Virus record (IMG/VR): IMGVR_UViG_3300030061_002646
Location: 5,293 to 46,370 of that record
DNA from: a virus
Length of the DNA: 41,078 nucleotides
Reading direction: 5' to 3' (one strand)
Under the pieces are notes generated by a model. The model saw only the letters and a list, made by a program, of their open reading frames with translations, made no database searches and was not told the DNA's origin. Below are positions 1 to 41,078 of this stretch, piece by piece. Both the position numbers and the translations under genes were made by a program. The stretch's first letter is position 1, and each line of letters begins with the position of its first letter.

Positions 1-2
1 TG

Positions 3-929
3 AATCAAGTAGAAGCGAGGTTATTTTGGCGTAATGTGTTAGGAGCAAGACAAAAAATATCAAAGATTACTTTCTTAAGAAACGCTGTACGCAACGGTGT
101 TACCGAGAATATGATAGTTCTCACAAAAGATAGCATCAACAACATCAACTTGCGCGAAGCGTTTCACACCATGTTACATAATCCAAAAGAATTTGTTAAT
201 GAAGAATTCATAATTTACACACCTAGAAAGATGCTTTCTTGGAAAGACGGTATATCCTTGTCAGAATATAACGGTGGTTTCTATCAGGTCATTGAAGGAA
301 AGGGCAATCGTAAAATTTACGAAGATGATAAGTGCGTAGTCGAAATGAATACTACAGGCACAGCATACGATTGCTTTTTCTTTAAACAACCTGAACTAAA
401 CCTAAGAGACAGACTACAACATTTAGGGACAATGATGGATTTACCTTTCCATGATGTTGCTTACCTATATCCTATACCTTCTTGGAGTAAGATAGAGGGA
501 ATGTCGCATGACAACACTATACGTTTTCCTTCTATGGAACCATATAAACCAAATGATGTTGGTGGTTATCTAATGGTATTAAATCAACACATACACCCTT
601 TGAAGTTAGCATGGTATCATATCAAGGGCGCAGAAGTAGAGATAGGCTACGAAGCACTTGATGGCACAGATTTCTTTTCCGTTGGTAGCACTACCATAAA
701 AGAAGGCAACAAAGTAGGTATGTTTCATACAGAAATGAAGAAGCATAAAATGAATATGTTATCTTTAAGCGATATGAAAACACAAATCCCTGATGATAAG
801 TGCATAATTGTAGAAATTACATCACCATCTTTCAGCAACATGGAATTTCAACACAGTAAATTCTATGGTTTTAACAATGAATTGGGTATAACTGATGTCA
901 TGCAAATAGCAGATGTGGGGGTTCTATAA
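3..929 (+). CDS. Unrecognised protein, 5' end cut by the window
   Basis: I do not recognise this protein. The frame is open from base 3, with no in-frame stop before the GTG at 36, and codons 3-35 read as plausible protein (NQVEARLFWRN followed by VLGARQK). The true start therefore probably lies left of the window, and the GTG at 36 is only the first start-like codon. About 308 codons are visible. I see no Walker motif, cysteine pair, signal peptide or membrane segment. The protein is mixed alpha/beta in character, with a lysine- and methionine-rich stretch near residue 240 counted from the GTG. The stop TAA overlaps the ATG of the next gene by one base, so the two are probably co-transcribed. 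The gene sits just upstream of the replication operon but shows nothing that ties it to replication. Confidence 0.75.
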   Translation, partial: NQVEARLFWRNVLGARQKISKITFLRNAVRNGVTENMIVLTKDSINNINLREAFHTMLHNPKEFVNEEFIIYTPRKMLSWKDGISLSEYNGGFYQVIEGKGNRKIYEDDKCVVEMNTTGTAYDCFFFKQPELNLRDRLQHLGTMMDLPFHDVAYLYPIPSWSKIEGMSHDNTIRFPSMEPYKPNDVGGYLMVLNQHIHPLKLAWYHIKGAEVEIGYEALDGTDFFSVGSTTIKEGNKVGMFHTEMKKHKMNMLSLSDMKTQIPDDKCIIVEITSPSFSNMEFQHSKFYGFNNELGITDVMQIADVGVL

Positions 930-1291
930 TGTCTAATGATGTCTATTGGATGGAAGTAGGTGCTCTATTAAACGGGTTAAAATGGAAAACATACGTAACT
1001 AAAGGTGATACTGTTACAGGTTTTCGCATTAGATGTGAATTTTTTCATGACACGTCAGATATGTTACACACTTTATTAAATAAAGATAACAAAACCACTT
1101 ACTCAAGTAGGAAAGATATAGAAAAGATTTTGATTTGGATTAAAAAGACTTGTGATTCCTTAGATTGCTGGCATCTTTTAGGAGATTTTGAAGGTTATCA
1201 AAACGCTATTTGGTATATAGCAAATCCGATGCCTAGCGATTGGGAAGAATTTTTGCTTTGGACTGAAAAATATGAGAATGACATACTTTAG
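929..1291 (+). CDS. Unrecognised 120-residue protein
   Basis: No family is recognised. The ATG overlaps the stop of the preceding gene by one base (TAATG), which suggests translational coupling. The protein is soluble, rich in tryptophan and acidic residues (for example SDWEEFLLWTEKYE near the C-terminus), and has three scattered cysteines without a zinc pattern. No signal peptide or transmembrane segment is visible. It is the last gene before the promoter of the RFC operon, and its final codons lie directly against the first TATA-like box. It may therefore end an earlier transcription unit. Coding status rests on tight packing and an uninterrupted frame. Confidence 0.7.
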   Translation: MSNDVYWMEVGALLNGLKWKTYVTKGDTVTGFRIRCEFFHDTSDMLHTLLNKDNKTTYSSRKDIEKILIWIKKTCDSLDCWHLLGDFEGYQNAIWYIANPMPSDWEEFLLWTEKYENDIL

Positions 1292-1320
1292 TATATAAAA
1301 GAAAAATTTTGGTATATAAA
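1291..1320 (+). promoter_or_regulatory. Archaeal promoter with two TATA boxes, upstream of the RFC gene
   Basis: Two near-identical TATA-box sequences lie here: GTATATAAAA at 1291-1300 and GTATATAAAG at 1312-1321. The second ends about 20 bases before the ATG at 1341. Archaeal transcription usually starts about 22-27 bases downstream of the TATA centre, so a transcript from it would begin at or next to the ATG, and no Shine-Dalgarno sequence precedes that ATG. Both points fit leaderless translation. The first box would give a leader of roughly 20 bases. The same TTAGTATATAAA string recurs at 11978-11989. Confidence 0.7.
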
Positions 1321-1340
1321 GAAGTAATTAATATTATATC

Positions 1341-2300
1341 ATGTGGAGTGAAATAGCAAGGCCGAAAGTCATTACAGACATTGTTGGACAAAGGGATTTG
1401 GTTCAAGATGTCAGTCATTGGAAAGCAAGCAACACATGGCCTACTGCTTTGTTGTTCGTAGGACCACCCGGCACAGGTAAGACAAGCACAGCGCGTGTAA
1501 TTGCTAATGAGATGCTTGGTGAACATAATAATGATTTTAATTTCTTTGAAACCAATGGTTCTGATGATAGGGGTATAGATTTTGTGCGTACAGAATTAAA
1601 GACGTTACTAAGGACAAAACCTGTAGGTGTAGATAGGAAGATTGTCTTAATAGACGAGGCTGATGGTCTTACGTCCTCGGCACAAGATGCCATGAGACAA
1701 CTAATTGAAACATACAGTTCCAATGTATTAGTCATACTCACAGGTAATGAATTAGAAAAAATAAGACCTGCTATACGTTCCCGTTGTCGCACATACACCT
1801 TCAAACCAATAACACCGGATGAAGGTTCTGCTAGACTTTGGGATGTTCTTGTTGCTTTTGACGTTAGTAGGCAGGTCTTATTTGAATGGCAATTTCACAT
1901 ACCTACTTTGGTAGAAGTCATGAATGGGGATATGAGAGCCTGTTTGAATCTACTAGAGAGTTTACCTCATGATGAGAATTCTTTAGAAGAAAGAATTTCA
2001 AGTATCGTAGCATTAGAAGTTGAGAACTTGGGTGCCATAGCGATACAAGGCGAATGGATGAAATTAAGGAGCAAACTACATGGACTGTTGGATGAAGGGA
2101 TGCCTCTCCGTCATGTGACGGGAACCTTTTACAAACACATAAGGAGAGAATACAATGCATCTCTTACACAACCTGTTCTTTTCGATATCATGTGTGCTTA
2201 CGGTGATATTATGGTCAATATATACACTTGGCCTCAAGATGATTATTCCTTCTGTGACTATTTAGTTGCACGAATTAGAAAGGAAGTGAAAAATAAATGA
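1341..2300 (+). CDS. rfcS: Clamp loader, replication factor C small subunit
   Basis: This is an AAA+ ATPase that opens the PCNA ring and loads it at primer-template junctions. Motifs in order: the RFC-box-like N-terminus SEIARPKVITDIVGQ, Walker A GPPGTGKT at residues 41-48, Walker B IVLIDEAD at 101-108, sensor 1 around VILTGNE at 131-137, and the SRC arginine-finger motif at 147-149. At 319 residues it matches the usual archaeal RFC small subunit length (about 320). No large subunit is visible in the window, so the viral protein may act as a homo-oligomer or pair with the host large subunit; this is inference. The ATG at 1341 is supported by the TATA box about 20-28 bases upstream and the absence of a Shine-Dalgarno sequence. 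It overlaps the next gene by four bases (ATGA). The family assignment is firm. Confidence 0.95.
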   Translation: MWSEIARPKVITDIVGQRDLVQDVSHWKASNTWPTALLFVGPPGTGKTSTARVIANEMLGEHNNDFNFFETNGSDDRGIDFVRTELKTLLRTKPVGVDRKIVLIDEADGLTSSAQDAMRQLIETYSSNVLVILTGNELEKIRPAIRSRCRTYTFKPITPDEGSARLWDVLVAFDVSRQVLFEWQFHIPTLVEVMNGDMRACLNLLESLPHDENSLEERISSIVALEVENLGAIAIQGEWMKLRSKLHGLLDEGMPLRHVTGTFYKHIRREYNASLTQPVLFDIMCAYGDIMVNIYTWPQDDYSFCDYLVARIRKEVKNK

Positions 2301-3682
2301 ATGAAAGAAATATGAATAATATGATGAACGATGAAACGAACGAGGGTAAGCAAAACCCTTTCACGCAAACGAAGAACATGCAACCTAACCTAGCAGCACA
2401 GGCTAAACCAATGCCAACTGAGGTTATGGATAGACTTAGCAAACATGCAGAAAGAACAGGCGAGCATATAAGTAAGGTCATAGATTTTTACAAGAACTAC
2501 ATAAAAGAAAATTATGATTGCGATAATTGGTTTGATGAAGACGATGACTTGCTTGTAGATTGGGCTGAACAATGTTTTATTGTGTTAAGAAAAGGCACAA
2601 CCGGTGGTAGTAACAACACTACCTATGTAGGACAATTTATCGGAGTAGACGCAAAGAAAGCGAATAGAGGCACAGGACTACAAAGTTGGTTAGTTAGAGA
2701 ATATAGAAGCGATGCTAACCAAGCCATGGCTAAAGGCGCAGGGCATTATGTTGCAGTTAATGGTTTATGGACTATTAACACAGCAGAACATGGTGTGATT
2801 TCAACAGCACAACCATCTAGTGAAACACCGGAAATGGGTATACACGTAGGTGGCGGAGATTACATTTGCTTTGTGAGTAGACAAGGTAAACCTTACACAA
2901 CAGACGTTGACGGAAGATATGCTTATTTCTTAGGTAATGAGCAAGAAGCATTTGTTGATGATGGAGAGATAAAGATTTGGCGAGTAGACCTGAAAGGTGA
3001 TGATTCAGAACGTGCCATAAAAGTAGGGCACCCTTGTGTGATAAACGCTAGGCCACCTAAAGAGAATGCTACCGAATACCGTCAAGATATACTTGATACA
3101 TACGAAGGTTTCATGGACACTATTAACTACACAGATGAGTTCGTTGATGAGTCGGTAAGACCTTTACTTATGCCTTCTAAACTATGGACATCCAAAGACA
3201 TGCATGAATACGCTGTATCAATAGAAGACCTTACAGACGCTTATCATGATGGATTGCGCACTTTCCAAACCGGTGATGGTCAAGGTAGAATAGGTCCCTT
3301 GGTGTTTACACGGGGAACTGTAAATCGTCTGTCTACTGAAGCAAGAGAAACAGAATACGACCAAAACAACAGGCAATACAGTATGTCTTTATCATCTAGT
3401 GGTTTACAAAGTATGTATGGTCAAGGTGCAGGTTCTGAAGTTATGTGTAACATAGGTAGTGCTGTTCATGATTTAACACACCCTTTCAATTACACAGGTG
3501 TCAACGGTGAAATGTTTGAGTATGCCGAGCGTTCAACAGTATACGTCTTTGGACGTATAGGTATGATGATGAGAGACAATACAGAAATTCCTAAACTAAC
3601 GGTGTTTGGTATATATGTGGACCCAAGAAGAGCAAGACCAAGAGCGACAGGCGGCAACAGCAGCACCGCGCAATTTGAGTGA
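2297..3682 (+). CDS. Possible single-stranded DNA-binding (RPA-like) protein
   Basis: Function is not established. The 461-residue protein starts with about 40 polar, probably disordered residues. A short helical, very acidic stretch follows (DNWFDEDDDLLVDW near residues 76-90), then a long beta-rich body. The segment VYVFGRIG to LTVFGIYVDP near the C-terminus resembles OB-fold strands, and the protein ends in a flexible tail closing with STAQFE. Its place between the clamp loader and the RadA-like ATPase is where a replication-linked ssDNA-binding protein would be expected. No CxxC zinc motif, as found in many archaeal RPA proteins, is present. The start overlaps the RFC stop by four bases. 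An alternative is a virus-specific replication accessory protein with no OB fold. Coding status is secure; the function is a guess from fold-like patches and context. Confidence 0.85.
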   Translation: MNERNMNNMMNDETNEGKQNPFTQTKNMQPNLAAQAKPMPTEVMDRLSKHAERTGEHISKVIDFYKNYIKENYDCDNWFDEDDDLLVDWAEQCFIVLRKGTTGGSNNTTYVGQFIGVDAKKANRGTGLQSWLVREYRSDANQAMAKGAGHYVAVNGLWTINTAEHGVISTAQPSSETPEMGIHVGGGDYICFVSRQGKPYTTDVDGRYAYFLGNEQEAFVDDGEIKIWRVDLKGDDSERAIKVGHPCVINARPPKENATEYRQDILDTYEGFMDTINYTDEFVDESVRPLLMPSKLWTSKDMHEYAVSIEDLTDAYHDGLRTFQTGDGQGRIGPLVFTRGTVNRLSTEARETEYDQNNRQYSMSLSSSGLQSMYGQGAGSEVMCNIGSAVHDLTHPFNYTGVNGEMFEYAERSTVYVFGRIGMMMRDNTEIPKLTVFGIYVDPRRARPRATGGNSSTAQFE

Positions 3683-3687
3683 GGTGA
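3681..3687 (+). promoter_or_regulatory. Shine-Dalgarno site that sets the start at 3693
   Basis: GAGGTGA overlaps the stop codon of the preceding gene and lies five bases before the ATG at 3693. It is a near-complete match to the archaeal anti-Shine-Dalgarno sequence. It argues for the 91-residue product rather than a longer product starting at 3606 inside the upstream gene. Confidence 0.7.
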
Positions 3688-3692
3688 GATTG

Positions 3693-3968
3693 ATGGCTAC
3701 AAAGAAAGAATTAGAAGATAAAGTATTAGACTTGGAATTTCAAGCAAATGAAATGGTTAAAGCATACAACGCTTTACAGGTGGAAGCACAAACAAAACTT
3801 GACCAATTGAGTGCTGTGAACGGAAGACAGCAATTGATGATTACTCTTATGGAAACATTCGCTAACGAAGTTCTAACATCTACGAGGAAACTACAGAACA
3901 ATGTCGCACAAACCAATGCTACTTTACAGGAAGCAGAAGACAACATTACAAACGAGGATGAGAAATAA
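3693..3968 (+). CDS. Small coiled-coil protein
   Basis: This 91-residue protein is almost entirely predicted helix, with heptad-like spacing of leucine, valine and methionine (KKELEDKVLDLEFQANEM onward) and an acidic C-terminus ending in NEDEK. It has no cysteine and no catalytic motif. The start at 3693 is chosen because a strong Shine-Dalgarno sequence (3681-3687) precedes it; the open frame upstream to 3606 lies inside the previous gene. Its stop TAA overlaps the next ATG by one base. A small oligomeric coiled-coil protein between an ssDNA-binding candidate and a recombinase-like ATPase could be an accessory or bridging factor, but nothing in the sequence proves this. Confidence 0.8.
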   Translation: MATKKELEDKVLDLEFQANEMVKAYNALQVEAQTKLDQLSAVNGRQQLMITLMETFANEVLTSTRKLQNNVAQTNATLQEAEDNITNEDEK

Positions 3969-4927
3969 TGGCTGGCTTTGGTAAAACTAAAGAAATGCAA
4001 GAGCAGTTGGCTGATGAGGCCGCACCTCCACACGCTAGGAAAGACCCGTTTGCTGCTTTAGAAGCAGAAATGTCTATTATGAACAACCAAACAGGGCACA
4101 CATTTACAGCCTTGGTAGGGCACGAAAATACAGGTAAGAGTGCAGTAACAACTGCTGCTTATCGTATCTATGTTGAAAAGTGTATAGCAGAAGGCATCAC
4201 TCCGAAAGAATTTTGGGGACTCGATTTCGATGGTGGGTTGTTAGCCAACAAGAGTGCTTTCCACAGCGACTTAGATGGTATACGTTGTTGGGAACCATAT
4301 GTATACATGCAAGAAGATAGGACTGCTGTAAACTTCCCTGAGACACATAATCGTATAATGAGAATTTTGCAGTATGCTGTAAAGAACCATGAAAATTTGT
4401 GGGGTTTGATAGTAACGGGGTTAGACCAATATGATGCAATTTGTATTAACAACATGCGCATATTTGACCTCGGATTAGCGAAGGATGGTATTAGTGCGTC
4501 GGATAATAGGGGCATTGGTGCTGATGCTAAACGTGTAGAGTTTCAATGGGATTGGAGTATACGAAAAAATCGTTTTCACCAATTGACTACTCTATGTTCG
4601 GGTCTTGTAAAGAGAGGCGTTAAAGTGTTCTTAGAGACACATCTAACACAATCTAATCAGACCGATGATAGAAACTTAGGTTTGTCAGGTTGGAGACCCG
4701 CATGGGAAAAGACCACAGGTGCTTTAGTCTTTCAGATAATACATTTTGAAAGAGAAGATGTAAGAAACGAAGATGGTCTTCTAACACAACAAAGATTCAC
4801 AGCAACGTATGAGAAGTCTAAGACAGATGCTTCACTACAAGGCCAAAGGCGTACTTTATTAGTTACAGAAGTAGGTAAGAATCCTGTGTGGTATGGCTTA
4901 AAAGAACTCGATGAAGGCATCCTGTGA
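3968..4927 (+). CDS. RecA/RadA-like (Sak4-type) ATPase
   Basis: This 319-residue P-loop ATPase has Walker A GHENTGKSA at residues 51-59, a DFDGG motif at 86-90 typical of the AAA_24/Sak4 group, and a Walker B-like strand WGLIVTGLDQYD at 145-156. A later strand (KVFLETHLTQ) matches the switch region that senses ATP in RecA-fold proteins. Sak4-type proteins are single-domain RecA/RadA relatives that promote strand annealing or exchange in tailed viruses; here the likely role is recombination-dependent replication or repair. The N-terminal 40 residues are polar and probably flexible. It lacks the helix-hairpin-helix N-terminal domain of full archaeal RadA. The ATG overlaps the upstream stop by one base. 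The ATPase fold is firm; the recombinase role is likely but not proven. Confidence 0.88.
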   Translation: MAGFGKTKEMQEQLADEAAPPHARKDPFAALEAEMSIMNNQTGHTFTALVGHENTGKSAVTTAAYRIYVEKCIAEGITPKEFWGLDFDGGLLANKSAFHSDLDGIRCWEPYVYMQEDRTAVNFPETHNRIMRILQYAVKNHENLWGLIVTGLDQYDAICINNMRIFDLGLAKDGISASDNRGIGADAKRVEFQWDWSIRKNRFHQLTTLCSGLVKRGVKVFLETHLTQSNQTDDRNLGLSGWRPAWEKTTGALVFQIIHFEREDVRNEDGLLTQQRFTATYEKSKTDASLQGQRRTLLVTEVGKNPVWYGLKELDEGIL

Positions 4928-4931
4928 TACT

Positions 4932-5693
4932 ATGACTAAAGTGATATTAGACTCTAAGGTATGGGTAAATTTATTGTCATCATTAGGTGAAAACATCACC
5001 GATGTGGTGATAAACGCTAGTGCTCCTAGCACTATAGAATATCACGCTGCGCACAGCACATATTACGTACACTACAAGGTAACGCATGAAAATTCTGTAA
5101 AGAGAGGTGGAAACTTGACTATAACTGATATGAAAAAGACATTGACCTTTTTGAAAAATTGTAAAGGGGATGTAACGGTGCAACAAAGTGTATCTAAATT
5201 ATCGTTAAAGTGCAATAATAAAAAAATGACAATACCCCTGTTGAATTGCAAGAGCGCACAACTAGCGCCTACAATGTCATCACTCGTAGAGAATTCTCGT
5301 AAAGGACAATGGATAGGTTTTGGTAGAGGTACATTCACTACACATGGTACAGTGAACTTTGGTGATTTAATAGACGGGGCTAAGATTGCTAAGTCATTAA
5401 GTGTTAATTCGGAGTTCTTAATCAAGTCTAATGCCGAGGAAAAAGAGTTAATCTTACACGCATTCAAAACAGGCGGAACTTCAATTATATGTAACACAGA
5501 AATAAAAGATGCTCAAGGACCGAACCACACAACTTCCTCAAGTTTCGGTTCTTGGCTCTTGGGTTGTTTAACCATGCTTGATGGTAACGTAGACTCTACA
5601 ATTCACTGTGGGGATTCAATGGTCTTAGCCATTGAGCAAAGCGGCGAAGGGTGGGAACGTACTATCATCGTCTTAGACCAAGACGTGGCTTAG
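4932..5693 (+). CDS. pcn: PCNA-like sliding clamp
   Basis: This 253-residue protein is almost all beta strands and fits the size of an archaeal PCNA monomer (about 245-250). The N-terminus MTKVILDSKVWVNLLSSL matches the first strand and helix of clamp proteins. The C-terminal part (STIHCGDSMVLAIEQSG and following) resembles the last clamp strands, but the usual C-terminal APRI motif is missing. I prefer the ATG at 4932 over 4911 because clamp folds begin with this strand right after the methionine, and 4911 would overlap the upstream gene by 17 bases. It sits directly before PolB (stop TAG followed at once by ATG), the partner it would tether to DNA, and downstream of its loader RFC. Sequence is divergent, so the call leans on fold pattern, length and context. 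Confidence 0.78.
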   Translation: MTKVILDSKVWVNLLSSLGENITDVVINASAPSTIEYHAAHSTYYVHYKVTHENSVKRGGNLTITDMKKTLTFLKNCKGDVTVQQSVSKLSLKCNNKKMTIPLLNCKSAQLAPTMSSLVENSRKGQWIGFGRGTFTTHGTVNFGDLIDGAKIAKSLSVNSEFLIKSNAEEKELILHAFKTGGTSIICNTEIKDAQGPNHTTSSSFGSWLLGCLTMLDGNVDSTIHCGDSMVLAIEQSGEGWERTIIVLDQDVA

Positions 5694-8069
5694 ATGATTG
5701 TAGATTATTACTTCCCTGATGGGTTCGATATGGATGAACAACCTAGTCTATACCTACGCACAAGAGATAAGAATGGTACACTAGACATACGCACTATACA
5801 CCCCGATGAAGATGGTTATGTAAGGCCATATTGTTGGGCTCCCGTTAATACTTCTGAAAGAAGTAAAATGAGGGTCTCTAGGATGATTAGAGGCGTAAGA
5901 TATCATCATCAGGAATTGGCTAAGGGTAAAGATGGTATGGATTTATTCAAGATAAGTGTGGATAATCCAATGCACCTCAGACAAATTAAGGAAATGATAC
6001 GCACTTATGAGGCAGACATGCCTTATGAAGACCAAGTTTTAGCAAACTTATACCCAAAGAAGTTGCCTGAGTTTCACCCTCGTGTATGGTATTTTGATTT
6101 AGAATGGGATGTGAAAAGCCAATTTACTACAGTTATGGCTATTGATGATACACACGCTGAACATCCTGTTGTTTTCGCATGGACTGAAGAATCCAATGTG
6201 GAATGGCGTAAGAAAACCATAGAGACTGCTATGGAGACTAAATGGATTGATAGAGAAGGCGGCTATGAACTTAGATTGTATGGGGATGAAGGAACTATGC
6301 ACAATGGTTTCTTAGAACATTTAGATGATTGCGACCCTGATATACTAATGGCACATGCAATTGCTTGGGCTGACCTCCCACACATGATTAAAAGACTAGA
6401 AAATCCTGATAGATTAAGCCCTTTGAATGATGTTGTGAGGCCGCACTTCAAAAAAGGCTACAAAGAAACACAACAACCTATAACGGGTAGATTAATTTTT
6501 GATAGCGCTGCTAAAGGTAGTATGGGTAGCGGTTTTGAAACTCTATGGATGAAATCAGGCAACGGTAGTTTTCCTAATAGAAAACTAGACACAATTGCTA
6601 AAGAATTAAAATTTGAAGGTAAACTATCAGAAGACAGCGAAGGCAATAAATTGGATGTGTTGACTTGGTGGTATACTCACACAGACTTATTCATAGATTA
6701 TTGTTTGAGAGACACTACGCTATTGCGTCAGTGTAGCGAAAAACTCAATGCAATACCGTTCTTCATAGCCATGCAACAATTTTGTGGCGTTCAGTGGAAG
6801 AGCACACACAATGTATCTAATTACGCTAGAGGGTTGTTTGGTAGATACACAGACTTGAAAGCCCCAACGTCATATAGATACAATAGAGATAAATTGAGGG
6901 CGGCTAATGTATTAAAAACCCAAGCAGGAAGATGGGAAGGTGTAGCCTTGTTGGATTTCGCAAGCCTATATCCAAGAATAATTGTCGATGGAAATTTGTG
7001 TCCTACCACCAAAAGAGACAAACCCGGTGAAGGTATTAGGGTGTTCCCTGATGGTTCTTGTTGGGACACAACAACAAAAGGTGTGTTACCAAGAATCGTA
7101 GAAGACCTATTGGAACTAAGAAAGACATACAAGAAATTAATGAATGATGCTTCTACGGAAGATGAGAGATTAGGATATGAGATGCTTCAATTGGCTGTTA
7201 AGGTCAATACCAATGCTTTGTATGGCTATCTATCACAATCTAAAGTGGGTGGCATGTGGACCGACCCTGATGTTGGGGCGGCAATCACATCTATGGGTAG
7301 AGAGTCTATTGGTCTCCTTATGGCCGAAAGTGAACGTGAAGGATTCAAAGTATTAGCAGGACACACTGATTCTTGCTACGTGCAAGTCTCATTAGACAAA
7401 GTAGAAGATTTAGTAGCACATCTTAATGAAACTGTGCGCACACAACTAAACCTACCAAATATAGACGTAGAATTTGAGGCATTCTTTGATTATTGGTTCA
7501 CTACCGATGCTAAAAATAGAAACTTTGGTATTATCACATGGCCTGAAAATAAAAAAGGCTACCTAAAAGTAACAGGTTTTGAACAGAAAGCAGCCAACGC
7601 AAGTCCAATTACTAAAGAGATACAAGAAATAATTTTTCATAAGATATCCACAGGTGCTGAAGAAGATGAGATTAATGCTTTGATAAGACCCATATCGTTA
7701 TCGTTAATCAACGGAGAGTTTACACCTTCGGAACTTGCACCATACGGTAGATTGGGTAAAGAAACATACGATAGAGTGCCACCTAATGCTGCTAAAGGTG
7801 CTTTATATTACAATGAACATTTGTCCACTAATGACCCTATAAGGGTTCAAGATAGTGCACAATGGATTCATGTTAGTGCTGTGCCCGAAGGTCTACCACA
7901 AACAAACATAGTCTCATTTCGTTCAGAAGATGAAATTGATGGCTTCATAATCGACTACCACACAATGGTTGATAAGTTTATCAAAGCAAAGATAAAACCT
8001 ATTTACGATGTGTTAGAATGGGATTTAGGCTATCCATGTGGTGACAAAGTGCCTAAGAAATATTGGTGA
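5694..8069 (+). CDS. polB: Family B DNA polymerase with 3'-5' exonuclease
   Basis: This is the replicative polymerase. Exonuclease motifs: Exo I YFDLEWD (D135, E137); Exo II around residues 214-229, ending in ADLP with D227 kept but the usual asparagine replaced by A222 and the phenylalanine before the aspartate by A226; Exo III YCLRD (Y336, D340). Polymerase motifs: motif A DFASLYPRI at 421-429 (D421), motif B KVNTNALYG at 503-511, motif C GHTDS at 556-560, and a KKGY motif at 620-623 before the thumb. The catalytic D559 of motif C is kept, but the first aspartate of the usual DTDS is histidine (H557). All metal ligands of both active sites appear present. At 791 residues it is a typical compact archaeal or viral PolB. 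The ATG directly follows the clamp stop codon with no gap. Confidence 0.97.
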   Translation: MIVDYYFPDGFDMDEQPSLYLRTRDKNGTLDIRTIHPDEDGYVRPYCWAPVNTSERSKMRVSRMIRGVRYHHQELAKGKDGMDLFKISVDNPMHLRQIKEMIRTYEADMPYEDQVLANLYPKKLPEFHPRVWYFDLEWDVKSQFTTVMAIDDTHAEHPVVFAWTEESNVEWRKKTIETAMETKWIDREGGYELRLYGDEGTMHNGFLEHLDDCDPDILMAHAIAWADLPHMIKRLENPDRLSPLNDVVRPHFKKGYKETQQPITGRLIFDSAAKGSMGSGFETLWMKSGNGSFPNRKLDTIAKELKFEGKLSEDSEGNKLDVLTWWYTHTDLFIDYCLRDTTLLRQCSEKLNAIPFFIAMQQFCGVQWKSTHNVSNYARGLFGRYTDLKAPTSYRYNRDKLRAANVLKTQAGRWEGVALLDFASLYPRIIVDGNLCPTTKRDKPGEGIRVFPDGSCWDTTTKGVLPRIVEDLLELRKTYKKLMNDASTEDERLGYEMLQLAVKVNTNALYGYLSQSKVGGMWTDPDVGAAITSMGRESIGLLMAESEREGFKVLAGHTDSCYVQVSLDKVEDLVAHLNETVRTQLNLPNIDVEFEAFFDYWFTTDAKNRNFGIITWPENKKGYLKVTGFEQKAANASPITKEIQEIIFHKISTGAEEDEINALIRPISLSLINGEFTPSELAPYGRLGKETYDRVPPNAAKGALYYNEHLSTNDPIRVQDSAQWIHVSAVPEGLPQTNIVSFRSEDEIDGFIIDYHTMVDKFIKAKIKPIYDVLEWDLGYPCGDKVPKKYW

Positions 8070-8073
8070 TAAA

Positions 8074-8256
8074 ATGAGTGAAATAGAAGATATAGTAATA
8101 AAAAAGATAGAAGCAAGAGCAGAAACAGGTGAACGTAAGTATAATACAACAATGGAAAGAGTTGATTTGACAAGAAAGGCATGGTTAATTCATGCACAGG
8201 AAGAGGCTTTGGACTTAGCAATTTATTTGCAGAAGTTGATAATGTTGGAGGAATGA
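8074..8256 (+). CDS. Small MazG-like helical protein (fragment-like)
   Basis: This 60-residue helical protein contains a GERKYNTTMERVDLT segment, then HAQEEALDLAIYL with an EExxD motif. That pattern resembles small phage proteins related to the all-alpha NTP pyrophosphatases (MazG/dUTPase-like), in which EExx..D ligands bind magnesium. Only one half of the usual ligand set is visible, so enzymatic activity is uncertain; it could act as an oligomer or be a non-catalytic relative. The start at 8074 is four bases after the PolB stop. The frame is open back to 8038 but that region belongs to PolB. The stop overlaps the region used to start the next gene. A nucleotide-pool role would fit the replication operon but is an inference. 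Confidence 0.75.
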   Translation: MSEIEDIVIKKIEARAETGERKYNTTMERVDLTRKAWLIHAQEEALDLAIYLQKLIMLEE

Positions 8257-8258
8257 GA

Positions 8259-8420
8259 ATGGGCGATACTTGTTGGTTATGTGATGGAAAATTGATTTGG
8301 GGTGCGGATTTCAATGCCGAAGAATATGGATATGAAGGAGAAGGTATAGTAGCCACACTAACTTGTTCGTCATGTAATGCTGATGTTACATATGTACTAT
8401 TACAGGAGGAAGAGGTATGA
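8259..8420 (+). CDS. Small zinc-ribbon protein
   Basis: This 53-residue protein has two CxxC pairs, CWLC near residue 5 and CSSC near residue 37, separated by an acidic linker. That is the classic spacing of a one-zinc ribbon. The ATG at 8259 is preferred over the ATG at 8253 because the Shine-Dalgarno GGAGG at 8247-8251 is seven bases from the former and only one base from the latter. The stop overlaps the next ATG by four bases. Such short ribbons in viruses often bind nucleic acid or a protein partner; no specific function can be named. It sits between PolB and the Cas4-like nuclease. Confidence 0.75.
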   Translation: MGDTCWLCDGKLIWGADFNAEEYGYEGEGIVATLTCSSCNADVTYVLLQEEEV

Positions 8421-8653
8421 GTAGCAACTACCCTGATGGAATGACAGCAGCAGACCATGCGCACCTAGATGGTGTGCCTGATGATTGCGAACATGAAAAT
8501 AGTTATTGTGAAGGTTGGAGATACCCCGACAAGGCTGTTGATAAAGGTTGGATAATTTTAGAAATGCGATGTGATGATTGCGGAGCAACAAGCGAACAAG
8601 ATATTGAAATTGATAATCTACTTGATGATATAAAAATGGAGAAAGCAACATGA
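8417..8653 (+). CDS. Small acidic protein with a probable zinc site
   Basis: The 78-residue product contains CEHENSYC and later CDDC (MRCDDCGATSEQD), a possible four-ligand zinc site, plus several histidines in the first 20 residues. It is strongly acidic overall. The gene overlaps its neighbours by four bases on both sides (ATGA junctions), a sign of translational coupling within the operon. I do not recognise the family. The CxxCG element resembles one knuckle of a zinc ribbon and the other knuckle is irregular, so the metal site is probable rather than certain. Confidence 0.75.
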   Translation: MSSNYPDGMTAADHAHLDGVPDDCEHENSYCEGWRYPDKAVDKGWIILEMRCDDCGATSEQDIEIDNLLDDIKMEKAT

Positions 8654-9660
8654 AATTATACAAATTTAATCCAAACGATAAAACATTTACAGAATCATCA
8701 GATTTCAAAGATGAAGAGTTAATGGCTTCGTATAATGAAAGTTCTTACAATTGGCCCGCTGAAGGTAACAAATTAAGGATGACTAAATCCACAATTGGTG
8801 CTCATGATTGGTGTCCGTATAAATACTATTTACAATATGTGTTGGGACACAAAAGCAGCGAAACAGAACCTATGGTTAGAGGAACCAATGTGCACAATGT
8901 TGTAGAATATTTTTGGGATAAAATAGATGATGTTCTAAAAGATATAGAAAAACACCTTGATGATGGTAAAAACGCTTTGGCTAAAGATTCTCTTAGGAGC
9001 ATACTACCTTATCCTGAAGAAGGTTATAGACACAGCGAACAAACTGCGATAGACCAATGGATTGAATGGCAATGGGCTAGATTGCTTGTGTGCCATCAAA
9101 ATGGCGATATCAACACATGGCCTCCTGTAGGCAACGAGGTTGAGATACACGCTACCCAAGACGTAGAATATAATGGCGAAATGTATAATGTGCATTTGAA
9201 AGGTTATGTCGATACAATATTTAGCGATGGTGATGGTGGGTTTGTCTTGATGGAACTTAAAACAGGTAAATGGAAGAATGCACCTTACAAATTTTCTTCA
9301 ATGAGATTAGAGATGTATTTTTACATGAACATGATAGTGCAAGCGCAACGTAGTGAATTTCTACCTGTGACGCATTGGGCTTGGGAATATCCCTATGGAC
9401 AAGTGAACAATGGCGATGGAGCAGAATGGTGTATTGAAGAAACTAAAACCAAAGCAAGATATGCTAAGAAATCTTTAGATACAAAAATGAAAAAATTACT
9501 AAAAGCACATATAGAACATGACTTTCAACCGATTCATAAAGAAACGTGTAGTAAGTGGTGCAGGTGCTTAAGTGTGCAGTGTGCTTGGTGTGATTTTGTG
9601 CATATGTGCCCTGCTCACAATAAAGAAGAAGATTTCCTAATAAATACGGAGGAACAATAA
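8650..9660 (+). CDS. Cas4/RecB-like PD-(D/E)XK nuclease with Fe-S cysteines
   Basis: This 336-residue nuclease carries the RecB-family core: H82 in RGTNVHNVVEYF, D188 in GYVDTI, and E202-x-K204 in MELKTGK, followed by the helix around RLEMYFYM that usually carries the QxxxY motif. One cysteine lies before the core (C55, in DWCPYKYY), and a cluster lies at the C-terminus (C300, C304, C306, C311, C314, C320). This is the arrangement used by Cas4 and AddB/Dna2-type enzymes to hold a 4Fe-4S cluster, with some cysteines left over. The likely activity is DNA end or flap processing in replication and recombination. No CRISPR array or other cas gene is in the window, so a role in adaptation is not suggested. 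The upstream overlap of four bases places it in the replication operon. Confidence 0.88.
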   Translation: MKLYKFNPNDKTFTESSDFKDEELMASYNESSYNWPAEGNKLRMTKSTIGAHDWCPYKYYLQYVLGHKSSETEPMVRGTNVHNVVEYFWDKIDDVLKDIEKHLDDGKNALAKDSLRSILPYPEEGYRHSEQTAIDQWIEWQWARLLVCHQNGDINTWPPVGNEVEIHATQDVEYNGEMYNVHLKGYVDTIFSDGDGGFVLMELKTGKWKNAPYKFSSMRLEMYFYMNMIVQAQRSEFLPVTHWAWEYPYGQVNNGDGAEWCIEETKTKARYAKKSLDTKMKKLLKAHIEHDFQPIHKETCSKWCRCLSVQCAWCDFVHMCPAHNKEEDFLINTEEQ

Positions 9661-9966
9661 ATGAAAATAAAAAACATGAAACAAAAAATAGAAGAAACAG
9701 AAAATTGGATAAACAAAAGAGTGATGAGTGAAAACATTATGTTGTATGATGAATTACCGCGAGTAAATGTGTATTTGTCTAATATGGGAGTCAAAGGCGA
9801 TAGATTAAGAGTCGTAAATGGTTTTCAGGAAACATTGGATGGTGGGGGTTATTCCGCTTTCGATGTAGCGATAAATCCTGTATATTTTGTCGAAAAAGGC
9901 AAATTTGCAGCAGAAATCATTGGCAACGAAGCGATTGAGAAGTATCTTAAAATTATCAGGGGATAA
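9661..9966 (+). CDS. Unrecognised 101-residue protein
   Basis: No family is recognised. The N-terminal 25 residues are highly charged and helical (KIKNMKQKIEETENWINK), followed by a compact alpha/beta part with a glycine-rich turn (LDGGGYSAFDVAI). There are no cysteines, signal peptide or membrane segment. The ATG follows the TAA of the nuclease gene with no gap, and the primase ATG lies four bases after its stop, so it is embedded in the operon. It could be an accessory to either neighbour, but nothing in the sequence says so. Confidence 0.72.
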   Translation: MKIKNMKQKIEETENWINKRVMSENIMLYDELPRVNVYLSNMGVKGDRLRVVNGFQETLDGGGYSAFDVAINPVYFVEKGKFAAEIIGNEAIEKYLKIIRG

Positions 9967-9970
9967 ACCC

Positions 9971-11065
9971 ATGAGTTTCGTGCACATGGATTACCCTAGA
10001 GAGGTATTAGAAATAGGTGCGAACGGTCAAAAAGGTTACAGGCGTATAGTTAACAACGCCAAAGAACTAGAAAAGTATTGGGGTGGTAAAAACGGTATTG
10101 GTAATATATACTTTACAGCATATGGTTATAGAGGAACTACACCACCTAAACATCACCGCGTAGATTACAATACACCCATAATAAGACATTTTGTAATGGA
10201 TTTTGATTGTAAAGATTTTAGAAATAAACAAGTTGATGTAGAGTTTTCGTTTATGCACGAACAAGTAAAAAGACTCCATCAACACTTCATTCTAAACGAT
10301 ATACAGCACTATGTGTGGTTTAGCGGTGGAGGTTTTCATATATACGTGAGTTTGTCTGAAACATTGATGCCTAGCAACGGTTTTGAAGTTACTAGAATTA
10401 AAGATGGTGGTAAACAAATGATAAATGTATGGCATAAAGAGTTGAACATATCTTGTAATGACCCTACTGTGGCTTTCGACACAGCGGGCATGATAAGAAT
10501 ACCCAACTCCTATAATATGAGAAGAGGTTGTTGGTCTATACCTTTGAATACAGATGAAATAATGTCATTAGACCATTATGAATTATTAGACCTAGCACAA
10601 GATTCTAGAGAGGGTTATATCAAACACGGTAGCACACCTATAACATTCGTAATGCCTAAGAAAAGAAAAGCAATGTTCAAAAAGAACAGAAAATTGGTAA
10701 ACTTACCTGATGTATCTTATGATAAAATACTGATTTTACCATGTTTAGTTCAGGCCGCTTTGGGTGAAGGTAATCCAACACACAAGGCACGTTTTCACTT
10801 AGCGAATTATTTAGCAGCAAGACACAGGTGGTTCTTTCACCCCAACACAGTAAAAGACGATGCTAAGAAAGAACACATAGAAAAAATTGTAAATTTGTGT
10901 TCTCAACAAGGTTGGGTGGATTTTGATGAAGATATAACTAGAACCCAAGTTACAAGCGTAGTGGAAGGAGGTTATTCTTTGTCTACCTGTAAGACTTTGA
11001 TTAATGAGGGTCTTTGCACAGGCGTATGTAGATACTATGACGGCACAGCGGAGGACATTCTATGA
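9971..11065 (+). CDS. Fused archaeo-eukaryotic primase (PriS core plus PriL-type Fe-S domain)
   Basis: The 364-residue protein joins two parts that are normally separate subunits. The N-terminal half is a PriS-type primase core: DxD at D77/D79 (FVMDFDCKD), the SGGGFH motif at 118-123 that binds the nucleotide, and a third acidic residue D170 in AFDTAGMIRIPNS. The C-terminal part (about 250-364) matches the PriL C-terminal domain: C258 in LPCLV, then HKARFHLANYL, then C340, C349 and C353, the four cysteines expected to hold a 4Fe-4S cluster. It makes RNA or DNA primers for PolB. The start at 9971 is chosen because it is the first ATG after the upstream stop; the frame is open back to 9887 only inside the previous gene. 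It overlaps the next gene by four bases (ATGA). Confidence 0.9.
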   Translation: MSFVHMDYPREVLEIGANGQKGYRRIVNNAKELEKYWGGKNGIGNIYFTAYGYRGTTPPKHHRVDYNTPIIRHFVMDFDCKDFRNKQVDVEFSFMHEQVKRLHQHFILNDIQHYVWFSGGGFHIYVSLSETLMPSNGFEVTRIKDGGKQMINVWHKELNISCNDPTVAFDTAGMIRIPNSYNMRRGCWSIPLNTDEIMSLDHYELLDLAQDSREGYIKHGSTPITFVMPKKRKAMFKKNRKLVNLPDVSYDKILILPCLVQAALGEGNPTHKARFHLANYLAARHRWFFHPNTVKDDAKKEHIEKIVNLCSQQGWVDFDEDITRTQVTSVVEGGYSLSTCKTLINEGLCTGVCRYYDGTAEDIL

Positions 11066-11280
11066 GTGGAAGATGTAGAATATGCAAAACCAAGTTAGGT
11101 ACTAGAAACCATACATCTAGAATGAAGACGAATACAAATCTATGCGTAAGTTGTTTAAGACACCCTATAGAGGAAGAACAATGTGTAGGTATTACTTCTA
11201 AAGGCGTAAGATGCAAATTAAGAAAGTATAAAGATGCACAGTATTGCAAAGTGCATATGTGGATGTGTAATGATGCCTAA
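11062..11280 (+). CDS. Small double zinc-motif protein
   Basis: The 72-residue protein has two cysteine-rich units. The first has CRIC at residues 5-8 and CVSC near 28-31. The second follows the pattern C-x9-C-x10-C-x2-H (QCVGITSKGVRC then YCKVH), a recurrent small viral and plasmid zinc module. It is strongly basic, consistent with nucleic acid binding. It overlaps the primase stop by four bases and in turn overlaps the start of the nuclease gene. No family name can be given with confidence. Confidence 0.8.
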   Translation: MSGRCRICKTKLGTRNHTSRMKTNTNLCVSCLRHPIEEEQCVGITSKGVRCKLRKYKDAQYCKVHMWMCNDA

Positions 11281-11971
11281 GCCCGATTTAATCATAGATA
11301 GCAACGAGAGAGGTTCACTTTGTGAGTCAGTTATTAGAAAAGCAGAAAAAGAAGGTTTAACAGTTATTAGAAAAGCACTAATGGTTGGAGATTATCTTCT
11401 AGGTGAGGCATGTATTGAAGCAAAGAGCATCAACGACTTGTTTCTTTCAAGCCATAGCGGGCATTTATGGAGACAGTTAGACAATATGGATGCCAACTAC
11501 CCAAGATTTTTTCTAGTAGTTCATGGTTCAATCTCTAAATATGTATCTATGGCAAAAAATTCAGGACGTAAAACAACATATTCTAGGGTGCAAAATGAAC
11601 TAATGGGCACAATAGCAAGAATAATGGCTGATTTTGAATGTCAAGTATTTTTTACAGAAAACCATTCCGAAGCAGCCATGTTCATAGTGAAATTACACGA
11701 TAAGTTGCACAAACCTGCTTCTAGTCATGGTGCTAGAGCAATAAGAAGAGTAAGCACAAACGATGTAAGATTAGACGTGTTAATCGCAATACCCGGTATA
11801 GGAAAAGAAATAGGAGAAAGAATACTAGAAGAATGTGGCTCAATACAAGAAATGCTTTTTCCTGAGTCATTGAGAATGGTGAAGGGTCTTGGGGATGTGA
11901 TGAGAAGTAGAATCATAAAAGTTCTAACAGAAGAAGAGCCTGTATTCGTAGAAAGAAGGATTAGAAGATAA
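11273..11971 (+). CDS. XPF/ERCC4-type nuclease with helix-hairpin-helix domain
   Basis: This 232-residue protein combines an ERCC4 nuclease domain and a C-terminal (HhH)2 domain, the layout of archaeal XPF/Hef nuclease halves and Mus81-like enzymes. Nuclease residues: D9 (IIDSNERG), E12, G39-D40 (MVGDYLLG), and E49-A-K51 followed by D55, corresponding to the GDxn-ERKx3D motif with the arginine replaced by alanine. HhH hairpins are seen at about 168-188 (IAIPGIGKEIGERIL) and 202-218 (VKGLGDVMRSRIIKVL). The likely substrate is a branched or flap DNA structure arising in replication or recombination. The ATG at 11273 (or 11270, one codon earlier) overlaps the end of the zinc protein gene. This is the last gene of the first long operon. 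Confidence 0.9.
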   Translation: MPKPDLIIDSNERGSLCESVIRKAEKEGLTVIRKALMVGDYLLGEACIEAKSINDLFLSSHSGHLWRQLDNMDANYPRFFLVVHGSISKYVSMAKNSGRKTTYSRVQNELMGTIARIMADFECQVFFTENHSEAAMFIVKLHDKLHKPASSHGARAIRRVSTNDVRLDVLIAIPGIGKEIGERILEECGSIQEMLFPESLRMVKGLGDVMRSRIIKVLTEEEPVFVERRIRR

Positions 11972-11979
11972 TCAAATTA

Positions 11980-11989
11980 GTATATAAAG
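11980..11989 (+). promoter_or_regulatory. TATA box upstream of the helicase operon
   Basis: GTATATAAAG lies nine bases after the stop of the XPF-like gene. The wider string TTAGTATATAAA at 11978-11989 is identical to the one at the RFC promoter. Transcription from it would start near 12010, giving a leader of about 55-60 bases before the ATG at 12067. A second TATA-like sequence lies in the palindrome at 12019-12032. Confidence 0.6.
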
Positions 11990-12001
11990 GACACTTAATT
12001 A

Positions 12002-12062
12002 TTTCAATGTTTCAATTATATGTATATACATAACAATAATATACTGACCCATGCAGGGGTCA
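12002..12062 (+). promoter_or_regulatory. Palindrome-rich leader: candidate operator region
   Basis: Three symmetrical elements are packed into 61 bases. TTTCAAT is repeated directly at 12002-12008 and 12010-12016. TATGTATATACATA at 12019-12032 is a perfect 14-base palindrome that also contains a TATA-like core. TGACCC at 12045-12050 and GGGTCA at 12057-12062 form a perfect inverted repeat with a six-base spacer, ending four bases before the ATG. The last element could be a protein-binding site near the start of a transcript from the inner TATA, or a hairpin that masks the G-rich ribosome-binding sequence at 12056-12059. The regulator is unknown. Confidence 0.5.
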
Positions 12063-12066
12063 AATT

Positions 12067-13464
12067 ATGAGAAGAGCAGACCAATATCAAGCGGCGAAAA
12101 AATTCCCCATATTCAAGGGTTTTATAGAGCATTTTAATCAAACATCTATAGATAACGACATACCCGGTATGCTATCCTTTTTCTTTATACAAGGACAAGT
12201 ATCAGTGCCATATGTGCGCATACCTTGGGGTTCATCGCATCTTGATACTAGGAATCACGTCTTTTGGATTCAATCTTCTAGGACAGGTAAATCTATTGCA
12301 TGGGAATTTATTGGAGATGTTCTAAGAGACATAGGTGTGCCTTCTGATATGTATACAACGGGCACCGATGCGGGTCTAATTGGTGGTTTTGAAATGGAAG
12401 AAGACGAAGATGGTAATAAAACACCAATCTTGAAAGAAGGTATGTTAGCAGGAAGAAAAGCATTAAACTTTGATGAAGGTAGTATTATACTAAATCCTAA
12501 TAGACACTCAATGGAGACTGTTCTATATTTACAGTCGGCTTGCAATCCTGTTGGTTCAAACAATAACATTCTAGTGAAACACACTAAGACAGGTAGAATT
12601 GAAACTGAATCTATGGTGTCTTTGTGGATTACAACCTATCCTCCAAGCGGAGTTAAAGAATATGTATTGACTAAGGGAATATTTCAAAGAGTTTTATTGT
12701 ATTGGAGTCATTGGAGCACAGAACGTCGTAAGAATGTCAGTATGATAAGAGCAGAAAGCGCATACAAAAAAATGCCTAAACTGAGCGTTAGTTATGATGA
12801 TGTTACTAAGCATTTCATAGACCTAGACAAGAGATTAAGAAACCGTGTATTAGAATTAACTGAGACCCCCTTCGTTGTGTGGGACGGTATGACACGTCAT
12901 GAACAGGAAGAACTCGTGCAAGAAGTCATGACTGTTATGTTCTATCCTGAAGAAGAGACATTTTATCCTGCGCTTAGAGATGCAATAGACGATTACTATA
13001 GTCTACTTCAAGGGCTCAACCCTGCTATTATGGAAGTAGTCTCATCTTTCGTCCCTGCTATGGAAAACAACACATTAATTTTTGCAACTCACATGGCTAT
13101 GATGGATAACTCTTGGGCTGTTACAGGAGAGCATGTAGATATGTCTAAAGATATATTATTCGATATATTCAAGAATCTAATACTTTGGTTGGAAGATGAA
13201 GTAGACATTGGCCCTAAAGCACAAGAGAAAGGCGCTATGAGAGGCAAGTGGACTTTGGCCTATCAAAACGTGGAGAGTATAGAATTAGGGAAAAGAGGTG
13301 ATGGTTGGAAAGCCAAGACCAAGGTTATTAAAGCGTATGAAACACAGAATGATTGTTCACGAGGAAGCGCATACAATAACTTTGAGAAATGGGGAGAGAA
13401 TTTGTTCAACACAGCAAAAGACGGTAGAGTAGTCTTTATCCGAATGAAGGAGGATTTAGAATGA
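12067..13464 (+). CDS. AAA+ ATPase, candidate replicative helicase (MCM/DUF3987-like)
   Basis: The 465-residue ATPase has Walker A QSSRTGKS at 69-76, Walker B LNFDEG at 133-138, a sensor-like strand SLWITTYPP at 185-193, and a candidate arginine finger R208 in GIFQRVLLYW. Between Walker A and B lies a GMLAGRKAL segment that resembles the strand before Walker B in MCM and related viral helicase-type ATPases. The C-terminal third, with alternating helices and basic residues and ending near residue 455, could be a winged-helix domain. As the only helicase-like gene near PolB and primase it is the best candidate for unwinding the fork. It lacks the classic MCM N-terminal zinc domain, so the exact family is open. 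It begins the second operon and overlaps the next gene by four bases. Confidence 0.82.
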   Translation: MRRADQYQAAKKFPIFKGFIEHFNQTSIDNDIPGMLSFFFIQGQVSVPYVRIPWGSSHLDTRNHVFWIQSSRTGKSIAWEFIGDVLRDIGVPSDMYTTGTDAGLIGGFEMEEDEDGNKTPILKEGMLAGRKALNFDEGSIILNPNRHSMETVLYLQSACNPVGSNNNILVKHTKTGRIETESMVSLWITTYPPSGVKEYVLTKGIFQRVLLYWSHWSTERRKNVSMIRAESAYKKMPKLSVSYDDVTKHFIDLDKRLRNRVLELTETPFVVWDGMTRHEQEELVQEVMTVMFYPEEETFYPALRDAIDDYYSLLQGLNPAIMEVVSSFVPAMENNTLIFATHMAMMDNSWAVTGEHVDMSKDILFDIFKNLILWLEDEVDIGPKAQEKGAMRGKWTLAYQNVESIELGKRGDGWKAKTKVIKAYETQNDCSRGSAYNNFEKWGENLFNTAKDGRVVFIRMKEDLE

Positions 13465-14072
13465 CTGATATATTATCACTAGACATTGAGACAAGCAACT
13501 ATTCGTGGGAAATCGGAGGGTGGGGTAATCTATCTTTATTTGAGCCTAGTGTAATTGCTACATGGGATGGAGAGAATGCTACTATATTCAGCAAGGAAGA
13601 CACCATAGAAGTTGAAGGTGCCACATTACATCCTCTACACCCTGAGATTCTAGGTGATTTCTTAAGCGCACACATAGAGAAAGGTGGCAAAATTTTGGGG
13701 CATAACATCATTAAATTTGATTTACCTGTTATACGTGACTCGCTAGACTGTTGGGCTGCTGGTGATGTGTTAGGTAAAAGCGACTCTATAATAGACACCA
13801 AGGTATTATTTGCTAAGGCATCATTATCATATGGTAAATTATTAACATCTCTAGGAGATTTAGCAAAACATAATTTAAACACAGACAAACTAATGGCTAG
13901 TGAAGATGCCCCTCTTGCATGGAGAGCAGGTAAATTCAACGAAGTAGCGGAATATTGTCTTAAAGATGCACAACTCACCTATGACCTATATCAGATGGGG
14001 CGTGAAAATAACATGCTGAAATCTAGATGTAGAGAAACAGGCGATATAAAAGAAGTAGAATTGGAGTGGTAA
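13461..14072 (+). CDS. DEDDy 3'-5' exonuclease, RNase H-like fold
   Basis: This 203-residue protein has all three exonuclease motifs: Exo I LSLDIET (D8, E10), Exo II GHNIIKFDLP (N82, D87), and Exo III YCLKD (Y165, D169), making it a DEDDy enzyme of the RNase_H_2/PolB-exonuclease type. The family degrades DNA or RNA from the 3' end with two metal ions. Because PolB here has its own exonuclease domain, this is a second, free-standing activity; it might back up proofreading, trim recombination intermediates or remove RNA. The gene overlaps the helicase stop by four bases (ATGA), suggesting joint expression. No other domain is visible. Confidence 0.9.
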   Translation: MTDILSLDIETSNYSWEIGGWGNLSLFEPSVIATWDGENATIFSKEDTIEVEGATLHPLHPEILGDFLSAHIEKGGKILGHNIIKFDLPVIRDSLDCWAAGDVLGKSDSIIDTKVLFAKASLSYGKLLTSLGDLAKHNLNTDKLMASEDAPLAWRAGKFNEVAEYCLKDAQLTYDLYQMGRENNMLKSRCRETGDIKEVELEW

Positions 14073-14075
14073 AAA

Positions 14076-14273
14076 ATGGATATAAATGAAGAAATAAAAT
14101 TGAAAGCAGGTATACATAGGTTGCTGACAGCGCTAACTCAAGGCGGGGCTTTAAGCGATATACAAAGAATGGCGAATCAAATAGCAATCAATGTGGGTTG
14201 GCCTTTTTACGATGAAGATGAATTAGATTCTGATGCTGAAGCACGCACCGTTGGTATGGAAGGTGAAGAATAA
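14076..14273 (+). CDS. Small acidic protein of unknown function
   Basis: The 65-residue protein is helical in its first 40 residues and strongly acidic in the last 25 (DEDELDSDAEA and MEGEE). No family is recognised and there are no cysteines. The ATG is three bases after the exonuclease stop, and its stop TAA overlaps the thermosome ATG by one base. Its acidic tail could mediate contact with a basic partner, but this is only a guess. Confidence 0.72.
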   Translation: MDINEEIKLKAGIHRLLTALTQGGALSDIQRMANQIAINVGWPFYDEDELDSDAEARTVGMEGEE

Positions 14274-15775
14274 TGTCTGATAACGCAATAGACCCTTTAC
14301 ATAGTAACATTCGTGCAGCGCGTGCTATAGTCAACACAGTGCGCACAACATTAGGTCCACGTGGGAGAGATAAGATGTTGGTAGATGCTTCAGGTAGCAC
14401 AATAATAACTAACGATGGTGCTACAATACTTCGTGAGGTAGAATCAGCACACCCTGCTGCGAAAATGATAATTGACATTAGTAAAACACAGGAAAGTCTG
14501 TGTTATGATGGCACAACAAGCACAGTAGTGTTAGCAGGTCAAATGCTCGCTGATTCTGAAAATCTACTCAGTCAAGGTGTTCCCCCTACTATAATGTGTG
14601 ATGGTTACAATCTTGCTGCTAGTATGGGCGTAAAATATCTAGATGATGTATTATCTAGAGATGTAGAAGAAGGAGATTTAGAAAAAATAGCAGAAACAGC
14701 GATAAGTGGTAAAACATTAGCATCAGCGAAAAAAACTGTTGCTGAACTTTGTGTAGAGGCTGTAAGGATAGCAGGAGATGCTGACAATGTAAAGGTCTTA
14801 ACGTTCCCCGGAGGTTCTTTGACAGACTCACATTTATTCAAAGGTGTTGTAGTAAACAAAGATTTCGCAATTCAAATGGTAAACCCACCAAAAAATACTC
14901 ACGCTTTGCTACTTATGACCGGTTTAGAGGTTGTTAAAGAACAACATACTCCGCAGGTGCAAGTAAGCGATATGAAAACCTATGACAACATAGTATCTAG
15001 AAGTTCAGTAGCATTGAGTGAAAATGCAAGAAAGATTGCTTCTTTGTTGCCTGATGGTGGTGTATTATTTTGTAGAGATAACATGGCAGATTCTGTTTTG
15101 GCCTTTTTGCATAAGCACAATATAGCCGTTGTGAAAAGAGTTCAAGAAAGCACCATGAGAGGACTATCATCGGCACTAGGGCTTTCTATAGCACAAACAC
15201 CTGAAGATTTAGAAATAGCGGCATCATGTAAACTACTGAGAAATAAACATAATGATGTTCATTATTTGTTTGTAGAAGGCGAAGTAGATTCATCGCAATC
15301 AACTCTAATAGTTAGAGGGGCTAGTCATACTACTTTAGACGAAGTAGAAAGAGGATTCGATGACGCACTAGGTGTGGTGTCTCTAGTCATGAATGGGGGC
15401 AAAGTAGTATCGGGCGGAGGCTCAACTTATGCAGCAATTGCTTCTTACCTAAGAGCAGAAGCACCAAAAGTAGAAGGTATGGAACAAATGGCAATAAACT
15501 CCTTCGCTGATACATTGGAAATAATACCTGCTACCATAGGTGAAGTAGCCGGACACACACCTTTGAACTGTGTATTTGCTTTGAGACACTCATTATCTGA
15601 AGGTAAACTCACCATGGGGCCTGATGTGAAAAACATCAATCAAATCATAGATATGAAGACTTTAGGTATAGTTGAACCTGCTCTATTGGTAAGACAAGCG
15701 ATACTAAGTGCCACTGAAGTAACTACCGCGATATTAAAAATAGATGACATAGTAGTGAAAAGAGGGGCGGAGTAA
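14273..15775 (+). CDS. ths: Group II chaperonin (thermosome subunit)
   Basis: This 500-residue subunit of a double-ring ATP-driven folding chamber shows LGPRGRDKMLVD (28-38), TNDGATIL (46-53), the ATPase motif YDGTTS at 78-83 (usually GDGTT), GGKVVSGGGS in the equatorial domain, and the C-terminal TAILKIDDIV. It is 30-50 residues shorter than typical archaeal subunits, mostly at the N-terminus and by lack of a glycine-methionine-rich tail. Since only one subunit gene is present, it would form homo-oligomers or mix with host subunits. A chaperonin in a viral operon next to replication genes may serve folding of large virion proteins such as the giant tail protein; that link is inference. The ATG overlaps the upstream stop by one base. 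Confidence 0.96.
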   Translation: MSDNAIDPLHSNIRAARAIVNTVRTTLGPRGRDKMLVDASGSTIITNDGATILREVESAHPAAKMIIDISKTQESLCYDGTTSTVVLAGQMLADSENLLSQGVPPTIMCDGYNLAASMGVKYLDDVLSRDVEEGDLEKIAETAISGKTLASAKKTVAELCVEAVRIAGDADNVKVLTFPGGSLTDSHLFKGVVVNKDFAIQMVNPPKNTHALLLMTGLEVVKEQHTPQVQVSDMKTYDNIVSRSSVALSENARKIASLLPDGGVLFCRDNMADSVLAFLHKHNIAVVKRVQESTMRGLSSALGLSIAQTPEDLEIAASCKLLRNKHNDVHYLFVEGEVDSSQSTLIVRGASHTTLDEVERGFDDALGVVSLVMNGGKVVSGGGSTYAAIASYLRAEAPKVEGMEQMAINSFADTLEIIPATIGEVAGHTPLNCVFALRHSLSEGKLTMGPDVKNINQIIDMKTLGIVEPALLVRQAILSATEVTTAILKIDDIVVKRGAE

Positions 15776-15945
15776 TGGGAAGGTTGATGGACAAACTAAA
15801 TGTGTCCTGTAGAAACTGTAATGAAAGACATGTACCACGTAGATTAACCGCTAGATATCACGATAAAATTATAAGAAAAAGAGTGCATTTGTGGGAATGT
15901 AAATTTTGTAAACACATATGGAAAGATTCAGCATTCAATAAGTAA
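15775..15945 (+). CDS. Small basic zinc-ribbon protein, 56 residues
   Basis: A short gene begins one base into the thermosome stop (TAATG) and runs to TAA at 15943-15945. The 56-residue product has two CxxC pairs, CRNC at residues 12-15 and CKFC at 42-45, and is strongly basic (RRLTARYHDKIIRKR in between). That is the shape of a nucleic-acid-binding zinc ribbon. The overlap with the upstream stop and the clean CxxC-x26-CxxC spacing support a real gene despite its size. It closes the second operon; the following 300 bases are non-coding in appearance. Confidence 0.75.
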   Translation: MGRLMDKLNVSCRNCNERHVPRRLTARYHDKIIRKRVHLWECKFCKHIWKDSAFNK

Positions 15946-16064
15946 AAGGATATGGGGGTTTCTACAGTAAAAACGGGAAGGACTCTTCTTACACATCGTA
16001 GTATTGGTTAGTTTTTCTCTATTCATTATATCATTGCCAAGACCCGTTTTCCCCTCATATCCTT
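15946..16064. repeat. Long bulged inverted repeat (possible structured RNA or operator)
   Basis: The left arm at 15946-15977 pairs with the right arm at 16043-16064 in three perfect blocks: AAGGATATG with CATATCCTT (9 bp), GGGG with CCCC (4 bp) and AAAACGGG with CCCGTTTT (8 bp). A ten-base bulge lies between the second and third blocks on the left side only, and about 65 bases form the loop. It starts immediately after the stop of the zinc-ribbon gene. It may act in transcription termination, protect the 3' end of the operon transcript, or be a separate structured RNA. Confidence 0.6.
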
Positions 16065-16123
16065 ATGCTGATGATGCACAGAATAGAAAAAAAGATATAC
16101 TAGCGCTTTACTTTTTACACTAT

Positions 16124-16184
16124 GTTAGAAATGGCGATGCTGGAAAGCATAGTTTCACAACCAATAAAGTTAGAAATGGCTATG
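16124..16184 (+). repeat. Pair of near-identical direct repeats
   Basis: GTTAGAAATGGCGATG at 16124-16139 recurs as GTTAGAAATGGCTATG at 16169-16184 (15 of 16 bases identical), start-to-start distance 45 bases. The spacer contains the ATGCT-GGAA-AGCAT hairpin. Two copies are too few for a CRISPR array; paired protein-binding sites or a remnant of a local duplication are possible. Confidence 0.5.
16137..16150 (+). other. Small hairpin with GGAA tetraloop
   Basis: ATGCT and AGCAT form a five-base-pair stem closing a GGAA loop, a GNRA-type tetraloop. The left strand of the stem overlaps the end of the first direct repeat copy. A short stem of this kind can occur by chance; its position among other symmetrical elements makes it worth listing. 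Confidence 0.35.
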
Positions 16185-16199
16185 TTTTATGTTAATACA

Positions 16200-16234
16200 T
16201 TTTTTATAATTATCGCCACACAAATGAGTTTTTT
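16200..16234 (+). terminator. T-rich candidate termination signals
   Basis: Two T6 runs, 16200-16205 and 16229-16234, lie about 255 bases beyond the last gene of the helicase-thermosome operon. Archaeal RNA polymerases often stop at T-tracts without a hairpin. They also precede the next small genes, so they could separate two transcription units. Confidence 0.35.
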
Positions 16235-16242
16235 GGTCTACA

Positions 16243-16250
16243 CTTTATAC
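16243..16250 (+). promoter_or_regulatory. Weak TATA-like box before the two micro-genes
   Basis: CTTTATAC at 16243-16250 lies about 20-25 bases before the ATG at 16270, a distance that would suit an archaeal promoter with a very short leader. The match to the stronger GTATATAAA boxes elsewhere in the window is poor, so this is tentative. Confidence 0.3.
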
Positions 16251-16269
16251 AATGAAAAGGGGGATTACA

Positions 16270-16350
16270 ATGAAAGATAGAAAACACCACAACGGTGCTT
16301 GTAAAATGTGGCAAGCATTCATGATAGAATCATTTGAAGATTGGGATTAG
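16270..16350 (+). CDS. Micro-protein of 26 residues
   Basis: A 26-residue product (MKDRKHHNGACKMWQAFMIE and six more residues) follows a clear Shine-Dalgarno sequence: a GGGGGA run ends about six bases before the ATG. An in-frame ATG at 16252 would add six residues but lies before that ribosome-binding site. The next small gene starts one base after the stop, suggesting a pair expressed together. The family is unknown. The basic N-terminus and acidic C-terminus (ESFEDWD) are the only notable features. Coding status is moderately supported. Confidence 0.5.
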   Translation: MKDRKHHNGACKMWQAFMIESFEDWD

Positions 16351-16351
16351 T

Positions 16352-16480
16352 ATGAATGAAGAATATTGGGATGCACAAATAGAAGGTTTTGAACAAGTGT
16401 TCAAGAAACCTATTTGGAGAGACTACTTAGAAACTCAACGTAAGTTATTAGATGAAGTATTTTCTTTAGGTTTAGATTAA
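16352..16480 (+). CDS. Micro-protein of 42 residues at the strand switch
   Basis: A 42-residue helical product (starts MNEEYWDAQIEGFEQVF, ends VFSLGLD) begins one base after the stop of the preceding micro-gene. Its own stop (16478-16480) overlaps the stop of the minus-strand gene at 16477-16479, so the two transcription blocks converge with no gap. Composition is typical of a folded helical peptide with aromatic and acidic residues. No family is recognised. The tight fit on both sides supports it as a real gene. Confidence 0.6.
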   Translation: MNEEYWDAQIEGFEQVFKKPIWRDYLETQRKLLDEVFSLGLD

Positions 16481-16782
16481 CAATCTTCGCCTTCTGTAAA
16501 ACCATCTTTTGTCTTTAAGTCAATGTAGCATTGTTTGATTATGTTGTATTGAGTTTTAGCAGCAGATTCACTCATTAAAAAATCACCATTGAAACCACCA
16601 ATAGGGGATGCACCATCAGCATAGGCATCATCCGATGCGTATATTTTACCATTGTATTGTACAGGAAATGTTTTATTTCCTTCATCATCTACTTCTTTGT
16701 AACATCTAGTATCAACTATTACACAATGGGCATAATCACAAGTTATTCCGTAGTTTGTTTCGTATTCAATTTTTAGTGCCAT
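16477..16782 (-). CDS. Unrecognised 101-residue protein of the tail gene block
   Basis: No family name can be given. The protein begins MALKIEYETNYGITCDYAH, a beginning of the type seen in small phage tail-region proteins, and is mixed beta with five cysteines. The cysteines are spread out rather than in a zinc pattern, and two are in the last half (KQCY, EDC at the end). It is the last gene of the minus-strand structural block and starts one base after the stop of the tail assembly chaperone-like gene. Its position after the fibre genes suggests a small virion or fibre-assembly protein. Confidence 0.75.
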   Translation of the reverse strand: MALKIEYETNYGITCDYAHCVIVDTRCYKEVDDEGNKTFPVQYNGKIYASDDAYADGASPIGGFNGDFLMSESAAKTQYNIIKQCYIDLKTKDGFTEGEDC

Positions 16783-16783
16783 T

Positions 16784-16993
16784 TTAATCCATCCATGTTG
16801 GTTTTGTTGGTATATTGGTATAAGCCAATTCCGGTGTTGTGTAGTCCTGTGGTAGTGTTAATAAATCTTGTCGGTATTGTTCTAATTCAGTTTTTTGTGT
16901 TTCTGTTAGATTACTATACGGAATTACCAATTGGTAAATATCCATTTCCTTTAGTAGTCCTTGTCTTATTCCTCTTAATTCATCCCATTCCAT
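16784..16993 (-). CDS. Tail (fibre) assembly chaperone-like protein
   Basis: The 69-residue protein matches the pattern of small phage tail assembly chaperones (Phage_tail_APC type): an N-terminal RQGLLKEMDIYQL, a central LTETQKTELEQYRQDLL, and a proline-rich end NIPTKPTW. Such proteins help fold or trimerise tail fibres and are usually encoded just downstream of the fibre gene, exactly as here. A GAGGTGA Shine-Dalgarno sequence precedes the ATG and overlaps the stop of the fibre gene. The family call rests on pattern and position, since the sequence is short. Confidence 0.75.
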   Translation of the reverse strand: MEWDELRGIRQGLLKEMDIYQLVIPYSNLTETQKTELEQYRQDLLTLPQDYTTPELAYTNIPTKPTWMD

Positions 16994-17002
16994 TTAATCA
17001 CC

Positions 17003-19438
17003 TCAGAAGTTATAACTCACCCATAGCATAGCCTGTGAGTTGTTAAGGTCTGTTGAACCACTTTGTCTCTTTACTTGTATAACATCACCTGCGGCAAATG
17101 TAAATAATACATCACTACCCGATTTTACAAGAGAATATTGATTACCATTAGTATTATTCAAATCACCTTCTGTAAATGTAAAGTCTTTAATATCGCTACC
17201 ACTAGTGCCGCCATTCTTTCTTATTCGTATTGTATTAGTGTTTCCACTAGTGCTTATAGCCGAACCTGCAAAGAGGAAAGATGCCGCTACAACCTTACCT
17301 GCAAACGGCATTGGATAACCATTAGGATTAGCAACTGAACTTTGAACAGTTGGAACTCTAAAATCAACCGCACTTGTATCTAATGCGGCTCTTTCATAGA
17401 ATAGTGGTGTTAATGCACCTAATACAATTCCATCACTATTACCTTCTATCCACTTAGTATCTCCATTACCCGATGCAATCACTAATTGACTTGAACCTGT
17501 TGCAGTTGGCACATCTGCATTTCCAATTACTACATTGTTTGAACCCGAAGTGATATTATCACCCGCACCATCACCTATTCCTACATTATAATTTCCTGTT
17601 GTTGTAAATAATGAGTTCACACCTATTGCTACATTTACTGCCCCCGCAGTTGACAAAGCCATCGCTTGCCAACCTACTGCTACATTAGCCCCGTCATTGT
17701 TCATCAACCCTGCACTTCTTCCAAGACACACGTTATAATTATTATTTGTATTAGCCTGACCTGCACCTTGTCCTATACATACGTTATCATTACCCGATGT
17801 TAAAGAATCTAAAGCACCATCTCCAATACCTACGTTTCTAGAACCGCTAGTGAGAACTTTGAATACATCTTTTCCAATACCTACATTATCCGTTGCCCCA
17901 TTGAGAGTTCCATGTGGAGGGGCTGCACCATCAGGAGAAATTAGAATACTATCTGTAAAGTTAGTAATGTTACTAATTACATCTGTTAAACCATTGAGAG
18001 TAGTAGCACCGCCAACTGCTGAACCTGCAACAGTCAAAGAACCCGGAATATTTACTACGCCTGATGAATCACCTGTAATCCAAGTAACGCCACCATCACC
18101 GGAACTTATTGATAGTTGGCTATCTCCTGTCGCACTTGCTACGTCTGCATTTCCAATCACTACGTTGTGAGAACCACTAGTGATATTATTCCCTGCTTCA
18201 AAACCTAATGCTACGTTATTACTTCCCGTTGTAGCGGCATAAAGAGCGTTATGTCCAAATCCTGTGTTATTACTTTTTACACCGTTACCAAACAAGGCTT
18301 GCCTACCAACAACAACATTGGCTGAACCCGTAGTTTGTGTATATTGTGCGAAATCCCCAATAGTAATATTTCCTTCACCTGTTGTTATACCACTACCTGC
18401 GGCTGTGCCTATTGCTATATTTCTATCACCTTCTGTAATCGCATCACCCGCTAATTTTCCAATGGATATATTTTGTATTGCACTAGATAAAGTCCCATGT
18501 GAAGGGGTATCGCCCGGAGAAATCCAAAGATTACCACTACCGGAAGCAATTACATCTGATAAATCATTGAGTGCAGAAGCACCACCACCATTCGCGTCAA
18601 CATAAGCCTTTATCGCACCGGATGACATTATATGGTCGTCAGTATCTACTAACTCAGTTCCTATGTCAACATCATTAATCAAATGTCCACCAAGTGTAAT
18701 GGCGGTAGCGTTAGTTGCGGTACCTGTTACATTACCCGTAAACGCACTTGATACTTTTGGAACAGTTAATATCTTAGTAGAAGGATTGTAATGGAAATCA
18801 GTAGAAGATTCGGGTCTATAATTACCCGTACCTGATGATGTATCGCCGTCAGGTAAGAACATGATTAGATTATTTTCATTTACAAATGAGCCAGCAGCGT
18901 CATTTGGGGTTACACCAACTGTACCTGCACTAGTAGCCGTGTCAGCGTTACCCTCTAAATTACCATCAAACTTTGTTGCTTCAATTTCTCCTGATGCTTT
19001 GAATATGACACCATCGGCATTACCGACCCTGAATATAATTTGGTCGTCTGTACTAAACTTAATTTGGTTATGAGCGTCTCTTCCCACAGCGCCCGTCACA
19101 GTTATTGAATCCACAAATGTATCTTTGAATCTTAGACTTGTAGTACCCAAATCAACATCACTATCAACAGGTGGATAAATTGCACCATCAGAAATATGTA
19201 ATTGAGTTGCTTGGTTAGCGTCAAATCTTAGTGTGTTATCACCGTGGAAGTATTTTACTGCCCCTGCATATTGGTCTGAACCGTTGATGAAATAAATAGC
19301 ATCGTTATTTACATTCCCTGCCGCATTCTTTTTGAAATTAAGGCGACCGTACAGCGATGACACATTTATGTCACCGGACACATTTATGTCATCTGTTACT
19401 GTTAATCCTTTCTTTACTTTAAAATCTCTTTCTGTCAA
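17003..19438 (-). CDS. Tail fibre protein with two tandem beta-repeat modules
   Basis: The 811-residue fibre-like protein starts with TTG at 19438. This start is supported by GGTGATT about seven bases upstream and by an N-terminus (MTERDFKVKKGL) matching that of the next fibre gene, which has ATG. Residues 1-285 are beta-rich with GTxxLRFKDTF-type fibre modules. Residues about 289-460 and 480-668 are two copies of one module (LNDLSDVI / LNGLTDVI, ISPxG, xHGTL, then many GxxNVxIG turns ending in GNADV-x-ATG), resembling the beta-roll head repeats of trimeric adhesins. Residues about 680-811 form a separate C-terminal domain that could be the receptor-binding tip. The likely role is host-surface recognition as a trimer. 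Confidence 0.88.
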   Translation of the reverse strand: MTERDFKVKKGLTVTDDINVSGDINVSSLYGRLNFKKNAAGNVNNDAIYFINGSDQYAGAVKYFHGDNTLRFDANQATQLHISDGAIYPPVDSDVDLGTTSLRFKDTFVDSITVTGAVGRDAHNQIKFSTDDQIIFRVGNADGVIFKASGEIEATKFDGNLEGNADTATSAGTVGVTPNDAAGSFVNENNLIMFLPDGDTSSGTGNYRPESSTDFHYNPSTKILTVPKVSSAFTGNVTGTATNATAITLGGHLINDVDIGTELVDTDDHIMSSGAIKAYVDANGGGASALNDLSDVIASGSGNLWISPGDTPSHGTLSSAIQNISIGKLAGDAITEGDRNIAIGTAAGSGITTGEGNITIGDFAQYTQTTGSANVVVGRQALFGNGVKSNNTGFGHNALYAATTGSNNVALGFEAGNNITSGSHNVVIGNADVASATGDSQLSISSGDGGVTWITGDSSGVVNIPGSLTVAGSAVGGATTLNGLTDVISNITNFTDSILISPDGAAPPHGTLNGATDNVGIGKDVFKVLTSGSRNVGIGDGALDSLTSGNDNVCIGQGAGQANTNNNYNVCLGRSAGLMNNDGANVAVGWQAMALSTAGAVNVAIGVNSLFTTTGNYNVGIGDGAGDNITSGSNNVVIGNADVPTATGSSQLVIASGNGDTKWIEGNSDGIVLGALTPLFYERAALDTSAVDFRVPTVQSSVANPNGYPMPFAGKVVAASFLFAGSAISTSGNTNTIRIRKNGGTSGSDIKDFTFTEGDLNNTNGNQYSLVKSGSDVLFTFAAGDVIQVKRQSGSTDLNNSQAMLWVSYNF

Positions 19439-19465
19439 AATTAATCACCATGATTTCACTATCCA

Positions 19466-22400
19466 TCATAATACGAGTTGCGTTGCTGCTGCTCGGAATT
19501 TGAAATTTTCTGTACTTGTACCCACCGGGTCATATTTTATCAATACATTGTCGCCACTCACAGCAGTAGTAATTGCTGCTAAGTCTGTTGCATTGGTACT
19601 CATGTGTGCGTATGTTGTGTGATGGGCTGCACTACCGTCAAAATGTACTAATATTTCCATCATTTCGTATTTTGAAGCACTAGCAGCACCTGTTGTTAGC
19701 AACTCAACTGAAAGGACCACCTTAGCAGCGCGATATAGCGTTTTATCCATACTGAAAACAGTTATTGCCGCACCACTAGAAGAACCAGCGCTGTCATCAG
19801 AATTGACTGCCAAAACTGATACGCTATTGACACCTAGAGTAGTACCATTAACTTGACCTGCGCTACTTGTAATAGCAGCCTTACTATTTACTATTGCACC
19901 AGCGCTACATCCATCTACTAGATTTAACTCAGTCGCGTCTGATGTCACAGCAGTACCTGCTATTTGTAGACCACCAGCCTTAGCGACATTAAAATCAACA
20001 TTGTTAGCAAGAGTAACTGCTGTGCTTGCAAGGGTTATCAAATCTGTGTCGTCTGTATGACCGATTGTAGCACCGCTGATGCTCAAGTCGCCTACTAATA
20101 AAGAACCTAGAGTACCTACGCTAGTTAAACTTGAACTTACTACATTGCTTCCTAATGTTGTTGCGGTTAGAGTAGTCGTACCAGCAAAACTCAAATGATG
20201 ACCCGATGTTATATCTAAATCATCGCCAACGGTCCAACCGTTGCTAGAATCATATTGTATGCTGTGTAGAGAAGTTCCCGGTGCGAATATTCCTGAACCA
20301 TCAGCAGTTGCTTCTGTAACATTAGCAGAAGAATGCTGCATAGTAGCGCCAGCGCCCACAGTACCACTAGTACCATGACCATCTAGCACAAATGTGTTAG
20401 TAGCCACACCACTTACAGTATATACACCATCTGTAATACTGTTGCCCATGTTTGAAACATATACAGATTCACCGTTAGCCATTCCATGTGATGCAGAAGT
20501 TATAGTCACTACAGCACTACTTCTAGCATATGTAGCATCTTCCATACCACCAGCAATTCCAAGAATCATTGATTTATCTTCAGCCACAATTGCAGTAGTG
20601 TTAATTACGGTTTGGTCGCCGTTTACGGTTAAATTACCTGTGATAGTCACGTTATCTCCGAAAGTAACTTCCGAAGTTCCATGTCCTATAGTAACCGGCA
20701 CACCCGATGTTGATGTACCGATTGAAATTCCATTTGTAGTGTTGGAGTTGTCTATATTTAGAGAAGTAGTAGCGTCAAGAGAAATTGTAGCACCGTCTAT
20801 TGTAGCACCAGCAGTCATGTCTACTTCTGCTGAGAACGTCTTAGTCCCTGAGAATGTTTGGTCTGTGGTGAGATGTGCTGTGTCATCATCCAAATAAGCA
20901 GATGCGACTTTTGTTCCGGTCCATGTGCCGGTCGTTATTGTACCTAGAGTATCTACATTCGCAGAACCTTGATATCCGTCTTTGAGACCGTCAGGCGTTA
21001 CTGCTCTTGAGGTGGATGTACCTGTTGTTGTCTCAGTCGTTGTTGCTAGTTCAACTACACCTGCTGCCGTTGCCGATGCCGTTGCAACCGATAACACACC
21101 TGTGTCTGCTGAAATGTTTCCACCTGCGAGTAATGCACCTAAACGAGTTAATGTTGCACTCTTGGTAGTACCATTTGCACCATCGTCTACAATGATTAAA
21201 TCAGCACCGACTAAAGCCTCACCTATGTCGGTTAAACCGTCTATGTCTAAACTGATTACACCGTGGGAATGTCCAAGACCTGTACCAGCAAGAAGAGTGC
21301 TTAACTCACTAATAGTTCCTTTTCTAGTTGGTTTGCCGGTCGCACTATCATCAACAAAAGCGATTGAATCTGTACCTAAAAATGCAGAACTACTTAATGC
21401 CGTTGTTGAGAGTCCATTAATATCCAAAGCATGAGTTACAGTTCCATCTGCTGTTGTTGTTGCAGTAAGACCACCTGTTGCAGCAAAGAATAAATCATCA
21501 CCTTGTGTAATAGTTGTTGGGTTTGAATCAGTTGTTGCTGATACAGTAAATCCGCTTCCCATTCCGTCTGCGCCTGATGCAGATGCAGCCCAAGCAAGTG
21601 TACCATCGGTCTGTGATGTCAAAACAAAGTCATTTGAATCGGGAAAATCTGTCGGTAGAATATACGTTTGAGAACCTGTGTTGTCTGCATGAATGTTATT
21701 ACTTGATGCTTTGAATCTAATTTCTCTAGAATCGCCGCCACTAGTCTCACCTGTAAATGCAAAATAAGCACCATTGCTATTTAACGTAGCATTACCTGAT
21801 GTATCTATGTCAAACACAGATTGCGCTGGCATCATAACGTTTCCTGTACCTGCGTGACTTTTTAGCCAAGATTCGTTTTTGTAACCTATTTGGAAACTAC
21901 CTCCACCAACACCACCTGCTCTTCCTATTCCCCAAGAATTACCTGAGCCACTAGCACCGACTGAGTAAATTGTACCTTGTCCGGTTGTTGGTACGTTTTC
22001 CACGTTGTCTAACACAACGGCGTTTCCTACATAATTAGCAACATAACCATCTATATCACCTTCCGGTGCATCTGTTTGAAGTAATAACTCAACATAATCT
22101 TTCAAATCACCACTTGCTGTGGTTAGACCATCAGACATAGTTCCGGTGCCACCTACTGTTTTTCCATATACTGCGGCTTGGGTTCTAGCGGGTATGGTTG
22201 AACTGTCTACATCCGGTTCATTCACACATAATTTTCCGGCTGTTCTAATTGCAGAACCTGTTGCGCGTGCTTTGAATGTGCTACTAGCGTCAAGAGTTGT
22301 AAAGAAACCTGAAGCGGGTGTATGGTCGCCTACAGTCGTAGAGTTAATTGATGAACCTGTGCTAGTTACAGTAGCGTTAAGACCGTTTGTGCCTATGTGT

Positions 22401-22669
22401 ACATCTCCAGCGGGTTGAATTGTAAGTGCTTGTACGTGGCTAGTAGCCCCACCGCCGCTATTTGTAGTAGCCCCTCCTGACTTGAGAACTACTAATCCGC
22501 CTGTACCTGTACCATCTCCTAGACCAGCCTTAATTGAGATATTTTTTCCTGTACCGTTGGTGGTGGTAACTGCATCCATATCAATGGTAGCGTGTTGTGC
22601 GTTAGAGAAGTCTATGCTTCCGCCTTCTATCTTCAATCCTGCTTTTACTTTAAAATCTCTTTCTGTCAT
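19466..22669 (-). CDS. Tail fibre protein, 1,067 residues
   Basis: This is a low-complexity, Ser/Thr/Gly/Ala-rich, beta-stranded fibre protein. Its N-terminus MTERDFKVKAGL is shared with the 811-residue fibre and is probably the attachment part. The middle contains GNLTVNGDQTVINTT followed by EDKSMILG, a module common in marine tailed-virus fibre proteins and also present in the 822-residue neighbour. The last 100 residues (from about LYRAAKVVLSVE) match the C-terminal domain of that neighbour. No collagen repeats, enzymatic motif or S74-type self-cleaving peptidase is seen. The ATG is preceded by two in-frame TAA stops of the upstream gene (22670-22675). The likely role is host-surface binding; the receptor is unknown. 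Confidence 0.88.
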   Translation of the reverse strand: MTERDFKVKAGLKIEGGSIDFSNAQHATIDMDAVTTTNGTGKNISIKAGLGDGTGTGGLVVLKSGGATTNSGGGATSHVQALTIQPAGDVHIGTNGLNATVTSTGSSINSTTVGDHTPASGFFTTLDASSTFKARATGSAIRTAGKLCVNEPDVDSSTIPARTQAAVYGKTVGGTGTMSDGLTTASGDLKDYVELLLQTDAPEGDIDGYVANYVGNAVVLDNVENVPTTGQGTIYSVGASGSGNSWGIGRAGGVGGGSFQIGYKNESWLKSHAGTGNVMMPAQSVFDIDTSGNATLNSNGAYFAFTGETSGGDSREIRFKASSNNIHADNTGSQTYILPTDFPDSNDFVLTSQTDGTLAWAASASGADGMGSGFTVSATTDSNPTTITQGDDLFFAATGGLTATTTADGTVTHALDINGLSTTALSSSAFLGTDSIAFVDDSATGKPTRKGTISELSTLLAGTGLGHSHGVISLDIDGLTDIGEALVGADLIIVDDGANGTTKSATLTRLGALLAGGNISADTGVLSVATASATAAGVVELATTTETTTGTSTSRAVTPDGLKDGYQGSANVDTLGTITTGTWTGTKVASAYLDDDTAHLTTDQTFSGTKTFSAEVDMTAGATIDGATISLDATTSLNIDNSNTTNGISIGTSTSGVPVTIGHGTSEVTFGDNVTITGNLTVNGDQTVINTTAIVAEDKSMILGIAGGMEDATYARSSAVVTITSASHGMANGESVYVSNMGNSITDGVYTVSGVATNTFVLDGHGTSGTVGAGATMQHSSANVTEATADGSGIFAPGTSLHSIQYDSSNGWTVGDDLDITSGHHLSFAGTTTLTATTLGSNVVSSSLTSVGTLGSLLVGDLSISGATIGHTDDTDLITLASTAVTLANNVDFNVAKAGGLQIAGTAVTSDATELNLVDGCSAGAIVNSKAAITSSAGQVNGTTLGVNSVSVLAVNSDDSAGSSSGAAITVFSMDKTLYRAAKVVLSVELLTTGAASASKYEMMEILVHFDGSAAHHTTYAHMSTNATDLAAITTAVSGDNVLIKYDPVGTSTENFKFRAAATQLVL

Positions 22670-22672
22670 TTA

Positions 22673-25138
22673 TTATGCCACCATTGCTTGCCAAGTTACT
22701 CGCACATCAAAACGCACACTGTATACGCGTGGAGTAATCACTAGATTAACATTGTTGCTATCTATGACCACATCGTAGTTTGCTTGTGAAGTTTCACCTG
22801 AATTGGATTGAACCACCCCGTAAGTAGTAATTCTTGCTCCGCTACCACCATCGTGTGTAATAACTGCTTCTGCACATTCAAACACATCATTGGAATAACC
22901 ATCTTCTCCGTCTATCTCTATTAGCAATTTAGCAGAACGAAATTGTGTCTTATTGAATAGTGTAAAAGTACCAAGATTTTCCGAGCCCGATGTACCTGTA
23001 TCGGCTATATGACCGCTAACTTCACCAAATCCTAAATTATTTACCTGTAGTGGGGCTAACGGCGTTGCTTGATTTATCCCTACTTTAGAAGAATCTACTT
23101 TCAGAACACCCGAATCGATATTTACTGTGCTACTACCTGTGATTGTTGTAAAATTACCAGCACCGTGTAGAGTATCAGCATACACATTAGCCCATCTGAG
23201 AGGGGTGGAGGCATGGGTTGCCCCTAAATTTAGTGCACTATCACTACTAGGCAACCAATGTTGATTAACTTTGAATCCTTCTAAAGTAGCATCTGAGGCG
23301 TGATTACCAAAGAGAATACTTTTGTCGCTGTCAGATGACTTGACGATTATACCCGCACCGTCTACTGAGGCATCATCTCCTTCTGAGCCACTAGGCGAAT
23401 GTGCTAATTCTATTAGTTTGTCATCGACTTGTAGTGTTGTAGAATTAATTACTGTGTTTGTACCATTTACAGTTAAATTACCTGTCACAATCAGGTTCTG
23501 TCCTACTGTAAGCGCAGCATCGCTTGGACCTATTGCAGTTATAGTAGGTTGTGAAGCGTTAATACCAATTACCGCGCTAGATGCTGTTAAACCCGTACCT
23601 GCAAACAATGTCGCCACATCATCTATAGCCTCTTTTTTGGTCACATTAGAAGCATTTGTATCTGAAAAAGATATGAAATCCCCTGAAGCAATTGCTTCTG
23701 CCGTCAAAGAATGAATACCTACACCACTAGTACCAAATTGTGATGCAAAATTACTCGATGTTAATATGACATCGCTACCTATTTTTAAATGAGTGCCTGT
23801 GCCGGTATCTTTCCAAATTGTATTTCCACCTGTGCTACCCGGATTGCTACCAGCAGGAGTCAATTCTACTCCCGTTGGTGCTTTAAATAACGAGGCAGCC
23901 ATAATTATTGGACCACCAACATTCAACGTGTTGCTTGCTGTAGTGAACGTAAGTTGTGCATCATCGGAGAAATTGCTTCCATCGCTTAGTTGTATAGCGC
24001 CCGCTGAACCACTAACACTAGCAGAACCTGAAGTTGCTGCAAGGATTTTTTTCCATGCAGAACCCGTATAAACGAACATAGCACTTGAACCCGCTGCTAC
24101 ATCACCCGCAGTAGCAGAATTTAAACTCAAACCGTTAGGGTCGAACACAACTTTGTTGCTACTTCCTGTAGCCGCATTGAATACAGTTACTACATGACTT
24201 GGTGGAAATGTGCCGCTAGGTGTTAGATTAACAGTACCGCTAGGCGTTGTAAAGAAAAAGTTAGGACCATCGAATTTTACATCTTGTGCAGAATTGGTTG
24301 TGCTCAGTTTGTTGGGTCCTAATCTGTGTGTTGTTCTACCGCTATTTTGAGCACCTGAAAAATACAACACATCGTCGCCGTCACCATCGTTGCTCATCCA
24401 TAAAGCACCCAAATTCGATGCCGTAAAAGCACCATTTTCAGTTCCGCCACCTTGCATACCATCTAAATCACCGTGACTATCAATCCTGTTAGAGTCTGAA
24501 ACTGTCGCACCCAATGCACCTGAAGACATCCTTGAAAGATATATTGGAGAAGGTTTGACAAAAGTTCTAACGTCATATATCGTAGACACATCTATGTCAT
24601 ATGTAGTAGAATTACTAGCAAAAATGACTTTTACAACTGCTAACGCTGTTGTTTGGTCTACATCTAAAGAGCCCCCTTCGTTTAAGAAAGAACTAGGCGC
24701 TACAGGAAAACCACCACTAACTGCTATGCTACCTCTTTCTACTCCTATTCTTTTTACTCCTGTGGAATTGTCAGTTGTAACATAAATTGCAAATAAACAA
24801 GATTGCCCGCTAGTCAATGCTGTTGAAAAATATGTAGAAACGTCAAACACGACATCAAACGTTGCGGGTGCATTTGAAGTATAACCACCAGCAAAATCTA
24901 CTACTAGTCCATCTAATACAGCAAGCCCGCCTTTGATTCTGATTGTTTCTGCATCTACTTTTGACACTGCACCGGATAAAGATGCGGGTGTGTTGCGTAT
25001 CGAAGAACCGGTGTGTGTGTCTTCTAAAAGTAATATTCCGTTCCCATGCACACCTTCTAACATATTAGTTAAAGAAGCCGAAAGTAAAAAATCTCCATCT
25101 GCTAAGTTGTCAGTGTGTGTTTTTAACGGATTGGACAT
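22673..25138 (-). CDS. Tail fibre or baseplate-attached protein, 821 residues
   Basis: The protein begins MSNPLKTHTDNLADGDFLLSA and continues with a beta-rich N-terminal region of about 250 residues, different from the other two fibres. It may be the part that docks to the baseplate. The middle has the GNLTVNGTNTVINSTTLQVDD module shared with the 1,067-residue fibre. The C-terminal 100 residues (FRSAKLLIEIDGE to VTWQAMVA) match that protein's tip domain. I place the start at the second of two adjacent ATGs (25138) because the GAGGTGA at 25143-25149 would be only one base from the first. The first ATG (25141) remains possible and adds one residue. Confidence 0.88.
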   Translation of the reverse strand: MSNPLKTHTDNLADGDFLLSASLTNMLEGVHGNGILLLEDTHTGSSIRNTPASLSGAVSKVDAETIRIKGGLAVLDGLVVDFAGGYTSNAPATFDVVFDVSTYFSTALTSGQSCLFAIYVTTDNSTGVKRIGVERGSIAVSGGFPVAPSSFLNEGGSLDVDQTTALAVVKVIFASNSTTYDIDVSTIYDVRTFVKPSPIYLSRMSSGALGATVSDSNRIDSHGDLDGMQGGGTENGAFTASNLGALWMSNDGDGDDVLYFSGAQNSGRTTHRLGPNKLSTTNSAQDVKFDGPNFFFTTPSGTVNLTPSGTFPPSHVVTVFNAATGSSNKVVFDPNGLSLNSATAGDVAAGSSAMFVYTGSAWKKILAATSGSASVSGSAGAIQLSDGSNFSDDAQLTFTTASNTLNVGGPIIMAASLFKAPTGVELTPAGSNPGSTGGNTIWKDTGTGTHLKIGSDVILTSSNFASQFGTSGVGIHSLTAEAIASGDFISFSDTNASNVTKKEAIDDVATLFAGTGLTASSAVIGINASQPTITAIGPSDAALTVGQNLIVTGNLTVNGTNTVINSTTLQVDDKLIELAHSPSGSEGDDASVDGAGIIVKSSDSDKSILFGNHASDATLEGFKVNQHWLPSSDSALNLGATHASTPLRWANVYADTLHGAGNFTTITGSSTVNIDSGVLKVDSSKVGINQATPLAPLQVNNLGFGEVSGHIADTGTSGSENLGTFTLFNKTQFRSAKLLIEIDGEDGYSNDVFECAEAVITHDGGSGARITTYGVVQSNSGETSQANYDVVIDSNNVNLVITPRVYSVRFDVRVTWQAMVA

Positions 25139-25482
25139 CATTTCACCTCTATTAATACTTGAATTTTAACTTCATTGCTTGTTGTTTTTACGATTGGGGC
25201 AAACACATGACGTGCTATAGGTGTAAAGCCACTCGTATCTTTCATTTGAATATATACTTCTTTTAGGGTTTCATCATAAGAATAAGTGCTAGGTAGGATT
25301 GCTTCGACTAGTAAACTAGAATTATCTAAAATTCTTACAGTTGGCTTCAAAGTGATTATTGGTCTACCAGCAGAACCATCACTACTAGTGGGTGGTGTAC
25401 CATCGAAACCTAAAGTCAATTCGTTAATATTATTTGATATTGTTTCTATCATCAATCTTTTTAGATAATCATTTATTGCCAT
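25138..25482 (-). CDS. Small tail/baseplate-associated protein
   Basis: This 114-residue protein has an N-terminal helix (INDYLKRLMIETISNNI), then beta strands, ending with KTTSNEVKIQVLIEVK. The layout resembles small phage tail proteins that sit between baseplate hub and fibre genes, but I cannot name the family. AGGAG at about 25491-25495 serves as ribosome-binding site within the end of the upstream gene. Its stop TGA overlaps the start region of the large fibre gene, so expression is probably coupled. Confidence 0.8.
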   Translation of the reverse strand: MAINDYLKRLMIETISNNINELTLGFDGTPPTSSDGSAGRPIITLKPTVRILDNSSLLVEAILPSTYSYDETLKEVYIQMKDTSGFTPIARHVFAPIVKTTSNEVKIQVLIEVK

Positions 25483-25483
25483 C

Positions 25484-26878
25484 TTAACTACTCCTTAATT
25501 CAAAATTTTCTATACTTCCCAAACCGATTGTTTCAGCACTACCACCTATTGCGACTCTATTATGATGCTGGCCGATTAATAAACCATTAGTAGAAATCAC
25601 ATTTACAGAAATAAATAAAGTGCTTTTAATCTCTATATCATCGAAGAAACTAAAGTTTAAATTTTGTATTTGTTCTACCAAATCATTTGTGTTTATTTCA
25701 TCGGATGTAATACTATCTTCAAATATACTTTGTAGAGCATCTTCTATACCTAAATCGGTTGATAAAAACTCAAAATCAGACAGTAATGTAGCAGAATCAT
25801 GAACTGCATTTTTGACTACTAATTTACCTAAAGGTGTCATTACTAAATCACCCGGTCTCACCATCCACGCATTTACATGCCCGTTACTTTCTATACTACC
25901 TCTTAACAAATTGTTGCTTTTTAATGCGTTTCTTGCAACTGTGTATGCTTCAGCGGTTGAAGATATGGTAGGGTCGTATATGGGTGCACCTTCGACTATA
26001 TTTACACTATTACCGCCTTGTTGTCTTTCTCCATCATTTAATGTAACTGAAACTTCATCGTTAATAGCCAAAGGATGACCCGTTACTGTAATTTTGTTTA
26101 ACAAATCATCTTTAGGGTTTTCTCTTCTTGAGCCAATTCTACTGCTGTCTGATAGATTATAACCATATTTATGGTGATTAAAGGGCACGAACAGTAGATT
26201 TCCATATACATCAAAATCTAAAATTCTATTGTCTTTTTTACCTAATAGTTTTAGGGCTGTAATTAAATTTATGTTGTTAAAATTATTTGCAAAGAAATTT
26301 CTACTATGTTTCAATCTTTGTGTGGTTGAATTAGTTATTGTTAAAGGCTCACCTATAGAAAACGATGTCAAATTTTTATCAATTGATTCTGACATGCGAA
26401 TGGCTAAATCTGTAGTCCTAAAACCCACGTCTATCGGTTGACCCATATGCACATTTTTTCCATCAAAACCTAAATCTTTTAGACTTTTATTTTTCATATT
26501 GCTTAAATTTAATCTTATTTTTTTATCTAATATGTCAACTTTATTTTGAAAAATCTTTTTACTAGTATCTTTTGAATCATAAAGCAAATTAGTTGACTTG
26601 TTAATGCCTTCTGTAGACCAAACATTACTTTCATAGGTATGGCCGGGAGTTTTTGTGTGTGAGAGCAATAGACTTGATTCTTCTTCTTCAATAGAATATG
26701 TTTTTTCTGTTGCTATTGAATAGTCTCTAGTAATCATTGTAACTTTTGCTATATCCTTATTTTGTGATTCATACTTTCCATAGTGTATTGCGTTATCAAC
26801 AAATACAGGTTTTCTAACGTCCGTCATAATTTCTGTTAATGACTCAGTAAAAGCGGCTTTTGTTGAACTTATTCTCAT
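25484..26878 (-). CDS. Candidate tail hub or baseplate protein
   Basis: The 464-residue protein is beta-rich with short helices and no enzymatic motif. A central region (LLNKITVTGHPLAINDEVSV, then YTVARNALKSNNLLRGSIESNG, then MVRPGDLVMTPLGKLVV) looks like the domain order of tail hub proteins (late control D/gp27-like), where a VxPGDxV segment is common. That resemblance is by eye only. It overlaps the giant gene by four bases (ATGA at 26875-26878) and lies before the small tail protein and fibres, fitting a baseplate location. The first 100 residues are polar and may be an extended arm. Coding status is firm; the role is a moderate inference. Confidence 0.8.
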   Translation of the reverse strand: MRISSTKAAFTESLTEIMTDVRKPVFVDNAIHYGKYESQNKDIAKVTMITRDYSIATEKTYSIEEEESSLLLSHTKTPGHTYESNVWSTEGINKSTNLLYDSKDTSKKIFQNKVDILDKKIRLNLSNMKNKSLKDLGFDGKNVHMGQPIDVGFRTTDLAIRMSESIDKNLTSFSIGEPLTITNSTTQRLKHSRNFFANNFNNINLITALKLLGKKDNRILDFDVYGNLLFVPFNHHKYGYNLSDSSRIGSRRENPKDDLLNKITVTGHPLAINDEVSVTLNDGERQQGGNSVNIVEGAPIYDPTISSTAEAYTVARNALKSNNLLRGSIESNGHVNAWMVRPGDLVMTPLGKLVVKNAVHDSATLLSDFEFLSTDLGIEDALQSIFEDSITSDEINTNDLVEQIQNLNFSFFDDIEIKSTLFISVNVISTNGLLIGQHHNRVAIGGSAETIGLGSIENFELRSS

Positions 26879-29800
26879 GTTGCATCACCGCTGTGGTCAT
26901 CTGTGCTAAATGTTACATCACCCTTGTGTCCTTTTGGATGCAAAGTTTGTGTAAATCTAGGTTTAACAGTGTAATCTTTGTTTCTTATGCTATCTGCTCT
27001 ATGGTGTTGAAGTGTATTTTCTGTTACTAAGACTCTACCTATTGCTGTTTTTAAATCATCTAAATCAAAACTACTAGATTCACTTGTAGTTAATGTAGGA
27101 CCGGTAGAATCCATAGTCGCATAATCATTTGAAAAAGCAACTATAGGATAATAAGGACCATTTGCATTAGGAGTAGAAGTTCCATTAGGTAAAAACATAG
27201 CAGAAGGAGCAGGTGTATCTATATCATAAGTAAAGAGTCCATACTTTCCACCCGAAGTAGCATTTAGATAATTCAAAGTATATTGTGGGCTACTAGAATG
27301 CAAAGTGTCATTAAATCGATACAATTCTAAGTGTCTATTATCTAACAATCTTATTGGTTTCATAAGGAATCTTATTGATTTATCTTTATGGTTATTCTTT
27401 GTGTTTTTACTATTTCTAGTTTCGCTTTGGAAAGGATTAGTTGTGTAAGAAGGCGATGATAAACTATTTCTTCCCCAATTTTCATCGCTGACAGCACCTG
27501 CATAACTACTCATATCTAATATGTAAGACCCACCATATGGTCTCACAGGGTTTGTGTGTGAAAATCTTAGTATTGAAGATACGGGCGAACCATTGCTTTG
27601 CCTAGCAAAAGAACTTGGTGATATAAAATCATTTAGTGTTTTTACATCTCTTTGTAGCGCTGCACTAAGTGAAAATCTTTGTCCTACGTTTCTATCAGTG
27701 TGTAAACTGTGTGCTTCGGTGTTAATAACAACATTGCTTTCTTCGGCGGCGTTTCCAAGTATTGGAGCATCTATGCCTATTCTAGGGCTACTTCTACTCA
27801 TAGGGTCTGCGTGTTTACTAGATGTAACCAAAGTCTCAGTCCTAGCACTTACATTGGCTGATGGTTTTAACAAACCGTCTTCAGATACAGAAAGTTTTTC
27901 ACTTATACCTCTCTTAACCTCATTAGGTTCTAATACATCGTTTTTAGGTCTTTTGAATCCTTTACCAAACAAAGGTTGGTTTGTATTTCCGCTTATTACT
28001 ATACCTGTTTTAGAGTCATTTACAGAAACATCAGTAAATATACACTCGTTGAAAGATGTTGGATATCTCATACCTCTACCGCTGCCCATACAACCAATTC
28101 TTAAAGAATGCACAGGGGAAAACACATCTACTAAATCGCTATCGCTTGAGCCAACATTAGCGTCATTATCTGTGCCGCCAAATCTAGGTATAGTAGAATT
28201 ATTTTGTAATGATACATTGCCGCTAGAATTTATTACATTTTTTACATTGAACAAAGGTTTTGCGTTATTCCATATTCTGTCATAAGGCGTGTTAGCACCC
28301 ATTTTGTAAGCATTACCACAATCCCAAGCAGGTCTGATACCAAATCCTCTAACAGGGCTACGCCTAACATCTTCGCCTCTTTCGTTACCCCACCAATCTA
28401 CTATGTAATATTGTGATGCTAATGACAATTCTTTGATATCTTTACCTTCGCCATCGCCCCACCAATCTCTTTGAACTGTGTTTTTGTTTCTCAGTGTTCT
28501 GAGTGGAGCACCAAAAGCCCTTGTCATTCTCCTACCTTGAGAATATCTTACTTGTTGCCCTGCTATGTCTAAATTTAACATCCCTGTGAAACTAGTTAGT
28601 CTTTCTAAAATACCTGTGTATAGCAATGGTATACTACCGTGAGCCTCCGTTTGTATAATCGGTCCAGCATCGTAATTTGTGGTATTATAGGCACTACCAC
28701 TAGCAGCGCCTTCGTATACGGCTCGTGCAGGTAATAATCCCCAACGAGGTCTATTATGCGCTTGTTTTAGTGAAATTCTGTAACCAAATCTTCTTCTTAG
28801 GTCAGTGCTATCGGCTGAACCATCATCGTTAGTATCTGCGCTTATACCTACAGTTGCACTGTATATCTTGTCAGCAGTACCGGTACCACTACCTGCTCCT
28901 GTAGCAGTAAAATAAGTACCGACTGTGTTGTTAGCAGAACCTACGTTTGTGAATGTTGTGTTACCTGCGGTTGTTATCCTATACAACACACCGGTGACAA
29001 AAGAACCAGCGTTGGTAGCAGCGCCTGAAAAGTCTCCATCGTCAGTCCAAATAAGCCCCATAGATTGATGGTTGCCGGGTTTAGTCCAAGATGCTGATGC
29101 TAGTGTATATGTTTCCAAACTACTTGCTTGTGGACCACCTCTACTTCCACAAGGCCAATATCTGTTGTAAAGTATAGAGCCGAATTCGCTAGTGCTTGAG
29201 GCTCCGGTATCATTAAGATTACTTGCATCGTACACTGCACCAGCGCGGTCTGTTGTTTTTTGTCCTTTCACTTTAAGAGAAAAAGGACCCATGCTCATAG
29301 CATATGTAGCAGAATGATAATGTATGGTTTCAAAGTGTTCAGGTAGCGAGTTATATTTGTCAGCATTGACAGGTTCGGCATTCCAAGCGCGGTTAGCATC
29401 ATCTGAATACACTGTATATGGTCTACCTAAGTTTTCATGCCATAAACAAATAAAAGCATCAGGCGGATGTAAATTGTTGGTGTCTTTACTTCCTTTTCCG
29501 ATTTCGGATATATTATTTTTAAATACGCTTTTTGTTTTATCGAAGTATGACTTTGAATTAACAAGAGATAAAACTGCACCAACGTAGAGTTTCTCAAAGA
29601 ACGCTGCACTGCTACTTGAAACGTCTATGGTAAAAGTTACAGGTAGGTTAATTTCTCCGGCTGCATAACCGTGTCTTTTGGTATATGTTGCTCTATAGAT
29701 AGAAGTCCCACCAGCAGAACCACTTCTTGCTCTAAATTGTAACTTCTCACCAAAACGAGGCTTTGAAGGGAAGGCACTAGCGTTATCAACTACTATGGTT

Positions 29801-32800
29801 TTATTCGTTGCACTGAAAGAAACTACTTCACAAGTTGGTAATTTAGATACATTTTGCAATGTGTGAGAATAAATTTCAGGATGCACTGTGGGATATCCCT
29901 GAATAGTTAGTGTGTTACCTATACTCCCATATGTGCTTCTAGAAAAAGAATAATAATCATCAGGTGCATTTTGAGCCATCCCTCTAAGCCCTTCATCGTT
30001 TGATATATCATCGTTAGATATATCCCCATGAAGTATGCTCCACCATGGTACATTCAAAGTTACGCCCGGTGTAGAATCTGAAAACATAGGAGCATATGGA
30101 AATCCTCTTCTAGTAAAGGAAGGACTTTCATTTAGATTGACACCATAAGGATTGTATAATAATAAAGAGGGTATTTTAGTGAATTGGCTTGCGAAATCAG
30201 CATCTAAATCTAACATTAATTCATTCACCATGACTTCACAACCTCTCACGTCTGCTTGTGTAGAACGTGCTAAAATTAGAGTCATACCACCAACTTCTAC
30301 CTCATTATGTCTTATACCAATAACAGTGTTAACCTGTTGTGAAGTGATTTTATACGAAGCAGTAAGTTCTGCACCACCTATTTGATTATCGAAAAGATTA
30401 GGTTGTATAATTATTTGATAAGCACCTACTTCGGCAGGGTCAGGGAAATGATTTGCTAAAGTGTATGAAGCAGCGGCTTGCAAAACTATGCTATGACCAC
30501 CTGCTTTATTTATTTGTCCAGCATCACCAGCGCTTGCTAAAACACCATATCCATCCCATTTAACTGCTGTCTCAAACATCAATGTAAATGCACCACCGTG
30601 TAAATCTGAAGGACCACTAGGTGCAGCATTGATAGCGCTAAAGTTTATTTCTGCTTCCATGGGGTTTAATGAGTCGGAATACGTTGTTCCTAAATCAGAT
30701 TTAGTTGGTATGAACTCATCAACTGCTATGATTCTATCTTGCAAAGCAGTGCTATCCATAGTTTGTAAAGATAAAGCATAATCTGCTCTATTTTTCTTAT
30801 ATAGAGATTGATACACAGGGTGCGCCCAATGACCCGGTAACATAGGCATTGTAGCATTCACAAAGTGATGACCCATCCTTGGATAAGGCATTGGTGTCAT
30901 TATAGGTTTGGAGTATCTAGTATATGCGTTATCTACACTTGTCATGTATTCAGTGTGTGCCATATCAGGCGAATTGCCGCTAACTTCAGCATGGTCTCTC
31001 AATCTATTAGCAGCAAAGAAACGATTGCTACCTGCTGGTATGTAGTATGAGGGCACTAGGTAAAGTGTGCCACCTTCGGCCACAAGATTAGTAAAATCTT
31101 CATCTACTTTTACTCCTGTAAAGGTGCTACCATCTACTCCCGTATAAGTAGCAATGCCGCTGGAACCAGCATCGTTGTATAGTCGTATATATCTTCTGTG
31201 GTCGTTATCTTCTTTAGTGCCAAAATCTGTGGCATCAGAACCTCTTTTCCACACATAAGCATTTGGTGCTGCATTTACGGTTAATATTGTACCTGAAATT
31301 GATACGTATTGTAAAGTTTGAGAAACAACATTACCACTAGCATACACATTGGGATAACGGTGTGTGTTAGTGTGGCCCATCTTAGTAACGTGGAAGAATA
31401 GCGCTCTATCGTGTAATTCATAAGCACCTCTAAGTCCATTACTGTTAAAGCCACCAACAGAACTTCTTTTAGTCAACACATCGTATTTTTCCCATCCTGT
31501 TTCTTCATATGTAGGGTGTCCTTGTGACGCACCAAACGTATTGTCAAAGAACCTACTCAACCTAGTAGATGCATCTCCGGGGTGGTGCATACCACCGGAA
31601 CCAAATGTTTCATTTTGATATGCTTGTATAGGGTCAAAACCGGAACGAACCACTATGTTGCCCGGTATTGAATTTGGGTCAGGTAGTTGCACTGCTAGTG
31701 TTGGTGAGAAACCTGAGTTTGCTAAAGCGGGTCCTTTTTTAACATCAATTGTGTCGCTAGAAACCCCTAGTCCAACATCAAACACAGTTCCTGTTTTTTG
31801 TATAGCGAAGTCGTTTAGATTGAATGCTCTTATGATAGTCCCTAATGGGCTACCACCTTGTATCACATGTGTTTGTCCAGCATCGTCTACTACGGTTACT
31901 TCTTCAAATTGTAATTCTTCGTTTGGAATTTGTAAAGCATTCATAACCAAAGTGGGATTAGTAGATGCCAACTGTGGGTGAGAGAGTTCTTGTGCTTGCA
32001 AGACCGGCATCATAGAAGAATTGGTTGTTTCAAACGTAAATCTAACATTACCATATATTTTTTCTCCGGTTAAGTAAGCAGTATTGCTATTAACTCTAGT
32101 AACAAAAGGCACAGCACCCATACCTCTAGCGTTAATTGCGGGTAATGAGAGGTTGCCGCCATCCATTCTCTTCCATACTATATTCTCTACAGAAAAATTT
32201 CTACCTGTCGTGTTTGAGTATGTTTGATAACCATTAACATCAGACAACCAATACTGATTTGAAAATCCGGTTTTTGCTGTATATGCAGTACCGCTATACT
32301 TATCCTCTACTACATTTCTTTCTGTATCGGTTGATTCAAGATTATAAGAACCCGGAGAATAATCTAAGTCATGTATTAAATCGCCTGTTTTTGCTCTATC
32401 GGGTGTAGCATTTGAAAGATTTAAGTCTGAAGAAACAGCACCATGCATGAGTTTGTATGTTTGTGCATCTGCTTCGCTAAAGAGTGTATCAATCCAATTT
32501 GCTTCTATGGTGCCTGTCGGTACTACAGTACCATCTGCTATCAAAGCCTCTACGTTTGGACCAGCGTTAGCGGGCGCTGTAAAGCGGTCTTGTCCGTGAA
32601 TTCTTTCATCCCAAGTAGTAGTACCAGCGTTTGCTTTACCACCTGCTTGTTTTAGATGCAACCAATCTCCTACTGCTACTACTCCATCTCTATCTCTTTT
32701 AGCAACTAGAGCCAACTCGCTTTCATATGACACCACAAGGAAGGCGGAAGAATAGACACCTTGTGGTTGTTCCATACCTTCGGGCAACAAACTAGTGTTG

Positions 32801-35800
32801 GTTGATTTGTTACTAAATTCATAGTTAGTGGGTTCTGCTGATAGGTTGTAAGGCGCAGCGTCTTCAGCATCTTTGAATGTATAACCTCTAGATGTTGAAT
32901 TCAAAGCATTAGAAGCATATACATTATCTATGTATGCTTTTTGATTAGAAGCACTAAAACCCCCATCCAATAAACTTGTAGACTCAGGACTAGCGAACAT
33001 AGGTGCTATTTGAGGTAAATGGCCGTAAACATTCATCACTGTACTAGCAGAACCGTAAGGAGAGAAATTCAACAATGAATGATAAGCACCTAAACCCGAA
33101 GCATAACCGGTAGTTGTTGAAGTAGTTATCTTTAAACTGTTAAGTTTAGAATACCTTTCACCATGCCAACCAACCACACCCGTAGGTTTTGTTCTGTCTA
33201 CTGCATCTACTATACCTGAGAAATGAGCCTGAGTCATGTGGTCCCGCGTAGCGTCAGTTTCGTTGTTATATCTGATAATACCGCTTTTCGACCACACATA
33301 CAATTTTCTACTTGTGTTTGGAGAGACCCCACCGTTATCGTGTAAAAATCCTTTATCTATTGCTGTACCACCAACTTTTTTATTTGGTGCTAAATAGAAT
33401 CTAGCGACATAGTTACTACTAGTGAAATATATTTGTTTCATAAAGTAACATGCATATGATGCATCACTAGCCGTACCGGTTATATCGCCTCTTAGCCAAC
33501 CTGAAGCAGGGAGATTTTTTAATAAATCTACATCAGCGGGAGCAACAGGTGCACTTTCGATATAGTAAGGTTCGCTACTAGATTCATATGTACCACTAGC
33601 ATTGCCTATATCCACCCATCCATATCTATCTTGTCTCATAGCATTACCCATGCTAGGCATATGTGTGCCACCCATTGCTTTGAGTGCACCAGCGCCGGGG
33701 AACGTGTTTATCGCTGCTCCGATAACAGTGGCTAATTCTTCACCGTTTTGGCATCTAGTACCATCAATAACTATGTATTCCATATCTGTGTCATCTTCAT
33801 CTATTGTAGAAGTGCCGGTTATTATTGTCTTTAACATAGCACCAGCGACACGGAATGCTGTGGGATTAATCTTAGAATAGCCTGAAACGCTCATTCTTGA
33901 TGCGCTGCCCTTTGCAGGGTTAAATGTGATTTGGTCGTCAAGCCAACTACCGCCCGGATGGAAACCCCCGTCCATATGAAAGACAGTATCTGAAGCAGTA
34001 GCAATACCATACCCCAACATCGGAGTGTGGTTCAAAGGTTGAGTTCTACTATCGTAAGAAGATTCAGTCCATAACATTTGACCAAACATTCTACCATGTG
34101 AAGGTCTTTGTTTGTATGTTCTACCTAGAGAATATCCCGCAGGTGTTTCCCAATTAACTACGCCACGCCAATGATATGAAGCATTAGCAAGATACTCCGC
34201 TTTGTCGGGAGGTAAGTAATTTCTATCAGCGTTGTTTATGTGATTATGGAAAGTATTGGTCATCAAAGGAACACTAGAAAACGAGTCTCCTAGTATAGAA
34301 GCGCCGGTAGTAATAACGCGACCCGGATGTGGCTCTTTTGGATTTGAAACTGTGGTCTCTTCTCTTATTGGAAAAGCCTGTCCGGGTCCAAACACAAGGT
34401 AAGTAGTTTTATTCTCTTTACCATTAATATGGTCTTCATAACGTGCTGTAGGATGAGGAAATCTAAGAACCAAAGGAACCGCTTTTGCTTTCACTACATC
34501 TCCCGTTGTGGTTGTTCCTGTTCTGTCTAAATCTGTGCTTAACACATTGTCTTTATTGAAGAAAGGCGGTAGAGGACTTGCTCTATGTTGATTCAATAAA
34601 GCAGTTCCGGGGAAAAATGATAATATAGCATTGCAATCCAACATAGCGAAACTAGTTGATATCTCATTGGCATTTTGAATTCCTGTTGTGCCTGTAGGAC
34701 CATTTGCATAGGGGTGTGTATAGAATTCTGTGTAGTCGTTCTTTGTTCCATCATTAACATCCATGACCACCCCGCTAAAACCCCCACCGAAGAACAAAGG
34801 AACACTATGGTCTACACTAGATTTTCCACCTCTAAAATATACTAAGGGTTCGGAGAAAACGCTGCCTATTGAACGTATACCAGCGAATTTAGAATCTAAA
34901 TGTCTGTGCAGGAAATCATCTGTGGAAGACCTAGCAGAAGGCCAATTAATTTCAGTTTCTACATCCCAAATCATAGAATTGTGCGAAGCAAAACTTGCAT
35001 CATCTGCTTTGCTTGTTAACACAACGCTCTTTTCTTCATCAAAGTGCACTCTTGCAATTTCCCCAAAAGAACGTACGCCATCACTTGATACAAATGTACT
35101 AGCAGGTATCAAGAAGTGATAAGCACTAGTTACACTCTTAAATTTCTTATCTGTAGCCCATTCAGTATCGCTAAACGCACTGATATCAATTTGAAGCATA
35201 GGGTTTTCTATCTTCGGTAATATGTGGTCTCCGCACACAGCAGTATAGTTCTCACCTGTGAGATTCTTTTTCCATATCGCTGTGCTAATTGGATTATTAT
35301 TGCTATCAACCATGACAGGTGAAGCGGTGTTTCCATTAGGCCCTTTAGATTTTGTTGAAATTTGTAATAAAGTCTTAGGTATATATCCACAATCTATTTT
35401 TTTGCTCGCATCTATTTCAGCATCTGTATATGCTCTATCTGTGCCAAAACTCCATACACCTGTGTTACTTTGTTCTGCTTTTTCTATTTCACCAAATTCT
35501 AAGTGTGCGGCTTGTATACCTAAATCTTCACCTAAAGTAGCCTTAAAGAATTTCGACAAAGGCGTAATTGTGTTTTGATTATTGAAGGGTTTTATGGTTA
35601 TAGCATTAGCAGAAACTCCCCATTCGCCAAATGTTTTGCCATCGGATGCATACATGTTTCTACAATCAAAATTTGTGTTACCACTAGCATTTATCGCAGC
35701 AGCGGTTGCAGCAGCCATTAGTTCATCAGTAAGAAGTGTAGTCCAATTCAAAGTGGGTGATACTATATGTATAACTGTACCATTACTAGGTTTATTTTTT

Positions 35801-38800
35801 AAACCATAGAAAATATTTCCTGTTCTGCTTTCATAAGAAATAACTCTTCCTTCTGCGCCACCACTAGAAGCAGCAGGAGTAATTTGCAACACACCGTTTG
35901 TTTTAGGAAATCCTAGATAACCTAAGACATCGGGGTGTGACAAACTATCGTATGGTGCACTAGGATTTGCAGTTATGCTATTATCTGCTATGACCAAAGA
36001 CATTCTTATCCCTACACTAGGCGAAGGTACTGCATTCCATCTAGCACCTCTCCAACTTTGTGCAGTATGATTACCTGTAGTAACCATGCGACCGGTAGCA
36101 TCTCCACTACCAATTACCGAACTACCTATAGTGAAACCACCTTGTGATATATCTCTATCATCGAAGAAGATACACATTTCATCATTTAACGTATCGGGGG
36201 TCTTAGTAAAAGAATTAGCAAAAGTATCTCCGACTTTTTTGTATATGTAACGTATACCATGATAATCCCCTCGATGGTCTTGCAGTCTTATGCCGTATAA
36301 ATCGGATTTTCCTACGTTTTCCTGTATTACATCCGCTGTAGTAGGTATGTGTGCAAGTTCGGCAACATTCCAAAGATTAGATACTTCGCCATATCGGTTG
36401 TTAAAATTTGTATCTCCAATCTGACCTATGCCCCATGTTCCTGCATTTGGACTCCAACCCGGTATACCGGAAGCGACCAAGCCACCAAAGTTAATTCTAC
36501 CAATAGAGTTTTTACCAACCCTCAAACCTTTTATTATGGTAGAAGAACTACCTTCCACATCAAAAGAGTCTCTATTGGTAGAATTGTGATTCTTACCACC
36601 CACAACATCAGATAAAGACATTAAATCGCTATACTGCTCGTTACCAAAGTCTGATACCGATACCACATCTTCGGTTGTTTCAGCATCCTGTATGTATTGT
36701 TTAAGAGTGGTAATTGGGGCAAAAGGTCTACCATTTTTGTCTAAAGGCATAGGCGCAGGATGCATATTCTCTCCTTGTATATCTTCAGGCAAAGCCCAAA
36801 AATTACGCCATCTACCGCCATGCCCAATTAAAAATTCAGGGTTGTAAGTAGTTTGAGATTTGCTATTATCTAACCATACACAAAAATTTCTTCCACTAGC
36901 ACCCGGCACAGTGCTGTGTATAACCACAGTAAAACCAGCATTACCTTCAGAATCTTCTACTTCTCTACCTATGTGTGCTCTAAGATATCCCATATGTGTG
37001 CCTCTATCACCACTAGCGAACGCATTATCCTCATCCCACCATACAGCAGGGTCATGTGCAGAACCACCTATTACTCTAGCGTTTAGTGCGCCATATTGGT
37101 TAATCTTTCTAACTATTTCTAATGCTGCACTTTCTACATTTGTTACATTTTCACTTTGTGCTATTTCGCCCATGTCTATTGTTAATCTTCTTACAAAGTC
37201 CATGTCTTTCCATTGTGGTAGGTGTTGCAATCTAGGTTCTTTAGCCTTTAAACGCTGAGATAAGTCTAAAGATGAACTTCTAATACCCTTTAGACACAAG
37301 AACGCTGGTATAACTCTAGTACCATCAGGAGTATCGAAGAAAGTTGAAGGGTCACGTAGATTCTTAGTGTTTGACTCTCTAAATTTAACTAAGGTATCAG
37401 TAAAATTGTTTTTACTTCTTCTAGATAACTTATGATAAACAACTGCTACATTACTATTTGCAACACTTTCATTGTTTCTCCAAGGATTACTCATTGAATG
37501 TGCAAACTTAGAAGCATTACCAGCAATGCTGTGACCTGTGTGTACAAAGTGCCCATGTGCTTTACCATATAGTTTAGTATAATTATTCTGTTGTGCAGTA
37601 TTAGAATATACGGCGGTGCCTGTCAAATCATCACTTTGTCTATTAGCCAAATCGTGTGCATAAGCAGACTCCATGAATCTCGATTGTTGAGTCGCACGAA
37701 TCAAAGGATTTTGCGAAGGATAACCATTCGCTACATCTATTTGAGTAGCCCATGCGTGTGGTGCAGCACCATTTATCGCTGGTAGCCGTGTTGCTAAATC
37801 CGTCATAGTAGTAGCAGTGCCTTCAACAATATCTCTTTTCCAACCTATATGCGTAGTGTCTGCTGAAGACTGAACTTGCATGTGTATATCTTGAAATGCA
37901 ACAAACTCTCTATCGTGTGCAACATCGTATAACAGAACCCTTGCTTCGTTTTCTGAAGCCATGTAAGGGTCCACATAAGCAATGGTGGGTGCATCGGTTG
38001 CTGCTAAACCCAAAGCCTTGTAATTTTCTTCTATCGTTCTATTCACATGTTGTGCATAATTTCTAGCGGTTTCAAGACAATCATCCCCTATCAAGAAGTT
38101 TTCTAGAGGTATACTGTCTCTAGGATTACTAGCCGCCAAGTTCCCTTCGCCTTCGTTGAACTCAGTCCACACTTCACCGTCATTATACACACCTCTACTC
38201 TTAGCAAATAATCCCTCAACTGCGTGTGGGTTATTGTAAGACATATTAGCCCACACAGTATCTCCATTGCGGAAACCGCCCGGTGCATATGGGTTCAACC
38301 AAGTTGAATTAAGTATAGCGTCAGCATCTGTATAATCATTTACCAACACCCCAATTTCAGCATTGGTTCCAGCATTAAGTTGTGTGTTAACATCGCTTGC
38401 AGGTGTAACAGCCACAGCGAACTTCAAACCATTAGCATGGGCTATGAATTTTGTAACTTCGCCCAAATAACCTATTGTGTATGTGCCTGAATTGTTATAT
38501 TTGTAAAATACCTTATCCCCTATTCTTAAATTAAAATCAAATAAATCTTGTAAAGAGTTTGTTCCTGAAACTATTATTTCTCCGCTACTGTGTGAAGCAT
38601 ACACAGCACCAAAATGTATGTTATTTATCAATTCTCTATAGAGGGGATTGGTTGTTGCGAAAGTGCGAAGTGTAGAACCATCTGCTAATTTAGGTGTAGC
38701 ACCAGCAGTCAAACCCGATAAATATTCATCGAACATGACTCTTCTAGTCTTTTTAGTTACAGTAATAGTAGAACCAACAAGATTGCTCCATGTAGGATAA

Positions 38801-41078
38801 GTGCCGTTTTCATAATGAGCCAAAACTATAGCCGAATTAGGCACAGTAACAGATGATGCGCTGATAGTATCTAAGGGTCCATAGTAGTGAAATACATAGT
38901 TGGTACCAACACCCGTACTAGGGTGTATATAATTGACCGTTGCTTCGTAAAGCATACCTCCGATTTCGCCTATGCTTGCATCATCAGTATTACGGCAATT
39001 AAGATTAGGAAATAGATTGAAGTCTTCTTCAGATAAAGATACCACAACGGTATTACCACCGTTTGAAGTTGCTTCTTCAGTGATGCCGAGAATTGTACCA
39101 CTCGCTCTTTTGGTCTGAATAGAAGGAGAATTCGGATTGGTTTCGGGACCACTTTTGAAAGAAACAGCGCTGACATACTGCCGTAATCCGTAGTCAACAT
39201 TTCCACCTTGGGTGAGCGCACTTGCTTGGTCATAATAATATTCACCCCTATCTTCAAAATCAGAAGAGGGTGTATAGGCATCTGAGGAAATTGCATCTAT
39301 AACTTCGCTAGGTAGTGGACCACCTGTGAATAAGGCTAAATTATCAGACCTTTTTACCTCTCCTAAGAAACTAGGAGAAAAACGATAACTTGCAGTTGGT
39401 ACTGTTAAATAATTATCAGACGTATTGACTGCACTATACAAAGCCCATTCTCCACTAGACAAAAATACTCTCCTAAATCTAGGCACAGATGTTAAATTTT
39501 TGTAAGCACCGGAAGCAGAAGGAACAGGGTATACAGATGCGTCTTTAACATACAAACGGTTATCAGCAGAATCCCATCTAATTATTCTAGAGGCTTTTTT
39601 GAATTTATTCTCATCAATAGGTATTGAATATGCAGATTGAACTTCTCTATCTGCTGGCTCTACGTCTATCGGTCTTCTTCCTACAGGACTAGGATTGTAT
39701 GTGTGGGCTGTGTTAGTGGCATCTAAATGAATTTTAAATGCGTTGTTAGGACCAATAAAAGTGCCTTGATTAACATTATCAAAGAATTGATTAGAGAAAA
39801 ATGGAATTTCAACTAATGCTCTTGTACTAGCATACTGTGTGCTTAGTTGATAATCGTGCTTTACATCACTCAATGATTGGAACATTCTGTCGTTTACATT
39901 AGTGCCGTTATTTATATTCGCTTCATCTAACTGAGGTTCACTGTATAGTGTTATATTGAGGGCAAAGGTTCCTGATATTCCCGTTGCTTGACTGTTTGTT
40001 GCACCTATTGATTTTAACAAAGGTAACAAGTGGGTAAACTCTACTCCTTCGCTAGATACGAAATCACCATCTCCTGTTGAACTTGCTTGAAAAATAAATT
40101 GACTACCACCCTTACTATCATATTTTGCACTACTACCATCGGAGAAATACACTCTACCTATCTTTGGGAAACCAAAAGTTCCCCAACTTTTCATATTGGT
40201 TGATTGGTTGTTTATAGGTTGCACATTTAATCTAAATTCGCTAGATAAATTATTGTAAACCATGGATGTGGTAGACACCGCATAGGCTCTTCTTGAAGAA
40301 AAAGGAGCATGGCTGAAAGGACTCTTTGAAAAAGTGGGTTTGGTATCAACTCCCCCCTGCCCCGGTCCACCCAAAGTAACACTAACTACAGGGGCGTTGG
40401 GTTCAATTTCTTTTACAACGTGTGATTCAGGGCTTGCAGAACCAACAACACTGACGCTTTTACTAGAAACGCTAGTTTGTATGCCCCAACATTCTATCAA
40501 TGTATAGTTACCACCATCTTCATTAGTGCTTTTTTCCACTGATTTAATTTTAGCACGCGACAACAAATAATGTATTGATGCAGTATTGGTCGCTTCTTTG
40601 GTGTTTAGATTATCTTGTAGGTGAAACAGTTGGTTTGTTCTTACCCTATCTGTTGGCTGAATGATGATTCTTGTATCACTATCCACTGTGTTTATCTCTA
40701 CGTTATCTATAATATCAAATGTCTCGTATATTGGAGAATATGAAGACGTTACAGAAACATCAGGTTCTCCCGAAGCGCTACCTGTTGAGACTACATCTCT
40801 TCTGCTATAGTCAGAAAAAGAAACCATGTCTTTCTCAACGTCCAAAGTTTCTATAATCACTTTACTAAATATAGATTTGTGGTCACTTGTAGCATGGGTT
40901 GAATCTTCTATAATTACCGGTGTTTTATTTTCATTTGAATCAACAGTATAAGCATCATGATTGGCAACAGAAAGACTATCATCAATAGTTAAATCAGCAT
41001 CATAACCTTCACTATTATCGCCCGATAAAGAATGTGGATTAAAGAAATCTTGTGTAACTGCTGCATCATTGGTGTTGA
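26875..41078 (-). CDS. Giant virion-associated tail protein, 5' end outside the window
   Basis: One uninterrupted minus-strand frame runs from the stop at 26875 to the right edge: 4,733 codons are visible. The first start-like codon inside is GTG at 40860, but no ribosome-binding site precedes it. The 72 codons between it and the edge contain no stop and no ATG, GTG or TTG, and read as similar polar protein, so the gene probably begins beyond the window. The product is soluble, beta-rich, Asn/Ser/Thr/Gly-rich and aromatic, with no long coiled coil or membrane segments, which argues against a tape-measure protein. At about 28840-29025 it contains a fibre-type repeat (AGSFVTGVLYRITTAGNTTF followed by TATGAGSGTGTA) known in many phage structural proteins. 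Its place before the hub candidate and fibres suggests a large surface or baseplate component. Confidence 0.88.
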   Translation of the reverse strand, partial: NTNDAAVTQDFFNPHSLSGDNSEGYDADLTIDDSLSVANHDAYTVDSNENKTPVIIEDSTHATSDHKSIFSKVIIETLDVEKDMVSFSDYSRRDVVSTGSASGEPDVSVTSSYSPIYETFDIIDNVEINTVDSDTRIIIQPTDRVRTNQLFHLQDNLNTKEATNTASIHYLLSRAKIKSVEKSTNEDGGNYTLIECWGIQTSVSSKSVSVVGSASPESHVVKEIEPNAPVVSVTLGGPGQGGVDTKPTFSKSPFSHAPFSSRRAYAVSTTSMVYNNLSSEFRLNVQPINNQSTNMKSWGTFGFPKIGRVYFSDGSSAKYDSKGGSQFIFQASSTGDGDFVSSEGVEFTHLLPLLKSIGATNSQATGISGTFALNITLYSEPQLDEANINNGTNVNDRMFQSLSDVKHDYQLSTQYASTRALVEIPFFSNQFFDNVNQGTFIGPNNAFKIHLDATNTAHTYNPSPVGRRPIDVEPADREVQSAYSIPIDENKFKKASRIIRWDSADNRLYVKDASVYPVPSASGAYKNLTSVPRFRRVFLSSGEWALYSAVNTSDNYLTVPTASYRFSPSFLGEVKRSDNLALFTGGPLPSEVIDAISSDAYTPSSDFEDRGEYYYDQASALTQGGNVDYGLRQYVSAVSFKSGPETNPNSPSIQTKRASGTILGITEEATSNGGNTVVVSLSEEDFNLFPNLNCRNTDDASIGEIGGMLYEATVNYIHPSTGVGTNYVFHYYGPLDTISASSVTVPNSAIVLAHYENGTYPTWSNLVGSTITVTKKTRRVMFDEYLSGLTAGATPKLADGSTLRTFATTNPLYRELINNIHFGAVYASHSSGEIIVSGTNSLQDLFDFNLRIGDKVFYKYNNSGTYTIGYLGEVTKFIAHANGLKFAVAVTPASDVNTQLNAGTNAEIGVLVNDYTDADAILNSTWLNPYAPGGFRNGDTVWANMSYNNPHAVEGLFAKSRGVYNDGEVWTEFNEGEGNLAASNPRDSIPLENFLIGDDCLETARNYAQHVNRTIEENYKALGLAATDAPTIAYVDPYMASENEARVLLYDVAHDREFVAFQDIHMQVQSSADTTHIGWKRDIVEGTATTMTDLATRLPAINGAAPHAWATQIDVANGYPSQNPLIRATQQSRFMESAYAHDLANRQSDDLTGTAVYSNTAQQNNYTKLYGKAHGHFVHTGHSIAGNASKFAHSMSNPWRNNESVANSNVAVVYHKLSRRSKNNFTDTLVKFRESNTKNLRDPSTFFDTPDGTRVIPAFLCLKGIRSSSLDLSQRLKAKEPRLQHLPQWKDMDFVRRLTIDMGEIAQSENVTNVESAALEIVRKINQYGALNARVIGGSAHDPAVWWDEDNAFASGDRGTHMGYLRAHIGREVEDSEGNAGFTVVIHSTVPGASGRNFCVWLDNSKSQTTYNPEFLIGHGGRWRNFWALPEDIQGENMHPAPMPLDKNGRPFAPITTLKQYIQDAETTEDVVSVSDFGNEQYSDLMSLSDVVGGKNHNSTNRDSFDVEGSSSTIIKGLRVGKNSIGRINFGGLVASGIPGWSPNAGTWGIGQIGDTNFNNRYGEVSNLWNVAELAHIPTTADVIQENVGKSDLYGIRLQDHRGDYHGIRYIYKKVGDTFANSFTKTPDTLNDEMCIFFDDRDISQGGFTIGSSVIGSGDATGRMVTTGNHTAQSWRGARWNAVPSPSVGIRMSLVIADNSITANPSAPYDSLSHPDVLGYLGFPKTNGVLQITPAASSGGAEGRVISYESRTGNIFYGLKNKPSNGTVIHIVSPTLNWTTLLTDELMAAATAAAINASGNTNFDCRNMYASDGKTFGEWGVSANAITIKPFNNQNTITPLSKFFKATLGEDLGIQAAHLEFGEIEKAEQSNTGVWSFGTDRAYTDAEIDASKKIDCGYIPKTLLQISTKSKGPNGNTASPVMVDSNNNPISTAIWKKNLTGENYTAVCGDHILPKIENPMLQIDISAFSDTEWATDKKFKSVTSAYHFLIPASTFVSSDGVRSFGEIARVHFDEEKSVVLTSKADDASFASHNSMIWDVETEINWPSARSSTDDFLHRHLDSKFAGIRSIGSVFSEPLVYFRGGKSSVDHSVPLFFGGGFSGVVMDVNDGTKNDYTEFYTHPYANGPTGTTGIQNANEISTSFAMLDCNAILSFFPGTALLNQHRASPLPPFFNKDNVLSTDLDRTGTTTTGDVVKAKAVPLVLRFPHPTARYEDHINGKENKTTYLVFGPGQAFPIREETTVSNPKEPHPGRVITTGASILGDSFSSVPLMTNTFHNHINNADRNYLPPDKAEYLANASYHWRGVVNWETPAGYSLGRTYKQRPSHGRMFGQMLWTESSYDSRTQPLNHTPMLGYGIATASDTVFHMDGGFHPGGSWLDDQITFNPAKGSASRMSVSGYSKINPTAFRVAGAMLKTIITGTSTIDEDDTDMEYIVIDGTRCQNGEELATVIGAAINTFPGAGALKAMGGTHMPSMGNAMRQDRYGWVDIGNASGTYESSSEPYYIESAPVAPADVDLLKNLPASGWLRGDITGTASDASYACYFMKQIYFTSSNYVARFYLAPNKKVGGTAIDKGFLHDNGGVSPNTSRKLYVWSKSGIIRYNNETDATRDHMTQAHFSGIVDAVDRTKPTGVVGWHGERYSKLNSLKITTSTTTGYASGLGAYHSLLNFSPYGSASTVMNVYGHLPQIAPMFASPESTSLLDGGFSASNQKAYIDNVYASNALNSTSRGYTFKDAEDAAPYNLSAEPTNYEFSNKSTNTSLLPEGMEQPQGVYSSAFLVVSYESELALVAKRDRDGVVAVGDWLHLKQAGGKANAGTTTWDERIHGQDRFTAPANAGPNVEALIADGTVVPTGTIEANWIDTLFSEADAQTYKLMHGAVSSDLNLSNATPDRAKTGDLIHDLDYSPGSYNLESTDTERNVVEDKYSGTAYTAKTGFSNQYWLSDVNGYQTYSNTTGRNFSVENIVWKRMDGGNLSLPAINARGMGAVPFVTRVNSNTAYLTGEKIYGNVRFTFETTNSSMMPVLQAQELSHPQLASTNPTLVMNALQIPNEELQFEEVTVVDDAGQTHVIQGGSPLGTIIRAFNLNDFAIQKTGTVFDVGLGVSSDTIDVKKGPALANSGFSPTLAVQLPDPNSIPGNIVVRSGFDPIQAYQNETFGSGGMHHPGDASTRLSRFFDNTFGASQGHPTYEETGWEKYDVLTKRSSVGGFNSNGLRGAYELHDRALFFHVTKMGHTNTHRYPNVYASGNVVSQTLQYVSISGTILTVNAAPNAYVWKRGSDATDFGTKEDNDHRRYIRLYNDAGSSGIATYTGVDGSTFTGVKVDEDFTNLVAEGGTLYLVPSYYIPAGSNRFFAANRLRDHAEVSGNSPDMAHTEYMTSVDNAYTRYSKPIMTPMPYPRMGHHFVNATMPMLPGHWAHPVYQSLYKKNRADYALSLQTMDSTALQDRIIAVDEFIPTKSDLGTTYSDSLNPMEAEINFSAINAAPSGPSDLHGGAFTLMFETAVKWDGYGVLASAGDAGQINKAGGHSIVLQAAASYTLANHFPDPAEVGAYQIIIQPNLFDNQIGGAELTASYKITSQQVNTVIGIRHNEVEVGGMTLILARSTQADVRGCEVMVNELMLDLDADFASQFTKIPSLLLYNPYGVNLNESPSFTRRGFPYAPMFSDSTPGVTLNVPWWSILHGDISNDDISNDEGLRGMAQNAPDDYYSFSRSTYGSIGNTLTIQGYPTVHPEIYSHTLQNVSKLPTCEVVSFSATNKTIVVDNASAFPSKPRFGEKLQFRARSGSAGGTSIYRATYTKRHGYAAGEINLPVTFTIDVSSSSAAFFEKLYVGAVLSLVNSKSYFDKTKSVFKNNISEIGKGSKDTNNLHPPDAFICLWHENLGRPYTVYSDDANRAWNAEPVNADKYNSLPEHFETIHYHSATYAMSMGPFSLKVKGQKTTDRAGAVYDASNLNDTGASSTSEFGSILYNRYWPCGSRGGPQASSLETYTLASASWTKPGNHQSMGLIWTDDGDFSGAATNAGSFVTGVLYRITTAGNTTFTNVGSANNTVGTYFTATGAGSGTGTADKIYSATVGISADTNDDGSADSTDLRRRFGYRISLKQAHNRPRWGLLPARAVYEGAASGSAYNTTNYDAGPIIQTEAHGSIPLLYTGILERLTSFTGMLNLDIAGQQVRYSQGRRMTRAFGAPLRTLRNKNTVQRDWWGDGEGKDIKELSLASQYYIVDWWGNERGEDVRRSPVRGFGIRPAWDCGNAYKMGANTPYDRIWNNAKPLFNVKNVINSSGNVSLQNNSTIPRFGGTDNDANVGSSDSDLVDVFSPVHSLRIGCMGSGRGMRYPTSFNECIFTDVSVNDSKTGIVISGNTNQPLFGKGFKRPKNDVLEPNEVKRGISEKLSVSEDGLLKPSANVSARTETLVTSSKHADPMSRSSPRIGIDAPILGNAAEESNVVINTEAHSLHTDRNVGQRFSLSAALQRDVKTLNDFISPSSFARQSNGSPVSSILRFSHTNPVRPYGGSYILDMSSYAGAVSDENWGRNSLSSPSYTTNPFQSETRNSKNTKNNHKDKSIRFLMKPIRLLDNRHLELYRFNDTLHSSSPQYTLNYLNATSGGKYGLFTYDIDTPAPSAMFLPNGTSTPNANGPYYPIVAFSNDYATMDSTGPTLTTSESSSFDLDDLKTAIGRVLVTENTLQHHRADSIRNKDYTVKPRFTQTLHPKGHKGDVTFSTDDHSGDAT

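What the first reader, a model, noticed from the sequence alone, without database searches (positions are those of the whole stretch)
1341..15945. Nearly complete archaeal-type replisome plus a thermosome encoded by a tailed virus
Clamp loader, clamp, PolB, primase, helicase candidate, RadA-like ATPase, three nuclease types and a group II chaperonin sit in two compact operons, next to a tail-gene block on the other strand. This matches what is known of magroviruses of Marine Group II archaea. Few archaeal viruses carry so much of the replication machinery together with a chaperonin.
Basis: partly seen in the sequence, partly recalled or inferred. Interest (0 to 1): 0.75.

Follow-up and report, generated by a model that had tools for sequence, protein, structure and literature searches.

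The report
Magrovirus-type replication genes with thermosome
This is a piece of a marine archaeal tailed virus that carries its own DNA-copying genes and a protein-folding chamber, a combination first described in 2017, so it is a good new example of a known virus group rather than a new kind of system.

Summary
The finding is real and already has a name. The window is the middle contig of an 86-kb virus scaffold whose third contig holds capsid, protease, portal and terminase genes. At 1341-15775 lie an RFC clamp loader, a probable ssDNA-binding protein, a P-loop ATPase, a clamp candidate, PolB, a PD-(D/E)XK exonuclease, a primase, an ERCC4 nuclease, an MCM-like helicase candidate, a DnaQ-like exonuclease and a group II chaperonin. 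Clamp and helicase stay unproven. The cassette is co-linear in 51 of 59 related IMG/VR loci, and in 55 of 55 the chaperonin accompanies the exonuclease, so the combination is routine for this clade. Nishimura et al. 2017 reported it for Marine Group II virus 'clade 1'; ICTV now has the order Magrovirales. Viral thermosomes form one clade grouping with Poseidoniales thermosomes at only 37-42% identity: one old capture. Two side findings look newer. The clade's 'DNA ligase' is a ligase fold without its catalytic lysine (58 of 58 sequences) inside a 1,805-aa head-module protein. A 5,470-aa tail-region protein is conserved at 5,484-6,362 aa. Named magrovirus genomes were not held, so membership could not be tested by tree.

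The parts
1341..2300 (+). RFC small-subunit-like clamp loader (319 aa)
   Evidence: Pfam AAA and DNA_pol3_delta2; phrog_168 clamp loader 1e-42; P. furiosus RFCS structure 5e-43; 34-35% identity to Poseidoniales RFC
2297..3682 (+). Probable ssDNA-binding protein (461 aa): N-terminal helical domain plus OB folds
   Evidence: AlphaFold model pLDDT 80; Foldseek best hits bacterial SSB and RPA OB folds, best E 5e-5; conserved in 49 relatives; occupies the place of HVTV-1 gp104 before an ATPase gene
3968..4927 (+). P-loop ATPase, possibly RecA/Sak4-like recombinase (319 aa)
   Evidence: conserved Walker A GHENTGK(S/T) and LDFDGG in alignment A5; no Pfam, PHROG or PDB match
4911..5693 (+). Sliding clamp candidate (260 aa)
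   Evidence: size 248-279 aa and place next to PolB in relatives; no significant match to known PCNA
5694..8069 (+). Family B DNA polymerase, single ORF (791 aa)
   Evidence: Pfam DNA_pol_B 1e-31; phrog_262 2e-62; 46-77% identity to other viral loci; about 25% to Poseidoniales PolB
8650..9660 (+). PD-(D/E)XK (RecB/Cas4-like) exonuclease (336 aa)
   Evidence: Pfam PDDEXK_1 4e-17; phrog_1218 exonuclease 3e-12
9968..11065 (+). Archaeo-eukaryotic primase; C-terminal Cys-rich region resembles PriL-CTD (365 aa, start inferred from relatives)
   Evidence: hhalign 97.5% with HVTV-1 gp100; phrog_16345 primase 9e-7; invariant Cys 259, 341, 350, 354
11234..11971 (+). ERCC4-type nuclease with helix-hairpin-helix (245 aa)
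   Evidence: Pfam ERCC4 4e-19, HHH_5
12067..13464 (+). AAA+ helicase candidate, MCM-like (465 aa)
   Evidence: invariant S-R-x-G-K-S and N-F-D-E-G motifs; Foldseek hits mostly MCM, best E 0.023; no sequence match to MCM
13461..14072 (+). DnaQ/PolB-exonuclease-like 3'-5' exonuclease (203 aa)
   Evidence: Pfam DNA_pol_B_exo2 9e-4; phrog_17 7e-11, phrog_403 3e-8
14273..15775 (+). Group II chaperonin (thermosome), 500 aa; built-in lid segment and nucleotide-site residues align
   Evidence: Pfam Cpn60_TCP1 2e-117; Thermoplasma thermosome 1e-90 over residues 10-497; trees
16784..16993 (-). Tail-fibre assembly chaperone-like protein
   Evidence: Pfam Phage_tail_APC 1e-5, just under its cut-off; phrog_8716, phrog_4912
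17003..19438 (-). Tail spike / virion structural protein (811 aa)
   Evidence: phrog_6002 1e-35, phrog_4636 2e-26
26875..41076 (-). Giant tail-region ORF, part inside the window (whole frame 5,470 aa across a 10-N gap)
   Evidence: single frames of 5,484-6,362 aa in 9 related records; LamG-like N-terminal region

Best explanation
The locus is the replication module of a tailed, probably lytic virus of the magrovirus group that infects Marine Group II (Poseidoniales) archaea. After infection the virus makes its own fork: the AAA+ helicase opens DNA, the SSB coats it, the primase lays primers, and PolB extends them on a clamp loaded by the virus RFC. The PD-(D/E)XK exonuclease, P-loop ATPase and ERCC4 nuclease would process ends and recombination intermediates in a T4-like way. 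The thermosome, captured once long ago from a Poseidoniales-like host, would fold virion proteins made from the opposing late module. Ligase and transcription would come from the host. Gene content, order, relatives and trees are shown here; each step of the mechanism is inferred from family knowledge.
For: Gene identities. Capsid, portal, terminase and protease in the same record; PolB and MCP relatives share one record in at least six related records of 81-102 kb, so the link does not rest on this scaffold. Cassette co-linear in 51 of 59 loci; chaperonin present with the exonuclease in 55 of 55; 13 of 13 large records carry exactly one Cpn60 gene. MCP 33% to Druskaviridae, with similar head-gene order in HVTV-1. 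Viral thermosomes monophyletic 100/100 and, with Poseidoniales thermosomes, split from other archaea at 100/97. Published description of MGII viruses with group II chaperonin.
Against: No named magrovirus genome was available for a tree or gene-sharing test. Clamp and helicase identities are not proven. The record is three contigs joined by 10-N gaps. Host assignment rests on the thermosome tree and literature, not on a spacer or single-cell link.
Confidence: 0.88

Rival explanations
1. The window is a stretch of archaeal chromosome or an integrated provirus, and the replication genes are cellular.
For: RFC, PolB, primase and thermosome are all families of cellular archaea.
Against: The record is an 86-kb virus scaffold with capsid, portal, terminase and protease; PolB has 46-77% relatives in other viral loci and only about 25% to Poseidoniales PolB; none of 79 sampled genomes of that order has a thermosome above 42% identity.
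Confidence: 0.02
2. It is a related tailed archaeal virus outside Magrovirales, for example a new family between magroviruses and Druskaviridae, or one of another marine archaeal host.
For: Druskaviridae share MCP homology and the primase; HVTV-1 has clamp loaders, PolB and RecB in one module. No named magrovirus genome could be compared.
Against: Most reported magrovirus hallmarks that could be tested are present; the group II chaperonin matches Nishimura clade 1; the ligase-like gene adjoins the prohead protease, as a read mapped to a group A magrovirus suggests (PMC7318539); the thermosome groups with Poseidoniales.
Confidence: 0.09
3. The thermosome is an auxiliary gene that supports host metabolism or stress tolerance rather than virion assembly.
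For: No virion or expression data exist for it; the gene sits at the end of the replication cassette, not in the virion module.
Against: It is fixed at the same place in 55 of 55 relatives and present in 13 of 13 large records, unlike patchy metabolic genes; the clade encodes unusually large virion-region proteins.
Confidence: 0.2

Closest known systems
MGII virus clade 1 of Nishimura et al. 2017 (PMC5332604)
   Same: Tailed marine virus, PolB of halovirus/euryarchaeal affinity, group II chaperonin in all 18 members, chaperonin grouping with MGII
   Different: Sequences not held here; assignment to this clade rests on gene content only
Magrovirales: Apasviridae / magrovirus group A (PMC12999244)
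   Same: PolB, archaeal primase, PD-(D/E)XK nuclease, helicase, two opposed modules; ligase-like gene beside prohead protease as reported for a group A genome
   Different: Exemplar is 108 kb, this scaffold 86 kb in three pieces; the ligase-like domain here lacks the catalytic lysine; no tree possible
Magrovirales: Aoguangviridae / magrovirus group B (PMC10768690)
   Same: RFC, clamp, PolB, primase, MCM, exonuclease, chaperonin and two opposed modules reported
   Different: Reported split PolB and bacterial-type GroEL/GroES; here PolB is one ORF and the chaperonin is group II
Druskaviridae (HVTV-1, HCTV-1, HCTV-5)
   Same: MCP 33% identical, homologous primase, PolB/RecB/clamp loaders in one module, TerL-portal-protease-MCP order
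   Different: No chaperonin annotated in the HVTV-1 stretches read; two clamp loader genes; largest ORF annotated in those stretches 1,313 aa

Membership tests
Order Magrovirales (magroviruses) | HK97-type tailed-virus module: MCP, maturation protease, portal, TerL | tested here: met
   MCP phrog_24667 8e-58, protease 6e-13; portal 5e-62, TerL 6e-59
Order Magrovirales (magroviruses) | Replication and virion genes in two opposed clusters | tested here: met
   Replication genes on + strand to 15775, virion genes on - strand from 16477 to the record end
Order Magrovirales (magroviruses) | Virus-encoded PolB, primase and clamp loader | tested here: met
Order Magrovirales (magroviruses) | Sliding clamp (PCNA) | tested here: inconclusive
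   candidate 4911-5693 by size and place; no significant profile match
Order Magrovirales (magroviruses) | MCM-type replicative helicase | tested here: inconclusive
   weak MCM-like fold E 0.023 with pLDDT 70; no sequence match
Order Magrovirales (magroviruses) | ATP-dependent DNA ligase | tested here: inconclusive
   ligase fold present (PDB profile match 4e-6) but motif I lysine absent in 58 of 58; the published feature is annotation only
Order Magrovirales (magroviruses) | Genome of about 90-110 kb | tested here: inconclusive
   86,261 bp scaffold with two gaps; several relatives 95-107 kb
Order Magrovirales (magroviruses) | Association with Poseidoniales | tested here: inconclusive
   thermosome groups with Poseidoniales copies against other archaea, 100/97; no direct host link
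Order Magrovirales (magroviruses) | PolB/MCP phylogeny with exemplar genomes | not testable with these tools
   ON649702, OR863078, PP497040 not held
Family Aoguangviridae | PolB encoded as separate N- and C-terminal ORFs | tested here: not met
   single 791-aa PolB ORF; feature from the figure legend
Family Aoguangviridae | Bacterial-type GroEL and GroES | tested here: not met
   only Cpn60 gene in the record is group II
Nishimura MGII virus clade 1 | Group II chaperonin grouping with MGII thermosomes | tested here: met
   reported feature
Family Druskaviridae | Close MCP and PolB relationship to HVTV-1/HCTV-1/HCTV-5 | tested here: not met
   MCP 32-33%, PolB 21-24% identity to haloviruses, against 80-98% MCP identity to marine viral contigs
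Group II chaperonin (thermosome) | Full-length equatorial/intermediate/apical domains with built-in lid and conserved nucleotide site | tested here: met
   aligned over residues 10-497 to Thermoplasma alpha without loss of the lid segment; NDGAT, DGTT, SGK and FDDA motifs present

The most novel reading that the evidence does not exclude
In this thermosome-bearing magrovirus clade the gene annotated as ATP-dependent DNA ligase is not a replication enzyme: it is a lysine-less ligase fold at the C-terminal end of an about 1,800-aa protein made with the head genes between portal and protease, probably a structural or DNA-contacting head component. These viruses would then lack their own ligase and depend on the host's, and their chaperonin would serve a virion that also contains a conserved 5.5-6.4-thousand-residue tail protein.
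Probability: 0.5. Interest if true: 0.5.

Novelty: new member of a known kind. Interest (0 to 1): 0.35.

Why it matters
It adds a conserved, well-bounded example of a virus replisome with a host-derived thermosome, and shows the combination is a fixed trait of a widespread marine virus clade. It makes two points testable: whether the published 'DNA ligase' of these viruses is an enzyme at all, and whether the virus chaperonin serves very large virion proteins.

Tried and rejected
Direct retrieval of named magrovirus genomes ON649702, OR863078 and PP497040 failed, and the Philosof 2017 and Prabhu 2025 papers are not held. Sequence profiles of the clamp, helicase and ATPase against the PDB gave nothing useful; profile comparison with Poseidoniales MCM and PCNA was insignificant. 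I considered the giant ORF as a tape measure protein because of its place; its make-up and LamG-like start argue against that. The joining of viral thermosomes with Poseidoniales paralog B in the first tree was flagged as a meeting of long branches and not relied on; trees without paralogs B and C were used instead. A weak ligase hit looked like a working replisome part until its motif I was read across relatives. No tRNA genes, and no shared 16-mers between the first and last 3 kb of the record.

Full report
What the record is. The window is G000:C1:5293-46370 of an 86,261-bp virus record. It is flanked on both sides by runs of ten N (record positions 5283-5292 and 46371-46380), so it is one contig of a three-piece scaffold. 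The third piece carries the head module on the minus strand: terminase large subunit, portal, maturation protease and HK97 major capsid protein, plus a tail tube protein. The link between replication and head modules does not rest on this scaffold: PolB and MCP relatives occur on one record in at least six related records of 81-102 kb (L007/L067, L016/L099, L023/L085, L062/L079, L058/L130, L056/L071).

What the genes are. Clamp loader, PolB, PD-(D/E)XK exonuclease, ERCC4-HHH nuclease, DnaQ-like exonuclease and chaperonin are supported by Pfam and PHROGs. The clamp loader best matches archaeal RFC small subunits of known structure. The primase has no Pfam match of its own but is homologous to HVTV-1 gp100 (97.5% probability) and matches a viral primase profile; four invariant cysteines near its C-terminal end resemble, from general knowledge, the iron-sulphur domain of archaeal PriL. 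The helicase candidate has conserved nucleotide-binding motifs and a low-confidence model whose matches are mostly MCM at E 0.02 and above; sequence profiles do not confirm it. The clamp is a candidate by size and place only.

Conservation. Eleven genes from clamp loader to chaperonin lie in the same order and strand in 51 of 59 related loci, and all eleven are present in 42 (the test asks for at least three of the genes per locus, and one locus is a near-identical copy of this virus). In the five exceptions printed, the clamp candidate lies after PolB instead of before it. Wherever the DnaQ-like gene is present the chaperonin is present too, 55 of 55, and each of 13 large records carries exactly one Cpn60 gene. 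The combination is therefore a fixed trait of the clade and not a rarity within it.

Origin. Viral thermosomes are monophyletic (100/100) and, with Poseidoniales thermosomes, are split from other archaea (100/97); whether they branch beside or within the Poseidoniales set is not resolved (70/85). In 79 genomes sampled from that order the best full-length thermosome is about 37-42% identical, so the capture is old. Order assignment rests on UBA40, which NCBI places in Candidatus Poseidoniales. PolB is about 25% and RFC 34-35% identical to Poseidoniales copies, against 46-77% PolB identity between viruses. The replication genes thus belong to a viral lineage. Haloviruses are the nearest annotated phage records for PolB and MCP.

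Literature. Nishimura et al. 2017 report four MGII virus clades; all 18 members of clade 1 carry group II chaperonins, while 20 members of clades 2 to 4 carry group I (PMC5332604). ICTV profiles describe Magrovirales with virus-encoded replisomes (PMC10768690, PMC12999244). A 2020 survey of B-family polymerases notes that haloviruses and magroviruses encode clamp and clamp loader together with a B5/T4-like PolB (PMC7544198). The finding is therefore already described in kind. The split PolB and GroEL/GroES reported for Aoguangviridae are not met here; the group II chaperonin and the ligase-like gene next to the protease fit clade 1 and group A, but this could not be tested by tree.

The ligase. 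The only match to the ATP-dependent ligase family in 11 of 13 large records lies in an ORF of about 1,700-2,150 aa; here that ORF is 1,805 aa, between portal and protease. A profile of the region matches archaeal DNA ligase structures (4eq5 E=4e-6), so the fold is credible, but the position of the catalytic lysine holds M, W, Y, L, Q, H or F in 58 of 58 sequences, and the acidic residue of motif IV is mostly missing. I infer that the domain cannot adenylate. The statement that almost all vOTUs encode DNA ligase (PMC10160649) may need re-reading for this clade. Limits: only the Pfam ligase family was searched genome-wide, not NAD-dependent ligase, and the sequences sampled are relatives by MCP.

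Mechanism, shown and inferred. Shown: gene content, order, conservation, capsid module, relatives and trees. Inferred: helicase, SSB, primase, PolB, clamp and RFC form a fork; exonuclease, ATPase and ERCC4 nuclease serve recombination; the chaperonin folds virion proteins; ligase and transcription come from the host. Overall: a sound new member of a known kind, with two side observations that deserve their own follow-up.

Noticed in passing
window 26875-41078 (-) continuing into L003 1-2309: A giant ORF of 5,470 aa, conserved as one frame of 5,484-6,362 aa in 9 related records; LamG-like N-terminal region, no other Pfam or PHROG match, and no match of its C-terminal third in the phage collection. 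In this record it crosses a 10-N gap.
   Followed up: partly
L003:15923 to L004:1340 (-): 1,805-aa ORF between portal and protease with a C-terminal ligase fold that lacks the motif I lysine in 58 of 58 sequences.
   Followed up: yes
G000 5283-5292 and 46371-46380: Ten-N gaps on both sides of the window: the record is a three-contig scaffold.
   Followed up: yes
L009, L010, L011, L012, L019: In a subset of relatives the clamp candidate gene lies after PolB instead of before it.
   Followed up: no
L147 (NZMJ01000138.1): A contig filed under a Maricaulis MAG carries a chaperonin 76% identical to this one, preceded by ORFs of 232, 465 and 203 aa as in the viral cassette: apparently a misbinned relative of this virus.
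   Followed up: partly
G001-G005: Poseidoniales-type MAGs carry three distinct group II chaperonin genes and, in most, a further bacterial-like Cpn60; the viral copy is nearest to only one of them.
   Followed up: partly
window 12004-12047: Palindromic stretch around TATGTATATACATA in the short gap before the helicase candidate gene; could be a promoter or regulator site.
   Followed up: no
window 19404-19437 and 22635-22668: 34-base direct repeat at 91% identity, which encodes the shared N-terminal start of two neighbouring tail-fibre-like genes.
   Followed up: no
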